Position numbers and translations under genes: made by a program | Notes under the pieces: model-generated | Told to the model about the DNA's origin: nothing | The model's input: only the letters and a program-made list of their open reading frames with translations | Database searches by the model: none | Part shown: positions 1-64,000 of the stretch, piece after piece | How the letters are laid out: every line of letters starts with the position of its first letter | How positions within the stretch are numbered: position 1 is the stretch's first letter | Assembly (NCBI GenBank): GCA_029432815.1 | Contig: JAROBA010000001.1 | Location: 62,001-126,000, forward strand | DNA length: 64,000 nucleotides | Reading direction: 5' to 3' | DNA from: Pontiellaceae bacterium B1224 | GTDB taxonomy: Bacteria > Verrucomicrobiota > Kiritimatiellia > Kiritimatiellales > Pontiellaceae

Positions 1-1
1 C

Positions 2-3000
2 AGCACGCTCGCAAACAACGTGGCTGGCAATGAAGGGGGCGGTATCCAAAACTTTGGCAACGCCACGTTCAACAACTCGACAATCGCCGGGAATAGTGCA
101 CCCAATAATGGAGGAGGGATTTACTCCGTCAGCTCCGCCAGTTCGGTCACGCTGAACAACTCCATTGTGGCAGGAAACACGGCACTTGCCGGGGCGGACA
201 TCTACGACAATGCCGACAATGGCCCCACCCACACCGTAGGGGAGAATATCGTGGGCAACGCAAGTGGATACACGATCAACTCAGGCACGGCTCCAATTAT
301 AGCCAATCCCCTGCTTGCTCCGCTCGGTGATTATGGCGGATTCACACCGACTATGCCTCCAATGGCAGGATCTCCAGCCATTGATGCGGGCGGAACGGCT
401 GACTTTTTTACTGATCAGCGCGGTTTGACCCGCATCGTAAACGGCACCGTGGATATCGGTGCGGTGGAAAGACAATTGCCGATTGTTTTAAATCTAGCCG
501 ATTCCGGATATGGTTCCCTACGCGATGTCATTAACTTTGCCGACAGCGGTACTACGGTAATCTTCACCAATGCGCTCTCCGGTGGAACGATCATCCTCAC
601 GAGCGGTCAGATCCTGATTGATAAGAATCTAGCCGTTGATGCCTCTACCCTGCCCGGTGGTATCACCATCGACGGCAACGGGTCTGTCACCGGCCAAAGG
701 GTTTTTGAGTTTATCGCCGGAACCACGAATACCCTCGACGCCCTCACCATTACCGGCGGACGAACGGCGGATGCAAACGACGGCTCCTCTGCCGAAAATG
801 GGGGCGGCATTCTGAATGCCGGCCATCTCACCTTGCTCAACTGCAACGTCACCAACAATAGCACGGGTAACGGCGGCAACGGTTTCGGCAGCAGCGGCAA
901 CGGCCATGGCGGCTTCGGCATCGGCCACTACGGCGGAAACGGTGGAGGAATCTACAATGTTTCCGGTTCCCTTAAACTGAAAGACTCAACCGTTTCGGGG
1001 AACTCCACGGGTAACGGCGGCGACGGCATCGGCGGCGACGGCAGCAATGGCGAAAACGGCGGCTTGGGCGATGGCGGGAACGGCGGCTTGGGCGGCGGGA
1101 TCTACAATGTTTCCGGATCCCTTACGCTTGAAAACTCGACCGTCTCGGGAAATTCCACGGGTGACGGCGGCAACGGAAATGGTGGAAATGGCGGCGATGG
1201 CGGCGGCACCTTTAACAGTGGCGGCGATGGCGGTGACGGCTTCGGCGGCAACGGTGGAAGTGGCGGCGGGCTCTACAGTGCTTCCGGCTCCCTTACACTG
1301 AAAAACTCGACCACTGCAGGGAACTCCACGGGCGGTGGCGGCTTTGGTCTCGGTGGTCCCCGCGGCATCGGCGGATCTCTCGCCAGTGACGGCGACAACG
1401 GCAGCGGAAGCTACGGCAGCGATGGCGACGGCGGCGGGATCTACAGCAGCCTCACATTGATGCTGGAAAATGCGACCATTTCAGGAAATACCGCAAGCGG
1501 CAATGGGGGTGGTGTGCTCTACTTCGACACGTTCAACAGTACCAACTCGATTATCGCCGGAAATTGGGCCGCTCAAAACCCGAACATCAATGGCTCGATC
1601 ACGGCCGGCTACAACAACCTCACCAACGGCATTCCCCAGCTCGCTCCACTGGGCAATTATGGAGGCCCGACATCCACCATGCCGCCGCTTCTCGGTTCCC
1701 CGGCCATCGATGCCGGCGGCATAACATCATTTGCCATCGACCAACGCGGCGCTCCACGCTTCGATAGCTTTTCCGACATCGGCGCCGTCGAATTTCAGCA
1801 GTTCATAGTCAACACCCTCGCCGATGAAACCGACGGAATTGATTTCAACGGAATTTCTCTGCGCGATGCCATCGTCTCCAATAATGAATTTCCGCCTTCC
1901 CTTATACTTTTCAGCCCAGCGCTTAGCAACGGTACCATCCTCTTAACCAACGGACAGTTCTTTGTAGAAGACACACTCACCATCGATGCCTCCTCCATTG
2001 GCGGCCTCACGATTGACGGCAACGCCGCAAACCGCATATTCGAGGTTTCCGGCTCTGACACCGTCGTAACGCTCAGCACGCTCACCCTGACCAACGGCCT
2101 GGCCACAGGTAACTATCCCGACAATCGCGGCGGCGCAATCTATCTGCACAGCGGGGCCGACCTGACCCTCAGCAACGCCGTCCTCTCCGGCAATACGGCG
2201 AATGACGACGGCGGCGGGATCTATAATGAATCAGGAACCCTGAGCCTGCTGGAGAGCACCCTCTCCGGCAATACGGCGAATGACATCGGCGGCGGGATCT
2301 ATAATGGCTATGGAACCCTGACCCTGCAGCAGAGCTCTCTCTCCGGTAATACGGCGAACAACGATGGCGGCGGCATCTTCAGCTCCACCTCAAGTGCTAA
2401 TGCCCCCATCACCTCCAGCACAACCCTGAATCAGTGTACGTTGACGGGCAACACCGCCGTTGATTCCGGAGGCGGAATGAGAAACTTTAACGGTTGGGTC
2501 TTTATGACCAACTGCACAATATCGGCCAATGCAGCACTGACCGGGGCCGGCGTCAGGACCTACGGCGACAACGCCACTGAAACCGTAGTGAACAACACCA
2601 TCATTGCCGGAAACCTGGGCGACGACCTTGGACTCGATGAAACCATCAACCCGAATGCTTTCCAGAGCGGGGGTGGCAACCTGATCGGCAACGGGACAGT
2701 CTCCTACTTCAGCGCCGCCGGAGACTCCACCAACCATACCGCCGCCTCCATCCGGCTCGCCCCGTTCGGCGACTATGGCGGCCCGACGCAAACCATGCCA
2801 CCTCTGCCCGGCTCCCCTGCCATCGATGCCGGCGGCATGACGATCTTCACCTACGATCAGCGCGGTTTAAACCGGGTCATGAATGGAGCCCTTGATATTG
2901 GAGCCGTTGAGATTCAGGATTTCAACGACACCTCCTCAATTATTTCCAGCGCATGGGCCACGGATACAGACAGCGACGGCAACCCCTTCGGCGTGGAATA

Positions 3001-3307
3001 TGCCCTTGGTACGGATTGGAATATTGCCGATAGAACCAACAGTGCTAATTTGGTCGCCCTTCCGGATGGCGGGGTGGTATTCGGGATTAATCTCGACGCG
3101 GAAGAACATACGGCGTGGATCATTAAACGTTCGCAAAATCTCGTAACCGATCCGTTTGTGGAGGTCTACCGCTATGATGGACCGACCTCGAGTTCCTCCG
3201 GCACGATTCCCGCGTTCGTAAACAAAACAGCGGATCACATCGAACTGAACGATCAATCCGGCGTCACCAACGCCTTCTACCTGTTCGAAGCCGAGTTAAA
3301 TTTATAA
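2..3307 (+). CDS. Giant secreted Gly-rich beta-helix protein, 5' end outside window
   Basis: The reading frame is open from the first bases of the window; the GTG at 20 is an internal codon, so the N-terminus lies upstream. About 1100 residues are visible. They consist of short repeats of the form GGGIYN..L.L.NSTVSGN, typical of right-handed parallel beta-helices of the pectin-lyase type, with very Gly/Asn-rich insertions encoded at about 860-1440. Three copies of a module with LAP.GDYGG, GSPAIDAGG, DQRG and DIGAVE occur (about 300-470, 1640-1790 and 2755-2915), as in proteins with a 'choice-of-anchor Q' domain. The C-terminus carries a DTDSDGNPFGVEYALGTD calcium-type motif and ends in a strand-rich domain seen in Verrucomicrobia-type surface proteins. 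It is probably secreted or surface-attached. No catalytic motif is visible, so the role is unknown; adhesin or matrix protein is an inference. Confidence 0.8.
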   Translation, partial: STLANNVAGNEGGGIQNFGNATFNNSTIAGNSAPNNGGGIYSVSSASSVTLNNSIVAGNTALAGADIYDNADNGPTHTVGENIVGNASGYTINSGTAPIIANPLLAPLGDYGGFTPTMPPMAGSPAIDAGGTADFFTDQRGLTRIVNGTVDIGAVERQLPIVLNLADSGYGSLRDVINFADSGTTVIFTNALSGGTIILTSGQILIDKNLAVDASTLPGGITIDGNGSVTGQRVFEFIAGTTNTLDALTITGGRTADANDGSSAENGGGILNAGHLTLLNCNVTNNSTGNGGNGFGSSGNGHGGFGIGHYGGNGGGIYNVSGSLKLKDSTVSGNSTGNGGDGIGGDGSNGENGGLGDGGNGGLGGGIYNVSGSLTLENSTVSGNSTGDGGNGNGGNGGDGGGTFNSGGDGGDGFGGNGGSGGGLYSASGSLTLKNSTTAGNSTGGGGFGLGGPRGIGGSLASDGDNGSGSYGSDGDGGGIYSSLTLMLENATISGNTASGNGGGVLYFDTFNSTNSIIAGNWAAQNPNINGSITAGYNNLTNGIPQLAPLGNYGGPTSTMPPLLGSPAIDAGGITSFAIDQRGAPRFDSFSDIGAVEFQQFIVNTLADETDGIDFNGISLRDAIVSNNEFPPSLILFSPALSNGTILLTNGQFFVEDTLTIDASSIGGLTIDGNAANRIFEVSGSDTVVTLSTLTLTNGLATGNYPDNRGGAIYLHSGADLTLSNAVLSGNTANDDGGGIYNESGTLSLLESTLSGNTANDIGGGIYNGYGTLTLQQSSLSGNTANNDGGGIFSSTSSANAPITSSTTLNQCTLTGNTAVDSGGGMRNFNGWVFMTNCTISANAALTGAGVRTYGDNATETVVNNTIIAGNLGDDLGLDETINPNAFQSGGGNLIGNGTVSYFSAAGDSTNHTAASIRLAPFGDYGGPTQTMPPLPGSPAIDAGGMTIFTYDQRGLNRVMNGALDIGAVEIQDFNDTSSIISSAWATDTDSDGNPFGVEYALGTDWNIADRTNSANLVALPDGGVVFGINLDAEEHTAWIIKRSQNLVTDPFVEVYRYDGPTSSSSGTIPAFVNKTADHIELNDQSGVTNAFYLFEAELNL

Positions 3308-3375
3308 TCCACCGACTGAGGGGCGCGGATCCTGCAAGCGAGGTCCCGCCCCCGCTCAACAATTTCCGAATTCAT

Positions 3376-3439
3376 GTAGCCGAGGTCCTCGACCTCGGTA
3401 CAGACGCAAAGCCATTCCGCCGATCGGTCCCCGCCCTAC
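3376..3439. repeat. REP pair, copy A (partly degenerate)
   Basis: Begins with GTAG followed by the hairpin CCGAGGTC-CTC-GACCTCGG and ends in CTAC, that is, GTAG on the other strand. The right-hand hairpin is shortened in this copy. GTAG next to an imperfect palindrome is the hallmark of REP elements handled by RAYT transposases. Confidence 0.8.
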
Positions 3440-3448
3440 ACAACCCAT

Positions 3449-3523
3449 GTAGCCGAGGTCGTCGACCTCGGTGCGGATGCAAAGCCATTCCACCGAGCTG
3501 CGGGGTCATGGCCCCCGCCCTAC
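3449..3523. repeat. REP pair, copy B
   Basis: GTAG plus an 8-bp-arm hairpin (CCGAGGTC/GACCTCGG) at the left. At the right, on the opposite strand, is GTAG plus a GCGGGG/CCCCGC hairpin. The two face each other as in a BIME. This copy abuts the 3' end of the RAYT pseudogene. Confidence 0.85.
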
Positions 3524-3994
3524 AGGTGCCCATGCGTGATCGCGGACACTTAGACTATAATCAATATGCCCGGAATAGTTCCAATCATTGGAATCTTCAG
3601 CCAACCCTACCCGTACCGGATTCTGCCGAACATATTCCCATTTCTCGGAATAGGATTCGTTGGAACGAATCAGATGGTCAAATAATTCCTTCTGCCAAAA
3701 TGGCGCGTTAACCCGAGCAGAGGACACAGCTCTTTTGCCGTCCATTGCTTCCACGATCCTATCATTCTCGAAAGGGGCGTCCGGCTTTCTGCATCGGCAC
3801 AGAAGAAATGGACATGATCCGGCATAACGACATACGAACCAATCGCCCAGCCGTAGAGATTGAATGATTTCGCCCAATGCCGGCGCAGCATTTCGTGAAC
3901 GCCTGGGCGCAATAAAAGATCCCGGCGTTTATTTACGCAAAACGTAATAAAATATCGCGGGTGTGATTCGCTGTAGATGTTTACGTTCCTTCAT
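3506..3994 (-). pseudogene. REP-associated tyrosine transposase (RAYT, IS200-like Y1 family), frameshifted
   Basis: Reading from ATG at 3994 (Shine-Dalgarno GGAGGG just upstream), the three frames together give a RAYT of about 163 residues. The start is MKERKHLQRI. Next comes FITFCVNKRRDLLLRPGVHEML and the HUH metal site in VMPDHVHFF. The C-terminal block is FWQKELFDHLIRS and YVRQNPVRVGL. The ATG frame and the C-terminal frame are the same, but the central segment, including the HUH motif, is in another frame. The ATG frame meets a stop near 3930. Two offsetting frameshifts (near 3950 and near 3730) therefore inactivate it. It lies between REP pairs, the usual setting for a RAYT. The 15-bp palindrome TTCCAATCATTGGAA is inside the 3' part. 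Confidence 0.8.
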
Positions 3995-4008
3995 GCGACC
4001 CTCCTAAC

Positions 4009-4035
4009 GCGGCGGGGTCACGGCCCCCGCCCTAC
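4009..4035 (-). repeat. Single REP half-element
   Basis: On the minus strand this is GTAG followed by GGCGGGG-loop-CCCCGCC. It is the same hairpin as the right half of the neighbouring REP pairs and lies just upstream of the RAYT pseudogene start. Confidence 0.7.
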
Positions 4036-4044
4036 ACAACCCAT

Positions 4045-4119
4045 GTAGCCGAGGTCCTCGACCTCGGTGCAGACGCAAAGCCATTCCACCGAGCGGCGGG
4101 GTCTCGGCCCCCGCCCTAC
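4045..4119. repeat. REP pair, copy C
   Basis: Same architecture and nearly the same sequence as copy B: GTAG, the CCGAGGTC/GACCTCGG hairpin, a spacer containing GCAAAGCCATTCCACCGAG, then an inverted GC-rich hairpin ending in CTAC. Confidence 0.85.
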
Positions 4120-4128
4120 ACCCAACCT

Positions 4129-4202
4129 GTAGCCGAGGTCCCCGACCTCGGTGCGGATGCAAAGCCATTCCACCGAACGGCGGGGTCCCGCCTCCTCCCT
4201 AC
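4129..4202. repeat. REP pair, copy D
   Basis: Fourth copy of the pair, ending 8 bp before the radC stop codon. The right hairpin has mutations (CCTCCTCC in place of the GGCCCCCG block), so its stem is weaker. Confidence 0.8.
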
Positions 4203-4210
4203 ATTGCTTT

Positions 4211-4963
4211 TTAACTGAACCGAACCAGGCCGGCTTCGCGCAGGCTGAGGAAATCTGTGTTGGAATTTGTGCGGCGATGCCCGATCACGATGTGGTCGAG
4301 CACCTTGATTCCCATCACCTCGCCCGCAGCAATCAACTGCTTGGTGACTTTGATATCTTCGGCGGATGGGGTGGGATCGCCGGACGGATGGTTGTGCGCA
4401 AGAATCATAGACGCGCAGGAAAACTGAAGTGCTTTTTTAAAAAGTTCGCGCGGATGAACCAGACTGCTGTTAAGCGTGCCCTCACTGATTTTCTGGGGTT
4501 CGCCAATCAGCCGATTTTTGGAATCGAGCATGAGTGCCCAAAATACTTCATGCTGTAAAACACGAGCGCGCTCTCGCAAAACCGCTGCGGCCTGTTCGGG
4601 CGTCACCACCATGGGACTCTCGCCGACACTCTCGCGAGTCAATCTCTGCGCCAGCTCCATCGCTGCCTTGATCATCTGAGCTTTCACCGGACCGATGCTA
4701 TTAATCGACTGTATTTCTTTAACCGAAGCTTTTGCCAATGCCGTGAGCGAACCAAAGGACGACATTAATCGCTGCGAAACCTCGACCACATTCATCCCTT
4801 TGGTACCGGTGCGAAGAATCAGGGCCAGCAATACCGCATCGGAAACATTCTCCGCCCCGACCCGCTCAAACTCTTCCCGAGGCCGCAGTTGCGCCGGCAT
4901 ATCGCACACACGCAGCACCTCCGTTTTTGTGGAATATTTCAGTGTGTCAGCATTTCCAGACAT
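4211..4963 (-). CDS. radC: RadC family JAB/MPN-domain protein
   Basis: A 250-residue protein of normal length for the family. The N-terminal helical/HhH region (about 20-110) includes INSIGPVKA. The C-terminal JAB1/MPN+ metalloprotease-like domain (about 120-248) carries HNHPSGD at 191-197 followed by PSAED, plus a Glu in LQHEVFW, so the zinc ligands are present. The biochemical role of RadC is unsettled; DNA repair and mobile-element functions have been proposed. The start is set by the Shine-Dalgarno AGGTGA, which overlaps the TGA stop of the upstream nuclease gene 7 bp away, so the two genes are probably translationally coupled. The 15-bp palindrome TTCCAGACATTGGAA covers the start codon. 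Confidence 0.93.
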   Translation of the reverse strand: MSGNADTLKYSTKTEVLRVCDMPAQLRPREEFERVGAENVSDAVLLALILRTGTKGMNVVEVSQRLMSSFGSLTALAKASVKEIQSINSIGPVKAQMIKAAMELAQRLTRESVGESPMVVTPEQAAAVLRERARVLQHEVFWALMLDSKNRLIGEPQKISEGTLNSSLVHPRELFKKALQFSCASMILAHNHPSGDPTPSAEDIKVTKQLIAAGEVMGIKVLDHIVIGHRRTNSNTDFLSLREAGLVRFS

Positions 4964-4970
4964 TGGAATA

Positions 4971-6116
4971 TCACCTCGTTTTATAGTCTGTTACCTGTTC
5001 TTCAATCCGCAATCTTTCCTTGCGGAGTTCAGCTTCCAGCTGTTCTTTTGTCGGTAAAACCAGCTGATATTTTGCGGCAAATATCTGTTCGTTCTCTTCG
5101 CCTAAAATGTAGCGAACCACAGCATCGTTCTTCTCCGTACAAAGCAAGAGGCCGACGGTCGGGTTATCATCTTCTCCGGCTATTTCCCGGTCGAAATAAT
5201 TTACGTAAAGTTGCATCTGCCCCACATCGCCATGCGTTAGCTTTTGTGTTTTCAAATCGACAACCACGTAGCACTTTAAGCGGATGTGATAGAAAATCAA
5301 ATCCGGGTAAAAATGATCCCCGTCCAATGTGATCCGCATTTGCCGTGCAACAAACGCAAACCCCTGCCCCAGTTCCAACAGGAATTGTTGCAACGTTGAA
5401 ATCAATGCATCTTCAAGCGCACTCTCGGAAAGTTCGTGGGATTCAGGCAGATCAAGGAATTCCAGTACATACGGGTCTTTAATAACGTCTATCGGCCGTA
5501 GCGCTCCCGGCTCCGCTTCCAGTTGCGCCTGCATCTTTTCCTGCTCCTTGCTCTTCAGCAGGCGCTCGAAAAATAGCGAATGGATCTGACGTTCAAGCTG
5601 CCGAACGCTCCAACCATTGGAAGCGGCTTCGCGCTCATAATACGCACGCGCCGCCGGATGCTCCACCCGCATCAGCGCCCGATAGTGCGACCAACCCAGT
5701 GCTGGCATGAATCCTGCCGAATTCGCTACACAGTGTGTAGCGAATTCGGCAGGATGTGTGCCACCGACAGATTCTAGATTGTCTACACACTGTGTAGACA
5801 ATTCAGATCCTCTCTCTACGGAACGCTCTATGAAAACTAGGTAAAACTGGCGAAAGAGCTTTAAATTCGCAACTGAAAACCCTTTTCCGAAACGCTTGTT
5901 CAATTGAAAAGAAAGCCGATTCATCAGCTCACTTGCATATCCTGCCCGTTCTTCTCCTGCCTGAATTTCCTCCACAATTTCGCGACCAATCAGCCAATAG
6001 GCGGCAACCATTTCAGAATTAACAGTACGAACGACATTCGTTCGCGCCTGATCGAGAATGCTGACTACACGACCGAAGAGATCGTCACTATTAAAGGTTG
6101 AAGGGTTTCCAGACAT
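4971..6116 (-). CDS. PDDEXK nuclease family protein (DUF1016, YhcG-like)
   Basis: A 381-residue protein starting at the ATG at 6116 (Shine-Dalgarno AAAGGA); a longer reading would overlap dut and has no ribosome site. The N-terminal DUF1016 helical domain (about 10-200) has YWLIGREIVEE and LGWSHYRALMRV. The C-terminal PDDEXK nuclease domain (about 225-345) has FYPDLIFYH and VVVDLK, giving the Asp and the D-x-K pair. These proteins are thought to be DNA nucleases linked to mobile elements or recombination repair. Residues about 104-138 are a low-conservation linker whose DNA is made of two perfect palindromes. The first residues (MSGNPSTF) resemble those of RadC downstream (MSGNADTL) because both start codons sit in a copy of the same palindrome. 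Confidence 0.88.
   Translation of the reverse strand: MSGNPSTFNSDDLFGRVVSILDQARTNVVRTVNSEMVAAYWLIGREIVEEIQAGEERAGYASELMNRLSFQLNKRFGKGFSVANLKLFRQFYLVFIERSVERGSELSTQCVDNLESVGGTHPAEFATHCVANSAGFMPALGWSHYRALMRVEHPAARAYYEREAASNGWSVRQLERQIHSLFFERLLKSKEQEKMQAQLEAEPGALRPIDVIKDPYVLEFLDLPESHELSESALEDALISTLQQFLLELGQGFAFVARQMRITLDGDHFYPDLIFYHIRLKCYVVVDLKTQKLTHGDVGQMQLYVNYFDREIAGEDDNPTVGLLLCTEKNDAVVRYILGEENEQIFAAKYQLVLPTKEQLEAELRKERLRIEEQVTDYKTR
5711..5755. repeat. 45-bp perfect palindrome inside DUF1016 gene
   Basis: Two 22-bp arms (ATCCTGCCGAATTCGCTACA plus two more bases and the complement) are separated by a single base. It encodes roughly residues 120-135 of the linker between the two protein domains, in frame and without stops. 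Confidence 0.95.
5778..5802. repeat. 25-bp perfect palindrome inside DUF1016 gene
   Basis: Arms ATTGTCTACACA and TGTGTAGACAAT with a one-base centre, 22 bp from the 45-bp palindrome. Both share the CTACACA/TGTGTAG core, suggesting a common origin. Confidence 0.95.
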
Positions 6117-6171
6117 TGAATCCTTTCGTGATGAGTGAAACGTGAGGCGTGATTGCCTTTCAGTCACTCCT

Positions 6172-6609
6172 TTATTTTCCGGTTGATCCGAAACCGCCTT
6201 CGCCTCGTGTGGTTTCGGAGAGCTCAGTAACCATTTCATAAAAAATCGGGGAGCAGTCGCAGGCAACGACCTGAAAAAGGCGCTGGCCCTTTTCAGCGGT
6301 GTAGGATTCGGTTTTGATATTATCGCACATGGCCATGAGTTCACCGCGATAGCCGCCGTCGATCAGGCCGAGGGAGTTGGCGAGGCGAAGCGGAGTTTTG
6401 GAAATACTGGAGCGCGGCATCAGGAAATAGGCGCGGCCGTCTTCCGGTTCGCAGGCGATGCCGAGTTTGATGGCTTTGGTTTCCCCCGGCTCAATGGTGA
6501 GGTCTTCCAAAACATAGAGGTCGAGCCCCGCATCGCCTTCGTGGAAGTGACCATGATCAGAGTAAATTTCGCGGGCGGCATCGTTCAATGGTTTGATCTT
6601 AAGATTCAT
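6172..6609 (-). CDS. dut: dUTP diphosphatase
   Basis: A 145-residue dUTPase, the normal length of the homotrimeric family. It hydrolyses dUTP to dUMP and pyrophosphate, keeping uracil out of DNA and feeding dTMP synthesis. All five family motifs are visible: DAGLDL (1), PRSSI (2), GLIDGGYRGEL (3), GQRLFQ (4) and RGEGGFGSTG (5). The start has AAGGA 6 bp upstream. It is first in a minus-strand run with the PDDEXK nuclease (55 bp downstream) and radC, so a DNA-maintenance operon is plausible. It is divergent from the ABC transporter genes to the right. Confidence 0.95.
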   Translation of the reverse strand: MNLKIKPLNDAAREIYSDHGHFHEGDAGLDLYVLEDLTIEPGETKAIKLGIACEPEDGRAYFLMPRSSISKTPLRLANSLGLIDGGYRGELMAMCDNIKTESYTAEKGQRLFQVVACDCSPIFYEMVTELSETTRGEGGFGSTGK

Positions 6610-6762
6610 CAGGTTCCTTATTTAAAGTTGTCGGTACAATTCAGCTAAATCCGTTGATTGAAAGAATCTAAAGCATCCAGAGAGCTAACGCCACAAAAAG
6701 AGTTTAATACGACCTCCATTTTTAATAGCATGGGTTAAATTCGATTCAGGGGAAATGTGTTT

Positions 6763-7551
6763 ATGGAGAGGGTTACAGGGGAATCAGCGGAATTCATACC
6801 GGATGTTCAAGACCTTACCGGTCTGGTTTCTGTGCGAAACGTCACCAAAAGCTTCGGGATGAAAAAGGCGCTGGATCAAGTCAGCTTCGATGTTCCTGCC
6901 GGGCAGTTATGCGGGCTACTAGGCCCAAATGGCGCGGGAAAAACCACGTTGTTCCGCCTGCTGATGGGCATTCTTAAATCAACAAACGGCACGCTGACCG
7001 TGGATGGTCAGGATGCGTTTGAGGACCGGGTTGCAGTTAAATCTCTTGTGGGTTTCCTCCCCGATGAACCTGTATTTTATTCCTACCTTTCCGGATATGA
7101 AATTCTCGAACTCAGCGCATCCATGCACGGTCTCGATCCCGTCAGAACCATGTTCCGCCTGAAACCACTGATTGAGCGGCTCAATCTTGATGCGGACATC
7201 AAAAACTTCGCCGAAGACTATTCGCGCGGCATGAAGAAAAAGCTGGGACTCCTGCTCGCCCTGCTTCATCAGCCCAAATTGTTGATTCTGGACGAACCCA
7301 CCAACGGCCTCGATGTGGAGTCCACGCACCTTTTTTATGACCTGATGAAAGAGGAATCGGCTAAAGGCGTAACCGTCCTCTTTTCCACGCACCTGATGGA
7401 CCAGGTTTCCAAGCTCTGTACGCACAGTATCATCATCAACAAAGGGCAGATCGTTACGCGCGGTTCGATGGAAACAATTAAATCTGAATTCGATCCATCC
7501 GTTTCTCTTGAAGAAATTTTCCTTCAGCTCACCTCCGACTCCGCTGATTGA
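6763..7551 (+). CDS. ABC transporter ATP-binding protein
   Basis: A 262-residue ATPase with one nucleotide-binding domain: Walker A GPNGAGKTT (54-62), signature YSRGMKKKL, Walker B LLILDEPTNGLD, and switch His in FSTHLMDQ. The sequence resembles ATPases paired with ABC-2 type permeases (CcmA/NatA-like), which export drugs, ions or peptides. ATG at 6763 is chosen because AGGGG lies about 10 bp upstream; a GTG at 6757 in the same frame is the alternative. Its TGA overlaps the ATG of the permease by one base, so both are coupled. The substrate is unknown. Confidence 0.9.
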   Translation: MERVTGESAEFIPDVQDLTGLVSVRNVTKSFGMKKALDQVSFDVPAGQLCGLLGPNGAGKTTLFRLLMGILKSTNGTLTVDGQDAFEDRVAVKSLVGFLPDEPVFYSYLSGYEILELSASMHGLDPVRTMFRLKPLIERLNLDADIKNFAEDYSRGMKKKLGLLLALLHQPKLLILDEPTNGLDVESTHLFYDLMKEESAKGVTVLFSTHLMDQVSKLCTHSIIINKGQIVTRGSMETIKSEFDPSVSLEEIFLQLTSDSAD

Positions 7552-10145
7552 TGAGCCAACGCCTTTCCATGAATGACTTCAAGGGATTCTTCCGAACCCT
7601 GAAACTATTGCTGGTCACCGCCCGCCGCCGCGCAGCCGGACGCGCACTGCGGCAACGACAACTGACGAACCAGCGAACCGGCTCTCAATCGGATTCGCTG
7701 CGCGTTCTTGGATTCATCGGTATGCTGTTCATCATGGGCATGGTGCACTGCATGGCTGGCTATTCCATCCAGCGATACACGCAGGAAGCCCAACGGTATG
7801 ACGCCGAGCAAACAGGCTCCATTGTTGTCAGCCAGCATTTCTACAGGCGATTGGTAGAATTTAAAAATGCAGATCAGGACATCGAATGGCCGTTGTTTCT
7901 CGAAAAGAACGATTACTGGCTGGAAAACGAAGCCGAAAACCGGGAGGAAGCATACGGCGGCACGGAGCAGAAACACCGGGCCTTTCTTGAGAAAGCCGCA
8001 CAGGAACGCCCGCTGGAAGACTTTACCTCGCGATCTAAAATACGTCCCGGCCTGAAAGAAATTGGAGCATCCAATCCATTTGTTCTAACGGTGGGATCAC
8101 TCATCTTTATCTGGTGGTTAATGATGCTGATCTTTCAGGGAGAAGGCCTTGAACTCGACATCCAGCGACGGCGGCATCCCATGTGGGAATGGCTGCTCAG
8201 CCACCCGGTTCACCCAGGGGCTGTTTTCCTTGCCGAGATGCTCTCACCTATTACCGCAAACCCGGCTTATCTGGCCGCCCCCCTGTTTTCGGCCGTTCTT
8301 TTCGGGATTACGTACGGCGGGGAATTTGGATTTCTGGCCTTTTTCGTCATCGGCATTCCACTCACGATTGCGGCCGCATGCTTCGGGAAGTCACTCGAAA
8401 TATTCATCATGCTTCGGAGCAACGTGCGTAAACGCGGCGCCACCATTGGACTGATGAGCTGGTTCGGCTATGCCGCCTTCATCCTCTTTCTTTTCGGGGC
8501 CTACGCCGCGCCCCGAATCACGAATGTGCTGGGCTTCCTGTTTTATGATCTTTCCCAAACATTCCCCATCCCGATCATTCTTCCAATCATTGGAAACTGG
8601 GGCGGTGCATCCTCATTCTGGCTCGGTATGCTCTGCTGCTGGTTGCTCGCCGCGCTGCTCATCGGATTGGCCGTCCTGATCAGCGTGCGGGCCACCCGAA
8701 AAGGCCTCTCTGGAAACACCGGTTCCAACGAGCCTGCTGCATCCAGCAAAGGAGAAAAATGGATTGTCCGCCTGGGCCGGGATCCGCTCTACCGAAAAGA
8801 ACTGCTTTGGTTCATGCGCGACCGCAGCGCGATTGTTCAAGTGTTTCTCATCCCGATCACCATCGCCAGCGTTCAGCTTTTCAACCTTCGGAATGTGCTC
8901 GAACACGCCGACAACGCCTGGCATACACTTTCCGGAACGGCCGTGCTCTTCGGCACCTACTTTCTCTGGATACTCGGTCCTAAATCACTCACCTCCGAAG
9001 GCGCTGCACTTTGGATTGCCCAAACCTGGCCGCGCGGTATGGAAGATCTGCTCAAGGCCAAAGCCCGGCTCTGGTTCCTGATTTCCTCTATAGTCGTCAG
9101 CATGATCCTGCTGTTCGCCGCCATCCGCTTCCCATCTGATATCTGGAAACTATCATTAATCGCCCTCGGCTGGGCCGCTTTCGGCAGAAGCATGGCAGAG
9201 AAGTGCGTAACGCTCGTCACCATTACCAAAGAGTCTGGCGAAACCGAAAAGATCCCAGCCGGACGCCGCATGGCCGCGGCGCTGGGCATGCTCAGTTTCG
9301 GCATCGGCGTGCTAACGCAACAGTGGCACTTAGCCGTCATCGGAATTGTTTACTCCTGGATCACGGCGGCCGCGATGTGGCAAAACTTCCGTGCCCGCCT
9401 GCCCTACCTCTATGATCCATGGGCGGAAAAAGTTCCGCCCGCCCCGACCGTCATGCATGCCATGATCGCCATTAGTGTGCTGATCGAAGTCGGCGCCGTA
9501 TTTACCGGAATATTCACGATGGCAGCCAAAGACGGAAATATGATGGCCGGCCGAATGATTGCGTATGCCATTATATCGCTGGTGGTCATGTTCGTTACCA
9601 TGGGCATGATGGCCGATCGCTATCTCGCACCGCGCGACACGTGGTCGTGGAACAACAGTGTCGAAGAAAAGCGGCGGAACCGCTGGCTCTGGTGCGGGAA
9701 CCATTCCCATAAAAGTGCCTTCTTTCTTTCCTGCCTTCTCGGAGCCACGCTCGGCCTGCTCTGGGGGCTGACAGCCAACGGCTACATGGTTGTGCTGGGA
9801 CAGTTCGATACGTTCTCGGAAGTTATCCAAACATTGGAAGAATTTTTGAAGGCGCATCACGAAACTCGCGTCATCATGTTTATCGTTGCCGTTGGATTTG
9901 CCCCGCTGGCCGAGGAATATCTGTTTCGCGGCCTCCTCTTCCGGGCACTGGACCGCGAATGGGGCGGATGGAAAGCCCTGATCGGAAGCTCCGCCTTTTT
10001 TGCTATCTATCATCCGCCGATGGCCTGGCTGCCCGTTGGCCTTATGGGGTTGCTGAACGCGTGGCTCTTCAAGAAGACCGGCCGCCTCGCGCCAGCGGTA
10101 ATCCTGCATATGGTCTACAACACTGTCGTTCTGGCTTGGTGGTAA
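7551..10145 (+). CDS. ABC-2 type permease fused to CPBP intramembrane protease
   Basis: About 864 residues with many hydrophobic segments. The first ~600 residues form an ABC-2-like membrane domain with several predicted helices (for example around GMLFIMGMVHC, LTVGSLIFIWWLMM and AFILFLFGAY) and soluble loops. The last ~150 residues are a CPBP (CAAX protease/bacteriocin-processing) domain with the EExxxR motif in AEEYLFRGLLFRA (about 787-799), FAIYHPP and HMVYN, the usual Glu/His metal or catalytic residues. The partner ATPase is immediately upstream and overlaps by one base. Planctomycete/Verrucomicrobia-type proteins with this permease/CPBP layout are known. The protease could process the exported substrate or confer self-immunity; that is inference. 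Confidence 0.87.
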   Translation: MSQRLSMNDFKGFFRTLKLLLVTARRRAAGRALRQRQLTNQRTGSQSDSLRVLGFIGMLFIMGMVHCMAGYSIQRYTQEAQRYDAEQTGSIVVSQHFYRRLVEFKNADQDIEWPLFLEKNDYWLENEAENREEAYGGTEQKHRAFLEKAAQERPLEDFTSRSKIRPGLKEIGASNPFVLTVGSLIFIWWLMMLIFQGEGLELDIQRRRHPMWEWLLSHPVHPGAVFLAEMLSPITANPAYLAAPLFSAVLFGITYGGEFGFLAFFVIGIPLTIAAACFGKSLEIFIMLRSNVRKRGATIGLMSWFGYAAFILFLFGAYAAPRITNVLGFLFYDLSQTFPIPIILPIIGNWGGASSFWLGMLCCWLLAALLIGLAVLISVRATRKGLSGNTGSNEPAASSKGEKWIVRLGRDPLYRKELLWFMRDRSAIVQVFLIPITIASVQLFNLRNVLEHADNAWHTLSGTAVLFGTYFLWILGPKSLTSEGAALWIAQTWPRGMEDLLKAKARLWFLISSIVVSMILLFAAIRFPSDIWKLSLIALGWAAFGRSMAEKCVTLVTITKESGETEKIPAGRRMAAALGMLSFGIGVLTQQWHLAVIGIVYSWITAAAMWQNFRARLPYLYDPWAEKVPPAPTVMHAMIAISVLIEVGAVFTGIFTMAAKDGNMMAGRMIAYAIISLVVMFVTMGMMADRYLAPRDTWSWNNSVEEKRRNRWLWCGNHSHKSAFFLSCLLGATLGLLWGLTANGYMVVLGQFDTFSEVIQTLEEFLKAHHETRVIMFIVAVGFAPLAEEYLFRGLLFRALDREWGGWKALIGSSAFFAIYHPPMAWLPVGLMGLLNAWLFKKTGRLAPAVILHMVYNTVVLAWW

Positions 10146-10147
10146 CA

Positions 10148-10185
10148 CGAACTACACGAAAACCATTCTTTCCTTCTTTTCGTGT
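10148..10185. other. Inverted repeat between permease gene and purN
   Basis: ACACGAAAA and TTTTCGTGT form a 9-bp stem with a ~14-base loop just after the permease stop codon. It could be a weak terminator; there is no clear T-run. Confidence 0.35.
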
Positions 10186-10228
10186 ATTTGGTGTATTTTG
10201 TGGTCGTTTAAAGACGTAAGGAGAAAAC

Positions 10229-10837
10229 ATGTTAAAGTTGGCCATTTTCGGATCGGGGTCGGGCACTAATTGCCAGGCCATTATTGATGCCATTGAAGCG
10301 GGAACGCTGGATGCCGAAATCAGGTGTGTGCTGGCGGATAACGAGGATGCCTATATCCTCGAGCGCGCCCGTAAACATAATATTCCGGCGATCTATTTCG
10401 ACTGCGCCCCCTTTAAAACCAAGTTGGATGGCGAAGCGGAACAGTACGTTCTCCAGACATTGGAAGAACACGGCGTCAATTTTATTGCCCTCGCCGGTTT
10501 TATGCGGATTGTGAAAGATGGTTTGCTTAATGCCTATGCCGGGCGCATGATTAATATTCACCCATCCCTGCTGCCCAGCTTCCCGGGATTGGACGGCGGC
10601 AAGCAGGCGTTTGACTACGGCGTAAAATTTACCGGGTGCACCGTCCACTTTGTCGATGCGGGCGTTGATACCGGTGCGGTGATCAACCAGAAGATTATCT
10701 CAATCGATAATGACGACACGCTCGATTCTATGATGGCCAAGCTCCACGCGCAGGAGCACATCGCCTATCCTGAAGCTCTCCAGTGGATCGCCGAAGGAAG
10801 GATCCAACTGAACGGACGGCGGATTACATTGACGTAG
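10229..10837 (+). CDS. purN: Phosphoribosylglycinamide formyltransferase (GAR transformylase 1)
   Basis: A 202-residue cytosolic enzyme that transfers formyl from 10-formyl-THF to GAR, the third step of purine synthesis. The phosphate-binding loop GSGSGTNCQ lies at the N-terminus. The catalytic set is visible as NIHPSLLPSFPG (Asn-His) and VDAGVDTGAVI (Asp). The length is normal. An AAGGAG Shine-Dalgarno lies 8 bp before the ATG. Its TAG stop codon is part of a GTAG that opens a 40-bp REP-like inverted repeat shared with the convergent transporter gene. Confidence 0.95.
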   Translation: MLKLAIFGSGSGTNCQAIIDAIEAGTLDAEIRCVLADNEDAYILERARKHNIPAIYFDCAPFKTKLDGEAEQYVLQTLEEHGVNFIALAGFMRIVKDGLLNAYAGRMINIHPSLLPSFPGLDGGKQAFDYGVKFTGCTVHFVDAGVDTGAVINQKIISIDNDDTLDSMMAKLHAQEHIAYPEALQWIAEGRIQLNGRRITLT

Positions 10838-10873
10838 ACGGGAGCTTCCTGCTCTTAGCGATACTGCGTCTAC
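10834..10873. repeat. REP-like inverted repeat at the purN 3' end
   Basis: GTAGACG at the left and CGTCTAC at the right enclose a small inner GAGC/GCTC hairpin. The GTAG foot and CTAC end follow the same plan as the REP pairs at 3.4-4.2 kb. It lies between convergent genes and may also act as a transcription barrier. Confidence 0.55.
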
Positions 10874-10875
10874 GA

Positions 10876-12417
10876 TCAGACCAGCAGGTGATCTTCTTCG
10901 GGTTCGTGGTCGTGCTTAAGTTTGGATGCCTTCCAAGGGTAGCACATGAGCACCACGGAAATAATGATGGCTATCAACAACCAACCGACACCGAAACATA
11001 AAAGTGCTTTGGTTGAGTAGTCGCCGTAGTTTCCTGAAAATTCGCTGTAGAGCGCAAAGCCGATTACGACGATAAGGATGGCTGGCGTGATAAACTTGAT
11101 CAGTACTTCCCAGCCTTTGTGCAGCTTCACACCACCCACTTGGTCAACGTGTCTTCGGGCAATGGAAGCCTTCAGTATCCAGCCAACTAACAGACACTCG
11201 AAGATTCCGCCGGTGACCAGACCGTAGTTATTTACGAAGTGGTCGACAATGTCGAGGATCCAGAGTCCGGCTCGAGTGGTGAAAATCACGCTGCCAAGAC
11301 ACCCCAGCGCGCAGACGATCGTGACGGTTTTCTTCCGGTTAAAATTAAACTTATCGATGAGCGAACAGCAGAATGCTTCGACCAGCGAAATGGCGGAGGA
11401 CAGACCTGCCATAATCAGGACGAGGAAAAAGAGCAGCCCGAAGATGGTCTGTCCGGCCGGCAGCTGATTGATGGCTTCGGGATAAACTACAAATGCCAGT
11501 CCCGGACCGCTCTTGATGGCTTCAGCAAACGGAACGCCTTTTGAGGCTGCCATGAAACCAATGGTTCCGAAAACGGCGAAACCGGTCAGGAATGAGTAGA
11601 TACAGTTAAGTGCAGAAGTAATGAGGGCGTTGCCAACGATGTCGGTTTTCTTGGGGAGGTAGCTGGCATAAGTGATCATGATACCAAAGCCGAGCGATAG
11701 CGTGAAAAAGATCTGTCCGAATGCAGCGACCCAGACTTTACTGCCTGCCGCAGAGAGCGGATTAATTTTTTCCCATCGGGCCGTAAGATAATTTTCCCGG
11801 ATCGCATCCCAGGCTCCGGGGAGTTGCAGCGACCAACCGATGAGCACGAAGGTCAGTACCACCAGTAGCGGCATAAAAATCATACTGGCTTTTTCAATGC
11901 CGTGGTTCACTTCCCGGAAACAGATACTCCAGCTGATGAGCCAGGTCAGGACAGTTCCGGCGAGGATCGGCCAGCGGATTCCACCGAGATTAAAGGGAGA
12001 ATCCGACACCTGCAGAAAGGTGTTCATGAAGAAATCACCGGTGTCCGCGCCCCAGGCATGGGTGAACGAGAAACAAAAATAATTCATGCACCAGCCGATG
12101 ACGGCGGCATAGAAAAGGTTGATGCCAAAAAAGGCGATGGTAGGCATCCACCAGCCAATCGTTTCCCATTTTCGGCTGATGCGGGCGAAGGCTAACGGCG
12201 GCGCGGCTTTTTCACGATGCCCGAGTGTGTACTCGAGAATCATCAACGGAATACCGGCAAGTACCAACGCGACGGCATAGGGGACAAGAAATGCTCCGCC
12301 TCCGTTTTCATAGGCCATGTAGCCAAAGCGCCAAATATTTCCGAGCCCGACCGCCGATCCAATGGCCGCCAACAGAAAACCGATCTTACTGCCCCACAGA
12401 CTTCTTTTTTCAGTCAT
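10876..12417 (-). CDS. Neurotransmitter:sodium symporter (SNF/NSS) family transporter
   Basis: A 513-residue inner-membrane protein with about 11-12 hydrophobic helices. The NSS signature is at residues 15-45: IGSAVGLGNIWRFGYMAYENG, where the unwound part of TM1 binds Na+ and substrate. TM6 contains FFTLSLGFGIM. Bacterial relatives (LeuT, MhsT, TnaT) import amino acids with Na+, so an amino-acid substrate is likely but cannot be named. The C-terminus is short and acidic (HDHEPEEDHLLV). The gene is alone, between the convergent purN and infA. Confidence 0.92.
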   Translation of the reverse strand: MTEKRSLWGSKIGFLLAAIGSAVGLGNIWRFGYMAYENGGGAFLVPYAVALVLAGIPLMILEYTLGHREKAAPPLAFARISRKWETIGWWMPTIAFFGINLFYAAVIGWCMNYFCFSFTHAWGADTGDFFMNTFLQVSDSPFNLGGIRWPILAGTVLTWLISWSICFREVNHGIEKASMIFMPLLVVLTFVLIGWSLQLPGAWDAIRENYLTARWEKINPLSAAGSKVWVAAFGQIFFTLSLGFGIMITYASYLPKKTDIVGNALITSALNCIYSFLTGFAVFGTIGFMAASKGVPFAEAIKSGPGLAFVVYPEAINQLPAGQTIFGLLFFLVLIMAGLSSAISLVEAFCCSLIDKFNFNRKKTVTIVCALGCLGSVIFTTRAGLWILDIVDHFVNNYGLVTGGIFECLLVGWILKASIARRHVDQVGGVKLHKGWEVLIKFITPAILIVVIGFALYSEFSGNYGDYSTKALLCFGVGWLLIAIIISVVLMCYPWKASKLKHDHEPEEDHLLV

Positions 12418-12527
12418 CGCTACGCTCCGGCTGAAGAATGGACTACTGGAATACCGGATTGTTGGATGGATGAAAAGAGCATGAAGTTTCCAATCATCCG
12501 GCCATCCATCATTTCATCAATCCACTT

Positions 12528-12749
12528 TTAATTTCTATGACGAAAGGTGATGCGTCCCTTTTCCAGATCGTAGGGAGAAATCTCTACCGTTACTTTGTCG
12601 CCCACTGCGATACGGATGAAGTGCTTACGCATTTTGCCGGAAATGTGCGCGAGAATCTCGTGCCCGTTTTCTAATTCAACCCGATACATGGTGGCCGGTA
12701 ATACTTTTTTAACTACGCCTTCAGCTTCGATTGATTCCTCTTTAGCCAT
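12528..12749 (-). CDS. infA: Translation initiation factor IF-1
   Basis: A 73-residue S1/OB-fold protein that binds the A site of the 30S subunit during initiation. The characteristic motifs are [36 protein letters not shown], spread over residues 12-47, and the end GRITFRHR. The length is exactly typical (72-73). A strong AAGGAG lies ahead of the ATG. It stands alone rather than in a ribosomal protein operon, as is common outside Firmicutes. Confidence 0.97.
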
Positions 12750-12834
12750 AAATAATCTCCTTAAAATTTACAAGCGGTGAATGCTACACGCTTAAAATCC
12801 GTTTGCAACCCTAAGGATTAGCCCTTTTTACGAA

Positions 12835-14790
12835 TTATAACTCCCGCCGCTTCTCGATCAGTTGCTCCACGACCGATGGATCGGCCAGTGTTGAGACATC
12901 CCCAAGGTTATCGGTTTCGAGACTGGCAATTTTTCGAAGGATTCGGCGCATAATTTTCCCGGAGCGCGTTTTCGGCAGGCCGGGTGCAATCAGAATCTGA
13001 TCAGGCACCGCAATCGGGCCAATATGGGTCCGGACTTCATTCCGCAATTCGCCGATCAGCTCAGCATCATCCTCAAAACCGTCTTTCAGCAGAACATACG
13101 CAAAGATGCCCTGCCCTTTCACTTCGTGCGGGAAGCCAACCACAGCGGCCTCGGCACAACCCGGATGGCTGACCAATGCCGATTCAACCTCGGCTGTTCC
13201 CATCCGATGCCCGGAAACATTGATGACGTCATCCACACGGCCGGTGATCCAATAGTAGCCATCCTCATCACGGCGGCAACCGTCGCCGGTAAGATAATAA
13301 CCGGGGAATGGATCGAGATAGGTTTGTTCAAAGCGCTGATGATCGCCCTGAATGGTGCGGGCCATTGCCGGCCACGGGCTCTTGATGGCCAACAGACCGG
13401 AGACTCCATTTCCTTTTATCTCATGACCAAGCTCATCGAGCAGTACCGGTTCAATTCCAAAAAACGGAAAAGCAGCAGAGCCCGGTTTGGTGGGCGTTGC
13501 TCCGGGCAATGGGGTAATCATGATACCGCCGGTTTCGGTCTGCCACCACGTATCGACAATATTGCAGCGACCTTCGCCGACCACATCATGATACCAGTGC
13601 CAGCTTTCCGGATTGATCGGCTCGCCCACACTGCCGAGCACGCGCAGGCTGGAGCGATCGTATTTTTTCACGAACTCATCTCCAAGGCGGGCGATGGCGC
13701 GGATGGCGGTCGGGGCGGTATAAAACTGAGTGATCTTATGCCGCTCAACCATATCCCAGTAGCGCCCGGCATCCGGATACGTCGGAATGGACTCAAACAT
13801 GACCGTCGTGGCACCGTTGGCAAGCGGACCGTAGACCACATAACTGTGGCCGGTGATCCATCCGATATCGGCTACGCAGGCAAAAATATCATCCTCGCGA
13901 TAATCAAAAACATAGCGATGCGTCAGCATGGTATAGAGCAGATAGCCTGCGCTGGTATGAGCAATCCCTTTCGGTTTTCCGGTCGAACCTGAAGTATAGA
14001 GCAGGAACAGGGTATCCTCGCTGCCCATATGCTCAATCGGACAATAGGGCCTCTCGCGTTCCATCGCCGCACCGAGGTCAATATCGCGCGGTTCATAAAA
14101 CGGAACTTTTGCTCCGGTATGGCGCACCATAAAAACGTGCTTAACCGTCGGGCAGGCCATGACGGCTTCATCAACCGGGCGCTTCAACGGAATCACCTTC
14201 CGGCCGCGCATCCCTTCATCGGCGGTGATGACCGCCCGGCACCGGGCGTCCTGAATACGGTCGCGCAACGCTTCCGCACTGAATCCGGCAAACACAACAT
14301 TGTGCACCGCGCCGATGCGGGCACAGGCCAGCATGGCAAATGCGGCTTCGGGAATCATCGGCATATAAATGGCGACGCGGTCGCCTTTTCGAATACCGTT
14401 GTGCCGAAGCACGTTGGCCAACCGACACACTTCGCGGTGGAGCTCGCGATAGGTGATACGCCGAACATTACCAGGCTCATCGCCTTCCCAGAGAATGGCA
14501 ACCTTATCTCCGCGCGTGGCCAGATGACGATCGACGCAGTTATGACAGACATTCAATTTTCCGCCGAGAAACCAGGCCACCATACCGTTTTCAAAATCGC
14601 AATCGCTCACTTGCGAGAATTTGTGAAACCAATCAATCTGAACTTCCGCCTGACTTCCCCAGAATGCTTCCGGGTTTTCCAGACTCTGGGCATACATTTT
14701 TTCATAACTTCCAAGGGTTGGATAAAAGGCCCCCTCGCTGACCCGTGCGGGAGGAAGAAAAGGACCTGAGCTGTTCGATTGATCTGCCAT
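12835..14790 (-). CDS. acs: Acetyl-CoA synthetase (AMP-forming)
   Basis: A 651-residue ANL-superfamily enzyme that makes acetyl-CoA from acetate, ATP and CoA through acetyl-AMP. Motifs: P-loop-like [15 protein letters not shown] (about 268-282), [28 protein letters not shown] (hinge Asp region), and the catalytic Lys in [13 protein letters not shown] near the C-terminus, which is also the usual acetylation site. The length matches the family. Start: ATG with GGAGATATAG upstream. A large two-copy palindrome lies between its start and the end of the PilT-like gene. Confidence 0.96.
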
Positions 14791-14854
14791 AACTATATCT
14801 CCGTTTTAAAATACGAATATACATTATAATCATGATCATCTATTCAGTAAACCA

Positions 14855-14901
14855 GTTTTTCCACCCATTGGAAAAACGCGGCTTCCAATGGGTGGAAAAC
14901 C
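14855..14901. repeat. Long hairpin built from two 15-bp palindromes
   Basis: TTCCACCCATTGGAA (14859-14873) and its complement TTCCAATGGGTGGAA (14883-14897) face each other. They are extended by A/T runs and CGCG flanks, so the whole stretch can fold into one long hairpin upstream of acs. A third related palindrome, TTCCAATGTCTGGAA, is at 14932-14946 directly after the stop codon of the PilT-like gene. Confidence 0.8.
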
Positions 14902-14947
14902 GCGTTTATTCAATTTCGGGTGACAGGAATCTTCCAATGTCTGGAAA

Positions 14948-16432
14948 CTACATTTCCTCACCACGCAACGGGATGCCCCGTTTGTAGAGATTTATATAGC
15001 GCTGAATATCGGCGGCCAGTTCTTTCTGTTTGTTAGACTTGGCCACCTTATACGCCTTTTTGCCCCATTCTGCCGCTTCGCCGAAATGCGCAAGTTCAGC
15101 GTAGGAGGCGCTGATAAGAATCAGCGTAACAGCATCGTTTTGGCCGGTGACATCCAACAGTTTCTGAGAATATTCAAGTGAGTCATGCCCACTGCGTTCA
15201 TCGGGATTTTCGTCGGTTGCCAGAATTGTGATCAACTCTCGCAGTGCTTGGGCATCACGCGGGTTGATGGAAAGTTTTTTCCGGGCTTTATCGCTCTTGG
15301 ACGCATTTTCACTTTCGTCCATTTGCATATCGATGTCATCGAGCGCCGTCAGGGAAAGATCGAGCTTTATTTTTTCTTCCTCGAACTTTTTCTGAAGGAA
15401 CGCTTTATCGATGGCGTTGGAGTAGGCTTCTTCCGGAGAAATGATGCCCTTTTGAACCAGATGCAAAAGGTCATCTGCAAAGGTACACATGCCGACATTT
15501 TTACCGGTCTGCATGAGCGATGGAATCTGATGTGTTTTCCCTTCGCGGATATTGGCGGCCACTGCGGGAGTTACCATTAAAATTTCACAGGCGGCAATCC
15601 GTCCGCCTCCGATTCGTTTACACAAGGTTTGGGCAATAACGCCTTTGAGAGAATCGGCCAGCATGGTGCGAATCTGATTCTGTCGATCAGCTGGAAACTT
15701 ATCGATGATACGATCCACCGTAGTTGCAGCCGTATTGGTATGAAGTGTACCGAAAACCAGATGACCGGTTTCTGCAGTTTCAATGGCAATTTCCATCGTT
15801 TCGAGGTCGCGGAGCTCGCCAACCAGTACAATGTCCGGATCTTCACGAAGCGCGGCCCTCAGCGCATTAGCAAAACTTTTAGTGTGCACATGCACTTCTC
15901 GCTGGTTTACCAGACATCCGAGCGAGCGATGCTTAAATTCCACCGGATCTTCAACTGTAATCAAGTGCTGGCGTCGCGTCCGGTTGATGAGGTCGACCAT
16001 AGCCGCCAATGTGGTGGATTTACCACTACCGGTCGGGCCCGTTACGATGACAAGACCTTTGTTTAAAAAACAGAAAGAACGAATACCCTCCGGAATATTT
16101 AATTCCTCAAAAGTGGGAACGCGGGAAGGAATCTGACGCATCACTGTACCTATGCCTTCATGATCGAGAAAAATATTTACACGAAAGCGGGCTGTTCCGG
16201 GAAGCTCGTACGCGAAATCTGTATCCCAGTTTTCTTCAAGCTCATCGATATTCCGTTGCGGTGTAAACTCGTATAGCAACTCACGCAGCTCGTCTTCTGA
16301 AAATTTTTCGGTACCACGCTGAAACTGCATTTCGCCATCTACACGAAAACACGGCTGATGATTGGTGGAAAGGTGGATATCGCTGGCACCTTTTTCCAAC
16401 ATTTCCTCAAGATACTGATCGATTCGTCTCAT
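14948..16432 (-). CDS. PilT/PilU-like type IV pilus retraction ATPase with C-terminal extension
   Basis: 494 residues from the ATG at 16432 (GGGGAC upstream); the ATPase core is of normal PilT size (about 350). Walker A GPTGSGKST (132-140), Asp box VEDPVEF (160-166), Walker B region VLVGELRD (202-209), and His box TGHLVFGTLHTN. It powers pilus disassembly at the inner membrane in known relatives. The C-terminal ~140 residues are additional: a charged linker and then helical TPR-like sequence (for example ASYAELAHFGEAAEWGKKAYK). The PilT AIRNLIRE motif is absent, so PilU-like is possible. No other pilus gene is in the window. Confidence 0.88.
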   Translation of the reverse strand: MRRIDQYLEEMLEKGASDIHLSTNHQPCFRVDGEMQFQRGTEKFSEDELRELLYEFTPQRNIDELEENWDTDFAYELPGTARFRVNIFLDHEGIGTVMRQIPSRVPTFEELNIPEGIRSFCFLNKGLVIVTGPTGSGKSTTLAAMVDLINRTRRQHLITVEDPVEFKHRSLGCLVNQREVHVHTKSFANALRAALREDPDIVLVGELRDLETMEIAIETAETGHLVFGTLHTNTAATTVDRIIDKFPADRQNQIRTMLADSLKGVIAQTLCKRIGGGRIAACEILMVTPAVAANIREGKTHQIPSLMQTGKNVGMCTFADDLLHLVQKGIISPEEAYSNAIDKAFLQKKFEEEKIKLDLSLTALDDIDMQMDESENASKSDKARKKLSINPRDAQALRELITILATDENPDERSGHDSLEYSQKLLDVTGQNDAVTLILISASYAELAHFGEAAEWGKKAYKVAKSNKQKELAADIQRYINLYKRGIPLRGEEM

Positions 16433-16508
16433 AAATAATGTCCCCAAATTTCACAATATCTTAAGCAACATCAATGCCATACTGCCATTTAGTCATTTAT
16501 TCGTAAAA

Positions 16509-18761
16509 TTAGGCTCGAGCGCTGATTTCGCTCTGGATGGTGCGGCTGAGTTCCCGCCAATCGATCGGTTTAGACATATAAGCAGCATGTCCCAATTTGC
16601 GCAGGTCCTCGCCTTCGACTTTATCCATAAAACCGCTGCACAGAATAGCCGGTATATCCTTGCGAATTTCCAGCGCAGCTTTAATGAGGGCATGGCCGTT
16701 GCTTTCCGGCATGCTGTAATCTGTAATCAGCACATCGAAGCTGGCAGGATCCTGTCTGAAGATTTCCAGGGCCCGCCGCCCATTTGTGGCCGTGACGACC
16801 GAGTAGCCAAAGGATTCCAGAATTTCGCGTCCCATGGAAAGAATCGCTTCATCATCATCAACAAAAAGAAGGCGGCCGCACCCAACCGGAACCGATTTCT
16901 CTTCTGCCGTTTCTTTCTGCTGTACCGAATCCATCAGCAAGGGAAAATAGAGGGTAAATATAGTGCCGAGACCTTCCTCGCTGATTACACTGATTTCGCC
17001 ACGATGCTTCCGAACAATACCATGCACAATTGAGAGCCCGAACCCAGTTCCCTCCCCTTTTTTCTTGGTCGTAAAATAAGGTTCAAAAATACGTTCCACC
17101 ACCTCCGGCGGCATCCCGCACCCCGTGTCTTTAACCGTGATACACGCATAGTAGCCGGGCTCAAGTTCCACCGTTTGTTCATCCGGCTTCCGGTTGAGAA
17201 TTTCAACCTGCCCGAGTGAAACACTCAGCTTCCCCTGCTGTTCTTTAGCCAATGCATGGGCGGCATTGGTGCAGAGATTAATCATCACCTGCTGAAGCTG
17301 TGTTGTATCTCCAAGAATCGGACCGCATGATTCATCAATATCGAGATCTACAATAATATTCTTTTTCATGGTGGTCTGAACCATACTCAAAGAATCATCG
17401 ATAATCGGCTGCAGTTCCAATGGTTGGAACTCCTGCTCATCCTGCCGACTGAAGGTTAGAATCTGACGCACAAGCTTCGTGGCACGGTCTCCGGCTTTGA
17501 CAATTTCTTTGAGATAGCCATAGACCTTGCTCTCTTCATCCACCGAGTTCATGCACAGCGCCACATATCCAAGGATTGCAGTCAGAATATTATTAAAGTC
17601 GTGCGAAACCCCGCCGGCCAATTCGCCGATGGCGTTCATTTTCTGCTGCTGGCGCAGATGCTTTTCAATTTCCCGCTCCTGCGTGATATCGCGGCTGATC
17701 GAAACATAGTTGATCATCTTATCCCCATCACCCCGGATCGGATAAATTACCGCTTCCTCAATATATAGGCTGCCGTCTTTCTTCTTATTGATTAGCTCGC
17801 CGGCCCATGTATGGCCTCCTGATATCGTGGTCCAGAGTTTCTCAAAAAATGAAGACTCGTGTTTCCCGCTATTCAGAACGTCCGGACGTTGCCCGACCAC
17901 TTCCTCGGGAGAATAGCCCGATATTTCTTCAAATGCGGCGTTTACATACTGAATAATACCGTTCACATCTGTGATCATGATGGACTCCGTCGACTGCTCA
18001 ACAGCCACTGCCAGGCGTTTCATTTCCTGTTCCATCTCAATACGCTTGGTCAGATCCCGGCTGATACCGATCATACCGGTCGATCCGGCAGCCGATTCAA
18101 GATATGGAATCTTGACCGTCTCATGATAGACCTGCTGGCCGCCGGACGAAGTCACCCAGCCTTCGGTTTGAAGGGTTTTACCGTTCGCCAGGACGCGAAG
18201 ATCTTCCATGTGCATCTTCTTCGCCTGCTCAGCCGGCAAAACATCGGTTGAGCTGCTGGCATAAATTTGGTCCGGTTCCGTTCCGACAAACCGGGCATAG
18301 GCCGAGTTGCATCCCAAATACATCCCGCGGCTGTCTTTCATATAAATCGGATCCGGAATGGAGTCGATCAGGCAATATAACAGTGCCTGTTGCTCAACCA
18401 GGCGGCGGCCCACCTGAATACGGGCAAGCAGCTCTCCACTGTCGAACGGTTTTTTAATGAAGTCATCAGCTCCCGCAGCAAAACCTTCCAGCACATCTTC
18501 TTTATCCGTTTTCGCCGTCAGCAGGATTATATAAACCGGAATAGGACTGTCGATTTTCCGAATCTTCCGACAGAGCTCAATACCGCTTATACCAGGCATC
18601 ATCCAGTCGATCAGAGCCAGTTTGGGCGGATCATCCTGCTGTAGAACATCCCAGGCCACATCCCCGTTTTCAACAGCGATCACTTCATAACCGGCCTTGC
18701 TCAGCGTTTTCTTTAACAGGGTACGAGAGAACGCATTGTCCTCGGCTATCAGAATCTTCAT
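16509..18761 (-). CDS. Hybrid sensor histidine kinase (REC-PAS-PAS-HisKA-HATPase-REC)
   Basis: A 750-residue soluble protein without membrane segments. Domains in order: receiver (1-120; Asp in LIDWMMPG, Lys in IKKPF), PAS (about 130-240), PAS/PAC (about 245-360), HisKA with the phospho-acceptor His in GGVSHDFNNI (about 390), HATPase (N box INLCTNAAHAL, G1 DTGCGMP, G2 GTGFGLSIV), and a C-terminal receiver (VDDDEAI, LITDYSMP, MSKPID). All catalytic residues look intact. The N-terminal REC suggests input from another kinase. The output partner is not nearby. ATG has GGAG upstream. Confidence 0.92.
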   Translation of the reverse strand: MKILIAEDNAFSRTLLKKTLSKAGYEVIAVENGDVAWDVLQQDDPPKLALIDWMMPGISGIELCRKIRKIDSPIPVYIILLTAKTDKEDVLEGFAAGADDFIKKPFDSGELLARIQVGRRLVEQQALLYCLIDSIPDPIYMKDSRGMYLGCNSAYARFVGTEPDQIYASSSTDVLPAEQAKKMHMEDLRVLANGKTLQTEGWVTSSGGQQVYHETVKIPYLESAAGSTGMIGISRDLTKRIEMEQEMKRLAVAVEQSTESIMITDVNGIIQYVNAAFEEISGYSPEEVVGQRPDVLNSGKHESSFFEKLWTTISGGHTWAGELINKKKDGSLYIEEAVIYPIRGDGDKMINYVSISRDITQEREIEKHLRQQQKMNAIGELAGGVSHDFNNILTAILGYVALCMNSVDEESKVYGYLKEIVKAGDRATKLVRQILTFSRQDEQEFQPLELQPIIDDSLSMVQTTMKKNIIVDLDIDESCGPILGDTTQLQQVMINLCTNAAHALAKEQQGKLSVSLGQVEILNRKPDEQTVELEPGYYACITVKDTGCGMPPEVVERIFEPYFTTKKKGEGTGFGLSIVHGIVRKHRGEISVISEEGLGTIFTLYFPLLMDSVQQKETAEEKSVPVGCGRLLFVDDDEAILSMGREILESFGYSVVTATNGRRALEIFRQDPASFDVLITDYSMPESNGHALIKAALEIRKDIPAILCSGFMDKVEGEDLRKLGHAAYMSKPIDWRELSRTIQSEISARA

Positions 18762-18882
18762 ATACAGGTCTCCAAAGGGAGCGGACAGGAAGCCCTATCC
18801 TCTTTATATCTAGCTCCATTTAGAAGAATTGTCGCAAATCACCGAAAGGGGTTCAAACGTTTTTAAGTATAAGAGAAGGTAT

Positions 18883-18912
18883 AAAAAAAACGCTCTGCGC
18901 GAACAGAACGTT
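18883..18912 (-). terminator. Rho-independent terminator after the NifU-like gene
   Basis: On the minus strand AACGTTCTG and CAGAGCGTT form a 9-bp stem (one G-T pair) with a 5-base loop, followed by eight T. It lies about 30 bp after the stop; a copy of the 15-bp palindrome (18923-18937) lies between. Confidence 0.85.
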
Positions 18913-18943
18913 TCTAATTGGTTTCCAACGATTGGAAAACGGT

Positions 18944-19192
18944 TTACATATGAACCGTATCGTCAACCACTTCCTTCACGGCAGGGATACGTTCCTTCAG
19001 AAGGGTTTCAATACCATTTTTCATGGTCATTCGGGCTCCAGGGCAACCCTTGCATCCGCCTTCGAGTTCAATGAATACGACACCGTGTTCCACTTTGGTC
19101 ACCACTCCACCGCCGCCATGCGACGCCAGCGCAGGAGAAACTTCTTCCTGCATAACCACATTTACGGCTTCAAGAATTTCCTGATCTGTCAT
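18944..19192 (-). CDS. NifU-like (Nfu) Fe-S cluster scaffold protein
   Basis: An 82-residue single-domain protein corresponding to the C-terminal NifU domain. The Cys pair in GGCKGCPGA binds a bridging [4Fe-4S] cluster that is passed to client enzymes. The preceding ALASHGGGV block is also typical. Start: AAGGAAAC ahead of ATG. No other Fe-S assembly gene is adjacent, but lipoyl synthase, a radical-SAM enzyme that consumes clusters and is a known Nfu client in other bacteria, is 1.7 kb away. Confidence 0.92.
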   Translation of the reverse strand: MTDQEILEAVNVVMQEEVSPALASHGGGGVVTKVEHGVVFIELEGGCKGCPGARMTMKNGIETLLKERIPAVKEVVDDTVHM

Positions 19193-19284
19193 GATTGTTT
19201 CCTTTTCTTTAGATGAAATTGACTTAACTGACTTTAATCCCTACTACTTTCCTTCGACTTTAACAAGCAAACGGGCGGCTATTT

Positions 19285-20199
19285 ATGATCGGATATATCC
19301 TGAACATTCTTAAAGGAGCACTGATGGGGGCGGCAAACGTTATCCCCGGAGTTTCCGGCGGAACCATGGCCCTGCTAACCGGCATCTTTGAGAAACTGAT
19401 TAATACCATCAAATCCTTTGACTTCACTGCCATCAAATTAGCATGCAGCTTTAAATTTAAAGAACTCTTTGAGCATATTGACTTTAAATTTCTCTCCGCC
19501 ATCGGCATCGGAGTCATCGGCAGTATTCTTACGGTAGCCCGCATCCTGGAGTACCTTTTCGAACATCATGCGCTCTACGTCTGGGCTTTCTTCTTCGGTC
19601 TGATTTTGGCTTCCGTCTATTTTGTCGGGAAAAAGATTAAACAACGTAGTATTCCTGTTTTCCTGCTTTTTGCGGTCGGCACTGCCATCGCCGTTGCAAT
19701 TGCCTTCATGGAACCGGCCGCACGCAACGAATCCATCCCCTATCTGATTCTCTGCGGCGCGGTCGCCATGTGCAGCATGATTCTGCCCGGTCTTTCGGGT
19801 TCCTTCGTTCTACTGCTGATGGGGAATTACGAACTGGTGATGATTGAAGCGGTGAATACATTCAACTTAAAAATAATCATTCCCATGGGCGTTGGCGCGG
19901 CAGGTGGACTGGTTGTTTTTTCACGACTTCTTTCCTGGGTCTTTAAAAAATTTCACGACCAGACTATTGCCCTGCTAACCGGTTTCATCTTCGGATCACT
20001 GGCCATTCTCTGGCCGTGGAAAGATGCCATCATTCAAACCTTCCCAAAAGGCGATGAACTTAAAGAGAAAGTGGTAGGCTATGACTATGCCCTGCCCGAG
20101 CTTAATACCGAAACCGGTATCGCTATCGCCATCATGCTGGCCGGCATTATCATCATTGCCCTGGTCGAAACTCTGGCCGGGAAAAAGACTATCGACTAA
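19285..20199 (+). CDS. DUF368 membrane protein (PopT-like undecaprenyl-phosphate translocase family)
   Basis: A 304-residue polytopic membrane protein of about 8-9 hydrophobic segments. The family hallmark is GALMGAANVIPGVSGGTMALLTG at residues 10-32, repeated in part as MILPGLSGSFVLLLMG (about 165-180). The two halves are pseudo-symmetric. DUF368 members have been shown to recycle the C55-P lipid carrier across the membrane in some bacteria, supporting wall and polysaccharide synthesis. Assignment by motif is firm; the function here is inferred. The Shine-Dalgarno is weak. The gene ends 11 bp inside the convergent glycosyltransferase gene. Confidence 0.9.
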   Translation: MIGYILNILKGALMGAANVIPGVSGGTMALLTGIFEKLINTIKSFDFTAIKLACSFKFKELFEHIDFKFLSAIGIGVIGSILTVARILEYLFEHHALYVWAFFFGLILASVYFVGKKIKQRSIPVFLLFAVGTAIAVAIAFMEPAARNESIPYLILCGAVAMCSMILPGLSGSFVLLLMGNYELVMIEAVNTFNLKIIIPMGVGAAGGLVVFSRLLSWVFKKFHDQTIALLTGFIFGSLAILWPWKDAIIQTFPKGDELKEKVVGYDYALPELNTETGIAIAIMLAGIIIIALVETLAGKKTID

Positions 20200-20926
20200 C
20201 TTTCAGCGCCGCTTCTGCTTCTTTTCGTGCGGCAAAAAAGTGATGTTTCACCACGCCGAACAGAAGCCAGGCATCCTGAATAGGCGCTACATGGCTCCGG
20301 CGTTTGCGGTTATAAATGGTTGATATGCGTACCGAATCTATACGAATACGCCGCACTGCAGCATGGACCAGCACATCAAACTCAAACGCAAAACGAGTCT
20401 CCGCACTAAGGATGAAAGGAAGAACATCCGATCTATAAAAACGATATCCGCACGGCGGATCAGCCACATAAATTTTAACCAACCGGTTCAACACCCAGGC
20501 CATGAAACGGTTTGTATAGCGCCGAACCAACGGCATATCCTGTATATCCGACATCCGATTTCCAATGAGAACCGGAATTCCTGTACGTCGATAAGCATCC
20601 AGAAAGCGGGAAATCTCGGCCGGGTCATGCTGACCATCACCATCAATCACAATCACAGCATCGAACTGCTTTTCATGAACCCGCTTGAAACCGCGATTCA
20701 GCGATGCGCCCTTTCCCTGGTTGGTCCCGTTTTTCAGAACAACGGCACCGCACTCTTCCGCAATCTGAGCAGTTGCATCGGACGAACCGTCATCAACTAC
20801 AATCACTTCATTAGGATGCTGATCCAACGCAGAACGGACAACATTACCGATCTGCTCTTCCTCATTGAATGCGCAGATAAGCACACAGAACGTCTCAAGC
20901 GTCTTCGTACTGTTGCCGTTTTCCAT
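20189..20926 (-). CDS. Family 2 glycosyltransferase (dolichol-P-mannose synthase-like)
   Basis: 245 residues with a GT-A fold. CAFNEEEQIG starts the nucleotide-binding strand, VVDDGSSDAT binds the nucleotide, and VIDGDGQHDP holds the DxD-type metal site. PPCGYRFYRSDVL and RFAFEFDVLVHA are typical of polyprenyl-phosphate sugar transferases. The C-terminus lacks the two membrane helices of DPM1-type enzymes but has a hydrophobic stretch near FGVVKHHFF. The substrate is unknown. The ATG lies inside a copy of the 15-bp palindrome (20921-20935). It is convergent with the DUF368 gene; a link through lipid carriers is only suggestive. Confidence 0.88.
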   Translation of the reverse strand: MENGNSTKTLETFCVLICAFNEEEQIGNVVRSALDQHPNEVIVVDDGSSDATAQIAEECGAVVLKNGTNQGKGASLNRGFKRVHEKQFDAVIVIDGDGQHDPAEISRFLDAYRRTGIPVLIGNRMSDIQDMPLVRRYTNRFMAWVLNRLVKIYVADPPCGYRFYRSDVLPFILSAETRFAFEFDVLVHAAVRRIRIDSVRISTIYNRKRRSHVAPIQDAWLLFGVVKHHFFAARKEAEAALKVSR

Positions 20927-20942
20927 GAGTTGGAAACTCCAA

Positions 20943-21821
20943 TCAGGGGGTAATCATTTTATCGGCACGGTAGGACGAGCGCACCAAAGGCCCCGATGCC
21001 ACCGCATCAAACCCAATTTCATAGGCCGCGTCTTCAAAGTCAACAAACTCTTTCGGAGTTACAAAGCGTTTGGTATGCGCGTGGTCCCGCGTCGGAGCCA
21101 TATACTGCCCAATCGTCAGCAAACGAACGCCATGATTATAGATATCCTGCAGGCATTCCATGACTTCTTCATTGGTTTCACCAAGTCCCAGCATAATACC
21201 GGTTTTCACCTTGATAGAGCCGTCACCATATTCAGAGGCCATCTTCAGTATGCTCAGAGAGCGTTCATAGGTGGCACCGGAGCGAATCGCTCGCTGTAAT
21301 CGTTTCACAGTTTCCACATTGTGATTAAACACAATCGGGCCAGCGTCCAGCACCTTATAAAGCGATTCTTTCCGACCCCAGAAATCAGGAGTCAGAACCT
21401 CAACCGTGAGGCCGGGTACGCGCTCTTTCACCGCAGTAATCGTCTGGGCAAAAATTTCAGCACCACCATCCAGCACGTCGTCACGCGTCACACTGGTAAT
21501 CACCACATGCTTAAGATTCATTTTTTCGACGGCATCCGCCACCCGTTGCGGCTCTTCCAGATCCAGTCCGACCGGCTTTCCGGTCGCAATCGAGCAGAAA
21601 CGGCAATCACGAGTGCAGATGTTACCGAGGATCATCACGGTAGCCGTACCGTGGTTCCAACACTCATGACGGTTCGGGCATTTTGCATCTTCGCAAACGG
21701 TATTAAGACCGTTTTTCTTCAAAGCATTATGGGTTTCAGAATATTCTTTATCGGTCTGGATCGGACGTCGCATCCAGCTCGGAATTCGGGCAGGTCGTAC
21801 AGCATCTGTTGGTTCGTTCAT
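20943..21821 (-). CDS. lipA: Lipoyl synthase
   Basis: A 292-residue radical-SAM enzyme that inserts two sulfurs into octanoyl-ACP-bound or protein-bound octanoyl groups. The auxiliary cluster motif CEDAKCPNRHEC (C-x4-C-x5-C) and the radical-SAM motif CTRDCRFC are both complete. Late motifs are LGETNEEV and GQYMAPTRDH, and the conserved Ser near the C-terminus is in SGPLVRSSYRA. The length is normal. GGAGAAAC precedes the ATG. It is 16 bp upstream of the glycosyltransferase gene on the same strand, so co-transcription is possible. Confidence 0.96.
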   Translation of the reverse strand: MNEPTDAVRPARIPSWMRRPIQTDKEYSETHNALKKNGLNTVCEDAKCPNRHECWNHGTATVMILGNICTRDCRFCSIATGKPVGLDLEEPQRVADAVEKMNLKHVVITSVTRDDVLDGGAEIFAQTITAVKERVPGLTVEVLTPDFWGRKESLYKVLDAGPIVFNHNVETVKRLQRAIRSGATYERSLSILKMASEYGDGSIKVKTGIMLGLGETNEEVMECLQDIYNHGVRLLTIGQYMAPTRDHAHTKRFVTPKEFVDFEDAAYEIGFDAVASGPLVRSSYRADKMITP

Positions 21822-22018
21822 CTATGTTTCTCCGGTTCACCCCAGAAATAATCCCCTGAATCATGTGTGATAAATCAGCAGGGAACATAGCAGAACCCTC
21901 GCACGGGAAAACAAAATTCATCGTAAAGTAACGGTTTCGAATCGCGGTGTGTGCAAAATAAGATAGCAAATTTACGGATGCAGCATATTCCTGATATTCT
22001 CGAATGCTGTCTAAAAAG

Positions 22019-22103
22019 TGGTGCCGGAGGTGGGACTCGAACCCACACAGATTTCTCCGCGGGATTTTGAATCCCGTGCGTCTACCGATTTCGCCACTCC
22101 GGC
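22019..22103 (-). tRNA. tRNA-Leu (anticodon CAA)
   Basis: On the minus strand the acceptor arm GCCGGAG pairs with CTCCGGC and the D arm contains GGTAGACGC. The anticodon stem-loop CGGGA-TTCAAAA-TCCCG reads CAA (codon UUG), a long variable arm follows, and the T arm contains GGTTCGAGTCC. The ACCA end is encoded (22019-22022). The class II structure with long variable arm fits tRNA-Leu. Confidence 0.95.
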
Positions 22104-22189
22104 ATGAGTAGGAAAGACGAGGAAGATAGCAAAATGCTGGGGTTTGGCAATAGCTTTTGAAGTGTTAATCTCCATGCGTTCTGCATTTC

Positions 22190-23272
22190 TTAAAGAAGGG
22201 CCTCGTAGGAACCCTTTTCACGAAGTGCCACAACCATTTTTTTGATATCCTGCGCGCGGTCTTTGGGGCAGACGAGCGTTACACCATCCGCCTGAACGAC
22301 AATGAGATCTTTTACACCGATTACTGCAGTTAGATGGTCTTTGGAGAGAATAATATTGTTTCCCGCATCCAAAGTTTCCACCTGTCCAATCGGAGTGTTT
22401 CCGGCTTCATCCTGCTCGAAATGACTTTCGAGTGCTGGCCAGGCACCGACATCGTCCCAGTAGAATGTGCCGCAGGCCATCACAATATTATCGGCTTTTT
22501 CCATAAGCGCATAGTCCACAGATATTTTTCCAAGGTCTGGATATGTTGCATCCATGCCCTTGGTAATATTTCCGTCTTTAGCATAGCCGGTCAGCGTATC
22601 CATGAGCGTTCGCATTTCCGGGCAGTGATCCCCGAATGCTTTTTCCAATGCCTGGACGGACCAGATAAACATACCGGAGTTCCAGAAAAATCGTCCGGTT
22701 TCCAAATATTCCGTTGCAACGGCTTCGTCCGGTTTCTCGACAAAACGTACGGCCTTTTTGAATTCGACTTTTTCAGCCGTTTGAAAATCCGCACCGGATT
22801 CAATGTAACCGAAACCGGTGGCCGGATAGGTGGGTTTGATTCCAATGGTCACGAGAATATCGTTTTCTGCGGCAAGGTCCATGCCTCCCTTAAGTGTATT
22901 GGAGAAAATATCGAGATCCCCCATCACCTGATCAGCGGTCAGCACCGCAAAAACACCGTTTTCATCTTTGGCTTTTACCAAGGCACCGCCGCAGGCAACT
23001 GCAGCGGCCGTGTCGCGCCCGATGGGTTCGCCGATCACGTTTCCCGGCGGTAGTAGCGGAGCAGCTTCGCGGGTAGCCTCGATCAGGTCAGCATTCGTGA
23101 CCACAAATACATTTTCCGGCGGAACCAGTCCATTCAGACGATCAACGGCCTGTGCAATCAGCGGCTTGTCGCCAACCAAAGCCAATAATTGCTTTGGATG
23201 TTTAGAGGTACTGAGCGGCCAGAAACGTTCGCCCTTACCGCCGGCCATGATTACAGCATATCTTCCGCCCAT
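22190..23272 (-). CDS. manC: Mannose-1-phosphate guanylyltransferase
   Basis: About 360 residues. It makes GDP-mannose from mannose-1-P and GTP for glycoconjugates. The nucleotidyltransferase signature is IMAGGKGERFWPLSTSKHPKQ split over residues 8-28. Others are EPIGRDTAAAV, LTADQVMGD, TGFGYIE, VEKPD, FWNSGMFIW and the late WDDVGAW. Only the nucleotidyltransferase part is present; no PMI cupin domain follows, so it is a type II single-function enzyme. ATG at 23272 follows AAGGTG; a GTG three codons upstream is the alternative. It may supply the sugar transferases elsewhere in this region. Confidence 0.93.
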   Translation of the reverse strand: MGGRYAVIMAGGKGERFWPLSTSKHPKQLLALVGDKPLIAQAVDRLNGLVPPENVFVVTNADLIEATREAAPLLPPGNVIGEPIGRDTAAAVACGGALVKAKDENGVFAVLTADQVMGDLDIFSNTLKGGMDLAAENDILVTIGIKPTYPATGFGYIESGADFQTAEKVEFKKAVRFVEKPDEAVATEYLETGRFFWNSGMFIWSVQALEKAFGDHCPEMRTLMDTLTGYAKDGNITKGMDATYPDLGKISVDYALMEKADNIVMACGTFYWDDVGAWPALESHFEQDEAGNTPIGQVETLDAGNNIILSKDHLTAVIGVKDLIVVQADGVTLVCPKDRAQDIKKMVVALREKGSYEALL

Positions 23273-23301
23273 CAACTTCACCTTAACGTTAATTATTCTA
23301 C

Positions 23302-24108
23302 CTAAATCTCTTTAACTGCATCCACCATACGCTTAACAAAAGCGGCCGCATTGGCGCGCCCTTCTGAAGTGTGGGGATTATTGTGAAAAGCATTTACGAT
23401 CGCACTTCCGACAACGACTGCATCGGCGAGTTGCGCGGCATCGCGTGCCTGCTCCGGTGTACCAATACCAAATCCAAGCGCCACCGGCAAATTCGACTTT
23501 TCTTTAATCCGCGCTACGAGCGCTCCGGCTCCTGTTGCAATTTCAGCCTGAACCCCGGTCACTCCTTCGCGCGACACACAGTAGATGAATCCATTCGCCT
23601 GCCTGACAATCTTCTGAATCCGTTCATCCGGTGTGGTTGGGGTCACCAATTGAATCGCATTAAGTGCATTCTGAGTCAGCGCCTTGCGATAGGGTTTTGC
23701 CTCTTCCAACGGCAAGTCCAGCAAAAGAAATCCATCGATTCCAGCCTGCGCGGCCGCTTCGATCGACTGGTCAAACCCCCGTGCCAGCAGTGTATTCATA
23801 TATGCATAATAAATAATGGGAAGTTCCGAACGCTCCCTGATCTTAGAGATGCAATTCATGCAGCCATCAAACGTAGCGCCGGCTTCCAGCGCCCGGGTTG
23901 CGGCTTCCTGGTTTACGCGCCCATCTGCAAGCGGATCAGAAAATGGCAGTGCGAGTTCCATGACATCAACACCGGCATCCTCCAAACGTAATACCTGATC
24001 CACGGTATCTTCCAGGTTAGGATCCCCGGCAGAAAGATAGCCGATAAAGCCCTTTTTACCCTGCTTACTTAATTCCAAAAATTTGCGATCAACTCTGGTT
24101 TTTTTCAT
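23302..24108 (-). CDS. trpA: Tryptophan synthase alpha subunit
   Basis: A 268-residue TIM barrel of normal length that cleaves indole-3-glycerol phosphate to indole and G3P. Catalytic Glu is in VMELALPFSDPLADG and catalytic Asp in GFLLLDLPLEE. The phosphate-binding loop is FGIGTPEQ and VVVGSAIV. AGGAAAAT precedes the ATG. trpB and other trp genes are not in the window; trpA is followed after 29 bp by manC, an unusual partner. Confidence 0.96.
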   Translation of the reverse strand: MKKTRVDRKFLELSKQGKKGFIGYLSAGDPNLEDTVDQVLRLEDAGVDVMELALPFSDPLADGRVNQEAATRALEAGATFDGCMNCISKIRERSELPIIYYAYMNTLLARGFDQSIEAAAQAGIDGFLLLDLPLEEAKPYRKALTQNALNAIQLVTPTTPDERIQKIVRQANGFIYCVSREGVTGVQAEIATGAGALVARIKEKSNLPVALGFGIGTPEQARDAAQLADAVVVGSAIVNAFHNNPHTSEGRANAAAFVKRMVDAVKEI

Positions 24109-24150
24109 GGATTTTCCTGTTTAGAACTAAGCCGGTAATTCTACGGATTT

Positions 24151-24165
24151 TTCCAATCATTGGAA
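24151..24165. repeat. 15-bp palindrome TTCCAATCATTGGAA
   Basis: An exact copy of the commonest form of the dispersed palindrome (identical copies at 3579, 8581 and 62263). It stands between exbD and trpA. Confidence 0.9.
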
Positions 24166-24202
24166 GCCCGACGCAGGAAAAAGTATGTGATGAGCTCATG
24201 TT

Positions 24203-24253
24203 TAGCGCCGCTTTCAGGTGCCTTTGCAGATTGGTGCCTGAAGACGGCACTAC
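24203..24253. repeat. REP-like inverted repeat over the exbD stop codon
   Basis: On the minus strand it starts GTAGTGCCG, continues with CTTCAGGCACC, and after a short loop returns as GGCACCTGAAAGCGGCGCTA. The TAG of the GTAG foot is the exbD stop codon. The other end has decayed to TTTAG. Confidence 0.65.
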
Positions 24254-24684
24254 ATTTCTTTTCGACTGAAACCCAATATGTCCACATCAGCTTTTGCACA
24301 GGCATCCATAACGTCAATAATCCGGTAATGCAAAGCATCCTGACTGGGGAGCAGGTTTACATGGAATTCCGATCCCTGCGTTGCAGCAACCCGGCGCAGC
24401 CCTGAAATCTCAACAATTAATTCCGGTAACTCTCGATCCTCACCCGAAAACTGTATGCCTTCAAGCTTCACGGAACCATCGGATTGGATTTCAATGAGCG
24501 CCTCAACCGGAATCTCCTTCATGATTCGTTTATCCGAAATGGGAATGACAAATGACAAATCGCCTTCCCGACGAATCAGCGATGCCGTGACCATGAAATA
24601 GACCAGCAGGAGAAAAACCACGTCAATCAATGACGCCACCTGCAATTTAATATCCAGCCTGTCATTCAACCCTGCCAATTTCAT
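24250..24684 (-). CDS. exbD: ExbD/TolR family protein, type B, copy 2
   Basis: 144 residues: short cytosolic N-terminus, one membrane helix (about 18-40) and a periplasmic domain. The conserved membrane Asp of the proton channel is D21 in ASLIDVVFLLLVYF. It is clearly paralogous to the type B protein at 25418-25852 (shared RIIDVMDACA, EIPVE and TASLI). ExbD proteins couple the proton gradient to envelope machines together with ExbB. No exbB is adjacent on this unit; the nearest is 1.6 kb upstream. It has its own leader with paired palindromes and AAGGAG, after a terminator. Confidence 0.9.
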   Translation of the reverse strand: MKLAGLNDRLDIKLQVASLIDVVFLLLVYFMVTASLIRREGDLSFVIPISDKRIMKEIPVEALIEIQSDGSVKLEGIQFSGEDRELPELIVEISGLRRVAATQGSEFHVNLLPSQDALHYRIIDVMDACAKADVDILGFSRKEM

Positions 24685-24786
24685 AACGATCTCCTTCCGA
24701 TATTTGGAACATAGAGGATACGTTTCCCAAGATTGGAACCTTTACAGAATAGTTCCAGAGGTTGGAATATTTCAGCGACTGGAACA
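24685..24786 (-). promoter_or_regulatory. Leader of exbD type B copy 2 with paired palindromes
   Basis: Lies between a terminator and AAGGAG/ATG. It contains two copies of the 15-bp palindrome class, at 24724-24738 and 24753-24767, start-to-start 29 bp. The same arrangement and much of the sequence recur at 25259-25361. This is a probable promoter/operator region, inferred from position. Confidence 0.45.
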
Positions 24787-24820
24787 GAAAAAAAGTCGCT
24801 CCAAAAGAATGGAACGACTT
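24787..24820 (-). terminator. Rho-independent terminator after exbD type A copy 2
   Basis: On the minus strand AAGTCGTTCC and GGAGCGACTT pair around an 8-base loop and run into seven T. It separates two exbD genes that would otherwise look like one operon. Confidence 0.9.
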
Positions 24821-24847
24821 CGAAACTATTCACGAAATTAAGGATTT

Positions 24848-25258
24848 CTACTCCTCAAAAACGGAATAGATCAGGTCCTGAGCACCAACTGCGGCACATG
24901 CAAGCGTGATCTGTTCATTCGTTTTATACTTCGTCTCGGAGTCGGCACGGATCAGGACGCGTAAATCAGGATCGGCATAGATTTCCATCTCAATCATATC
25001 CTGCACTTCCTCAATCGTCCTCGGGGTCGTATCAGACTGGATGAAAAACTTTTCATCTTTACTGACCGAAATCATCAGACGCCCTGTGGTATCGGGCGGT
25101 ACCTTTCCGTAGGCCGCCGTTGGGATCGCAACAGTAGGTTTCTCGTCAATGACCTGCGAAGCGACAATAAAGAAGATCAGTAACAGGAAGACCATGTCAA
25201 TCATCGGTGACATATCGAGTTCAAGATCTTCGCTGATACTCTTCTGATGCAGTCTCAT
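24848..25258 (-). CDS. exbD: ExbD/TolR family protein, type A, copy 2
   Basis: 136 residues with a single membrane helix whose proton-relay Asp is D21 in DMSPMIDMVFLLLIFF. Most of the protein matches copy 1 at 25859-26266 (shared IVASQVIDEKP, TTGRLMISVSKDEK, TPRTIEEVQDMIEM and the end YSVFEE). Differences are clustered at the N-terminus. It has its own leader and terminator. Role: proton-driven stator component with ExbB; the energised partner is unknown. Confidence 0.92.
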   Translation of the reverse strand: MRLHQKSISEDLELDMSPMIDMVFLLLIFFIVASQVIDEKPTVAIPTAAYGKVPPDTTGRLMISVSKDEKFFIQSDTTPRTIEEVQDMIEMEIYADPDLRVLIRADSETKYKTNEQITLACAAVGAQDLIYSVFEE

Positions 25259-25361
25259 AACGATCTCCTCAGGAAGTTAGGAACAAAGAGGATACGTTTC
25301 CAAAAGCCGGAACCTTTGCAGAAAAGTTCCAAGCATCGGAATATTTCTCAGACCGGAGCAT
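25259..25361 (-). promoter_or_regulatory. Leader of exbD type A copy 2 with paired palindromes
   Basis: Similar to 24685-24786: GAGGATACGTTTCC, then palindrome-like sites at 25298-25312 and 25327-25341, again 29 bp apart, and AGGAG before the ATG. This duplicated leader suggests separate, co-ordinated expression of the second exbD pair. Confidence 0.45.
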
Positions 25362-25393
25362 AAAAAAGCCGCCCCGAGCAAACGGAGCGACTT
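25362..25393 (-). terminator. Rho-independent terminator after exbD type B copy 1
   Basis: On the minus strand AAGTCGCTCCG and CGGGGCGGCTT form an 11-bp stem with G-T pairs around a 6-base loop, followed by TTTTT. It ends the main TPR-exbB-exbD operon. Confidence 0.88.
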
Positions 25394-25417
25394 CCAACAA
25401 CGCACCCTGAATATACG

Positions 25418-25852
25418 TTACTGAGTTTTACCGAAGGTCAGGCTGTTGACCCCGGCAGCGGCACACGCATCCATCACATCAATAATGCGTAGATGTATTG
25501 CTTCCGCAGCCGGCAGCACATTCACATAAAACGGAGAATTCTGTGATGCCGCAATTTCCTTCAGCCCGGCCACCTGAGTTACCAAATCTTTCAAGTCATG
25601 ATCCTCAAAGGCGAAGCGAACCCCCTCAATTTCAACGGTTCCATCCTCTTTAATCTGAATGTTAACCTCTACGGGAATTTCCCGCATTTCTACTTCAGGG
25701 ATATCGGCAGGAAGCATAAAACCGATATCAGCTTCCTTCTGGATCAGCGAAGCCGTAACCAGGAAGTAAATGAGCAACAGGAATACAACATCAATAAGTG
25801 ACGACATATCCAGTTTAAGCGACGCATCTTCAAAACTTTTAGCTAAATCCAT
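25418..25852 (-). CDS. exbD: ExbD/TolR family protein, type B, copy 1
   Basis: 144 residues. The membrane helix contains D21 in SSLIDVVFLLLIYFLV; the periplasmic domain follows from about residue 45. It starts 6 bp after the upstream exbD and probably couples to it. It has the type B features (MREIPVEV, RIIDVMDACA) shared with the gene at 24250-24684. It is last in the operon and is followed by a strong terminator. Type A and type B proteins may form heterodimers in one ExbB pentamer, as an inference from their constant pairing. Confidence 0.92.
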   Translation of the reverse strand: MDLAKSFEDASLKLDMSSLIDVVFLLLIYFLVTASLIQKEADIGFMLPADIPEVEMREIPVEVNIQIKEDGTVEIEGVRFAFEDHDLKDLVTQVAGLKEIAASQNSPFYVNVLPAAEAIHLRIIDVMDACAAAGVNSLTFGKTQ

Positions 25853-25858
25853 GGATTT

Positions 25859-26266
25859 TTACTCCTCAAAAACGGAATAGATTATGTCCTGAGCGCCAAC
25901 TGCGGCACATGCAAGCGTGATCTGCTCGTTCACCTTATATTTCGTCTGGGCATCGGCACGGATGAGGATACGCAGTTCTGGATCCTCATTGATCGACATC
26001 TCGATCATATCCTGCACTTCCTCAATGGTCCGCGGGGTCATATCAGCTCCGACGAAATATTTTTCATCTTTGCTGACCGATATCATAAGACGGCCGGTCG
26101 TATCTTCCGGCACCTTTCCGTAGGCTGCCTTTGGGATGGCAACCTGCGGCTTTTCGTCGATAACCTGCGAGGCGACAATGAAGAAAATAAGCAGAAGGAA
26201 GACCATGTCGATCATGGGTGACATGTCGAGCTCGAGCTCTTCTTGATCTTTTGGTGAGAGATTCAT
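25859..26266 (-). CDS. exbD: ExbD/TolR family protein, type A, copy 1
   Basis: 135 residues. N-terminal cytosolic tail, membrane helix with D20 in SPMIDMVFLLLIFFIV, and a periplasmic domain ending ACAAVGAQDIIYSVFEE. It lies 54 bp after exbB; a copy of the 15-bp palindrome (26281-26295) sits in that gap. It is the first of four exbD genes in a row and probably belongs with exbB and two TPR genes in one operon. Confidence 0.93.
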   Translation of the reverse strand: MNLSPKDQEELELDMSPMIDMVFLLLIFFIVASQVIDEKPQVAIPKAAYGKVPEDTTGRLMISVSKDEKYFVGADMTPRTIEEVQDMIEMSINEDPELRILIRADAQTKYKVNEQITLACAAVGAQDIIYSVFEE

Positions 26267-26320
26267 AGCACTTCCCTACTTTCCAGGGGTTGGAAATAAG
26301 AACGTCGAAAAAAGAAAGGC

Positions 26321-27094
26321 TTATTCGCCTTCCATTTTCTCCAGCGTTTCGAGATCCATGAAGCTGACCGGTTCTTTACCGGACTGCAGTGCATCAAATA
26401 GGAAACCGATATTACGACCGAGAGTCGCCAGCGTTTTCTGGAATCCTTTTTTGAAGTAGAAGAAAAAGAACATGGAAGGAATCGCGATCACCAGACCGGT
26501 TGCCGTGGTAATCAGGGCCTCACCAATGTTGGCTGCCAGCAGTTCCGGCTTACCCATCCCCTGCGAACCCATGGTGTGGAAGGCCTTAATCATACCGGAT
26601 ACCGTACCGAGCAGACCCAACATCGGAGAACTGGCACCGATGATCGAAAGATAGTCGATCGGCTTCATGAGCTTGGACATCTGTTCAACAGAAGCTTCTT
26701 CCACTGATTCTTTTACTTTCGCAAAGTCAATTTCTTCTTCTCCGTCGAGGCAACGTTCGAGACCGGCACCAAAGGTATTGGCAAACATGGATGGATTCTT
26801 GCGGCAGTAGATCAGTGCTGTTTTGCACTTTTTCTGCAACATGAGTTCCAGTAATTCCGGCATCTGCTCCGTGTGAAGCAGCGTTTTGGGACGGAGTGAG
26901 ACAAAGTTCTGAATGACGAGAGCCACCATAAAGAACGAGAATGCACCCAACGGGAACATTGCCCAGCCACCTTGCTTCAGCAGTGACCATAAGTCCGTTT
27001 TTTGAGTTTCTGCAACCTCAACTGCAATATCTCCCTGAGCAAATGCAGCGCCCGCCACAACCAGCAGCGCCATCAGTAAGAGTCCTTTTTTCAT
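26321..27094 (-). CDS. exbB: ExbB/TolQ/MotA family proton-channel protein
   Basis: 257 residues. An N-terminal signal-like segment (ALLVVAGAAFA) is followed by three membrane helices, at about 42-65, 150-175 and 195-220. The family core is SIIGASSPMLGLLGTVSGMIKAF and ANIGEALITTATGLVIAIPSMFFF, holding the conserved Thr and Gly/Pro residues of the channel. It forms a pentameric channel around an ExbD dimer in studied homologues. The extra N-terminal signal region is common in PVC and Bacteroidota versions. Upstream are two TPR genes, downstream the exbDs. Confidence 0.94.
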   Translation of the reverse strand: MKKGLLLMALLVVAGAAFAQGDIAVEVAETQKTDLWSLLKQGGWAMFPLGAFSFFMVALVIQNFVSLRPKTLLHTEQMPELLELMLQKKCKTALIYCRKNPSMFANTFGAGLERCLDGEEEIDFAKVKESVEEASVEQMSKLMKPIDYLSIIGASSPMLGLLGTVSGMIKAFHTMGSQGMGKPELLAANIGEALITTATGLVIAIPSMFFFFYFKKGFQKTLATLGRNIGFLFDALQSGKEPVSFMDLETLEKMEGE

Positions 27095-27112
27095 TTTCTA
27101 GCCTCCGTTTCC

Positions 27113-28153
27113 TTATTCAGATTCTGTTTCTGTTGTACTAACACCCGATGCGGCAGCAGCTTTAGCAGCTTTAGCAGCTTCAGCAGCCGCTTTTTCAGCA
27201 GCCTTTTCAGCAGCAGCCGCTTCTTTTTCAGCTTTTTCCTCAGCAGCAATCCGCTCTTTTTCAGCCTTCAATGCCGCTGCCCGTTCAGCCCTTTCAGCCT
27301 CAGCCAAAGCTTCAATTTCCGGTCCGCCTAGACTGACCCAAAGTTTTTCCGCATCTGCCGCAACAGCGCTTCCGGCATACATGTTCTTGACCTGCCGAGC
27401 CGTATTCATTGCAGAGTTTGTGGTGATCACTGAATTGGTGCCTGTCATATCGAGATAACAGTATGCCGCAAGCAGTTCGCTCGCCGGTAACCATTCCTGA
27501 TCGTTTGAGTGATCCTTAATAATGACCGTTACGGTTTGCATCGCCTGTTTCGGCTCTTCTTTAGCACGTTCAATTGCGGCTTTAAGGTAGAGCCCGGCCG
27601 CTTCAGACTGTTCAGCCAATTCCTGCTGATATTTTTCAGCCGTTTCAAAATCTTCTTTCTGAATAGCAACCAGTGCCAATCCCGCCTTACCCTTCATTTC
27701 CAATTCTTCATCGCCGCATGTCAGGAATCGTGTTGCATAATCTTCAGCTTTCTCATAATCCCCGTTGAAACGATAGCAATTGTACAGCATGACAAATGGT
27801 TCGCGCATGTTGTTTTCGATCGGCATATAATCAACTAACTCACTCATTACCGGTTCCAAAACCTCTATAACATTCGGAAAATCTCCCTGAACGAAGGCTG
27901 TATTAACTCCCTCCACATCATACTTCGGGAAAAACTCCAGACTATTAATCTTTGATGCCGGAACCGTTATGTTCTTAGTCGATTTAAAAGGCTGAAAAGT
28001 CAGATTTTCACCTTCCATACTCTGTAGAAAAACTTTTATTTTTTTGCCGTTTACCGCTTCAAGCACAGCAGGCGTACCTGACTGGGTGACTTCGTCCTGT
28101 GCAAATACCACCGCAGCGGACATAGCAATTAAGCCTAAAATAATCCGTTTCAT
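27113..28153 (-). CDS. Exported TPR protein with Ala/Lys/Glu-rich tail
   Basis: 346 residues. Signal peptide (MKRIILGLIAMSAAVVFAQ), then a small beta-rich region (about 25-75, VLEAVNGKKIKVFLQ), then helical TPR-like repeats (about 85-260), and a low-complexity coiled tail of EKAAAEAAKAAKA type (about 285-335). The start codon overlaps the stop codon of the upstream 1033-residue TPR gene (TAATG), so the two are translationally coupled; exbB follows 18 bp later. Likely periplasmic. It may link the ExbBD motor to an outer-membrane or substrate component; that is inference from gene order. Confidence 0.85.
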   Translation of the reverse strand: MKRIILGLIAMSAAVVFAQDEVTQSGTPAVLEAVNGKKIKVFLQSMEGENLTFQPFKSTKNITVPASKINSLEFFPKYDVEGVNTAFVQGDFPNVIEVLEPVMSELVDYMPIENNMREPFVMLYNCYRFNGDYEKAEDYATRFLTCGDEELEMKGKAGLALVAIQKEDFETAEKYQQELAEQSEAAGLYLKAAIERAKEEPKQAMQTVTVIIKDHSNDQEWLPASELLAAYCYLDMTGTNSVITTNSAMNTARQVKNMYAGSAVAADAEKLWVSLGGPEIEALAEAERAERAAALKAEKERIAAEEKAEKEAAAAEKAAEKAAAEAAKAAKAAAASGVSTTETESE

Positions 28154-31100
28154 TATTCACTCTCCTCGGTGGCAGGTTCTTCTGAGGGCATTCCGCTATC
28201 CGAGGTTTCTTCGCTGGAAACCTTCGATCCAACCGTCAACGGAGCTTCAACTGTAATTACAAAATTAGTTTTTCCACCAGTTTCAATGTAGGCCTCAATG
28301 TCAGCCACTTCGGGCTTCCCGAGATACTCACGGGCCACTTCAGCCTGAGGAAGCGTATTCACATAGGGATCGAACAGCATGGCTCGATACGTATTACGCA
28401 CATCGTTTTCACGCCCCCCCATTTTCTTCAGGACTTCTGCACTGGCAAGATAGGATTCAGCAGCCCAGTAGCCGCGGGCATGGCCTTTGTACTGGAAATA
28501 GGTGCGCTGATAGAAGGCAAACGCCTTTTCGAGATTTCCCGCAGCTTCTTCAACCTCACCCAGCTGATAGGTGGCTTGCGCAACCGGGACGCCGCGCCAA
28601 GAAGTAACGGTTAAGACACTCATGTTCGCATCGCGGGCTTCATCGATTTGGCCTTCGGCCAGTAAAACCTCTGCTTTCAGCAACTGTGCCCAGGCCACGT
28701 CGAACTCCGTTCCATAGAGCGCCTGCGCATCGTTAATAGTTGCCAACGCTCCTTCGTAATCTTTTTCCTCAAACTGCCCGTAACCGCGCAATTTATAGGC
28801 CGCACGCATAAAATGGGAATCTTCAAACTTATTGATGAAGATGCGTAACAGTTCTTCCGAGCGTGAATAATCTTCCATTTCAAAGGAGGCATCACAGATT
28901 GTTGCCAAAACCGGCGGTGAAGCGTTATCGAGAGTTTCCAGGCTGGCCAGCAGCTCTTTACCCAGTTCAAGTTCAGTTTCCTGCAATTTAGCCAGCAGAA
29001 CCCGAAGGCGAAGCTCCAGTGTTTCGCTGTCAGCTACTGCCTCCGCGTTTTGAAGCTCTGTCACCAGTGTTTCACGCTGCAAATCATTCAAATAAACGGC
29101 TGAGATTTTTACGAGTTCGGTAATCATCTGGTCGACACCGTCCTGACGAAGATCCCCCCCATACGCTACAATCGCATCCAAATAGGCTGTGACCGCTTCA
29201 TCGAAGTGTTTTTGCTGAATCTGGGATTTACCGATCCAGTAAATCGCTTTTGCGATATCGGCCTGCTCTTTCCAGGTATCTTTATAGCGGTCCACGACAC
29301 GGATAATGTCATCATATTTCTGTTCCGCTTCATAGACTTCAGCCATTTGGAATGTGGCATAGGTGGCCTGGTTAATGTTTTGGGCAGCGGCAAAAGCTTC
29401 GTCATAATCGATAATGGCTTCATCCAGCATGGCTTTCGAACCGTAAATATCACCACGCATACTGCGAGCTTCAGGATACACCGAAGAATCCGGGAAGTTT
29501 TCAATCACAAATGTAAACCGCTCTTCCGCATCATCATATAATTCCTGACCAAACAGACAGATTCCGCCTTGGAAGTAGCACTCATCAACATACTGTTCCT
29601 GCGGAAACTCAGTCACATACCGCTGGAAGTTAGGATAAGCCTCTGCGTACTTCTGAAGAAACAGCTGCGACATCGAATACCAGTAAAGGCTGTTGGCCTC
29701 CTGGTGAGAGCCCGGGAATTCATCCAGGACATATTTAAAGGACTGTTCTGATGCTTCGTAATCCTGCAGTACCAAATCGGAAACAGCCTGCATAAAGTAG
29801 AGTTCGCTATCATACCTTACAACAATGCTGTCGTTGGTACGGACAAACTCATCAATATAGGGTTTGAGAGTTTTAATTCTCGGCATTATTTCATTCTGCT
29901 GATAGTAGCCGGTCAGCATGTAAGCGAGCTGACGGGGCGTCATGCCCTCTTTAAATTTGGCCATGTGCTCATAGGAGCGGGTTTCTGCCACACCGATTTC
30001 GTCCAGACTTTCCAGCAACATATCAACCAGTTCATAAATACAGCGCTCGCCGAGTTCTGAAGCCGGATCAGCCGTATAAACGGAATCGTAGTATTTCAGC
30101 GCTTCCCAATAGCGCTCAACCGTATTATAGAGTTCAGCCATGCGATACTGAATATCCAGCTCATACGGAGGAAGGTTTTTCAACGCCTCGATTAAAGCTT
30201 CAAGTTCACGGAGTTCTTTAGGTTTTTTTTCGGCTTCAACTGCCGCATCAGCCGCCACATCAGCGCCTTCCACCGGTTCATCTCCACCAAACAGCAACAG
30301 TTCGTCTGCTGTCATTTCTGCACCTTCATCTGGCGGAAGCCCAGCGGCAATGCGCATTTCACGCACCCGTTCTTCCTGATAGGCAACAAGCACATCTCGA
30401 GGAAGAATCATGCGGTAAAGCGGCAATGCGCTGTCGTATTCGCCGGCATCATAGAGTGCAGCCGCCGCGTTCATCAGGGCCAGATTCACCCGAATATCAT
30501 AGCGGGCACTAGTGCGGTAAAGTTGCGGCACCCATTCCATAATACGATCAAAGGAAGGAATTTCTATGAGCGCGTTAATGACCTGCATAATTGCATAGCC
30601 TTTGCGTTGCTCAACATCCGTGTGCTCAATTACATATGAATAGGGAGCAATACAATCTTCCCACTGCTTGAGATTATAGTAAGACTCAGCCAACGTCATA
30701 TAGAGCGTGTTGAGTTCAATCTGAGTAAATGACGGCTCCGGCTCGGCCTTTACTTTTTCATAGTTATCGCTGTCTTCGTCCGCGACATAAGATTCCGCGA
30801 TCAGCACAGGATGTTCATCATAGTAGAGTGCATTCGTTACCGTGCTGGCACACTCCTCATAGGCCTCGGTATCATAATAACAGGTGGCCAGCATTTTCAT
30901 GGCCTGACGTGGTTTTTCGGCCAACGGGGTATCAATGTAATCCTGCAGCACCGCAGCCGCTTCGTCCATTCGATCCTCTTCGAGGAGCAGCGATGCCAGC
31001 TTAAACCGAATATCCTGCGCAATAGCCATAACGCGCGGAGCAACCGATTCCTCAACCTCGCCGATATATTGATACATCCAGTTGATGGCATCATCATACC

Positions 31101-31257
31101 GTTTGGCTTCCATCGACTGCATGGCGGCTTTAAGCATTTCCCCGGCTGTCAGCTCATCTTGTGCGGCAACCAGAGAAGCCGATCCAAACAGAAATGCGGC
31201 AACAAGTATACTTTGACGAATCTTCGAAAAACGTCCGGCTTTTTTAGTTAACATCAT
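28153..31257 (-). CDS. Large exported TPR-repeat protein of an ExbBD cluster
   Basis: About 1034 residues from ATG at 31257. Signal peptide (SILVAAFLFGSASLVAAQ) followed by at least fifteen TPR-like helical pairs over most of the length, an Ala/Glu-rich break (about 325-355, VEGADVAADAAVEAEKK), and a Ser/Glu-rich end. No enzyme motif is visible. Periplasmic scaffolds of this kind next to ExbB/ExbD are found in PVC bacteria, but their cargo is not known to me. The first ~100 mature residues match the C-terminal part of the protein at 62317-63165. It is first gene of the operon and overlaps the next by one base. Confidence 0.87.
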   Translation of the reverse strand: MMLTKKAGRFSKIRQSILVAAFLFGSASLVAAQDELTAGEMLKAAMQSMEAKRYDDAINWMYQYIGEVEESVAPRVMAIAQDIRFKLASLLLEEDRMDEAAAVLQDYIDTPLAEKPRQAMKMLATCYYDTEAYEECASTVTNALYYDEHPVLIAESYVADEDSDNYEKVKAEPEPSFTQIELNTLYMTLAESYYNLKQWEDCIAPYSYVIEHTDVEQRKGYAIMQVINALIEIPSFDRIMEWVPQLYRTSARYDIRVNLALMNAAAALYDAGEYDSALPLYRMILPRDVLVAYQEERVREMRIAAGLPPDEGAEMTADELLLFGGDEPVEGADVAADAAVEAEKKPKELRELEALIEALKNLPPYELDIQYRMAELYNTVERYWEALKYYDSVYTADPASELGERCIYELVDMLLESLDEIGVAETRSYEHMAKFKEGMTPRQLAYMLTGYYQQNEIMPRIKTLKPYIDEFVRTNDSIVVRYDSELYFMQAVSDLVLQDYEASEQSFKYVLDEFPGSHQEANSLYWYSMSQLFLQKYAEAYPNFQRYVTEFPQEQYVDECYFQGGICLFGQELYDDAEERFTFVIENFPDSSVYPEARSMRGDIYGSKAMLDEAIIDYDEAFAAAQNINQATYATFQMAEVYEAEQKYDDIIRVVDRYKDTWKEQADIAKAIYWIGKSQIQQKHFDEAVTAYLDAIVAYGGDLRQDGVDQMITELVKISAVYLNDLQRETLVTELQNAEAVADSETLELRLRVLLAKLQETELELGKELLASLETLDNASPPVLATICDASFEMEDYSRSEELLRIFINKFEDSHFMRAAYKLRGYGQFEEKDYEGALATINDAQALYGTEFDVAWAQLLKAEVLLAEGQIDEARDANMSVLTVTSWRGVPVAQATYQLGEVEEAAGNLEKAFAFYQRTYFQYKGHARGYWAAESYLASAEVLKKMGGRENDVRNTYRAMLFDPYVNTLPQAEVAREYLGKPEVADIEAYIETGGKTNFVITVEAPLTVGSKVSSEETSDSGMPSEEPATEESE

Positions 31258-31768
31258 TAACAAATCCCAAACTGAATCCACGTTCTTACTCGTCTGTAAC
31301 CACTCGAAAGAAGTTCCCAGACACCAAAACGGGCAACAACCAATCTGTCATACCCCTCTTCCGGATCTCAGAAGGTGAGAGTCCAGAAATATGGATAAAA
31401 CATACGAAAAAAAAACCCTGTGAGAAAGAGCTAAGTTAGTAAAAAATTAAATTTGGACAGCAAATATAAATTACCCAACACGGAACTCCTCCCAAATAAT
31501 CGACTTACAACAAATATTACCAATGGGTGCTTCTCTATTTATACGTATGTCGTACCCGATACATTTGAGTTTTTACTCTATTTTTTTTCTGAAAACAACC
31601 TTGGCGGACCCGCAATTTTCCAATCTCTGGAAAAAGGCGACTTGTATTTTCCTGTCATCGGAACCACTATCCCGCGCTTTTCCCACTGGATTGCTGGAAT
31701 ATCGAATTGGCAAATATAATTTTTTCCGCCCTGTTCCACCCATCCTACTATGCATTAATCCAAACAGA
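31258..31768. other. AT-rich intergenic region between divergent genes
   Basis: About 510 bp without a convincing gene. The frame of the downstream synthase-like protein stays open here, but its translation is hydrophobic and irregular, with no ribosome site at its first ATG (31523). One palindrome copy, TTCCAATCTCTGGAA, is at 31618-31632. Promoters for the TPR operon (left) and the methyltransferase-fold gene (right) presumably lie here; I cannot place them with confidence. Confidence 0.5.
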
Positions 31769-32452
31769 ATGGAACAGTTCATGAACCCCTGGGTTTTACT
31801 CGATACTACGGAAGTGCCCGGCGACGGTGCCATTATGAAACTTTATCAGCGCGCTTTTGAATTTTCGATCAGCGTAAAAAATGAAGAGCTGATGAACAGC
31901 CGGATGCATGGTTCTGAGGATGCTTTGGCCGAACGCGCGTGCGGGCGTGTTGCCAACCTGGCTGATACATGCGTTTTAATCGGTGGCCTGGGTATGGGTT
32001 TCACCCTGCGTGCGGCGCTGGATGAACTGAATAAAGACGCCGTTGTCGAAGTAGCAGAGCTCGTACCTGCGGTGGTTGCATGGAACCGAACCCATCTGGC
32101 CGACCTTGCGAAACGTCCGCTCGAAGATCCGCGTACTCTTGTGCACGAATCCGATGTGGCACTGGTCATGAAAGCCGCCGCCGGAAAATACGACGCGATT
32201 ATGCTCGATGTCGACAACGGCCCCGATGGACTGACCCATACCGGCAACGACCGGCTCTATACCTCCGGCGGCATCAAAGCCGCGCAAAAAGCGCTAAAAC
32301 CCGGCGGCATTCTGGGCATCTGGTCTGCCGAACCGGACCGCTCATTTACCAAACGCCTGCGCGGGGCCGGCATGAAAGTTGAAGAAGTCACCGTGCGTGC
32401 CCGCAAAAATAAGGGCCGCCGCCATACCATCTGGCTCGCAGAGAAAACGTAG
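31769..32452 (+). CDS. Spermidine synthase-like / SAM-dependent Rossmann-fold protein
   Basis: 227 residues from the ATG at 31769. Class I methyltransferase fold: VLIGGLGMGFTLRAAL (SAM/dcSAM-binding glycine motif, about 66-81), VEVAELVPAVVAWNR (motif II acidic residue), DAIMLDVDNGPDGL (motif IV region) and LKPGGILGIWSAEPD. The DVDNGPD block resembles spermidine synthases, where an Asp in this place binds the aminopropyl acceptor, but the protein is shorter than SpeE (about 280). It could be a methyltransferase of unknown target. The Shine-Dalgarno is weak. The TAG stop is followed by a palindrome copy at 32467-32481. Confidence 0.78.
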   Translation: MEQFMNPWVLLDTTEVPGDGAIMKLYQRAFEFSISVKNEELMNSRMHGSEDALAERACGRVANLADTCVLIGGLGMGFTLRAALDELNKDAVVEVAELVPAVVAWNRTHLADLAKRPLEDPRTLVHESDVALVMKAAAGKYDAIMLDVDNGPDGLTHTGNDRLYTSGGIKAAQKALKPGGILGIWSAEPDRSFTKRLRGAGMKVEEVTVRARKNKGRRHTIWLAEKT

Positions 32453-32511
32453 CGCGCTCTTGTATTTTCCAACCGTTGGAAACATGATGCGCGGCTTAAT
32501 CAGGAACCGAT

Positions 32512-33342
32512 ATGAAAAAAGAAACATTTACCGTCGACTATAAAGATGAGGGAAAGCGACTGTTCGCAGTGATTGCCGAGCAGCTCGAGATTTCCAAAAA
32601 ACAGGCCCAGGCCGCCATTGATGCTAAACTGGTATTTGTGAACGGCCGGCGCGTCTGGATTCGCCGCCATGAGGTGAAGGAGGACGATATCATAGAAATT
32701 ATGGTCGATGAGTTCAAAAAACCCGAAGCCAAACACATCGCCATTCTCTGGCAGGACAAGGACTTCCTTATTGTCAACAAACCGGCCTATTTCGTCACGA
32801 ATGCCGACGATAACAGCATTGAGGAAAAGCTTCGTAAGCAGGAAAAGAACAAAAGCATCTGCGCGGTCCACCGCCTGGATAAAGAAACGTCCGGGTGCGT
32901 GATCTTCGCCAAAAACAACGAATCCAAAAAAGTGATGATCCCGCTGTTTAAAGGCCGCGACATTATGAAAATCTATCGCGCCATCAGCGTTGGAAGCTTT
33001 CCAAAGAACTGGACTGAAATCCGGACCGATATCGAAGGCTATATGTCCACGACCCTCGTGAAAGTGCTCGACACTAAAAAACAGGCTTCCTATCTGGAAC
33101 TCCGCATCGAAACCGGCCGCACGCACCAGATCCGCCGCCACTTAGCTGATAAACGCTATCCCGTGATGGGTGATAAAAAATATGGTGGCTCCCGTAACGA
33201 GCTATCCCTCGAACAGCCCCGCCAGATGCTGCACGCCTACCGTCTCATTTTCCCACATCCAAAAACCGGAGAAGCAATTCGCGTGACCGCTCCTCTGCCC
33301 GGCGACTTCAAAAAGTGCCTTGCACAAATGAAGTTAAAGTAA
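32512..33342 (+). CDS. RluA family 23S rRNA/tRNA pseudouridine synthase
   Basis: 276 residues. An S4 RNA-binding domain (about 15-65) precedes the catalytic domain. The catalytic Asp is in HRLDKETSG (about 119-127). Other RluA motifs are VNKPAYFV (with A in place of the usual G/P), ETGRTHQIRRHLA, PVMGDKKYGG and MLHAYRLIFPHP. It isomerises uridine to pseudouridine; which RNA and position cannot be told. AGGAACC precedes the ATG. It probably shares a transcript with the SAM-fold gene 59 bp upstream. Confidence 0.92.
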   Translation: MKKETFTVDYKDEGKRLFAVIAEQLEISKKQAQAAIDAKLVFVNGRRVWIRRHEVKEDDIIEIMVDEFKKPEAKHIAILWQDKDFLIVNKPAYFVTNADDNSIEEKLRKQEKNKSICAVHRLDKETSGCVIFAKNNESKKVMIPLFKGRDIMKIYRAISVGSFPKNWTEIRTDIEGYMSTTLVKVLDTKKQASYLELRIETGRTHQIRRHLADKRYPVMGDKKYGGSRNELSLEQPRQMLHAYRLIFPHPKTGEAIRVTAPLPGDFKKCLAQMKLK

Positions 33343-33351
33343 ACATCATGA

Positions 33352-33378
33352 CCAAAAAAAAAGACCCGTTGGGTTCTT
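33352..33378 (-). terminator. Rho-independent terminator of the sensor-kinase gene
   Basis: On the minus strand AAGAACCC-AAC-GGGTCTT is followed by nine T. It directly follows the stop codon of the kinase gene and may also slow transcription from the convergent rRNA-modification gene. Confidence 0.85.
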
Positions 33379-33380
33379 GA

Positions 33381-35903
33381 TCAGCACAGACTGGCAAGGT
33401 CATCCTGCCCGACATATTTATGAATGGTCTGAATCAACAGTGAACGGTTGACCGGTTTAGCAATATAGTCGTTCATTCCGCAATCAAGACAAGCCTGCTG
33501 ATCTTCCTTCATAGCGCTCGCCGTGATGGCAATGATTGGAACTTTTGCTGCTACACCTGACAGGCCGCGAATTTTTCGAGTGGCCTCGAACCCATCCATA
33601 ACCGGCATCAGACAATCCATCAGCACAACATCGAACGGCTGATCGTGTAGAGCCAGCACCGCATCACGTCCGTTGTCTGCGGTCTCAACCGTACATCCGG
33701 CCTTGGTGAGCAGAGTCGAAACGACCTTTTGATTCACTTTATTATCTTCAACCAGCAACACAGAAACACCCGGCTTCAAAGAATTTTTTTCTTTTGAACC
33801 GTCCGATCTGCCAACCGCAGTAGCCGAGTTGGCCAAGGGAAGGCATAGGCTGAAGTAGATCGTTGACCCCATGCCTTCATCACTATCGATGCCGATGCTC
33901 CCGCCCATCAGTTCAACCTGCCGTTTACAGATGGAAAGTCCCAGTCCCCTTCCGCTCGGGAACCGATCCATCGAACCGCCAATAGACGATGGCGTTTCAA
34001 AGATCATGGCCTGCTTCTCCTGCGAGATTCCGACACCGGTATCACTTACCTTGAAAGAGAGCTCAGCACCCTCAGGACTTTTTGCGAGACATTCCACCTT
34101 GAGAGCAATCGAGCCGTGGCTGGTGTATTTCAGTGCATCTGAAATCAAATCAGAAAGCACATTATCCAACAATCCGGAGTCACCAACCAGATAAAGTGGA
34201 ACTTCATCCGCACACGTACACGTGAACTGAATGCCTGCTTTTTCAGCGGGTTCACGAAACCGCTGGCGTATTACCGACAGGAAGGGCCGGACATCGAAAT
34301 TATTGATCTGAACCTTCAGCGCTCCTGATTCAATTTTCGCAATCTCCAGCACCTTATTAATCGTTTTAAGCAAACCATCGGAAGACTGCTGAATGATCGA
34401 AACACAGCTTTCCTGTTCACTTTCACCGGGGTTGTCAGCCAGTATCTGTCCCATGCCGATAATATCGTTGAGCGGTGTGCGAATATCCCGACTCAGGTTC
34501 ACGAGAAACTCGCTTTTAACCTGACTGGAGTTTTCAGCAATCTCGCGCGCCCGCTCTGCAAGAATGTTGGACTCTTCAATCATTTTCTGAGCAGCCGCCA
34601 TCTTTTCCTCTGCCTCATGCCGCAGGGTAATGTCGCGAATATGCAGTTGCAGCACCTCTCTTCCATCCAACGACAGCATCTGCCCGACCAGGTCAATCGC
34701 AATGCTTTGCTGATCGGGATAGTTCAGCATGCTCTTACACTCACATAATTCTCCGGAAAACCACGTGTCCATCCGGTCGGTCATTTCATCCTGATAGGCA
34801 GTTGGCAAAAGGTCCGAAATGCTCTGAGCCAACAGCTCTTCCATCGTAATTTTAAACATCGTCGTGCTGTTCTGGTTAGCCAGCGCAATCCGCCCGTCAC
34901 GCTCGACGAGCAGAATAACTTCCGGCGAGTTTTCAAACACCTGACGCAACCGCTCTTCACTTTCCGAATACTGCCGCGTTTTTTCAGCCACTTTATGGCG
35001 CAAAGCGAGATTCCAGAGCAGGACCAGCAGAATGAGTCCCCCGCTCGCGGCCAGAACAAGAAGAAAGGTCTTTAATGGAAACGGCTTTTTTTCATTACCA
35101 AAACCCAGCCACTCCGCTTCAATTTCCTGTAGCTTGCCGCTTTGCTTCGCGGCCAGAATACCTTTATTGAGAATGTCGAGCAACTGAGTGTCCCCATCGC
35201 GAACCGCCATGCAGATGCGCCCGGCGGCAATGGGCGTTCCACTCACCCGAATATCGTTCCGCTCGTTCGAGTAGAGATAGTATTGGGTAATTAAATCATT
35301 GCCGACCATGGCATCCACCACCCCCGATGACACCAGCTCAATACACTCCTTCGTCGAGGACGCAAAAAAAATGTCGCAATCGATCTCAGCGTTACGCACC
35401 ACCGAACCGGAAAAGCCGGTTTGCTGAACCGCAATACGCCTCCCCGCGAGGTCGCCGATTGTTTTAATGCCCTCACTGTCGCTGCGCACATACAGATTAA
35501 TGAGAGCAACCTTGATGATGCTTGAAAAATCCACCTCGGGATCAATCATATCGGAAACAAACATACTGCTGATAATATCTGCCTCGCCGTTCCGTAGCAT
35601 TTCCTGAGCCTGAAGCAACGAAGCCTTCTCAAATCGGATTTTTAACCCCAGCTCCTGTTCCATCCACCGAACCAGATCCACATTAATCCCGCACAACTCT
35701 CCATCGCGCTCAAATTCAAACGGTTCGTAATACTGCTGCGAAACAACAACCAGCTCGCCGCGTACAGCAAGAAACACCCGGTCAGCTTCCGTTAAATATT
35801 CGCTTTCCGCCGCAACTGAAAACATCGGCAGAACAGCAATCATTAACACCGCTTTCATCAGGGCCGACCGCAACGACTCCGGCATACTCTCTCTATTTTT
35901 CAT
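33381..35903 (-). CDS. BvgS/EvgS-like sensor kinase with altered phospho-acceptor site
   Basis: 840 residues: signal peptide (about 10-32), periplasmic SBP_bac_3 domain (about 38-265), membrane helix (about 275-298), PAS (about 320-430), HisKA, HATPase and receiver (about 710-830). In HisKA the usual S-H-E-I-R-T-P reads LSRDIRTPLN: the His is Arg472 (codon CGG, 34488-34490). In the HATPase N box the Asn is Asp589 (DLISDALKYT). The G boxes (DTGVGIS, GRGLGLSI) and the receiver (EDN, MDCLMP, AKP) are kept. It may therefore sense a small solute yet not autophosphorylate normally. It may act as a pseudokinase, phosphatase or hetero-oligomer partner; this is inference. Confidence 0.9.
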   Translation of the reverse strand: MKNRESMPESLRSALMKAVLMIAVLPMFSVAAESEYLTEADRVFLAVRGELVVVSQQYYEPFEFERDGELCGINVDLVRWMEQELGLKIRFEKASLLQAQEMLRNGEADIISSMFVSDMIDPEVDFSSIIKVALINLYVRSDSEGIKTIGDLAGRRIAVQQTGFSGSVVRNAEIDCDIFFASSTKECIELVSSGVVDAMVGNDLITQYYLYSNERNDIRVSGTPIAAGRICMAVRDGDTQLLDILNKGILAAKQSGKLQEIEAEWLGFGNEKKPFPLKTFLLVLAASGGLILLVLLWNLALRHKVAEKTRQYSESEERLRQVFENSPEVILLVERDGRIALANQNSTTMFKITMEELLAQSISDLLPTAYQDEMTDRMDTWFSGELCECKSMLNYPDQQSIAIDLVGQMLSLDGREVLQLHIRDITLRHEAEEKMAAAQKMIEESNILAERAREIAENSSQVKSEFLVNLSRDIRTPLNDIIGMGQILADNPGESEQESCVSIIQQSSDGLLKTINKVLEIAKIESGALKVQINNFDVRPFLSVIRQRFREPAEKAGIQFTCTCADEVPLYLVGDSGLLDNVLSDLISDALKYTSHGSIALKVECLAKSPEGAELSFKVSDTGVGISQEKQAMIFETPSSIGGSMDRFPSGRGLGLSICKRQVELMGGSIGIDSDEGMGSTIYFSLCLPLANSATAVGRSDGSKEKNSLKPGVSVLLVEDNKVNQKVVSTLLTKAGCTVETADNGRDAVLALHDQPFDVVLMDCLMPVMDGFEATRKIRGLSGVAAKVPIIAITASAMKEDQQACLDCGMNDYIAKPVNRSLLIQTIHKYVGQDDLASLC

Positions 35904-36035
35904 TTTAGTGCTCTCATTTCCTCTATTTCAAAATATCTAAATCAGTCAATTTATGTATTAGCACCACCCATGCCATTTTTCTTATCTTTATTGGTGCTGA
36001 GTGAAAGTTTTTATAATACTTGAAACTTAAAAATC

Positions 36036-36065
36036 AAAAGGCACCCCTGTAACTTAGGGTGCCAT
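36036..36065 (-). terminator. Rho-independent terminator after the SHD1-like exported protein gene
   Basis: On the minus strand GGCACCC and GGGGTGCC pair around a ~9-base loop and run into TTTTGATTTTT. It is 25 bp after the stop codon. Confidence 0.88.
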
Positions 36066-36089
36066 TTCAACCGCAGTGCTTTGATCCAC

Positions 36090-37955
36090 TCAATTATAGA
36101 GGCTTTTCGGTCCCGGTCCGGTTGGATAGACCCGTGTGCAGGTATCATCCAGAAAGTTTCCGACCTGCAGTTTCCGCAGGTTTCCAAGGTTTGGAAAAAT
36201 CCAGGCGGCAGATGCCTGCTGCTGAATCACCTCACCTCGTTCGTCAGTAAGGATCAGCAGATAATCGGAATATTTCCGACCGAGCGGTTGGTCGGTATCA
36301 TAGCTCATCAGCTCCACCGGGCTTCCTTTAAACACATGGGAGCGGCGGTTTTCTTTGCCGGGAACAAAAGAGCTGGTCTGATGATCCAGCAGAATATATT
36401 TCCGGTCATCAATACGCTGCTGACCGAATATAAAGAGCTCCGCATAAACGGCATGTTCATAGGCCCGAGCCGAGGTCTGCCTGATTTTTGCACCAAACGT
36501 ATAGTCCAGCAGCCTGGGCGGAATCTCATCCAGATAAGGCGTCGTTTTAATAATCCGTTGATCACTCTGTTTTGTCACCGAGCAAATAAACTCCGGCAGC
36601 TCCGCCAGCCCCACAAAGTTCCGATCATTGGAAGTCAGTTCTGCAAGCGGCAGCCGAACCAGCTCTCCATCGGCCGACTTCAGCACAACCGCATTTCCGA
36701 GCACGCTCACAAATTCCGCTTCAAACAGTTCGCCGTCCAATCCACTCCAGAGATGCGGTTCCACCAATTGCACCGGATCAGGTGCTTTTTCCAGAGATTG
36801 GAACGCGGCATCGGATCGCTCGGCAGGCGGAATATCCCGGAAGACCGGGCCGCCGGTCAATGACACCTGATCATAGGTCAACCATTCATAGATACGGTCT
36901 TTCAAATCATGGCTGGGTTCGGAGGTTTTAAACATGGGAAGAATCGGAGCCTGCTCCCGGTTCAGCTCATAGTCCGCTCCCTGCACCTCAACGGTCAGCA
37001 TCGAGCAGAACGTACCGCCCGGAACTTCCCCGATGATCACTTCCATATCCAGCGGCTCCCCTTTCTTCAGCGTAATCCAGTCGCCCACCACAGCCGTATT
37101 ATTCCCGAGCGTGTAGATTCGCGACTTAGAGGAAGAGCTCTGCCATCCGCCCGCGGCGGAGCAAATGATATCCTGCGGCGACCACGTACTACCCGGCCAG
37201 CAGGCCACCAGCACTTCTTTTCCATCGACCCGCACCGCCATAACATCGTCCCCGTGCCCCCAGAAACGGAAGGTGATATCTTCGTGATAGACGAGCTGCC
37301 CCTTGTAATGCGCCAGCCAGCAATAGCCCAGCGTATCGGCCTCATCAAATGCGGCCGGCGCCACCGACGATTTAACCGGCGGCACCATAAAGCATTCCGC
37401 ATGAAGCTGTTTTTTAGATCGGTAAAACCGAGACAGTTTCGATGTCTTCCAGTCGTATCGGACAAAACGGGCCACCTCCGCCACAAACTGATGCGGGTCC
37501 ATAATCATCGTGCCGCCTTCACGATCCCGCTTAAAATCATAGAAGGTCCCCACAAAACCGAAGCCGGTTCCGAAGTCATCGCCCACGAGAGACTGCTCCG
37601 TTTTGGGCAGCTCAAAATCGACCGAGAAGTCCCCCAACGACAGACCTTCCCCTCCCCCCAGCGAAGACACCACAACCTCCGGACGATCCAGCGAATTACG
37701 CGGAACCGTAATGCGGCTGATCGACCGCTCCGGCGTGGAGGCATCCCTGATTTTCACCTGCGGCTTCATCAGCTCCAGCTCAATCGGGGGGCGCACCACC
37801 GCCGGTCTGAAAATGATGGGATCCGGCTTTTTCTGAACAACAAAAAATATCGAAGTTGCAACCACACCAATTCCGAGATGAAAGAGCAGGCTGATCATCC
37901 AACCACTGGAAGTTCCTTTAACCACGCCGCGATAGGTTTCAATTATCTGTTTCAT
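36090..37955 (-). CDS. Membrane-anchored protein with SHD1-like domain (TonB-like N-terminus)
   Basis: 621 residues. One N-terminal membrane helix (about 18-40) is followed by a Pro-rich periplasmic stretch (PAVVRPPIELELMKPQ) as in TonB-type proteins. A central beta-rich region (about 140-340) is followed by an SHD1-like segment near 415-455 (FEAEFVSVLGNAVVLKSADG, then LPLAELTSNDRNFV), a small domain frequent in Planctomycetes and relatives. No catalytic motif is seen. It lies 10 bp after the VWA-like gene with AGGAG before the ATG, so they form one unit. I do not recognise a named function; an envelope-bound structural or energy-transducing role is only a guess. Confidence 0.72.
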   Translation of the reverse strand: MKQIIETYRGVVKGTSSGWMISLLFHLGIGVVATSIFFVVQKKPDPIIFRPAVVRPPIELELMKPQVKIRDASTPERSISRITVPRNSLDRPEVVVSSLGGGEGLSLGDFSVDFELPKTEQSLVGDDFGTGFGFVGTFYDFKRDREGGTMIMDPHQFVAEVARFVRYDWKTSKLSRFYRSKKQLHAECFMVPPVKSSVAPAAFDEADTLGYCWLAHYKGQLVYHEDITFRFWGHGDDVMAVRVDGKEVLVACWPGSTWSPQDIICSAAGGWQSSSSKSRIYTLGNNTAVVGDWITLKKGEPLDMEVIIGEVPGGTFCSMLTVEVQGADYELNREQAPILPMFKTSEPSHDLKDRIYEWLTYDQVSLTGGPVFRDIPPAERSDAAFQSLEKAPDPVQLVEPHLWSGLDGELFEAEFVSVLGNAVVLKSADGELVRLPLAELTSNDRNFVGLAELPEFICSVTKQSDQRIIKTTPYLDEIPPRLLDYTFGAKIRQTSARAYEHAVYAELFIFGQQRIDDRKYILLDHQTSSFVPGKENRRSHVFKGSPVELMSYDTDQPLGRKYSDYLLILTDERGEVIQQQASAAWIFPNLGNLRKLQVGNFLDDTCTRVYPTGPGPKSLYN

Positions 37956-37964
37956 GGCGTTCTC

Positions 37965-39299
37965 CTATTCTGATTCGACATAACTGCGAATGGCTTCCAA
38001 CCCGGCAACCGTCTGATAACCCCCGCGGGTTAACCGGGTCAGTTTTTTGAAGCGGGCATCGGTGCCCGAATCGGCATCGGCCGGCACAAACTGGATCACA
38101 TTGAAGGTGAACTCATTTTTTCGTTTCCGGAGAGACAAGCGATCCGACACCGCAGCCCGCGTGGCCGCGAAGGCTTCCTGAAAATCCTCCGGGGTAAAGC
38201 GATAATAATCGAGCGAAGGCGGCCCCGGCGTTCCCGGGAAATACGCGGCCATCAGTCCCCGGCGTCCATTTGCAATCACCCTCGGGGGCTCCCCCGCTTG
38301 TTTACGCCGCGCATTTTCCTCGGCGAACAATCTATTCGCTTTTTCAACACGCTCAAGCCAGCGCTTTCCTTCCGAACTCTGGAACCAGTCGGCCGCGCTC
38401 ATGTTTCGACTCTTTTCACGAGCCACCTGTTGACGGCCCCAGCTGTTCGTCAGCAGAAAAACCGTATCGGCGTGTTGCTGCATGGCCACCATGGCCGGCA
38501 CAAACCAACGGTCCTGCCGATACTCATGATCCCCAGTACCATCCATCGTTTTAAAACGGCCCACCCGAAGATCCTGCTTTTGCTCAATTCCGCCCTTGCC
38601 CAGCGTTTGGATTCCATATCGACCGGATCGAACACTCTCCTCCGCTCCATTCAACGGACGCAACCACTCTTCCGCTTTCCGGGCATTGGAATCGCTGGCC
38701 GAAACGAGGTTTGGAAACAGGGTAACCGCTTTGCCCCGACCGTACACGCAGACATTAAACACGGCAGTTGAAGGCAGCTCATTGATGATGCGAATCATCT
38801 CCTGCTTAATGATTGTGTAGGCCGGAATCCCACCCATTTTATCTTCCAACATCGGTTCGTCGGCATCGAGAATCAGAAAGATTTTTTCGCCCTTTCCGCG
38901 CACATCGAAGATGGTCAGCTCCGGTATTGCAAATGCGATTGTGCTCAATGCATCCCCCGCCGTTCCGGCACTTCCGCCTATCTCGCCCTTCGCCGTCTGC
39001 AGGTCCGGCAATTGAATTTCCGGCACCTTCTGCTCAAGCGTCACCTTCACCGGAACCCGCGCAAAATTCTTTTGGGCGGATTTAGGTTTCCGGGCATTGG
39101 AAGGCGGACGCAGTTTCCGCAGCGGAACATTTTCCCGCGCCTTAACCGGAGGGTTAATAAATCTCGGTTCCGCTTCATTAATGGTGCTCATCACCACGAA
39201 GGAAAGTCCGAGAACAATGAAGAGTGCGTGCAACGCCAGTGTAACCAACGCTGCACTTGATTTTGTGTGTTTTGCGAAGAACCGCTTTTTTAGTTTCAT
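37965..39299 (-). CDS. Membrane-anchored VWA-like protein (TonB-like N-terminus)
   Basis: 444 residues from the ATG at 39299, chosen because AAAGGGA is 6 bp upstream. Short basic N-terminus, one membrane helix (about 12-36, ALVTLALHALFIVLGLSFVV), a Pro/Arg/Lys-rich spacer (about 45-85), then a von Willebrand A-like domain (about 130-400). The MIDAS start reads FLILDADEPML, so the D-x-S-x-S triad is not conserved and metal binding is doubtful. It ends FKKLTRLTRGGYQTV, common at the end of VWA domains. It is coupled to the SHD1-like gene 10 bp downstream. Function unknown. Confidence 0.72.
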   Translation of the reverse strand: MKLKKRFFAKHTKSSAALVTLALHALFIVLGLSFVVMSTINEAEPRFINPPVKARENVPLRKLRPPSNARKPKSAQKNFARVPVKVTLEQKVPEIQLPDLQTAKGEIGGSAGTAGDALSTIAFAIPELTIFDVRGKGEKIFLILDADEPMLEDKMGGIPAYTIIKQEMIRIINELPSTAVFNVCVYGRGKAVTLFPNLVSASDSNARKAEEWLRPLNGAEESVRSGRYGIQTLGKGGIEQKQDLRVGRFKTMDGTGDHEYRQDRWFVPAMVAMQQHADTVFLLTNSWGRQQVAREKSRNMSAADWFQSSEGKRWLERVEKANRLFAEENARRKQAGEPPRVIANGRRGLMAAYFPGTPGPPSLDYYRFTPEDFQEAFAATRAAVSDRLSLRKRKNEFTFNVIQFVPADADSGTDARFKKLTRLTRGGYQTVAGLEAIRSYVESE

Positions 39300-39444
39300 A
39301 ATCAATCCCTTTCCAGGATTGATACGAATGCGGTCCGGAAAACCTTTGGAAAAATATTTGAAGAGTGACAATTGATTCGTGACTTAAAGTGCAGGGTTCC
39401 AAAGATTGGAAAAACCTTCACACCTCAATCGTCACGCATCACGT

Positions 39445-41340
39445 CTAATACGCCCGGGCGTCGCTCTTTTCCATAAAGTTGATAAACGAACGGTTGGCCA
39501 CACGATGACCGCCGGGAGTCGGATAGTTTCCGGTGAAGTACCAATCGCCTTTATGGTTCGGGCAGGCTTCGTGCAGTCCGCCAATACTCTGGTAGATAAT
39601 CTGCACTTTCGCCTTCATTCCTTCCGGTGTCAGAATTTCAGCAATCTTGTCGGAAACCTCCTGCGGCGTGAAGGGGTCGAACAGATGGATCACCTGATTC
39701 TGCGCCTGTGCAATCGGTTTTTGCTCATCTTCTTTACAGGCTTCATAAATATCGTTCAGCACCTGTTCACGGCCGGTTTCGCGCAGCAGTGCAACCGCAG
39801 CTTCGAACGCAATAAAATCTTTCATCTTCGACATATCAATGCCGTAACAATCCGGGAAACGAATCTGCGGAGCGGAAGAAACAATCACCACTTTTTTCAT
39901 ACCCAGTCGGTCCAGAATCCGGAGAATACTGGTGCGCAGCGTGGTTCCGCGCACAATGGAATCGTCCAGCACCACGAGTGTATCCTGCGATTTCACAATC
40001 CCGTAGGTTGTGTCATACACCTGGGCAACCAAATCGTTTCGGTCGGCATCGGCCGTAATAAACGTGCGGAGCTTGGCATCCTTGGTCATCAGTTTTTCAA
40101 CCCGCGGCTGAAAAGCCAGCAATTCATCAATGCGCTCCGCTGTCAGGTGCTTTTCCTTGAGCAAATGAAACTTCATCCGCTCGCCGACCATATCCTTCAC
40201 CCCTTCCACCAACCCATAGAAGGCGGTTTCGGCCGTGTTCGGAATATAGGAAAAAACGGTATTTTCCAGATCATAATCAACGGCATCCAATACGCGCCGA
40301 ACCAGCGAACGCCCGAGATTTTTGCGCTCCTGATAAATGTCTTTATCGGTACCCCGCGAAAAATAGATGCGTTCGAAAGAACAGGGCGTTTTTTCCAGCG
40401 GTTCATTCACCTGCTCCATCGTCACTTTACCAGAGCGTTTAACGATGAGCGCATGCCCCGGTTCAATCTCTTTCACTTCCCCGATCGGAATATTCAGCGC
40501 TGTCTGAATCTGCGGACGCTCCGAGGCAATGACGACGATTTCATCGTCCTGATAATAAAAGCCCGGTCGGATCCCGCTCGGATCGCGCAGGGCAAACAGG
40601 TCGCCGTGCCCGATCATTCCGCACATCACATAGCCGCCATCAAACGAGCGAGTTGCTTTTTTAAGAACCCGCGTAATATCGAGCTCCTTCACAATTTTTT
40701 CCGTAATCTCAATCCGGCTCAGCCCTTCCTTACGATACTTGCGGAACAGGAAATCGTTGGCTTCATCGAGAAAGTGTCCAATTTTTTCGAGCACCATCAC
40801 CGTGTCGGCCTTATTGCGCGGATGCTGGCCGAGCTCGACGAGCATATCGAACAGCTCGTTATTATTCGTCAGGTTAAAGTTCCCGGCCACCGCCAGGTTG
40901 CGGGTCATCCAGTTGCTCTGGCGCAGAAACGGATGGCAGAAGGTTTCGCCCTGCGCACCGTGGGTACCATAGCGCAGGTGACCGAGCAGCAGCTCCCCGG
41001 CAAAAAGGACATTCTTTTTAACCCAGTCGCCATCGTTCATCATTTCCGGATGCGCTTCCCGGGCATCGGCGAACGCTTTCACCATACGGTTGCGCACCGA
41101 CATAATCGGATTTTTATCAGCCGAACGGGTGCGGAAAATATAGGGTTCACCCGCCGGCATATCGAGTTTGATGGCGCAGGCTCCGGCGCCATCCTGGCCG
41201 CGGTTATGCTGCTTTTCCATCAGCAGGGTGAGTTTATTCACGGCATACATCGCCGTGCCGTATTTCTCGATGTAAAAATCGAGGGGTTTCAACAATCGTA
41301 CAGCGGCAATACCGCACTCATGGCCGATCCAATCGCTCAT
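39445..41340 (-). CDS. purF: Amidophosphoribosyltransferase (PurF, long form)
   Basis: 631 residues, longer than E. coli PurF (505) and like the long forms of Bacteroidota. It makes phosphoribosylamine from PRPP and glutamine, the committed purine step. The N-terminal Ntn glutaminase has its nucleophile in HECGIAAV (Cys9, so a short propeptide may be cut), then KQHNRGQDGAG and LLGHLRYGTHG. The C-terminal phosphoribosyltransferase has the PRPP loop LVVLDDSIVRGTT. ATG has AGAGGAC upstream. purN is elsewhere in the window, so purine genes are dispersed. Confidence 0.92.
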   Translation of the reverse strand: MSDWIGHECGIAAVRLLKPLDFYIEKYGTAMYAVNKLTLLMEKQHNRGQDGAGACAIKLDMPAGEPYIFRTRSADKNPIMSVRNRMVKAFADAREAHPEMMNDGDWVKKNVLFAGELLLGHLRYGTHGAQGETFCHPFLRQSNWMTRNLAVAGNFNLTNNNELFDMLVELGQHPRNKADTVMVLEKIGHFLDEANDFLFRKYRKEGLSRIEITEKIVKELDITRVLKKATRSFDGGYVMCGMIGHGDLFALRDPSGIRPGFYYQDDEIVVIASERPQIQTALNIPIGEVKEIEPGHALIVKRSGKVTMEQVNEPLEKTPCSFERIYFSRGTDKDIYQERKNLGRSLVRRVLDAVDYDLENTVFSYIPNTAETAFYGLVEGVKDMVGERMKFHLLKEKHLTAERIDELLAFQPRVEKLMTKDAKLRTFITADADRNDLVAQVYDTTYGIVKSQDTLVVLDDSIVRGTTLRTSILRILDRLGMKKVVIVSSAPQIRFPDCYGIDMSKMKDFIAFEAAVALLRETGREQVLNDIYEACKEDEQKPIAQAQNQVIHLFDPFTPQEVSDKIAEILTPEGMKAKVQIIYQSIGGLHEACPNHKGDWYFTGNYPTPGGHRVANRSFINFMEKSDARAY

Positions 41341-41554
41341 AACATACCGTCCTCTGGTTATGTTCGGGTTTGATGAAGAAAGGAGGCAAATTGCCTTAGA
41401 ACTCCGAGGCGGTCAAGCTCCTCTGATGGATTTCCAGTCATTGGAAATTTTGCATTGCCCGTAACCTTTCCAATCGCCATATTTTACACGATTTTTTGAA
41501 CGTTTCTCCAAACGAAACGTCTGAAGACCAAACCTTATTAAGGAAGAAAAAGTT

Positions 41555-42253
41555 ATGTTACTATCGCTTGATCCCATCTATTGGCTGTTTATGATTCCCG
41601 GTCTGATTCTGGCCGGCATTGCCTCGGCAAAGACCAAAGGCACCTTTAATAGATTCAGCAAAGTCGCCGCCAGCTCGCACATGACCGGCGCGCAGGCCGC
41701 GCGGCGCATGCTCGACCGCAACGACCTGCAGGACGTCTCCATCAACCGCGTTCGCGGGTTCCTGTCCGACCACTACAACCCGATGAACCGCACGCTGAAC
41801 CTTTCGCCGGATGTGCACGATTCCCAATCGCTCTCCGCCATTGGCGTGGCCTGCCACGAAGCCGGGCATGCGCTGCAGCATGCCGAAGGCTATGTTCCTC
41901 TCCAGATCCGCAGCGCTATGGTACCGGTCACCCAGTTCAGCTCCTGGGGTTCGTATATCTTTATTCTGCTCGGCGTGTTCATGCAAAGCACCGGTATGAT
42001 GAAGCTGGGCGTCATCCTCTTTGCCATCGGTTTCATCTTTTCCATCGTCACCCTGCCCGTCGAATGGGATGCCTCCGCCCGCGCCAAACGGCAGATGGTC
42101 ACCGACGGCATTGTCCAACCTTCGGAAGCACAGGATGCCGGGAAAGTACTCGACGCCGCCTTCCTGACCTATGTCGCCTCTGCTATCACCGCCCTGCTCA
42201 CCCTGCTCTACTACATGATGCGCCTCGGCCTGCTCGGCGGCCGTGACGATTAA
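41555..42253 (+). CDS. YugP-type neutral zinc metallopeptidase
   Basis: 232 residues with an N-terminal membrane helix (about 8-24), a soluble stretch with the zinc motif HEAGHALQH (HExxH, about 110-118), and further helices near 130-165 and 200-225. The length and layout match the YugP/DUF-type membrane peptidases (about 230). NLSPDVHDSQSLSAIGVACHEAGHA spans 89-113. The substrate is unknown; related proteins are little studied. AAGGAAG precedes the ATG. It is followed after 29 bp by tcdA on the same strand. Confidence 0.88.
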   Translation: MLLSLDPIYWLFMIPGLILAGIASAKTKGTFNRFSKVAASSHMTGAQAARRMLDRNDLQDVSINRVRGFLSDHYNPMNRTLNLSPDVHDSQSLSAIGVACHEAGHALQHAEGYVPLQIRSAMVPVTQFSSWGSYIFILLGVFMQSTGMMKLGVILFAIGFIFSIVTLPVEWDASARAKRQMVTDGIVQPSEAQDAGKVLDAAFLTYVASAITALLTLLYYMMRLGLLGGRDD

Positions 42254-42282
42254 TTTAATCTGCGTAATCTGTGGGCACAAAA

Positions 42283-43080
42283 ATGAGTTCTATTGAAACT
42301 GGTGGATATAAACATCGCTTCGGCGGGCTTTTCCGGCTCTACGGAAAAACGGCGATGCAAAAGCTACAGTCCGCGCACGTGCTGATCGTCGGCGTCGGCG
42401 GCGTTGGTTCGTGGGTGGCCGAAGCGCTGGCACGTTCAGGCATTGGCAACCTGACGCTCGTCGACTGGGACGACATCTGCTTTTCCAACACCAACCGTCA
42501 GATCCACGCGATGACCGGTACCGCCGGTCGTGCGAAAGTCGATATTCTGGCCGATCGCATTCAGCTAATTAATCCCGAGTGCAACGTCACCCCGATCCGC
42601 GAATTCTATTCCGACAAAAATGCCGACGAGCTGATTACATCCGGCCTGTCGTATGTGGTGGATGCCATCGATAAGAAAAACGCCAAGATTCATCTGATCA
42701 CCCAGTGCAAGCTCATGGGCGTACCGGTGATTGTCAGCGGCGGCGCCGGCGGACGGGTGGATCCCTCCCAAATCGAAACGACCGATCTGCGGGATTCGCG
42801 CCACGATCCTCTGCTGGCCGCGTGCCGGAAACAGCTCCGTAAAAACATTCCGGGCATGCATCTGCAGCATAAAAAGAAATTTGATATTCCGTGCGTTTTT
42901 TCCGCCGAACCGATTCGCTATCCGCACCCCGACGGCGGCATCTGCATGGAAAAGCCATCCGCCGGCGATGGCCCTAAACAGCTCGATTGCCAATTCGGGT
43001 TTGGTTCGGCCACCTTCCTGACCGGCAGCTTCGGCTTCGCCATGGCCGCCCGCATCATCAACGACCTGACCGTCGAATAA
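42283..43080 (+). CDS. tcdA: tRNA threonylcarbamoyladenosine dehydratase (TcdA/CsdL)
   Basis: 265 residues of the ThiF/E1-like family. It uses ATP to cyclise t6A37 of tRNA into ct6A. The start FGGLFRLYGKTAMQKLQ is typical of TcdA, followed by the nucleotide-binding VGVGGVGSWVAEALARSGIG, VDWDDICFSNTNRQ (arginine-finger region) and the C-terminal FGSATFLTGSFGFA. Zinc Cys pairs of ThiF-type enzymes are lacking, as in TcdA. ATG at 42283 is preferred; a GTG at 42271 is the alternative. It converges with tsaD, whose product makes the t6A substrate. Confidence 0.92.
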   Translation: MSSIETGGYKHRFGGLFRLYGKTAMQKLQSAHVLIVGVGGVGSWVAEALARSGIGNLTLVDWDDICFSNTNRQIHAMTGTAGRAKVDILADRIQLINPECNVTPIREFYSDKNADELITSGLSYVVDAIDKKNAKIHLITQCKLMGVPVIVSGGAGGRVDPSQIETTDLRDSRHDPLLAACRKQLRKNIPGMHLQHKKKFDIPCVFSAEPIRYPHPDGGICMEKPSAGDGPKQLDCQFGFGSATFLTGSFGFAMAARIINDLTVE

Positions 43081-43100
43081 AAAGTTCCAGACTCTGGAAC
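43079..43100 (-). terminator. Terminator of tsaD made from a 15-bp palindrome copy
   Basis: GTTCCAGAGTCTGGAAC forms a 7-bp-arm hairpin on the minus strand, followed by TTTTT. The run overlaps the tcdA stop codon, so it lies exactly between the convergent genes. Confidence 0.75.
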
Positions 43101-43105
43101 AATTC

Positions 43106-44161
43106 TTACTGCCAGTTTTCGAGCCGGAGGTTTGGGTTTACATCGTTCGGCTCTTCTGTCGCTTTGTTGAGCCGAACCTTTTCATAGGCCGCTCCAGCAA
43201 TCATTGCGGCATTATCCGTGCAGAGCGACGGCGGACACAGTAGCAGTGGCACCCCGGTCTTTTCAGAAAGGGCCGTCAGTTTTTCGCGCAACACCTTGTT
43301 GAGCGATACCCCGCCAGCGCAGGAGAAACTTTTGATATCAAACTGATCAAGCGCTCGTTCCACCCGCATCGTAAGCGCATCGGCCACCGCTTCCTGATAG
43401 GACGCGGCGATGTCCGACAACTCCTGCCCTTCCGGCTCGTGGTCCAAATTCTTCACGTGGGTCAGCAGTGATGTTTTCAAGCCGCTGAAACTGAAACAGA
43501 GGTTGCGGTCGTATTTATAAATCCATTTCCCTCGATCCACACTTTCGAGCCCGCGCGGAAAACGAACGGCCTGCGGATCACCGCCCTCGGCGGTTTTCTG
43601 AATGATCGGTCCGCCGGGATAACCCAGTTTCAAAACGGAAGCTCCTTTATCCAGCGCTTCTCCGGCGGCATCGTCAATCGTACTGCCAAGGATTTCATAC
43701 TGCCCGACCCCTCTCATCATAATCAGACTGCTGTCACCGCCGGAGACCATCAGTCCAAGCATGGGAAATACTTCATCTTCCGTCGGCGCATCCTCTTTCA
43801 TGAAAACAGAATGCAAGTGGCCTTCATGATGATTCACGCCGATCAGCGGCTTATTCAGCCGCTGTGCCAGCGTCTTGGCCGCAGAAAAACCAATCAGCAG
43901 CGAGCTGGCCAGCCCGGGGCCATAGGTCACGGCAATCGCATCGATCGAATCATACGTCTCGCCGGCGGCCTCCAGCGCTTCATCAATAATGCCCGGTAGT
44001 TTTGCCACATGGTTGCGCGAAGCAATTTCCGGAACCACCCCGCCGTAGGGGCGATGTTTGGCAATTTGCGAATAAATGGCATTCGACAGAACCACCCGAC
44101 CGTCTTCCACAACGGCGGCAGCGGTTTCATCGCACGAGCTTTCAAGACCTAAAATTTTCAT
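43106..44161 (-). CDS. tsaD: tRNA N6-threonylcarbamoyltransferase catalytic subunit
   Basis: 351 residues from the ATG at 44161; the frame runs 12 codons further upstream but lacks a ribosome site there. ASKHA-fold metalloenzyme that transfers threonylcarbamoyl to A37 of tRNAs reading ANN codons. ESSCDETAAAV near the start and the metal site NHHEGHLHS (His-x3-His) are visible, with VSGGDSSLI, FSFSGLKTSL and SCAGGVSLNKVLR typical. The length is normal. It needs TsaB/E/C, which are not in the window. It faces tcdA, giving a t6A/ct6A pair. Confidence 0.95.
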   Translation of the reverse strand: MKILGLESSCDETAAAVVEDGRVVLSNAIYSQIAKHRPYGGVVPEIASRNHVAKLPGIIDEALEAAGETYDSIDAIAVTYGPGLASSLLIGFSAAKTLAQRLNKPLIGVNHHEGHLHSVFMKEDAPTEDEVFPMLGLMVSGGDSSLIMMRGVGQYEILGSTIDDAAGEALDKGASVLKLGYPGGPIIQKTAEGGDPQAVRFPRGLESVDRGKWIYKYDRNLCFSFSGLKTSLLTHVKNLDHEPEGQELSDIAASYQEAVADALTMRVERALDQFDIKSFSCAGGVSLNKVLREKLTALSEKTGVPLLLCPPSLCTDNAAMIAGAAYEKVRLNKATEEPNDVNPNLRLENWQ

Positions 44162-44185
44162 GGCGCATATAAAACGGGGACGTCT

Positions 44186-44296
44186 ACATGGAAGCAAGCT
44201 GAAACTCGAACAACCCGTTCAAACCCGGCTTGTCATAGTTAAAAAAGCACCGGGTCCGCTGGAAACGCGACGAGGGCTTCGCGTCTACGTTACAGA
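44186..44296. repeat. Possible degenerate REP-like sequence upstream of tsaD
   Basis: Two CGTCTAC blocks (44189-44195 and 44288-44294; GTAGACG on the minus strand), the second next to a CGCGACGAGGGCTTCGCG hairpin-like stretch, resemble the GTAGACG repeat after purN. The evidence is weak and no full unit is visible. Confidence 0.3.
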
Positions 44297-44320
44297 TGGC
44301 TTCCCGCTCGGGTTATAAAT

Positions 44321-45196
44321 CTATAAACGTTTTCGTTTTTGGAGATCAAAAGATGCCCCGCTTTCGAGTGTGTCAAAAAACGGCTCAATGTTGTTCGTCC
44401 ATAACTGGGGATTGAATATGTAGACGTGGCCGCTCCCTCTAACCTGCATATTGTTTTTTCGAATAATCACAGCCGTGCTTTGATCGATGCCTATGCCTAA
44501 CAGCGATGAGGGATCGAGCTGTTTATCCGCTAGTTCTCCCTTTTTTAAGGTTAGCAGCTGAAATAAATCCTGCTCCCTTTTTCTTTCCTCCACATGCACA
44601 TCAAAGGCGGCATTGTTTACAAACGCAAAACCGGTTTGATGCTTCGTATCTCCCAGAATGAGGCGCTTCGTAAAATCACCACGGGTCATAAAGGAGCTTT
44701 GCACCTGTGCTCCTGCTGATGAACCGCCGATAACTCCTCCTCGTTCCAATAAGCGTTTCAGTGCGGCATATACTTCTGTATCTAAAAAGGCATCGGTTAA
44801 ATAGCACTGATTCCCACCTGTCATAAAAACGGCATCAGCGGAATCTATAAGCCCGTACGCCGCCGGCTGATTGGCATCCTCTTTTTTCAAAATGAACAGT
44901 TCGTGCACATTCTGCATTTGGTACTTCTTCTCTAGGCCGCTTATCAGTCGAAATGGTTTTCCTTCGTTGAAATCTTTTTCGCGTTTGGCACCTTGAGGCG
45001 TTGTGATGACAACAATCGAGGGCTGAGACTTACCCGTTACTTCCTGTATCAAGTTCAGATATTCTTTCACATTGAGCATCCCGCCGCCGTGAATATATAA
45101 GGCCCCGTTTTCCGGCCCGCTTGTTTGAGCCGATGCCATAGAGCCAAGAAGCCCCAGCAACACCATTGTATATATTTTCATGCGCATCTGTTTCAT
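44321..45196 (-). CDS. Exported cyanophycinase (peptidase S51)
   Basis: 291 residues with a signal peptide (VLLGLLGSMASAQ). Cyanophycinase-like S51 domain: nucleophile Ser in GGSSAGAQ (about 153-160), FMTGGNQCYL, VITTPQGAKR, and the Asp/His-type positions of the family further on (LGDTKHQTGF). Such enzymes release beta-Asp-Arg dipeptides from cyanophycin or related peptides. A secreted form would act on external polymer. Three ATGs are within the first six codons; the first has GGAAAAGG upstream. It lies with small exported-protein genes of more AT-rich character. Confidence 0.86.
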   Translation of the reverse strand: MKQMRMKIYTMVLLGLLGSMASAQTSGPENGALYIHGGGMLNVKEYLNLIQEVTGKSQPSIVVITTPQGAKREKDFNEGKPFRLISGLEKKYQMQNVHELFILKKEDANQPAAYGLIDSADAVFMTGGNQCYLTDAFLDTEVYAALKRLLERGGVIGGSSAGAQVQSSFMTRGDFTKRLILGDTKHQTGFAFVNNAAFDVHVEERKREQDLFQLLTLKKGELADKQLDPSSLLGIGIDQSTAVIIRKNNMQVRGSGHVYIFNPQLWTNNIEPFFDTLESGASFDLQKRKRL

Positions 45197-45247
45197 GCCT
45201 TTTCCAACGCTTGCAACGAAAGCTCCATCCTCATCAAAGAGTCCGTT

Positions 45248-45601
45248 TCAACGGGATAAAAATAAAGCTGAATAATAGCCTGCGTTCAGACAGAACAAGT
45301 AGGCAAAGAAAGATATAAGTACGATCCCCAGCCCTTTCCATTTATAAAATCGAATCATGTAAACGGGAAATGCAATGGGCCAGCAGAGTAATATCAACCA
45401 CTGATACGATTGAATGATGGGGCGGTTTTTGATCTGGGAAATGGTAATGATTAACAAGGTCACCACGATGGCCGGAGCGAAGAAAAACACCAACGTAAAC
45501 TGCGGGACCGAATACACACTCAGCCATCCTGCACAAAAGCAGAGGATCAACAGCAGAATCGTCAGGCTGTTACGCCTCTTTATGAGCGTGCTTTCTTCCA
45601 T
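45248..45601 (-). CDS. Small membrane protein, unknown
   Basis: 117 residues from the ATG at 45601 (an in-frame TTG lies four codons upstream). Three to four hydrophobic helices: about 13-32, 36-54, 68-84 and 90-112. A charged Lys-Arg-Arg N-terminus suggests the cytosolic side. No family recognised. It lies in a run of small exported or membrane proteins on the minus strand, with looser spacing than the core genes. Confidence that it is a real gene is moderate. Confidence 0.55.
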   Translation of the reverse strand: MEESTLIKRRNSLTILLLILCFCAGWLSVYSVPQFTLVFFFAPAIVVTLLIITISQIKNRPIIQSYQWLILLCWPIAFPVYMIRFYKWKGLGIVLISFFAYLFCLNAGYYSALFLSR

Positions 45602-45784
45602 TTTCTTATCCAAAGCCTATCGGAAACATTATCTTACTTGATGAATTACCTCAGAGGGTTTGTTGGGCAATTTAGTTTTCTAATGTCGCGGTGAGCCTGA
45701 GAGGATTTCGCTTCAACTTCATCTGCGGACGTTTTCACTGCAGGCTCAAGCACCGCGTAAGGTCCACGTCTTGGTTGGTGTATT
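45602..45784. other. Intergenic stretch with imperfect inverted repeat
   Basis: GCGGTGAGCCTGAGAG (from about 45689) and the near-complement CAGGCTCAAGCACCGC (about 45741-45756) could form an imperfect hairpin enclosing ~35 bp. A 60-codon minus-strand frame crosses it but has no ribosome site and overlaps the LRR gene end. Nothing else is recognised. Confidence 0.4.
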
Positions 45785-46414
45785 TTACTTAAATTGTGGG
45801 TTCCAAAGGACAGTTGGACGACCTTCAAATGTGTCTTTCCATCCCGTTGTGCCAGGCCTGTAATGGATCACTACATTAGTACTCCCGTAAAAAATGCCTT
45901 CAGCATTAAATTCAGGGGCGTTCCCTAAGAAGTATATATCTGTGAGATTAGGCACCTGGGAAAATGTCTCTGGCAACATTGAGGAGACTCCTCTAGGGAT
46001 TGTAACACTGGTCAGGCTCTGACAACCATGAAATGCTGCCGGTCCGATAGAGACGACACTATCCGGAATTGTAATATTCGTCAGGTTGTCGCAACCCGAA
46101 AAGGCCATTTTTCCGATGTGGATAATGCTATCCGGGAGAGTAATGCTCGTCAGGTCTTCACAGCATTCGAAACTATTGATAACAGTAACAGGTAGTCCTT
46201 CAAAAACAGAAGGAATAGACACAGAGCCCTTTGCCCTCTGGTTGTACTGAATAATAGTTACGAAAAAATCATTCTTTTTATATATGAAGTCATCGGTATA
46301 GATCCATTTTTCTGCGGCGGTTAAAGCTTTGTCGCTATTAGATTGTTCTGCCATGCAGGGAATGGCACAGAGCATTAAGACTACAATTGAAAACTTAGCA
46401 ATTAGACTTTTCAT
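45785..46414 (-). CDS. Exported leucine-rich-repeat (BspA-type, LRR_5) protein
   Basis: 209 residues with a signal peptide (SIVVLMLCAIPCMAEQ). Four to five BspA-type repeats of about 23 residues: LTSITLPDSIIHIGKMAFSGC, LTNITIPDSVVSIGPAAFHGC and LTSVTIPRGVSSMLPETFSQV. They run from about residue 85 to 165, with an IxxYNQRAKGSVSIPSVFEG lead-in. It ends with a VIHYRPGTTGWKDTFEGRP block common after LRR_5 repeats. Such proteins are secreted and often bind partners; the specific role is unknown. AAGGAGAAG precedes the ATG. Confidence 0.85.
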   Translation of the reverse strand: MKSLIAKFSIVVLMLCAIPCMAEQSNSDKALTAAEKWIYTDDFIYKKNDFFVTIIQYNQRAKGSVSIPSVFEGLPVTVINSFECCEDLTSITLPDSIIHIGKMAFSGCDNLTNITIPDSVVSIGPAAFHGCQSLTSVTIPRGVSSMLPETFSQVPNLTDIYFLGNAPEFNAEGIFYGSTNVVIHYRPGTTGWKDTFEGRPTVLWNPQFK

Positions 46415-46451
46415 CTTTCTTCTCCTTTTTTACCCGTTAGGGGGGCTCTTG

Positions 46452-46892
46452 CTAGTCTCTACAGAAGTACCACTTTCCGTTTCTTTCAAAAACACCGTAT
46501 ATATTACCCGCAAGAAAAGCATCAGGAGTATCACCCTTCTGCTTAATAAGAATCACTTTTTCTGGAGGAGTATTCCAGTCCACGCGACCTACTCGACCTT
46601 TAGATAAAAGAGTCTCATATTCGGTTTGATTCCAAACAAAAACTTTACCAACAGCTCCGTTAAAAAATGTAGTTAATCGAGTTTTTTTATATTGTTCAAT
46701 CTCTTGTTGTGTCAGATCTGAATAATCCATATGTTGAAGCATAGGCATTCCATCCCCAGTGAATGCCTGTTTTGCGAACTCTAATAATTCTTCAAAACTA
46801 TCTGTACCATGTACTTCAGTATATAGAGAACTACACCCGCCGATAAGACCGCTGAATATTACGGCTATCAACAAAGAGCATATCTGCTTCAT
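46452..46892 (-). CDS. Small lipoprotein, unknown
   Basis: 146 residues. The lipobox LIGGC ends at Cys20 after a hydrophobic signal (ICSLLIAVIFSGLIGG). The rest is charged and mostly soluble, with a beta-rich end (GNIYGVFERNGKWYFCRD). No family recognised. The base composition is clearly more AT-rich than the core genes. The ~160-bp upstream region is repeated upstream of another exported-protein gene at 63.7 kb, hinting that both are mobile or cassette-like. Confidence 0.65.
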   Translation of the reverse strand: MKQICSLLIAVIFSGLIGGCSSLYTEVHGTDSFEELLEFAKQAFTGDGMPMLQHMDYSDLTQQEIEQYKKTRLTTFFNGAVGKVFVWNQTEYETLLSKGRVGRVDWNTPPEKVILIKQKGDTPDAFLAGNIYGVFERNGKWYFCRD

Positions 46893-46899
46893 ATTTTTT

Positions 46900-47074
46900 C
46901 CCCAACAGTTTATTTTCAGGCAATTCTACCTGATATCTGAATATTACAGGGGGTTTCGTGCATTATTACCTGTTTGCAATATTCAATATTCATAACCTTT
47001 TCCCTGAAATGCATAGTGAGTTGCAGTGGTTTTTATGGCAAGTGGAATCCTTACTGAAACATGGGAAGTATTGC
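46900..47074 (-). repeat. Dispersed upstream repeat, copy 1
   Basis: Aligns with 63692-63855 with roughly 70% identity by eye. Shared blocks are CCCAAC, TCAGGC(A/C)ATTCTAC, CTGAATATTAC, CAGTGAGTT/TAGTGAGTT, ATGGCAAG and GTATTGC. Both copies lie directly upstream of minus-strand genes for small exported proteins. No conserved protein can be read through both. Confidence 0.75.
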
Positions 47075-47352
47075 GAAGGCATTCTTCATGCTTATCAATA
47101 TAAAATAATAACATGATTCAGATGTTTTTTCCAGGCATTGGAAACAAAGCCCCTCCCTCTCTACGGCAGCAGGCTGGAAGCAGGCGGTACGGCGTGTGAA
47201 ATGAATCTTTCATCCACCTTTTTCAGCATCACTTTCACTGGGAATGATTTTGACTGTGGATAAGAGAATTCAGACGAAAAATCTACTGACAGAAATAGTT
47301 CAAAACTTGCGAAGGGTGAGGGTTTATAACAATTTCACATAGCTGTCGGTAG

Positions 47353-47426
47353 ATTCCTCGCAGAGGCGCTGAGCACGCAGAGAATAAAAAAAACTGCTCT
47401 GCGGCCTCCTCATCTCTGCGAGGAAT
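47353..47426. repeat. Nested inverted repeat
   Basis: Outer arms ATTCCTCGCAGAG (47353-47365) and CTCTGCGAGGAAT (47414-47426) are perfect over 13 bp. Inner arms CGCAGAG (47376-47382) and CTCTGCG (47397-47403) repeat the same core around an A-run. The CGCAGAG core is therefore present four times. Confidence 0.85.
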
Positions 47427-47539
47427 TATTTGGAGGAACTGGTTTAGGTCAGATTCGAACTGAAAACGGTATTTTTTCTGTCCCTACTTTTTCTGTCTAG
47501 ATCTCTGTTTTCTTTAAGGGCTTTCGTGGCTGTATATAA

Positions 47540-47569
47540 AAACAGGGCCTGAATGAATCATTCAGGCCC
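47540..47569 (-). terminator. Rho-independent terminator of the LPP20-like lipoprotein gene
   Basis: GGGCCTGAAT and ATTCAGGCCC pair around a 5-base loop. On the minus strand TGTTTTT follows. It is about 28 bp beyond the stop codon; a palindrome copy (47581-47595) is immediately after the stop. Confidence 0.88.
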
Positions 47570-47596
47570 CGCTTCAAATTTTCCAAGGTTTGGAAC

Positions 47597-48172
47597 TTAC
47601 ATTCCGAGCATACCTTGACGCTCAGCTTCTTCGTATTCCTTGATCTCTTTATCGAGTTCGTCGAAGGCCTGCGAAGCGCGGAAGCGTTCGTAGAGTTTGT
47701 TTTTATCGTTCTTTTTCAGCGATGCAGCAATAATGTCTGGATTGAGCACCATCAGGACGTAAGCGGTTGTGACGCCATCGTTGGTTTCATATTTCTGCAT
47801 TTTCGGCACCGTTCCCTGCAGTTCCTGCGCGGTGATCTGCTTGGTGGCAGAGCTGAAGAGCTCGTTCATTTCCGAACCGTTCGCTTCGCCAACTTCTTCA
47901 ACAAATGCTTTTTCGAGGTTTTCGATTTTCACGGTCACCAACTGCGCCAGATTCTTGCGGGCTTCCACTTTGGCTTTCGTGATGGCCAGCTGTGTATTGC
48001 GGGATTCGCCGAGTCCAACGGAGGCCATACCGCCTTTTTCAGTGATTTTTCCGACTTCTTCCTGCATGTAGTCAAACATGGTTTTATCCGAGTCCGCTTT
48101 CGGTGCGGATTTACATCCGGTGAATCCGATGCATACGGTTAGGGCCAACAAGCCAAAGGCAATTTGCTTCAT
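47597..48172 (-). CDS. LPP20-like lipoprotein
   Basis: 191 residues from the ATG at 48172 (AGGAG 9 bp upstream; the longer frame has none). Lipobox FTGC after a hydrophobic signal (IAFGLLALTVCIG). The mature part has an LPP20-like core: GLGESRNTQLAITKAKVEARKNLAQLV (about 55-81) followed by VKIENLEKAF and VPKMQKYETNDGVTTAYVLMVLNP. The end is a charged helix. LPP20-like proteins are outer-membrane lipoproteins of uncertain function. It has its own promoter region and a strong terminator. Confidence 0.8.
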   Translation of the reverse strand: MKQIAFGLLALTVCIGFTGCKSAPKADSDKTMFDYMQEEVGKITEKGGMASVGLGESRNTQLAITKAKVEARKNLAQLVTVKIENLEKAFVEEVGEANGSEMNELFSSATKQITAQELQGTVPKMQKYETNDGVTTAYVLMVLNPDIIAASLKKNDKNKLYERFRASQAFDELDKEIKEYEEAERQGMLGM

Positions 48173-48321
48173 TTCTCTGTCTCCTGTTCTGATTTCCATT
48201 GATTGGAACGAGCCGTTCCACACGCTTTCTCAAGACATGCAAGACTATCCTTGTATTCGAATAGCTCCGCAACTGTTTTTTGAGTGTAACTGACGCACAC
48301 GATCGTCTACCCTCCCGGCTC

Positions 48322-49533
48322 ATGAAAATTCTTTTTCTAGCAAATCGCCTCCCGCATGCGGATGTTGCGGGTGGACATCGGCTTATCTACCAGCGTATGC
48401 GAAAGCTGGCAGAGCAGGGCCATTGCGTTGGTTTGGCTTCGTTTGTTTCGGAAGACTGCGTCGAACATATCCCGGCTTTACGAAGGGAGCTGCATGATGT
48501 TCAGACTGTACCGGAGAAAAAGCGACGCCTGATTGTACGCATGCTGCGCGACTACATCAGCGGTTCCCTTCCGGCTATTTTCTGGAAAAATTATTCCCAG
48601 AAAATGATGCGCCTCGTGGGCGATATGGTGGAAAAAACGCAATACGATGTGGTTATCGCCGAGTTTGGCGAAATGGGCATGTACCTTTATCGCAATCCCT
48701 ATCTGTCGGCTGTTCACAAGATTGTTTCCTGCCACCGCTGCCTCTCCTCGGCCTTTGCCAAATATGCCGAGACGCCTGGAGTCCCCCTGTCTGTACGCCT
48801 GAAAAGCAGTTCGCAGATGCGGGTGCTGCAAAAGTATGAGTTTGAAATGTACAGCGCCATGGATCATATCCTGACCCTCACGCAGGAGGATCGCTTCACC
48901 CTGCTGAACCATGCCCCGCAGTTGCCTGTCTCCGTCATCCCACCGGGGATCGATTTCAACTATCTGGACCGGGGCCGCTTGAAGAAACCTGAAAAACCGC
49001 TGATTATGATGTGCGGCTATTTTGCCGATAAATCCAACCACGATGCAGCCCTGTGGTTTATCGAGGAGGTCTGGCCGAAGATATTGATCAGACATCCGGA
49101 GCTCAACTGCTCTTTTGTTGGACTGGGTGCCAGTCCGGAAATGAGACGCGCCGCCGCAAAATACAATCGATCCATGATGGTGATCAGCAACGTGGATGAT
49201 TTGCGGCCCTATCGAGAGCAGGCGTCGATCTTTGTGAACCCCATGCGGCTCGGTTCGGGACTGCGGATTAAAATGCTTGAAGCCATGGCCACCGGACTAC
49301 CGGTGATAACAACCGCCCTCGGTGCGGCCGGTATTCCGGCACAGAACGGTGTAAACTGTTTTGTGGCCGACACCCCCGAACTGTTTGTTCAATCCATCGA
49401 CTGGCTCATGACCGACCAACGGCTCGCCCAAAAAATGGGCCAACGCGCCCGCGAGATGGTCAAAGAGCAGTATAATATCCACTCAACAATCAGCGAGCTT
49501 GAACGGGTTCTGTCGGAAGTGGTATCCATATAG
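48322..49533 (+). CDS. Family 4-type glycosyltransferase
   Basis: 403 residues from the ATG at 48322 (MKILFLANRLP). GT-B fold: N-terminal acceptor domain (about 1-190) with PHADVAGGHRLIYQR, and C-terminal donor domain with IPPGIDFNYL, MCGYFADKSNHDA, RLGSGLRIKMLEAMATGLPVITT (the E-x7-E nucleotide-sugar motif) and a final helix. It is similar in feel to exosortase-associated glycosyltransferases, but no such locus is nearby. The sugar and acceptor are unknown. It probably contributes to extracellular polysaccharide. Confidence 0.87.
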   Translation: MKILFLANRLPHADVAGGHRLIYQRMRKLAEQGHCVGLASFVSEDCVEHIPALRRELHDVQTVPEKKRRLIVRMLRDYISGSLPAIFWKNYSQKMMRLVGDMVEKTQYDVVIAEFGEMGMYLYRNPYLSAVHKIVSCHRCLSSAFAKYAETPGVPLSVRLKSSSQMRVLQKYEFEMYSAMDHILTLTQEDRFTLLNHAPQLPVSVIPPGIDFNYLDRGRLKKPEKPLIMMCGYFADKSNHDAALWFIEEVWPKILIRHPELNCSFVGLGASPEMRRAAAKYNRSMMVISNVDDLRPYREQASIFVNPMRLGSGLRIKMLEAMATGLPVITTALGAAGIPAQNGVNCFVADTPELFVQSIDWLMTDQRLAQKMGQRAREMVKEQYNIHSTISELERVLSEVVSI

Positions 49534-49563
49534 GCTGATTTTAAAACTACGGGGAGAACCGCT

Positions 49564-50667
49564 ATGACACACCATATTCCTTTCGACTGTATGTATTCCT
49601 TCATGCTGGATGTCTTTACGGGCATCGGAGTGCCGCCAGACGATGCAGAAATATGCGCCGATGTGCTCATTGCATCCGACAAACGCGGCATCGATTCGCA
49701 CGGCATCGGTCGGCTGAAGCCGATTTACTACGACCGGATTGTGCATCAGAAAATTCAGGAAGCGGTCACCGAATTTGAAGTCGTGCGCGACCACAAAGCC
49801 ACCGCCGTCGTCGACGGGCATCACGGCATGGGCATGGTGGTGGCCAAACGCTGTATGCAGATGGCCATCGACAAGGCCAAGGAACACGGGCTTGGTATGG
49901 TGGTGGCACGAAACTCCACGCACTACGGCATTGCCGGCTACTATCCCCTGATGGCCTGCGCCGAAAATATGATCGGGCTGTCCGGCACCAATGCCCGCCC
50001 CTCCATTGCACCGACCTTCGGCGTGGAAAACATGCTCGGCACCAATCCGCTGGTCTTCGGCTTCCCGACCGATGAGCCGTTCGACTTTGTGAACGACTAT
50101 GCCACCTCCATCATTCAGCGCGGTAAAATTGAACAATATGCCCGCGAAGGCAAAGACTGCCCGGACGGCCTCATCGTCGGTCGCGACGGAAAATCAATGA
50201 CCGACTCCAAACAGATTCTTGAAGATCTCGTTAAAGGCGAAGCGGCGCTCGCGCCCCTCGGCGGCATCGGAGAAGAGACCGGCGGGTATAAAGGCTATGG
50301 TTTTGCCACCGTGACCGAAGTGCTGTCCGCCGCCCTGCAGCAGGGTGCCTTTCTGCAGCAGCTCGTGAACAAAGATACCGACGGCAACCTGAAGCCCTAC
50401 GAGCTGGGCCACTACTTTATGGCGATCGACATCAACTGCTTCTGCGAGCCGGCCGACTTCCGTAAAACGGCCGGCGACATTATGCGAGCCCTGCGCGAAT
50501 CCGAAAAAGCCCCGGGTGCCGAACGCATATTCACCTGCGGCGAAAAAGAATATCTCGCAGGCATCGAACGCGCCGACACCGGCGTTCCCGTCAATGATGC
50601 GCTACAGAAAGATATGATCACCATGCGCAATGAACTCGGGCTCGACTACACCTTCGAGTTTGAATAA
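49564..50667 (+). CDS. Malate/L-lactate dehydrogenase family (Ldh2) oxidoreductase
   Basis: 367 residues, normal for the family. NAD(P)-dependent dehydrogenases of this fold include malate, ureidoglycolate, sulfolactate and delta-piperideine reductases. Visible motifs: DKRGIDSHGIGRL (about 42-54), VVDGHHGMGMVVA, NSTHYGIAGYY (catalytic His and Tyr region), GTNPLVFGFPTD, GGYKGYGFA and a late NCFCEPADFRKT. The exact substrate cannot be told. GGGGAGAAC precedes the ATG. Its stop overlaps the DUF2164 start (TAATG). Confidence 0.9.
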   Translation: MTHHIPFDCMYSFMLDVFTGIGVPPDDAEICADVLIASDKRGIDSHGIGRLKPIYYDRIVHQKIQEAVTEFEVVRDHKATAVVDGHHGMGMVVAKRCMQMAIDKAKEHGLGMVVARNSTHYGIAGYYPLMACAENMIGLSGTNARPSIAPTFGVENMLGTNPLVFGFPTDEPFDFVNDYATSIIQRGKIEQYAREGKDCPDGLIVGRDGKSMTDSKQILEDLVKGEAALAPLGGIGEETGGYKGYGFATVTEVLSAALQQGAFLQQLVNKDTDGNLKPYELGHYFMAIDINCFCEPADFRKTAGDIMRALRESEKAPGAERIFTCGEKEYLAGIERADTGVPVNDALQKDMITMRNELGLDYTFEFE

Positions 50668-50894
50668 TGGAACTGAAGCTTTCCAACGCCCGGAAAGACG
50701 AGCTTCGAAAGAAGCTCGTTGCCATTCACTTCGATGAGTTCGATGAAGAGATCAGTGACTTCAAAGCCGATCAGCTGCTCGACGCCTTTCTCGAAAAGCT
50801 TGCGCCGGCCATCTATAATGTCGCCCTGCAGGACTTTAAGCAGTTCATGTTCACCCAGATCGAAGACATGGAAGCCATCTACGAAAAAGAATAA
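50667..50894 (+). CDS. DUF2164 family protein
   Basis: 75 residues, the usual size. The family core reads FDEEISDFKADQLLDAFLEKLAPAIYN, residues 25-51, followed by an Asp-rich helical end. It is cytosolic and all-helical by appearance. No biochemical function is established for DUF2164. It overlaps the dehydrogenase gene by one base and probably is coupled to it; the RNB nuclease gene follows 50 bp later. Confidence 0.85.
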   Translation: MELKLSNARKDELRKKLVAIHFDEFDEEISDFKADQLLDAFLEKLAPAIYNVALQDFKQFMFTQIEDMEAIYEKE

Positions 50895-50944
50895 CAACGA
50901 GTACCCACCCGATTTTTTTAACGAACCATTTAAATGGAACCGCT

Positions 50945-52831
50945 ATGTCGCAATCTTTCAGTAAACAGAATCTCGTTTTGTATAAAAAACAACCGGCCCT
51001 CGTTGAGCAGGTCGCTGATAAAATTTCCATCCAACTTGCTTCCGGTAAGCAGATCAAGGTGAGGGAGAAGGATATCCAGTTTCTAAACAAAGGCCCTGTG
51101 CAGAATCTGGGGGCACTGGAGCAGGAACCTGCAGGAAATCTGTCGGAAGCGTGGGAGCTGCTGCAGGGCGAGTCCGTACCCCTGGCAGATCTGGCCGAAC
51201 TGATTTATGGCGATGCCTCCCCCGCCTCCGTTTGGCATGCCTGGCTGGCGCTGGATGCGCAGCTCTATTTCACGGGATCGATCGACGAAGTGGTGGCTCG
51301 CAGTGAAGAGGAGGTGGAATCGCTTCTTGAGAAACAGCGCGAAAAAGAACAGGAGGCCGCGCTTTGGGACGACTATCTGCAACGGGTCAGGCAACGCGCG
51401 GTGGAGCCGCAGGATATCGATGCGCTGCGCGATATCGAACGGCTCGCCATCCGGAAGGCCTCAACGAACCGAACCCTGAAAGCGCTCGGCATCGAGATCA
51501 CCCCCGAAAAGGCGCATCGGTTGCTGCTCGACCTGAACCTGTGGCATGAAGCGACGAACCCCTATCCCGCCCGCTTCGACTGCTCGGCCACATCGGCCAA
51601 TGGGCCCGTTCCGGAACTGATCGACGAACAGCGCGAAGATTTAACCGCGCTCGACACCTATGCGATTGATGATGAAAACTGCACGGACCCCGACGATGCC
51701 ATTTCGCTGGATGGTGCTTCGATATGGGTACACGTTGCCGACGCGGCGGCTTTGATTGCGCCGGATTCGCCGCTCGACCACGAGGCCCGCGCCCGGGGGG
51801 CCAACCTCTATGTGCCGGAATACATCAGCACCATGCTGCCCGAAGCGGTTACCCATGTGCTGGGACTCGGGTTGTCCGACCCCTCACCTGCACTATCGAT
51901 CCAGCTGACGTTGTCCGATGCGGGCGCGCCGGTCTGCCAGAAAATTACACCGAGCTGGGTGCGTGTAAAAGGAATGAGCTATGCGGAAGCTGATCAACTG
52001 ATGGATCAATCGCCCTTTCAGGAACTGCAGGCCATCACAGCCCCCTTCCGAAAGCGCAGGATGGAAATAGGAGCGGCGCAAATTGACCTGCCGGAAGTGA
52101 AACTGAACGTGAAGCTCGGTCAGGAACCGGTCGACCTCGCTCTTCCCCACGATTTACCCCTGCCGGAGCCCGCCGCTTATACGGTAGAAATCAAACCGCT
52201 TCCCTCGTTGCAGAGTCGGCAAATGGTCACCGATGCGATGCTCATGGCAGGCGAGGCCATCGCAGACTTTTTAATCGAACACGAAATCCCGGCCCCCTTC
52301 GTTTCGCAGCCGGCGCCGGACGAGGCAACGGTTCCGGAAACAATGTCCGACATGTTTGCCTATCGCAAAAAGTTTAAGCGATCGCGCGTACATTTAGAGC
52401 CGGAGCTCCACGCCGGATTGGGGCTGCCGCGCTACACCCGCGCAACCAGTCCATTGCGCCGCTACTCGGATCTGCTTGTGCACCAGCAATTGCGCGCCTT
52501 CCTGCGCGGAGACGAAATTCTCAGCGAGTCCGATATATTGGCGCGGGTATCCGAGGCCGACGTCGCCAGCGGCCAGACCGCGATGGCCGAGCGCAACAGC
52601 AATCGTCATTGGACCTTGCTGTATATGAAACAGCATTCCGAAAAGGTTTATCGCGGTGTCGTCGTTGATAAACAAGACGACCGGGGAACCGTACTCATTC
52701 CGGAGTTAGGTATTGACGTAAAAATACGGAAGCTCGCGGACGCCTCTCTCGACCAACAAGTCGCCGTGCAACTCAACCAGATCAATTTGCCGGATCTACA
52801 TTTCACCTGCCGACTGGTTACGGAGGACTGA
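50945..52831 (+). CDS. RNB-domain ribonuclease (RNase II/R family)
   Basis: 628 residues. The N-terminal region (about 1-210) is divergent. The RNB catalytic domain (about 235-540) has the metal-binding IDDENCTDPDDAISL (the Asp cluster) and RYTRATSPLRRYSDLLVHQQL near its end. The C-terminal ~60 residues look like a short S1/OB domain (VYRGVVVDKQDDRGTVLIP). It degrades RNA 3'-to-5'. It lacks full N-terminal cold-shock domains, so it is closer to short RNB proteins than to classical Rnr. GGAACC precedes the ATG. Confidence 0.92.
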   Translation: MSQSFSKQNLVLYKKQPALVEQVADKISIQLASGKQIKVREKDIQFLNKGPVQNLGALEQEPAGNLSEAWELLQGESVPLADLAELIYGDASPASVWHAWLALDAQLYFTGSIDEVVARSEEEVESLLEKQREKEQEAALWDDYLQRVRQRAVEPQDIDALRDIERLAIRKASTNRTLKALGIEITPEKAHRLLLDLNLWHEATNPYPARFDCSATSANGPVPELIDEQREDLTALDTYAIDDENCTDPDDAISLDGASIWVHVADAAALIAPDSPLDHEARARGANLYVPEYISTMLPEAVTHVLGLGLSDPSPALSIQLTLSDAGAPVCQKITPSWVRVKGMSYAEADQLMDQSPFQELQAITAPFRKRRMEIGAAQIDLPEVKLNVKLGQEPVDLALPHDLPLPEPAAYTVEIKPLPSLQSRQMVTDAMLMAGEAIADFLIEHEIPAPFVSQPAPDEATVPETMSDMFAYRKKFKRSRVHLEPELHAGLGLPRYTRATSPLRRYSDLLVHQQLRAFLRGDEILSESDILARVSEADVASGQTAMAERNSNRHWTLLYMKQHSEKVYRGVVVDKQDDRGTVLIPELGIDVKIRKLADASLDQQVAVQLNQINLPDLHFTCRLVTED

Positions 52832-52867
52832 AGAACAGCGACTTTCAATCCTTGGAAAAAGCGACTG

Positions 52868-54583
52868 CTACTCCAGAAAATAGTTGTAGTCGCGGGCTTC
52901 TTTCGACTCGATGACTTCCATGGCATCTTCGGGGCTGATAGCGGCGATGAGGCGCTCGCGGATGGCCTGGTCGGAAACCATCGATGAAAGACTGGAAAGC
53001 ACCTTGAGGTGCAGATCTTTTTTATCTTTCGGCGTGATGATCAGCATGATGACTTTGACCGGCTCATTGTCGGGGGCATCGAATTCGATGCCTTCGCGGC
53101 AAATGGCCATGACGCCCTGAATGGAAGGCCCCTTTTCAATGTGCCCGTGCGGAATGGCGATATTGCGACCCATGGCAGTGGACATATCCTGCTCGCGCGC
53201 CACGACGGATTGATAGAGTTCTTCCTGGCTGATGTGCTCCACCCGGTGCGTTTTCATCATAAAAGCCACGAGCTGGCGAATGGCATCCCATTTATCCATC
53301 GCCTTGAGATTGACCACAATAAACTCTTCCGCCAGGAACTCCACCAGTCGCTGGCGATCGCGATTGGCTTCGCCGGACCGGACAAGTGCGGCTTTGGTGG
53401 CGAACGGGCCAATGATCTCGGCAATCGTGACTCCGGCCAGGATGATGGCACTGACGGCCTGCTTGATCTCTTCCGGAATAAAGGCATCGTTGCTGAGCAG
53501 GATCACCAGACCGATGGCAATCCCGGATTGGGGATAGAGCGCAAAGGCCATATTCTGCCAGATGCGCTTTGAGGTTTTTCCAACGATTCCTCCGAGGGCC
53601 GCCCCAATGGTTTTTCCCAGCACACGGGCCCCGAAATAAACCATGGCCACCAGACCGACCGCGAGCATGGCATCGAGGTGCAGCGACACGCCGGCCAAAG
53701 TGAAGAAGATGACATAAAGAACCGGTTCCAATGGAACCAGCGTGGTGAGCTGCCGTTCCGCGACCTCCGAACTGTTGCCCAGATAGACGCCGAAAAACAG
53801 GTTCACCAGCAGCGGGCTGAGCTGCAGATAGGCCGCCAGTCCATCGAGCAGCATGATCGCCAGAAGAATAGTTGTGAAGTCGTGAAACTTCGGTTTGCTG
53901 ACCAGCACCTTCGTGATCCATCCGGCCGCCAGCCCCAGCGACAGCGCTCCGAGCAGGTGGTAGGCGGAAAGAATCAGGGCATCGTCAATCTTACCGGTGG
54001 TTTCGCCGCTTTCAAAATAGGCGGCCACAAACGTGCGCATCATCACAAACAGCAGGATGGCCAGAATGTTATTCAGGGCGACGGCGGAAATCAGCGTTTT
54101 AACAAACGGGCCTTTGGCCCGCATTTCACGAATGAGGGCAATCGTGGTGGCCGGAGCGGTGGAGGCCGCAATACCGCCCAGCAGCAGCGTGGTTGGCCAA
54201 TCCATTCCGAAAAGACGCGATGCAATTATAACCGTGATGACCGACAGACTGACTTCAAAAAGCGAGATGGTGATGATACGGCGAATGGAGTTATGAATCC
54301 GGCGATAGGAAAGGTGCCCGCCGATACTGACCGCCACCAGGCTCATGGCAAACGTGGAGAGCGGCTGCAATGCATGCATCTGTTCGTGCGTGCCGATCAA
54401 CCCCAGACAGGCAGGGCCGATGAGAACGCCGCCGAGAATATTCCCGGTCACATGCGGCAGCTTCAGAAATTTGGCCACCCAACCTCCGGCAAAACCGGCC
54501 AGAATAAGAATGCCCACCACCAGAAAAGGACTCAGGTTTCCTGCATGAATAATCGAATCAAAAATCTGTTTCAGAGCTTCCAC
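52868..54583 (-). CDS. Cation:proton antiporter with C-terminal PTS EIIA-like domain
   Basis: 571 residues starting with GTG at 54583 (GAGGGA 6 bp upstream). The first ~390 residues form a CPA2-type antiporter (about 11-12 helices; GNILGGVLIGP, GGIAASTAPATTIALIRE and SGIAIGLVILLS). The last ~150 residues are a PTS fructose/Ntr-type EIIA domain (MDKWDAIRQLVAF to EDAMEVIESKEARDY) with the phospho-acceptor His in NIAIPHGHIE (about 480). Such fusions suggest ion exchange controlled by phosphotransfer. No PTS EI/HPr gene is in the window. It converges with the RNB gene. Confidence 0.92.
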   Translation of the reverse strand: MEALKQIFDSIIHAGNLSPFLVVGILILAGFAGGWVAKFLKLPHVTGNILGGVLIGPACLGLIGTHEQMHALQPLSTFAMSLVAVSIGGHLSYRRIHNSIRRIITISLFEVSLSVITVIIASRLFGMDWPTTLLLGGIAASTAPATTIALIREMRAKGPFVKTLISAVALNNILAILLFVMMRTFVAAYFESGETTGKIDDALILSAYHLLGALSLGLAAGWITKVLVSKPKFHDFTTILLAIMLLDGLAAYLQLSPLLVNLFFGVYLGNSSEVAERQLTTLVPLEPVLYVIFFTLAGVSLHLDAMLAVGLVAMVYFGARVLGKTIGAALGGIVGKTSKRIWQNMAFALYPQSGIAIGLVILLSNDAFIPEEIKQAVSAIILAGVTIAEIIGPFATKAALVRSGEANRDRQRLVEFLAEEFIVVNLKAMDKWDAIRQLVAFMMKTHRVEHISQEELYQSVVAREQDMSTAMGRNIAIPHGHIEKGPSIQGVMAICREGIEFDAPDNEPVKVIMLIITPKDKKDLHLKVLSSLSSMVSDQAIRERLIAAISPEDAMEVIESKEARDYNYFLE

Positions 54584-54682
54584 TTTTTGTTCCCTCGAAA
54601 ATATACGCCGTACGGTTGGAAGGATTCTGTCAAAGCATCATAGCAATGGCAAGAAATCAGGACGGAATCTAAATAGTCCCGA

Positions 54683-56395
54683 TTATTCTGCGGAGCGGAT
54701 ATCCTGAATCTGCAACTGCAGCGTGGTATTCCCCCTCCACGTATTTTCCTTCAGCGAAAATGCAACATCCAGTTTACCGTTTGGAAGTTTACTGAGGGGA
54801 TAGTTAAAAGCAATGGCCTGAAACTTCCAACCCTTGGAAGCCAGGGTCAGCTTAAGATGTTTTTCCCCCACCACGCGCGGTGCTTCGGCCAGATCAACCT
54901 GCAACAGGCCCCAGACCGGTTCGGGGTTATCCTGCCCAAACGGACGGAGTTGCTTGAGTTCGTCAAAAAAATCCCTGCTTATTTCGTCTGCCGTCAGAAT
55001 CGCATCGATCTGCTGCACGGGGGAGAGATCCTGCTCCCCCAGCACCTGGGTGACGGCCGCATTGAAGTCCACTTTAAAATTTTCGAGTGTGCCCGGCTTT
55101 ACTTCAAGCCCGGCGGCCATTTTGTGCCCGCCGAATTTATTCAGATACTCCTCGCAGCGCTGCAGGCCATCGAGCAGATTATATTCTTCAATACTGCGGC
55201 AGGATCCCCGCGCGCTGCCGTCGGCTTCGATTCCCATAATAATGGCCGGACGATTGTAGTGCCGCGAAACACGCGAAGCCACGATGCCCACCACGCCGGG
55301 ATGCCACCCCTCTTTTGCCACAACCAGCCCGAAGTGTTTTTCCGGGTCGAAATAGGCATCGATTTCTTCAAACGCTTCATCGGCCATTTCGCGTTCAATA
55401 CGGCGGCGCTCGGTGTTGGTTTCATTCAAAAGCTTTGCAATCCGCTGCGCTTCGGGTGCACTTGCGGTGGTGAGCAACTGTAGCGCCTGCATCGGCTGGC
55501 CGATACGGCCGGCCGCATTAATGCGCGGCCCAAGCTGAAATCCCAGATGAAACGTTTCCAGTTCGCCCTTAACACCGGCCACGGTTTTAAGCGCCTGCAA
55601 ACCGACCCATTTTGTGCTGCCAAGCTGTTCGAGGCCATGCCGCACCAGAATTCGGTTTTCATCCAGCAGCGGCACAATATCGGCCACCGTTCCGAGGGCC
55701 ACAATATCGAGATAGTGCCTGAGTTCAACGCCAAGGGCCGACGGCTTCTTCAATTTTCGGCCGCGTTTCACCAATGCATGGGCGAGTTTAAAAGCAACCC
55801 CGACCCCCGAAAGGATTTCCAGCTTCGGGCAATTTCCAAGCTTTGGATTAATCAGCGCGAAGGCCGGTGCCGTCTGCTCTTCGGGCTCGTGGTGGTCGGT
55901 CACAATGACATCAATGCCGCGTGCCTGCACCGCCTGCACACTCTCCACCGAATTCACGCCGCAATCGACCGATACCACCACCGTTGAACCGTGCTCTTCC
56001 AGACAGCGTTCCAGGGCGTCGGCCGACAGACCGTAGCCTTCGTCCAGCCGATCAGGAATGAACGGATTAACATCGCCCCCCAGTGCCGTAAAAATTTTCG
56101 TAAGCAATGCGGCAGAAGTTACTCCGTCCACATCGTAGTCGCCAAATACCGTAATGCTCTCGCCGGCATCGATCGCTTTCCAAAGTCTGGAAACCGCCTT
56201 TTCCATGTCGGGCAGCAGAAAGGGATCGGACAGGTTGGTCAAGCGTGGCGCAAAAAACGCTTTCGCTTCTTCCAATGTCTGGAAACCGCGCAGTACCAGC
56301 AAGCGGGCAATGGGAACCGGGAATCCGCTTGCTGCACTCAGTGTTTTGACCCGCTCTTCATCGGCGGACCGGATGTTCCAACGTTTGGAAGCCAT
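54683..56395 (-). CDS. recJ: Single-stranded-DNA-specific exonuclease RecJ
   Basis: 570 residues, normal length. DHH/DHHA1 nuclease that degrades ssDNA 5'-to-3' in recombination and mismatch repair. Motifs: GDYDVDGVTSAALL (about 81-94), SVDCGVNS, VTDHHEPEE (DHH, about 159-167), GPRINAAGRIGQP, and the DHHA1 end block GGHKMAAGLEV. The ATG is one base after the stop of the preceding gene and has no clear ribosome site, so coupling is likely. Four copies of the 15-bp palindrome lie in the gene, one covering codons 3-7. Confidence 0.95.
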   Translation of the reverse strand: MASKRWNIRSADEERVKTLSAASGFPVPIARLLVLRGFQTLEEAKAFFAPRLTNLSDPFLLPDMEKAVSRLWKAIDAGESITVFGDYDVDGVTSAALLTKIFTALGGDVNPFIPDRLDEGYGLSADALERCLEEHGSTVVVSVDCGVNSVESVQAVQARGIDVIVTDHHEPEEQTAPAFALINPKLGNCPKLEILSGVGVAFKLAHALVKRGRKLKKPSALGVELRHYLDIVALGTVADIVPLLDENRILVRHGLEQLGSTKWVGLQALKTVAGVKGELETFHLGFQLGPRINAAGRIGQPMQALQLLTTASAPEAQRIAKLLNETNTERRRIEREMADEAFEEIDAYFDPEKHFGLVVAKEGWHPGVVGIVASRVSRHYNRPAIIMGIEADGSARGSCRSIEEYNLLDGLQRCEEYLNKFGGHKMAAGLEVKPGTLENFKVDFNAAVTQVLGEQDLSPVQQIDAILTADEISRDFFDELKQLRPFGQDNPEPVWGLLQVDLAEAPRVVGEKHLKLTLASKGWKFQAIAFNYPLSKLPNGKLDVAFSLKENTWRGNTTLQLQIQDIRSAE

Positions 56396-56396
56396 G

Positions 56397-57815
56397 CTAT
56401 TTTTCGTCCATTGTCGTTTTCCGACCCGCGCTCAGGAAGCGGCTCACCAGCGCTTTAACGAGTATTTTTAAATCTTCATACAGCGACCGAATATGGGCAT
56501 ACCAAAGGGAATCGACTAACCGGTCTGAGTCGCTGTTATAATCCTGATAGCAGAAAACACCGGGATAGTAGTGTGAGAGTTGTTTAATGATTTCATCGTC
56601 CTCAGGATGGCGCATCGGCGGTTGTCCGCAGAGAAACATGCGGCCTCTCAATACCAGCAGAATGCGGGGGAAACGATCCAGCGAAAGAGCACGGAACACT
56701 CGATATACAACCGACTTCCGGTCGGTCTGTTTTATAAACACCGGCAGAGAAATATTTCCGGTATTCGGATCGTGATATTGTTTTTTCCGGAAACGGGCAG
56801 TTCCGGAAATCCGAATCAGCGGGAGGAGAAGGCAGAATGGAATGACCTGAACCAGCGCTATCGCCAGCGCCACACACCACAGAATCAGATAGCGCACAAC
56901 ATCTCCCGTACGCATATCCTGCCGGTTATGAGCAATCAGCCAGGAATCGGTAATTTCGATCGTGGTTCCGTCTGACGGATCAATAACCCGGTTGCCTGCC
57001 ACAATTTTATTCCGGATCTCCAGATTCCGGCCGATATACGTATCGTCGAGAATCAGACAATCAGTCAACTCGCTGAAGGCATCTATAATGACGTGGTTGG
57101 CCACCACTGCATTGGGTCCAATGGTAGTCATGGCCCCGAAACGGCAGTCGTCGCCCACGAGGATCGGCGCCTGCAGATGGCTCGAAGGCGGCGTGCGGAC
57201 ATTGTAGCCGAGAGAGCTGCCGTCGCCCCCCGAAAAACCGGCGGTGACATACCGCGAGAATTCGGCGCGAACCATCTTCATGTTCAGTTCGAAATAATCG
57301 CCTATGCTACCCATCACATAGGGATTGATATGAATTTCCTCCAGCCCCCGGTTCCGTTCGATGCAATCGCCGATCAGCACGCTCAGCTCCTCCCCGTTTT
57401 TTCCGTAGATAAAATAAGGCACATCACCAAACTTATGGCAGCAGGTCTGCAGCTTTTTAAACCCATCGGGCCGGAAGCCCTGACGGCGGCGCATAAAGAA
57501 AGGCCCTCCGAAATACAGGAGTCCGTTTTTCCAATAGTTGGAAATTGATTTCAGATAGTCCACTGCAGTTTCGTTGCTGCGGGAGAAAACATATTCGACC
57601 ACCACATTCCAGCGGTCGCCGGAGCGGACATAGTCCTCCACTTCCTTTGCACCTTCCCCCAGAAGAATATGCACGGAACGTATTCCCATTCCGGTGCAGG
57701 TCTCCAGCCAATAGTCGATCAGCGGCCGGTTTGCCACGGGAAGCAAAGCCCAGGATGTGTCGCCTATCTGCTTGGCCCATTTACAGGTCAGGGATGTGTT
57801 GAGTACGGCAATCAT
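56397..57815 (-). CDS. Degenerate NDP-sugar transferase / sugar-transferase fusion
   Basis: 472 residues. The N-terminal part (about 1-230) resembles NDP-sugar pyrophosphorylases (LLPVANRPLIDYWLE) but lacks the GGxGTRLxP loop; the start reads LNTSLTCKWAKQIG. A left-handed-beta-helix-like stretch (about 215-300: LVGDDCRFGAMTTIGPNAVVANHVII) is followed by a hydrophobic segment (about 308-332). The C-terminal part (about 375-470) resembles bacterial sugar transferases (SLDRFPRILLVLRGRMFLCGQPP), where the usual IDE.P..NVL.GDMS.VGPRP is strongly altered. A non-catalytic partner of the canonical sugar transferase upstream is plausible. Start has GGAACC. Confidence 0.72.
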   Translation of the reverse strand: MIAVLNTSLTCKWAKQIGDTSWALLPVANRPLIDYWLETCTGMGIRSVHILLGEGAKEVEDYVRSGDRWNVVVEYVFSRSNETAVDYLKSISNYWKNGLLYFGGPFFMRRRQGFRPDGFKKLQTCCHKFGDVPYFIYGKNGEELSVLIGDCIERNRGLEEIHINPYVMGSIGDYFELNMKMVRAEFSRYVTAGFSGGDGSSLGYNVRTPPSSHLQAPILVGDDCRFGAMTTIGPNAVVANHVIIDAFSELTDCLILDDTYIGRNLEIRNKIVAGNRVIDPSDGTTIEITDSWLIAHNRQDMRTGDVVRYLILWCVALAIALVQVIPFCLLLPLIRISGTARFRKKQYHDPNTGNISLPVFIKQTDRKSVVYRVFRALSLDRFPRILLVLRGRMFLCGQPPMRHPEDDEIIKQLSHYYPGVFCYQDYNSDSDRLVDSLWYAHIRSLYEDLKILVKALVSRFLSAGRKTTMDEK

Positions 57816-57827
57816 CGGGTTCCGGCT

Positions 57828-58169
57828 CTAATCAAACCCCCTGATGGCATCCTCTACCGATTCGTAAATCTCGAACACCTTGTAGGCCCGTGTGATTTCA
57901 AAAACCATCCGCGGCTTTTTCTGCAGGTTGGCAATCTTCATATCCCCCCCGCGTTCGCTGATTCTTTTGAGCACGGCAATTAACGTTCCGAGCCCAGCGG
58001 AGTCCATAAAGTCGACGCTTTCGAGATTGATGACATAATTCTTAACGTCGGGCTCGGCGGCCTGCCAACTCGAGAGTTCCTCGCGAAAAACATCCACCGT
58101 TGCTGCGGTGAGTGCTGCACTCACCACAACCACTCCGACCCCGTCTATCTTAGAACAGTTTACCAACAT
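57828..58169 (-). CDS. STAS-domain anti-sigma-factor-antagonist-like protein
   Basis: 113 residues, a lone STAS domain. The phospho-Ser site is in DFMDSAGLGTLI (Ser57 region), followed by LKRISERGGDMKIANL. Such proteins are switched by a kinase (phosphorylated = off) and a PP2C phosphatase. AGGGAG precedes the ATG. It sits between the sugar transferase and the fusion gene, directly downstream of a gene carrying both phosphatase and kinase domains, so it is the obvious substrate. SypA in Vibrio is a functional parallel. Confidence 0.92.
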   Translation of the reverse strand: MLVNCSKIDGVGVVVVSAALTAATVDVFREELSSWQAAEPDVKNYVINLESVDFMDSAGLGTLIAVLKRISERGGDMKIANLQKKPRMVFEITRAYKVFEIYESVEDAIRGFD

Positions 58170-58179
58170 GATCTTCTCC

Positions 58180-58914
58180 CTAATAAGCCCCGCGGCCGAA
58201 CAGCACTGCCGGGATTGTTTTCAACATAATTATAATGTCTTTCCAGATACTCTGACTCTGAATGTACTGCATATCCAGTCCGACCTGCTCGTTGAATGGA
58301 ATATCCGCCCGTCCGCCAATCTGCCACAGGCAGGTTAAGCCGGGTTTCACATGAAGCCGTTTGCGTTCGTTCAGCGTGTAGGCCTTTACTTCATCTGAAA
58401 GCGGCGGACGCGGCCCCACAATTGAAAGGTCGCCGAGCAGCACATTAAAGAACTGCGGAATCTCATCGATGCTGAAACGACGCAGGAACCGCCCGCACCG
58501 GAGTACCCGCGGATCTTCCTTCATCTTAAACGTGACGCCACCATTGGATTCATTTTGTGCCTCCAGACCTTCGCGCAGTTGGTCGGCATTGCGAACCATG
58601 GAACGGAATTTATAAAACTGGAATTCACATCCGTTCAACCCCACTCGTTTTTGTGTGTAGATCACCGGAAATCCGTCTTCGATCAGAATACATAGAGCAA
58701 CTATCAGAAACAGGGGAAACAGCAGCACGATGGCCACCAACGATACAAGAATGTCGACGAAGCGTTTTATTACCAGCAAGCTGCGCAGCATGCCTTCCCA
58801 AAGAACCAGCCGTGAGCGTTGTTTTAATTTAAGAATTTGCACATCGGCTTTTGTGATGGGAATTTCCATCCGGTTAAACAGCTCGCGCCGCGCTTTGTAG
58901 ACCGGCCGTTCCAT
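58180..58914 (-). CDS. Bacterial sugar transferase (undecaprenyl-phosphate phosphoglycosyl transferase)
   Basis: 244 residues, a small monotopic phosphoglycosyl transferase. One hydrophobic segment (about 52-78, VDILVSLVAIVLLFPLFLIVAL) anchors it. The catalytic core has FYKFRSMV, the Asp-Glu pair in FSIDEIPQFFNVLLGDLSIVGPRPP, and the end block VKPGLTCLWQIGGR. It moves a sugar-phosphate from a UDP-sugar to C55-P, the first membrane step of a polysaccharide. Its ATG overlaps the stop of the REC-PP2C-HATPase gene (TAATG), so synthesis is coupled to the regulator. Confidence 0.93.
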   Translation of the reverse strand: MERPVYKARRELFNRMEIPITKADVQILKLKQRSRLVLWEGMLRSLLVIKRFVDILVSLVAIVLLFPLFLIVALCILIEDGFPVIYTQKRVGLNGCEFQFYKFRSMVRNADQLREGLEAQNESNGGVTFKMKEDPRVLRCGRFLRRFSIDEIPQFFNVLLGDLSIVGPRPPLSDEVKAYTLNERKRLHVKPGLTCLWQIGGRADIPFNEQVGLDMQYIQSQSIWKDIIIMLKTIPAVLFGRGAY

Positions 58915-60554
58915 TATTCCCCGCCCTCGTCAACAATCGTGCAATAGGTCAGATTCTGCGACTGAACACGATAGCGTTCAATCCGGTCGGTAATGGTGTT
59001 TGTGATGGCTAAACCACGACCGCGGTCCCCCATGTGTGCTTCATCCAATTCCCGATGCAGCGCTTCTTCGAGATCCCATTCGGTTCCTTCATCGCGCAGC
59101 ACAATCTGACATACCCGGCCATCCACCCGGATTTGCAGCCAGAATGTTTCATCCTCCCCCAATCCGCTGTGATCAACCAGATTGGCCCCCAGCTCCATGA
59201 CCAATAGGCGGAGCATGGCGGCGGTATCTGAAGAGATACCCTGTGAATGAACTGCATCTTCGGCCTGCCGGGCAATATCCGACACCAGATAAATATTTCG
59301 CGGAACGGTCTGCTCCAGCACAATCTTCGCCGGATCAAGCATTTGAATCGAAATGGCCGTGCAATCGTCTGCAGCAATGTCGTATCCGCGCATATCCAGT
59401 TCATCGAGCAGTTCCACAGACTTATTGGAAAACTGCGGCTGTTGAACCACTTCACTGTAAACTTCCGATAAATAGTCTCCGCACTCTTCGCCGCTTTGGC
59501 GGTGTCGGGCTTCTGTCAGACCATCCGTAAAAAGCAGCAGATAGGAATTACCCTCATCGTTAAAAACGGTTTCATCCTTTTCCGAATAGGGTTTTTCAGG
59601 ACCGAACGGGAAACCGATGGGCGCCCCGCCCTTATTGCCGAACGTACTGAAGTCAACCAGCGTACCGTTCCGTACGAGCAACGGGTTTGGATGCCCGCAG
59701 TTCATGCACCGCCATTCCAACGTCTCCGGATCATGCACCGCCATGAACATGGTCGCATAGTAGGACGGATTATCAATCCTGCGGCGAATCACCATATTGA
59801 GTGCATTGCAGATTTCGGCGGGCCCTTTTTCCACATAGCGATGGATCATTTCGCTGGCCGTGGCCTTCAGCAATGAGGAGATCATGGCCGGTGCCACACC
59901 GTGCCCCGAAACATCCGCCACATACATGACATACTTTCCGTCGGGCAGAACAATGATATCAAATGCATCGCCGCCCACATCCATACAGGGCCGGTAGGCA
60001 ATGCGGACATCAAAGCGGCGGGAAAAGTGCGGAACATCGGAAAAAAGGGAACTCTGAATGGAACCGGCCAGCTCCAGATCCCGCGACACCCGGTTATTCC
60101 AGACGATCAGCTCGTCATTGCTTTTTTTCAAGGCCAGCGCATTGCCCACACGCAGTACCAGTTCACGCGGATTAAAGGGCTTCCGGATGTAATCCATCGC
60201 TCCGAGTTCAAAGCCGGTTTCAATGTCTTCAATTTTCGACTTGGCCGTAACCATGATCACCGGAACCCGTTCTGTCCGGATATCCGAGCGCAGCTTATCG
60301 CACAGCTCAAAGCCATCCATCTCCGGCATCATGACATCAACCAGAATCAGGTCTGGTGCTTTGCGGACCGCAATGGAAAATGCCGAAGGGCCGTCATCTG
60401 CATCCAGAACCTCGCATCCGCGCGCTTCGAGCAGTTTTCGAAGATATAAGCGATTCGGCAACTCATCATCCACCACCAAAACGCGGCCGGAAAGCGGTTG
60501 CATCAGACGCGAGGTCGGGAGTTCTTTTTCGATGAGTTGTTCGGAAGAGGGCAT
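58914..60554 (-). CDS. REC - PP2C phosphatase - HATPase switch protein (SypE/RsbU-RsbW-like)
   Basis: 546 residues, three domains. Receiver (about 22-140): VVDDELPNR, Asp in LVDVMMPEMDG, Lys in IRKPF. PP2C/SpoIIE (about 165-400): GGDAFDI, ADVSGHG, FTDGLTEA and AADDCTAIS, so metal Asps are present. HATPase (about 405-540): N box MELGANLVDHS, G1-like LRDEGTEWD, G2 RGRGLAIT, as in RsbW-type Ser kinases. It thus seems able both to phosphorylate and dephosphorylate a STAS partner under receiver control. The HPt gene is 6 bp upstream, the sugar transferase overlaps downstream, and the STAS gene follows. The domain order differs from SypE (kinase-REC-PP2C). Confidence 0.93.
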   Translation of the reverse strand: MPSSEQLIEKELPTSRLMQPLSGRVLVVDDELPNRLYLRKLLEARGCEVLDADDGPSAFSIAVRKAPDLILVDVMMPEMDGFELCDKLRSDIRTERVPVIMVTAKSKIEDIETGFELGAMDYIRKPFNPRELVLRVGNALALKKSNDELIVWNNRVSRDLELAGSIQSSLFSDVPHFSRRFDVRIAYRPCMDVGGDAFDIIVLPDGKYVMYVADVSGHGVAPAMISSLLKATASEMIHRYVEKGPAEICNALNMVIRRRIDNPSYYATMFMAVHDPETLEWRCMNCGHPNPLLVRNGTLVDFSTFGNKGGAPIGFPFGPEKPYSEKDETVFNDEGNSYLLLFTDGLTEARHRQSGEECGDYLSEVYSEVVQQPQFSNKSVELLDELDMRGYDIAADDCTAISIQMLDPAKIVLEQTVPRNIYLVSDIARQAEDAVHSQGISSDTAAMLRLLVMELGANLVDHSGLGEDETFWLQIRVDGRVCQIVLRDEGTEWDLEEALHRELDEAHMGDRGRGLAITNTITDRIERYRVQSQNLTYCTIVDEGGE

Positions 60555-60560
60555 CAGGTT

Positions 60561-60908
60561 CTACCCCAGCGTTTTAATCCAGGCTGACAACCCCTGCACC
60601 AGTGGTTCCGCATCGGCCAGACGATCTTCTTTTGCCGTATTTTCCACTTCGAGCCCGAGCACTGAAATTTCCGGCAGACCAATCGTTCCCCCCATCCCTT
60701 TGATGGAATGAGCGGCCATCCGCATCATTTCAGGATCCCCGTTTTCCAGGCCCTGTTCCAGCTCGTCGCTTAACCGCCGCAGTTCTTCAATAAAAATTTC
60801 AATCAGTTCCTCGTCAACTTCGTCCGTATCGACCACAAACTGGGGTTTTCTGGCATCGAGACCAGGAATCAGTTCATCCACCCATTCCGTATTACCCAGA
60901 ATATTCAC
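60561..60908 (-). CDS. HPt (histidine phosphotransfer) protein
   Basis: 115 residues. HPt helix with the phospho-His in AAHSIKGMGGTIGLPE (His about 67), preceded by a long acidic helix. Starts with GTG at 60908, with AGGAGG 8 bp upstream. It is cytosolic and accepts phosphate from a hybrid kinase, here not adjacent, passing it to a receiver. The receiver of the gene 6 bp downstream is the likely target. It heads the polysaccharide-regulation operon. Confidence 0.93.
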   Translation of the reverse strand: MNILGNTEWVDELIPGLDARKPQFVVDTDEVDEELIEIFIEELRRLSDELEQGLENGDPEMMRMAAHSIKGMGGTIGLPEISVLGLEVENTAKEDRLADAEPLVQGLSAWIKTLG

Positions 60909-60990
60909 TATACATTCCTCCTACATAAAAGGTTGTTTAAAAGCCGTTAAATCATAACAGCATTGTGCATGGAGGCAAATCCCCAGTGGA

Positions 60991-62247
60991 TCATTTTCCA
61001 GGGATTGGAAAATCGAATTTCCGGCGTGCCATCGGGGCGCTTTCCACCGCCGCCTCAATTCCGATTTCGGCATGGTTCACCCGTTCACCAAACTTTTTTT
61101 CAATCCAGTTCACGCAGCTATCATAGATGTGGTTGTATTCACTGCAGGCGGTTTCCATATCGGTCACGAGATCAAATGAAACCTTATAAGGTGCCGCATC
61201 CCCTTCAGCACGCAGATCGTGCACATCTACCAGACAGGACTCATTTTTGATGTGCTCATGAATCACGCGATTCAGCTCTTCAAAGATGGTGTGCGACCGA
61301 TCAACCGGATCGACATGCGCCAACGCACGCCACTTCAGCCGTTTCTCCACAGCACGTTCCGCGATTTCCGAAATTTCGTGAGCCTCCACCAGACTCAGTT
61401 TGGCATCCACTTCAATATGGAACGAAACCATTTTCACATCGCCATATTGATGCACCATAATTTCATGGGCCCCCATCACTTCATCCACCGAAACCGCCGT
61501 TTCATAAATTTTCCGAACCTCGGAAGGATCCGGTTTCTGACCCAGCAGAATATCGATGGCCTCGCGGGCATAGGAAATTCCCGTGTAGAGAATAAAGAGT
61601 GCAACGCCAATGGCCGTCCACCCGTCAACCGCTCCCCAGCCGAACCGGGCACTCACCAATGCCACCACCACCATCAATGTGCAGATGATATCAAACGTAT
61701 GGTTCCAGGCATCGGCTTCCAACACCTGCGATTTTGTAAGTTTTGCCAGCTGCCGCGCAAAGACCGCCATCCAGGTTTTCACCGCCACGGTGATGCCCAC
61801 CGCAACCAACAACCACGGAGGTGCCACAATCGGTTGCGGATTAATCAGACGCATCACCCCCGACTTCGCCACTTCAGCCCCAACCAGAATCAGCGCAATC
61901 GCCAACACAAGGGTCGCTACAGCTTCGATTCGGCCATGACCGAACGGATGGTCTTCATCGCGCGGTTTGCGCGACCATTGGAACCCGAGCGCAATCACCA
62001 ATGAGCTTCCCATATCCGTCAGGTTGTTCGTGGCATCAGCAATCATCGAGACCGATCCCGACACCAGCCCCAGCCAAAACTTGGCGGCGGCCATAAAGGC
62101 GCTCATTACGGTGCTGGTCCAGCCGGCCAGCATACCCAGACGCGTGCGGTTATCATGACTGTCCGGCGCCTGATCCGGATTCATTACCTTCCGCACTAAA
62201 AACCCCATCATCGGGCACGGCATTTTCTGTTTTTTATTTTCAATCAT
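60991..62247 (-). CDS. Cation diffusion facilitator (CDF) transporter
   Basis: About 418 residues from the ATG at 62247. The start is uncertain: ATGs at 62268 and 62223 are also possible, but the first lies in a terminator hairpin. Six hydrophobic helices. TM2 has SMIADATNNLTDMG, where D-x3-D metal ligands are usually HD/DD. TM5 has EADAWNHTFDI. The DEDHPFGHGRIEAV motif is conserved. The C-terminal cytosolic domain has VMGAHEIMVHQYGDVKMVSFHIEVD. It exports Zn, Fe, Mn or a similar divalent metal. The C-terminus is long (to ~410). The last codons (FPIPGK) are encoded by a palindrome copy at 60996-61010. Confidence 0.9.
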   Translation of the reverse strand: MIENKKQKMPCPMMGFLVRKVMNPDQAPDSHDNRTRLGMLAGWTSTVMSAFMAAAKFWLGLVSGSVSMIADATNNLTDMGSSLVIALGFQWSRKPRDEDHPFGHGRIEAVATLVLAIALILVGAEVAKSGVMRLINPQPIVAPPWLLVAVGITVAVKTWMAVFARQLAKLTKSQVLEADAWNHTFDIICTLMVVVALVSARFGWGAVDGWTAIGVALFILYTGISYAREAIDILLGQKPDPSEVRKIYETAVSVDEVMGAHEIMVHQYGDVKMVSFHIEVDAKLSLVEAHEISEIAERAVEKRLKWRALAHVDPVDRSHTIFEELNRVIHEHIKNESCLVDVHDLRAEGDAAPYKVSFDLVTDMETACSEYNHIYDSCVNWIEKKFGERVNHAEIGIEAAVESAPMARRKFDFPIPGK

Positions 62248-62250
62248 ACG

Positions 62251-62280
62251 TAAAAAAGGGCGTTCCAATCATTGGAACGC
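62251..62280 (-). terminator. Terminator made from a palindrome copy
   Basis: On the minus strand GCGTTCCAATGATTGGAACGC forms a 10-bp-arm hairpin followed by CCTTTTTT. It terminates the exported TPR-like gene ending at 62317 and lies just upstream of the CDF gene start. Confidence 0.85.
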
Positions 62281-62316
62281 TCCTGAAGGTAAACTAAATA
62301 AGTATTAGAAGTCTAC

Positions 62317-63165
62317 TTAACCTTTTCCGCCAATCTCCAAGGTACATGCCTTCAGCATTTCACGCGCTTCGCTTTCACGTTCCGCCAAAGGAGAATCGAT
62401 GTAATCCTCTAAGAGTTGAGCCGCTTCTTCCATTCGGTTTTCAGTCATTAAAAGTGAAGCCAATTTAAAACGCACACCCTGATAAACACCAAATTCGCGA
62501 GGGCTGCGGAGTGTCAATTCACTCAAATAACAATACATCAAATCAATAGCAATTTCATTGTGCTCCGCCTGTAACTGCACCATCGCTTCCTTTAACAATT
62601 CCCCTGGTGTCAGCTCCATGAGAGACTTGGAATATGCCTGCATCTCCTCATCATCCTGTTTCGATGGTTGATCTTTCACAGCGGGATCGACCCGTTGGCT
62701 CGTTTTATTCATTTCGGGAATTTTAAATGGTCCAAGCAGCACTTCGCTCCCCTTGGAATCTCCCGTCGAATAGGATCTTCGAAATGCTAAAATCATCTCT
62801 CGTCCAATATATTCCTGATAAAGAGTTCTTGTCGTATGAATCGTCTCTCCTGCTTCGATTTTTAACCAACCGATTTTTCCGACTGATCCGCACATCACTG
62901 AATTCTGTCTTTCCCATACTGAGCTGTTCGCCTCCTTGATGAAGGATTCAACCTGATAGTACCTGTTGTCGTTTCCGAAATCCTGTCCGTAAATATAGAT
63001 TGGTTTTTCAGATGTGTTTCGTATTTCAATATTCATTTCAACTTCCGGAGGACCGTTATATGACTCCCGAGAAAATGGGTTGGTTTGAATTGAAATAATT
63101 TCCCACTCAGCGCAACAGACCGCTGATGTCAGAACCAACGAAAGGATGATCAGTATTTTCATCAT
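62317..63165 (-). CDS. Exported protein with TPR module shared with the ExbBD-cluster scaffold
   Basis: 282 residues from the ATG at 63165 (AGGAAA upstream). Signal peptide (ILIILSLVLTSAVCCAE), a beta-rich Ig-like part (about 20-155, EMNIEIRNTSEKPIYIYGQDF), a linker, and a C-terminal helical module (about 185-275). That module reads GELLKEAMVQLQ, AIDLMYCYL, RFKLASLLMTENRMEEAAQLLEDYIDSPLAE in three blocks. It matches the N-terminal mature part of the large TPR protein at 28153-31257 (GEMLKAAMQSME, AINWMYQYI, RFKLASLLLEEDRMDEAA and DYIDTPLAE). Function unknown. Confidence 0.75.
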   Translation of the reverse strand: MMKILIILSLVLTSAVCCAEWEIISIQTNPFSRESYNGPPEVEMNIEIRNTSEKPIYIYGQDFGNDNRYYQVESFIKEANSSVWERQNSVMCGSVGKIGWLKIEAGETIHTTRTLYQEYIGREMILAFRRSYSTGDSKGSEVLLGPFKIPEMNKTSQRVDPAVKDQPSKQDDEEMQAYSKSLMELTPGELLKEAMVQLQAEHNEIAIDLMYCYLSELTLRSPREFGVYQGVRFKLASLLMTENRMEEAAQLLEDYIDSPLAERESEAREMLKACTLEIGGKG

Positions 63166-63271
63166 ATATTTCCTATTGCGAAGCAAACACTACGGATGCG
63201 CCTGGCAAGTGAATCAGACTTTGACCTAATTATCAGGCGGTTTCGCGGCTTCAACCGCTGGCTCGCATACA

Positions 63272-63679
63272 TTACTCTCTCACAACAGTCTGGACCGTTG
63301 TTGTGATAAACCTTTGTCCTTCACAAACATCAATATCTCCTCTGAAAACACCTTCCTGTTCCGCCCGAAAGACGAAGGTGAAGGTTTTTGTCTCTCCAGC
63401 CTGGACCGGTGTACCAAACGTATAACTTATATCCTCGAAAAATGGAATAATCATGCTCGACCGAGGTGCGGGATCTGTAGAGATTAAAATGAAGCCTTCG
63501 ATATAGTCGCCACTGATATCAATGTCCGAGATATTCAGTCTCTTTGTCTCACGTTCATTCGTGACGTTCAGCTTCAGCTCGAATTCTTCCCCAACCTTAA
63601 CATCCAACGGAGATTCGATAGAAAGAGACACCCCTTTAACATCCTGTGATACGTGTATGAGCCAGCCGACAAACAGCAC
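63272..63679 (-). CDS. Small exported beta-rich protein, unknown
   Basis: 135 residues. Short hydrophobic N-terminus (MLFVGWLIHV), possibly a signal anchor, followed by an Ig-like beta domain: VSLSIESPLDVKVGEEFELKLNV, residues about 17-39, is typical of DUF11/CARDB-like folds. A second strand set is near TPVQAGETKTFTFVFRAEQEG. It has two Cys (one after VDVC). The true start may lie slightly upstream. It follows a copy of the dispersed ~160-bp repeat. Confidence 0.55.
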   Translation of the reverse strand: MLFVGWLIHVSQDVKGVSLSIESPLDVKVGEEFELKLNVTNERETKRLNISDIDISGDYIEGFILISTDPAPRSSMIIPFFEDISYTFGTPVQAGETKTFTFVFRAEQEGVFRGDIDVCEGQRFITTTVQTVVRE

Positions 63680-63691
63680 TTATTTCCAGTC

Positions 63692-63855
63692 CCAACGATT
63701 ATCAGGCCATTCTACTGATAGCTGAATATTACTGAGGGTTTTGTGCATGATGCCCTGTTTTCAACATCCACAACCCCTTTCCCTTAAATACACAGTGAGT
63801 TACAGGGGGTTTATATGGCAAGAGGAAACCCTTTATGAAACGCGGGACGTATTGC
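63692..63855 (-). repeat. Dispersed upstream repeat, copy 2
   Basis: Second copy of the repeat at 46900-47074. A minus-strand frame of 67 codons (63932-63729) crosses it, but its translation is not kept in the other copy, so it is not called as a gene. Confidence 0.75.
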
Positions 63856-63976
63856 ACACGCTGTTGTTTTACTTGGTAGAGTTGAATAAGCGTTTCGCTT
63901 GTTTTCGGTAGCGGGGAAAGCGAGATACTCACTCCACTTGTATTTGGGGAAAATTCCGAGAGTATGTTCCGAACGT

Positions 63977-64000
63977 AAAAAAGGCATCCCTTGCGGGATG
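63977..64000 (-). terminator. Rho-independent terminator of a gene beyond the window
   Basis: On the minus strand CATCCC-GCAA-GGGATG is followed by CCTTTTTT. The gene it serves lies to the right of the window. Confidence 0.8.

What the first reader, a model, noticed from the sequence alone, without database searches (positions are those of the whole stretch)
3579..62277. A 15-bp palindrome, TTCCA[A/G]NNN[T/C]TGGAA, scattered through the whole window
Seen directly. Exact TTCCAA-N3-TTGGAA begins at 3579, 8581, 17415, 18923, 24151, 32467, 36182, 39397, 47581, 54826, 56376, 57529 and 62263 (13 copies). The looser form begins at 4954, 14932, 24753, 26281, 31618, 36789, 41432, 43085, 47129, 56179, 56270 and 60996. 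At least ten more differ by one base (for example 5608, 14859, 14883, 20921, 36619, 48194). With twelve fixed bases, about 0.004 exact copies are expected in 64 kb of even composition. Copies sit in coding sequence, between genes, in terminators and over start codons. Inside genes 15 bp keeps frame and reads as several peptides (FQSLE, FQTLEE, SNDWN), so protein selection cannot explain it. It resembles a highly iterated palindrome (such as HIP1 in cyanobacteria) or a DNA-uptake or host-factor site rather than a normal operator. I know of no description of it.
Basis: partly seen in the sequence, partly recalled or inferred. Interest (0 to 1): 0.85.

Follow-up and report, generated by a model that had tools for sequence, protein, structure and literature searches.

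The report
Genome-wide phased palindrome in Kiritimatiellia
A 15-letter mirror-image DNA word is repeated about two thousand times in one bacterium and hundreds to thousands of times in many of its relatives, and in sister lineages its copies sit whole turns of the DNA helix apart, so it probably marks where an unidentified protein grips and shapes the chromosome.

Summary
The window has 25 exact TTCCARNNNYTGGAA (0.03 expected), its genome 2,088 (reversed control 3). 36 of 131 sampled genomes of its class (Kiritimatiellia) hold 50 or more, 0 of 256 sampled elsewhere in the phylum (my tally). Both halves are needed at one fixed spacing, with a G/C centre. Between species at 77-78% identity, 12 of 43 aligned sites keep all twelve arm bases (2.9 expected). 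In the window's genome sites are scarcer in divergent gaps and crowd behind stop codons. In other families and in IMG/VR contigs, neighbouring sites are mostly whole helical turns apart (21, 31.5, 42 bp), even inside genes of the single-contig genome G081; the window's own genus shows no such phasing. 150 array-neighbour proteins share no family. Best reading: genome-wide binding sites of a cooperative, dimeric, architectural DNA-binding protein. The protein was not found: Lrp/AsnC, ParB, HU and ComEC do not separate site-rich from site-poor genomes; AbrB-type, XRE and N6/N4-methyltransferase families are missing from some site-rich genomes. No description of the motif turned up in the open-licence library.

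The parts
3579..3593 (.). exact site TTCCAATCATTGGAA
4954..4968 (.). site TTCCAGACATTGGAA, 2 bp behind the stop codon of the minus-strand gene 4971-6344
5608..5622 (.). one-mismatch site
8581..8595 (.). exact site
9825..9839 (.). one-mismatch site
14709..14723 (.). one-mismatch site
14859..14873 (.). one-mismatch site of a local cluster
14883..14897 (.). one-mismatch site of a local cluster
14932..14946 (.). site TTCCAATGTCTGGAA, 1 bp behind a stop codon
17415..17429 (.). exact site, in a called gene
18923..18937 (.). exact site, 6 bp behind a stop codon
20921..20935 (.). one-mismatch site, 7 bp behind a stop codon
24151..24165 (.). exact site; the aligned places in G225 and G245 each hold it with one mismatch
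24695..24767 (.). cluster of three sites (24695, 24724, 24753; 29-bp steps) between two exbD-like genes
25298..25341 (.). two weaker sites (25298 two mismatches, 25327 one mismatch) in the second copy of a 118-nt repeat that holds the cluster
26281..26295 (.). site TTCCAGGGGTTGGAA, identical in G225 and G245
31618..31632 (.). site, in a called gene
32467..32481 (.). exact site; arms kept in G225 and G245 while the spacer changed
36182..36196 (.). exact site in a called gene, identical in G225 and G245
36619..36633 (.). one-mismatch site
36789..36803 (.). site TTCCAGAGATTGGAA
39397..39411 (.). exact site; not kept in G225
41432..41446 (.). site; G225 and G245 hold other one-mismatch forms at the same place
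43085..43099 (.). site TTCCAGACTCTGGAA
45202..45216 (.). one-mismatch site
47129..47143 (.). site TTCCAGGCATTGGAA
47581..47595 (.). exact site, 1 bp behind a stop codon; not kept in G225 or G245
48194..48208 (.). one-mismatch site, exact in G245
52843..52857 (.). one-mismatch site, 10 bp behind a stop codon
54825..54839 (.). exact site
55834..55848 (.). one-mismatch site
56178..56192 (.). site TTCCAAAGTCTGGAA
56270..56284 (.). site TTCCAATGTCTGGAA
56376..56390 (.). exact site, 6 bp behind a stop codon
57529..57543 (.). exact site
60996..61010 (.). site TTCCAGGGATTGGAA
62263..62277 (.). exact site inside a longer hairpin; on the minus strand it is followed by TTTTTT (terminator-like)
   Evidence: sequence printed; hairpin energy

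Best explanation
TTCCA[A/G]NSN[T/C]TGGAA is the genome-wide recognition site of one sequence-specific, homodimeric DNA-binding protein that works as an architectural (nucleoid-type) protein rather than as a gene-specific regulator. Each 15-bp site takes one dimer; in the sister lineages examined, several dimers bind cooperatively on one face of the helix at 2-, 3- or 4-turn steps and probably wrap or bridge the DNA. Shown: genome-wide density, fixed spacing, dyad symmetry, G/C centre, more arm conservation at orthologous places than the surroundings predict, gene-agnostic placement, helical phasing in other families and in IMG/VR contigs. Inferred: that a protein does the binding, that it is cooperative, and that its job is chromosome organisation. 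The protein is unidentified.
For: Both half-sites at exactly N5: 154 pairs against 0-2 for each other spacing from 0 to 13. Centre base G/C in 98% of 83 strict sites. Orthologous places: 12 of 43 aligned sites have no arm change (2.9 expected from other 12-base patterns of the same alignments), 23 of 43 at most one (10.5 expected), while in the 24 that still count as sites the spacer changed at 22 of 72 bases and the flanks at 203 of 854. Phasing at 10.5 bp (within 1.25 bp of a whole turn, 24% expected): G081 adjacent pairs 12 of 15; IMG/VR contigs 31 of 42; spacings not selected by the scan in public genomes 16 of 18; G081 coding pairs R=0.79, n=34. In G000, 22 of 51 intergenic sites lie within 20 bp behind a stop codon, 5.3 expected, and divergent gaps have 1.24 sites per kb against 3.53 tandem and 2.94 convergent. 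150 array-neighbour proteins: no Pfam family in more than 2.
Against: No protein was found. The window's own genus shows no helical phasing (9 of 35, equal to chance), so the cooperative part is not shown for the organism of the window. Scarcity in divergent gaps is seen in G000 only: in G081 there are just 12 intergenic sites, and of 62 arrays of other genomes between two called genes 15 lie in divergent and 16 in convergent gaps. At orthologous places 7 of 43 sites meet an alignment gap, against 3-5% of other places, so turnover is real. Non-adjacent pairs and sites shared by G225 and G245 are not independent. Gene calls were a home-made ORF picker. Nothing was measured at the bench.
Confidence: 0.52

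Rival explanations
1. Operators of a very large regulon of a cooperative transcription factor (Lrp/AsnC- or LysR-like), which acts on nearby promoters.
For: 15-bp dyads in clusters at two or three turns are described for Lrp-type targets (passages of PMC2995911, and PMC10201364). Arrays of other genomes are not scarce in divergent gaps (15 of 62).
Against: In G000 sites are scarcest in divergent gaps, and most lie in genes, in all frames; array neighbours share no family. The AsnC-like protein of the class is found in 59 of 63 genomes, site-rich and site-poor alike, with a closely similar HTH. LysR was not tested.
Confidence: 0.16
2. A DNA-uptake signal: naturally competent cells prefer DNA that carries the palindrome, and uptake bias has spread it.
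For: ComEC in 42 of 45 genomes; copies in coding and 3'-end DNA; two of the smallest genomes (G297, G389) have almost no sites and no ComEC hit.
Against: ComEC in 18 of 20 site-poor genomes; G118 has 370 sites and no ComEC hit. Perfect dyad symmetry and whole-turn spacing, also in IMG/VR contigs, are not features of the uptake signals that I recall.
Confidence: 0.14
3. A HIP1-like element made or maintained by DNA methylation and repair.
For: Genome-wide palindrome with few two-mismatch copies relative to exact ones; patchy distribution, as for HIP1 (abstract and section headings of PMC4390886; sections 15 and 13).
Against: PF01555 methyltransferases missing from 6 of 18 site-rich genomes; position 5 (A) varies more than position 2 (T), 18 against 2 of 107 one-mismatch copies, against a CCA-N5-TGG core; methylation does not explain helical phasing. 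Other methyltransferase families untested.
Confidence: 0.09
4. A REP/MITE-like mobile repeat or local tandem duplication.
For: Some arrays contain duplicated units, and a 118-nt stretch with the window cluster 24695-24767 has a second copy.
Against: Linkers and spacers differ between copies; only 15-19 bp are shared; flank composition is near background beyond about three bases.
Confidence: 0.05

Closest known systems
HIP1 and alternate highly iterated palindromes of cyanobacteria
   Same: Palindrome spread over the whole genome, patchy between related species.
   Different: HIPs are GC-rich 5- to 8-base words at 1000-2000 per Mb tied to methyltransferases (PMC4390886: abstract, and section 15); this one is interrupted, one third GC in its strict arms, about 390 per Mb, phased in sister lineages, and not tied to the one methyltransferase family tested.
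Lrp/AsnC-family multi-site targets
   Same: 15-bp dyads, clusters, spacing of two or three turns (passages).
   Different: Those described are control regions; here sites number hundreds to thousands, in G000 and G081 mostly in coding DNA, and the AsnC protein found across the class does not track them.
AbrB TGGNA-N5-TGGNA sites (Bacillus)
   Same: TGGNA half-sites five bases apart (pseudo-consensus in a passage of PMC11497800).
   Different: Here the half-sites are inverted; AbrB/MazE-domain proteins are missing from 8 of 27 site-rich genomes.
DNA uptake sequences (Neisseria, Pasteurellaceae)
   Same: Hundreds to thousands of copies, in genes and behind genes (recalled).
   Different: Non-palindromic words (recalled); no helical phasing known to me.
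Noc/SlmA/MatP-type chromosome sites
   Same: Palindromic sites of a chromosome-organising protein (recalled).
   Different: Far fewer copies (recalled); a second ParB does not track the sites. Ter exclusion in G081 is unclear: 7 sites of at most one mismatch in the sample beside the skew flip at 3.39 Mb, 1 and 1 in the next two.

Membership tests
Highly iterated palindrome (HIP) class | palindrome far above expectation, genome-wide | tested here: met
   2,088 against 3 for the reversed pattern
Highly iterated palindrome (HIP) class | short GC-rich word at 1000-2000 per Mb | tested here: not met
   interrupted 15-mer, one third GC in the strict arms, about 390 per Mb (definition from PMC4390886)
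Highly iterated palindrome (HIP) class | cognate DNA methyltransferase present where frequent | tested here: inconclusive
   PF01555 missing in 6 of 18 site-rich genomes; other families not tested
DNA uptake sequence | competence channel (ComEC) present in site-rich genomes | tested here: met
   24 of 25 site-rich genomes, but also 18 of 20 site-poor
DNA uptake sequence | preferential uptake of site-bearing DNA | not testable with these tools
   needs a transformation assay
Lrp/AsnC operator | 15-bp dyads in clusters at 2-3 helical turns | tested here: met
   in sister families and IMG/VR contigs, not in the window's genus
Lrp/AsnC operator | family member whose presence or HTH tracks the sites | tested here: not met
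   59 of 63 genomes; 50 aligned, HTH closely similar in site-rich and site-poor genomes of the genus
AbrB site | AbrB-domain protein in site-rich genomes | tested here: not met
   missing from 8 of 27 at E<=0.001
ParB/Noc site | second ParB-type protein in site-rich genomes | tested here: not met
   more than one hit in 7 of 25 site-rich and 5 of 20 site-poor genomes
XRE (HTH_3) operator | HTH_3 protein in site-rich genomes | tested here: not met
   none in 3 of 16 site-rich genomes at E<=0.001
LysR operator | LysR protein that tracks the sites | not tested
REP/MITE | shared flanks between copies | tested here: not met
   flank composition near background beyond about three bases in G000

The most novel reading that the evidence does not exclude
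Much of a bacterial class uses, and repeatedly loses, a sequence-addressed chromosome scaffold: a dedicated protein binds hundreds to thousands of palindromes, laid down in helical register through genes and gaps alike, so that the DNA text itself carries an architectural code under selection, and phages of these hosts carry dense arrays of it.
Probability: 0.33. Interest if true: 0.92.

Novelty: new variant of a known kind. Interest (0 to 1): 0.8.

Why it matters
Genome-wide iterated motifs that also fill coding DNA are few (HIP1, uptake sequences, Chi/KOPS; recalled), and most lack a settled mechanism. Bacterial nucleoid proteins are mostly thought of as weakly specific (recalled); a thousand-site, high-specificity one would change that picture.

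Tried and rejected
Protein-level cause: rejected, all frames used. RNA hairpin or terminator: the bare site folds at only -3.3 kcal/mol and 11 of 58 intergenic sites of G000 have a run of five T within 20 nt on either strand (no shuffled control made); a few, such as 62263, do sit in a longer terminator-like hairpin. Binder candidates by phylogenetic profile: AsnC, ParB, HU, ComEC, AbrB/MazE, XRE, N6/N4 methyltransferase; none tracks the sites. These rest on Pfam hits at E<=0.001 in partly incomplete genomes; LysR, TetR, MarR, LacI, GntR, C5 and other methyltransferases were not tested. Autoregulation lead in site-poor genomes: among 19 loci compared, the one strong match between different genomes is a four-gene cluster shared by G300 and G050; not followed. 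A replacement palindrome in site-poor genomes: none in 50 kb of G050, only low counts of GC-rich repeats in 39 kb of G087 (small samples). Literature: listings showed no description of the motif; only open-licence PMC papers are held.
Full report
WHAT WAS CHECKED. Shuffles give 0.03. With the strict arms TTCCAA/TTGGAA the window has 13 exact and 25 one-mismatch copies, 11 of the latter being the R/Y variant. The whole assembly (5,377,058 bases, 204 contigs) has 2,088 copies, the reversed pattern 3, about 390 per Mb.

ANATOMY. In 291,805 bases of this genome (window plus neighbouring and other contigs, 274,321 of the main stretches unmasked) there are 83 strict and 107 one-mismatch copies against 0.02 and 0.7 expected; 59 of the 107 differ by A to G at position 6. 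TTCCA and TGGAA pair at N5 154 times, at each other spacing from 0 to 13 at most twice. The centre base is G or C in 98%, the most frequent spacer is TCA/TGA (24 of 83), and T is preferred one and two bases outside. Least variable are T2, C3, C4 and their partners (2, 4 and 0 of 107), while A5 (18) and A6 (66) vary more. So the unit is a dyad, as read by a symmetric dimer. An open scan over 5-base inverted repeats and spacers 0-12 puts this motif or its inner frame first in the samples of G000, G081, G225, G035 and G012.

DISTRIBUTION. Of 387 genomes drawn from the phylum, 36 have 50 or more copies; all 36 are among the 131 of the window's class, none among the 256 others, where the highest count is 16 (my tally; numbers of genomes recounted). 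Within the class it is patchy: 2 to 2,106 among ten genomes of the window's genus, 0 to 1,977 among 28 with the centre fixed to S. Small genomes tend to have few, but so does G050 with 4.3 Mb (11). G035 contains a contig of 1,265,434 bases, the N50 given for Pontiella agarivorans NLcol2 (passages of PMC10880615), so the window's genus is most likely Pontiella. G081, one contig of 3,882,676 bases, fits the 3.88 Mb given there for Tichowtungia aerotolerans; that identity is inference.

SELECTION. 43 site instances of G000 could be aligned to G225, G245, G035 or G380 (18, 15, 8, 2; identities 0.77-0.78). 24 are still sites, with at most one mismatch, at the aligned place (8, 11, 5, 0). The fair comparison is with all other 12-base patterns of the same alignments: no arm change in 12 of 43 against 2.9 expected, at most one in 23 against 10.5, at most two in 29 of 43 against 47-51% expected. 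So arms are kept more than their surroundings, but 7 of 43 sites meet a gap, more than the 3-5% elsewhere, and some are plainly lost (39397, 47581). In the 24 retained ones the spacer changed at 22 of 72 bases and the flanks at 203 of 854, so these are not simply conserved blocks; the low arm change there (16 of 288) is partly forced by the filter and is not evidence by itself. Instances shared by G225 and G245 are not independent.

PLACEMENT. With home-made gene calls, 54 of 83 strict sites of G000 lie in genes (coding fraction 92.5%), 27 between genes, 2 on edges. In G081 43 of 47 strict sites lie in genes, no intergenic excess. In G000 intergenic density is 3.53 per kb in tandem gaps, 2.94 in convergent, 1.24 in divergent (58 sites); in G081 0.50, 0.21 and 0.33 (12 sites) and in G012 1.15, 5.03 and 0.83 (9 sites). 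In G000 22 of 51 intergenic sites fall within 20 bp behind a stop codon against 5.3 expected; G225 5 of 20 (1.9), G245 4 of 12 (1.1), G035 2 of 7 (0.7). Of 202 arrays in other genomes and IMG/VR contigs 135 overlap a called ORF, which is unreliable at high GC; of the 62 others with both neighbours called, 31 lie in tandem, 16 in convergent, 15 in divergent gaps. So promoter avoidance holds for G000 only. Coding sites use all frames: 46, 52, 34 of 132 in G000, 44, 32, 22 of 98 in G081. The 21 samples of 20 kb from G081 hold 0 to 11 sites of at most one mismatch. Of 150 proteins beside arrays (75-420 aa, the first 150 by array size) no Pfam family occurs in more than two, and flanking proteins formed few small homology clusters. 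This does not look like a regulon.

HELICAL REGISTER. In other families sites come in arrays of 2-8, often within a longer dyad TTTTCCAANSNTTGGAAAA and with differing linkers. Because selected 29-33 bp, I scored only spacings outside that range there: 16 of 18 lie within 1.25 bp of a multiple of 10.5 (24% expected). In IMG/VR contigs scanned for spacings 16-105: 31 of 42, Rayleigh R 0.67. In G081, adjacent pairs: 12 of 15, R 0.87 (all); all coding pairs within 250 bp: R 0.79, n 34, not independent. G032 and G318, with six pairs each, are suggestive only (R 0.67, 0.68). In the window's own genus: 9 of 35, R 0.13, no phasing. So the register is a property of the system in several lineages that Pontiella has relaxed or never had.

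PHAGES. Two IMG/VR contigs carry 8 and 7 copies (at most one mismatch) about 0.6 kb upstream of a terminase gene that is followed by a Mu-type portal gene, so at least these are phage DNA. The other contigs were not systematically checked for viral genes.

THE MISSING PROTEIN. Profiles over site-rich and site-poor genomes: AsnC/Lrp in 59 of 63, 50 aligned (one of them, from G074, a different shorter protein; G297 cut short), with closely similar HTH in both groups of the genus; ParB in 44 of 45, extra hits in 7 of 25 site-rich and 5 of 20 site-poor; HU in 45 of 45; ComEC in 42 of 45; AbrB/MazE domain missing from 8 of 27 site-rich; XRE from 3 of 16; N6/N4 methyltransferase from 6 of 18, and below the cut-off in G245. 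Thresholds and incomplete assemblies could hide a member.

MECHANISM. I read the sites as positions where dimers of one protein sit and, in the sister lineages, contact each other along one face of the helix. Lrp-type proteins are the closest working likeness: clusters of dyads at two or three turns (passages of PMC2995911; PMC10201364). What it works like is thus fairly clear; membership in that family was tested by the member found across the class and not met. Because sites ignore gene function and fill coding DNA, a structural role in the nucleoid is the most likely use; uptake and a global regulator remain possible.

NOVELTY. No paper in the held library contains the motif in five spellings, or joins Kiritimatiell- with a relevant palindrome (listing of 4); a half-site search returned 98 papers, of which the 30 listed look unrelated by title. 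The word-start 'palindrom' is absent from the main texts of two Pontiella papers (PMC7356697; PMC10880615; term searches). Subscription papers were not searched.

Noticed in passing
G061 (same phylum, other class), whole genome: The reversed control pattern AAGGTYNNNRACCTT occurs 55 times in 2.4 Mb, against 0-6 in the other genomes of the table: possibly another iterated palindrome.
   Followed up: no
window 24250-27094: Four exbD/tolR-like genes in a row beside a motA/exbB-like gene, with two families of direct repeats (300 nt, 82%, 1,011 apart; 118 nt, 77%, 574 apart); the 118-nt repeat holds a site cluster that is weaker in its second copy.
   Followed up: partly
L115 3034-3330 and L116 2786-2977: Two Mu-like phage contigs carry arrays of 8 and 7 copies (at most one mismatch), among the longest seen, about 0.6 kb upstream of the terminase gene.
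   Followed up: partly
G000 C142:17155-17379 and relatives: An AsnC/Lrp-like protein occurs in nearly all genomes tested of the class; in G000 its presumed recognition-helix stretch (EDVKQQITEFEK) has no arginine, so DNA binding is doubtful.
   Followed up: partly
window 4971-6344: DUF1016/YhcG PDDEXK nuclease-like gene with a motif copy 2 bp behind its stop codon.
   Followed up: no
G404 C1:1736101-1737609 and 2933735-2935243: Two pairs of ParB-domain hits with the same layout, which suggests a duplicated element.
   Followed up: no
G115: Nine MazE/AbrB-domain hits in a 2.7-Mb genome, the most of the 47 searched.
   Followed up: no

What the first reader, a model, noticed from the sequence alone, without database searches (positions are those of the whole stretch)
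5711..5802. Two perfect palindromes inside the coding sequence of the DUF1016 nuclease
A 45-bp palindrome (22-bp arms, 1-bp centre) and a 25-bp palindrome sharing the CTACACA core lie 22 bp apart in the linker region of a nuclease gene, in frame. Perfect palindromes of this size are unstable and are unlikely to survive by chance. They may be recognition or autoregulation sites, an inserted mini-element, or a product of phase-variable expansion in the linker.
Basis: partly seen in the sequence, partly recalled or inferred. Interest (0 to 1): 0.65.

Follow-up and report, generated by a model that had tools for sequence, protein, structure and literature searches.

The report
Nuclease gene carrying its own binding sites
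The two palindromes are members of a DNA element found inside nearly all genes of a widespread bacterial and archaeal nuclease family (E. coli yhcG included), and their sequence co-varies, base by amino acid, with the DNA-reading residues of the protein made from the same gene, so each gene seems to carry the private binding site of its own product.

Summary
They are not an oddity of this gene. In 292 of 340 non-redundant DUF1016 genes (several bacterial phyla and archaea) the same linker carries 1-5 palindromes of one architecture, (A/G)ATT-N7-C-R-S-Y-G-N7-AAT(T/C), of gene-specific sequence. There are 403, against 17-24 after synonymous-codon permutation, at 9.7/kb versus 0.2/kb in the rest of the genes. 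Outside DUF1016 genes such sites are almost absent. Pairing is Watson-Crick (93%, G.T 1%), which points to a DNA element. The decisive result: half-site bases co-vary with protein residues encoded outside the linker (R172:C, V/L171:A, K/R171:C, T143:G, R146:C, R83:G, E86:C, K/R86:G, aromatic86:T). Leave-relatives-out prediction reaches 98% at one position; tree-based tests give p down to 1e-8. Residues 143 and 146 align with DNA-contact positions of ParB; the N-terminal domain is a ParB-type HTH that the site-encoded linker interrupts. I conclude that the palindromes are cognate binding sites of the protein encoded by the same gene. Autoregulation is the likeliest consequence but is inferred; no binding was measured. 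No earlier description turned up in the open-access library searched.

The parts
4971..6116 (-). DUF1016/YhcG gene (381 aa): split ParB-like HTH domain + PD-(D/E)XK nuclease domain
   Evidence: Pfam PF17761 and PF06250; PADLOC PDC-S02 E 4.7e-140; AlphaFold2 model pLDDT 84.5
5711..5755 (.). 45-bp perfect palindrome; its inner 25 bp (5721-5745, ATTCGCTACACAGTGTGTAGCGAAT) is the family's element
   Evidence: the outer extension is shared with close relatives L004, L005, L007
5778..5802 (.). second element, 25-bp perfect palindrome, same inner half-site, outer half-site changed on both arms
5694..5828 (-). codons of linker residues ~97-141 in which both palindromes lie; low model confidence, peptide not conserved
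5835..5873 (-). helix 82-94; residues 83 and 86 co-vary with outer half-site bases d7 and d8
5673..5693 (-). helix 142-148; residues 143 and 146 co-vary with inner bases d3 and d4; align with ParB 201 and 204
5580..5606 (-). helix 171-179; residues 171 and 172 co-vary with d3 and d1/d2
5070..5426 (-). PD-(D/E)XK nuclease core (residues 231-349), active-site D272, D287, K289 present
   Evidence: fold match EndoMS/NucS Z 11.8

Best explanation
The palindromes are cognate DNA-binding sites of the very protein in whose gene they lie. The DUF1016_N domain is a ParB/Noc-type helix-turn-helix domain with DNA-reading helices on both sides of a disordered linker: helix 82-94 reads the outer half-site (d7, d8), and helices 142-148 and 171-179 read the inner half-site (d1-d4). 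Two protein subunits would read the two arms, so the site must be a palindrome. The DNA of the site doubles as the coding sequence of the linker, so site and reader travel and evolve together. Shown here by sequence analysis: conservation of the DNA element, its confinement to these genes, and its residue-base co-variation. Inferred: physical binding. Likeliest consequence (my probability about 0.45): the protein returns to its own gene and limits its expression, a portable in-gene operator for a mobile candidate defence nuclease. Whether the nuclease also cuts there is open. The confidence below is for the self-recognition claim.
For: 292 of 340 non-redundant genes have the element; 403 sites vs 17-24 after synonymous permutation; 9.67 vs 0.21 per kb outside the linker. 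Sites matching the architecture are almost confined to DUF1016 genes in 9 whole genomes. Position by position, the top-ranked protein column lies outside the linker for each of d2, d3, d4, d7 and d8, with familiar chemistry: R172:C 149/150, N172:A 25/29, K/R171:C 68/69, R146:C 86/90, R83:G 80/81, E86:C 35/36, aromatic or small 86:T. Predicted from genes under 50% identical: d3 98% vs 55% for the nearest relative, d7 80% vs 40%, d8 79% vs 38%, d4 77% vs 59%. Tree-independent pairs: d8=G~K/R86 27:0.2 p 1.5e-8; d7=G~R/K83 25:0 p 6e-8; d8=T~hydrophobic or small 86 24:0 p 1e-7; d3=A~V/L/I/F/Y171 13:0 p 2e-4. Paralogues in one genome have different half-sites in 38 of 40 pairs. ParB-HTH kinship: Pfam HTH_ParB hit in 31 of 76 members, best E 1.2e-4; hhalign probability 95%, E 2.7e-8, score 50 vs 9-16 in shuffled controls; Noc/ParB DNA-binding domains Z 7.2-8.0. 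S143 and R146 align with ParB 201 and 204; both contact parS in the crystal structure (PMC7383237). The window gene itself obeys the code. Extra perfect copies with the gene's own inner core lie upstream in L101 and L097 and 3' of yhcG in all E. coli alleles checked.
Against: No binding, expression or cleavage was measured. About 14% of genes have no detected site. In most genes no site was found at the promoter, which a classical operator would have. Copies in one gene differ at d5-d9 yet stay palindromic, more symmetry than half-site reading needs, so a cruciform or an arm-copying mutation process may also act. d2~172 is not significant on the tree. The apparent d9~139 link is trivial (same codon) and was dropped. 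The ParB HTH hit of the window protein (17.4 bits) is below Pfam's cut-off (22.6).
Confidence: 0.8

Rival explanations
1. The sites are cleavage targets: the nuclease cuts DNA that carries its own address, for example rival or incoming copies of the same element (exclusion), or its own locus to promote recombination or transfer.
For: PD-(D/E)XK residues D272, D/E287, K289 are kept in 223-225 of 225 site-bearing genes. The family is common on plasmids (459 records), in viral contigs and is a candidate defence family. Addresses are private to each gene.
Against: The only sites found in the genome lie in the gene itself, so unconditional cutting would be suicidal; no protecting partner was identified.
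Confidence: 0.25
2. The element acts as a DNA hairpin or cruciform: the stem is read by the protein and the structure itself, extruded in supercoiled or single-stranded DNA, is what is bound or cut.
For: When copies in one gene differ at d5-d7, both remain paired in 74 of 82 cases. Sites found by d1-d4 alone are paired at d5-d8 in 80-85% although 23-37% of bases differ from the sister copy. d1 is not paired more than expected, as in a loop. E. coli alleles differ by three consecutive compensated pairs.
Against: Two identical readers on B-DNA explain most of the symmetry; arm-copying during replication also makes compensated changes; several sites are only 19-25 bp.
Confidence: 0.2
3. The palindromes act as RNA hairpins in the mRNA (pausing, stability or mRNA autoregulation).
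For: They lie in a transcribed, translated region and can fold as hairpins.
Against: G.T pairs are 1.2% of stem pairs, fewer than A.C 2.5%, where RNA stems tolerate G.U; the centre is strand-symmetric; the amino-acid code includes hydrophobic-thymine matches and a DNA-binding fold; some copies lie outside the ORF.
Confidence: 0.04
4. A selfish or mobile palindromic repeat (like Rickettsia palindromic elements or REPs) that lands in frame in this gene.
For: In-frame palindromes in coding DNA are known from Rickettsia (described in PMC4316617); a REP-transposase-like remnant lies nearby (3506-3912).
Against: Not dispersed: the sites are absent elsewhere in the genome, and always in the same linker of one gene family with a different sequence in each gene.
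Confidence: 0.03

Closest known systems
ParB-parS and Noc-NBS (partition and nucleoid occlusion)
   Same: HTH domain of the same type; palindromic site; DNA-contact residues at equivalent positions (201, 204); specificity changed by few residues (PMC7383237). One parS site lies inside the B. subtilis spo0J/parB gene (own knowledge, not verified here).
   Different: No Pfam hit to a ParB CTPase domain in DUF1016; the HTH is split by a linker that the site encodes; PD-(D/E)XK nuclease attached; sites sit almost only in the own gene and differ in almost every gene, whereas parS is nearly uniform across bacteria (own knowledge).
REP palindromes and RAYT transposases
   Same: Palindromes matched to a DNA-processing enzyme encoded nearby (REP-associated transposases: PMC2817692; REPINs: PMC3116915; abstracts only).
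   Different: REPs are extragenic and present in many copies; the DUF1016 site is intragenic, 1-5 copies, and the enzyme is PD-(D/E)XK, not HUH/Y1.
Rickettsia palindromic elements
   Same: Palindromic DNA in frame inside protein-coding genes.
   Different: About 100-150 nt, dispersed among coding and intergenic DNA (described in PMC4316617); here one gene family, one place, and no dispersal.
DUF1016/YhcG (PADLOC candidate PDC-S02)
   Same: The window protein is a clear member.
   Different: I found no description of sites inside the genes or of a ParB-type DNA-reading domain in the open-access papers searched.

Membership tests
DUF1016/YhcG nuclease family | Matches to DUF1016_N and YhcG_C above Pfam cut-offs | tested here: met
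   135.4 bits (cut-off 32.8) and 197.3 bits (cut-off 32.5)
DUF1016/YhcG nuclease family | PD-(D/E)XK active-site residues | tested here: met
   D272, D/E287, K289 in 223-225 of 225 site-bearing genes; NucS/EndoMS fold match Z 11.8
ParB-type HTH domain (PF17762) | Pfam match above curated cut-off | tested here: not met
   window protein 17.4 bits, cut-off 22.6, E 0.0049; 31 of 76 members match, best E 1.2e-4
ParB-type HTH domain (PF17762) | Profile and fold kinship with ParB/Noc DNA-binding domains | tested here: inconclusive
   hhalign 95%, E 2.7e-8 over 37 columns, controls score 9-16 vs 50; VIA-align Z 7.2-8.0 to Noc/ParB over ~100 residues, middling for a helical domain
ParB protein | N-terminal ParB CTPase domain | tested here: not met
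   no such Pfam match among the families shown for the 76 members scanned
Autoregulatory operator | Own product binds the site | tested here: inconclusive
   co-variation of site and reader supports it; no binding assay
Autoregulatory operator | Binding changes expression of the gene | not testable with these tools
   needs reporter assays
Autoregulatory operator | Site at the promoter | tested here: not met
   a few genes only (L097, L101, L072, L050)
Mobile palindromic repeat (RPE, REP) | Many copies dispersed in the genome | tested here: not met
   2 sites in the window genome, both in this gene; 8 further genomes: palindromic sites in DUF1016 genes or one DUF1016 remnant
RNA hairpin element | G.U pairs tolerated on the RNA strand | tested here: not met
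   G.T 37, A.C 79, other mismatches 107, Watson-Crick 2921; no Rfam match

The most novel reading that the evidence does not exclude
A self-addressed nuclease: each gene encodes a site-specific PD-(D/E)XK enzyme whose only cognate target in the cell is written inside (or beside) its own open reading frame, so that address and reader diversify together into many private pairs. The enzyme acts on DNA carrying that address (self-limitation, exclusion of sibling elements, or self-promoted transfer).
Probability: 0.3. Interest if true: 0.95.

Novelty: categorically new. Interest (0 to 1): 0.88.

Why it matters
A protein-DNA recognition code can be read straight from genome sequence because reader and site are physically linked in one gene, and it is testable in E. 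coli K-12 (yhcG). It gives a first concrete handle on a common nuclease family of unknown function that is listed as a candidate phage-defence system, shows DNA-level selection strong enough to dictate the amino-acid sequence of a linker, and offers hundreds of naturally different ParB-like reader/site pairs.

Tried and rejected
Dispersed repeat: rejected. RNA element: no G.U bias, no Rfam match. Peptide selection as the cause: synonymous permutation removes the palindromes. An early hint of strand asymmetry (A.C > G.T; C centre > G centre) was not taken as evidence, because codon constraints can explain it. The d9~residue 139 association was dropped as trivial: residue 139 is encoded by the end of the site in short linkers. 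The within/between-copy comparison is biased because sites were detected by pairing, so it was repeated with sites found by d1-d4 only. Viral scans with single proteins gave almost nothing. Literature on in-gene operators: no hit. The first Foldseek search on the weaker model showed only nuclease matches. No solved DUF1016 structure was found.

Full report
Observation. The gene on the minus strand (4971-6116) is a DUF1016_N + YhcG_C nuclease, listed by PADLOC as phage-defence candidate PDC-S02. In the whole 5.38-Mb genome the core CTACACA-N-TGTGTAG occurs only at these two places. Of nine places that fit ATT-N7-CA-N-TG-N7-AAT, only these two are palindromic.

From one gene to a family. DUF1016 genes from related genomes turned out to have palindromes of other sequences in the same linker, between the motifs FRxFY and L-WSHY. 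I then collected genes from many kinds of bacteria and archaea, plus viral contigs. In 340 non-redundant genes, 292 carry at least one element: 403 in all, 9.67 per kb of linker against 0.21 per kb in the rest of the same genes. Five synonymous-codon permutations gave 17-24. An earlier, stricter count was 63 palindromes in the linkers against none in 80 kb of the remaining gene, and 0.45 on average after permutation. The peptide differs widely (IRQTVSDE, YALRRE, PPGRE, THCVAN and others) and the codon frame can change (376, 13 and 4 sites), so the conserved object is the DNA.

Anatomy of the element. Centred on position 0 the consensus is R-A-W-W (d13-d10), N4 (d9-d6), mostly A at d5, gene-specific d4 and d3, mostly C at d2, and R-S-Y in the centre, then the mirror image. 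R-S-Y is seen in 345 of 393 sites, and stems are 92.9% Watson-Crick with 1.2% G.T and 2.5% A.C. This and the strand symmetry point to DNA, not RNA. Adjacent copies in a gene agree at d3-d4 in 81-83% of cases against 30-35% between genes. Where d5-d7 differ, both copies are still paired in 74 of 82 cases. With sites found by d1-d4 alone, d5-d8 remain paired in 80-85%.

Micro-evolution in E. coli. K-12 yhcG has three elements in its linker. Other E. coli alleles show three consecutive compensated changes in the first element, an in-frame deletion of the second and third (28RC1), and in K-12 itself a single broken pair. A fourth perfect element sits just after the stop codon in the alleles examined, again with compensated differences; that 66-bp stretch is found in 3,670 E. 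coli genomes.

Confinement. In eight other genomes the loose pattern has 18 places. The palindromic ones lie in DUF1016 genes, except one in a mini-ORF that is itself a DUF1016 remnant (linker plus extreme C-terminus) between type III modification and restriction genes (L178). Paralogues in one genome carry different half-sites in 38 of 40 pairs. A few genes have an extra copy upstream with the gene's own inner core: L097 and L101 identical over about 27 bp, L072 and L050 similar.

Reader and site co-vary. Among pairs of genes matched for overall identity, residues 143 and 171 are the protein columns that most depend on whether the site core differs. Done base by base (225 genes), the top column is 172 for d1 and d2, 143 and 171 for d3, 146 for d4, 83 for d7 and 86 for d8. 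The pairs follow familiar side-chain chemistry: arginine or lysine with a G on one strand (R172, R146, K/R171, R83, K/R86), N172 with A, E86 with C, bulky hydrophobic residues with A:T pairs. Trained only on genes under 50% identical, the two-residue rule predicts d3 in 98% of genes (nearest relative 55%, commonest base 40%); d7 80%, d8 79% and d4 77% also beat relatedness. d2 does not clearly do so. On a tree built without these columns, independent contrasts go the predicted way almost without exception, for example 27 to 0.2 for d8=G with K/R86. These residues are encoded outside the site; residue 139, which is not, was dropped. The window gene obeys the code at every position: R172:C, S143/V171:A, R146:C, A83:C, K86:G or T.

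AlphaFold2 (76 sequences, pLDDT 84.5) places 83/86, 143/146 and 171/172 at the starts of three helices (82-94, 142-148, 171-179), with a low-confidence linker between the first and second. The nuclease core matches EndoMS/NucS (Z 11.8); the N-terminal part matches DNA-binding domains of Noc and ParB (Z 7.2-8.0, middling by itself). Independently, 31 of 76 members hit Pfam HTH_ParB, and profile comparison aligns residues 140-176 with the ParB motif LSxGHAR...GLSVR (95%, E 2.7e-8, score 50 against 9-16 in shuffled controls). In that alignment S143 and R146 fall on ParB 201 and 204 (the G and R of GHAR), contact positions in the ParB-parS crystal structure, and 201 is one of four residues that set ParB/Noc specificity (PMC7383237). 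The assignment by co-variation and the alignment by homology thus agree.

Mechanism. Shown by analysis: a DNA element under strong selection, private to each gene, co-evolving with the DNA-reading residues of the protein of that gene. Inferred: the protein binds it, probably as a dimer, one subunit per arm. Less certain: the purpose. I favour self-limitation of expression through in-gene operators, because the arrangement lets a horizontally moving gene carry its own brake. Cleavage of address-bearing DNA (exclusion or self-promoted transfer) and a cruciform form of the site are open rivals. The excess symmetry at d5-d9 is not fully explained by half-site reading.

Novelty. Searches of an open-access library found no description of these sites or of a ParB-like domain in DUF1016; subscription journals are mostly missing from it. 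The parts have known relatives (ParB-parS, PD-(D/E)XK nucleases); the combination of private sites inside the gene, doubling as the linker of their own reader, I know from nowhere else.

Noticed in passing
window 3506-3912 (-): Two fragments in different frames match a REP-associated tyrosine transposase (NF047646) below cut-off: a frameshifted RAYT-like remnant two genes away from the palindromes; no link to them was found.
   Followed up: partly
window 47545-47569: A 25-bp perfect palindrome GGGCCTGAATGAATCATTCAGGCCC, the only other one of this strength in the window; it lacks the DUF1016 architecture.
   Followed up: no
L178 (G062:C27:23500-28500), about 2518-2677: Mini-ORF made of a DUF1016 linker with several palindromes plus the extreme C-terminus, both folded domains missing, between type III modification and restriction genes: a remnant that kept the sites.
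   Followed up: partly
L168 near 8334 and L171 near 4001 (E. coli ATCC 8739 and DY612): Truncations of yhcG at, or within a few bases of, its third palindrome, with a transposase gene alongside (IS1B in DY612); possibly palindrome-linked breakage or insertion preference.
   Followed up: no
L167, just 3' of yhcG (K-12): A perfect 25-bp element in non-coding DNA between convergent yhcG and nanQ, present in all intact E. coli alleles looked at; it could be a further site or double as a terminator.
   Followed up: partly
L167 (K-12 yhcG): The K-12 sequence has one broken pair in its first element and R instead of W before the STY motif (residue 142 of the window protein), unlike most other strains checked: the laboratory allele may be impaired.
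   Followed up: no
window 20-3307 (+): Long repeat-rich ORF with many NSTxSGN-type repeats, like a beta-helix surface protein, starting near the window start.
   Followed up: no
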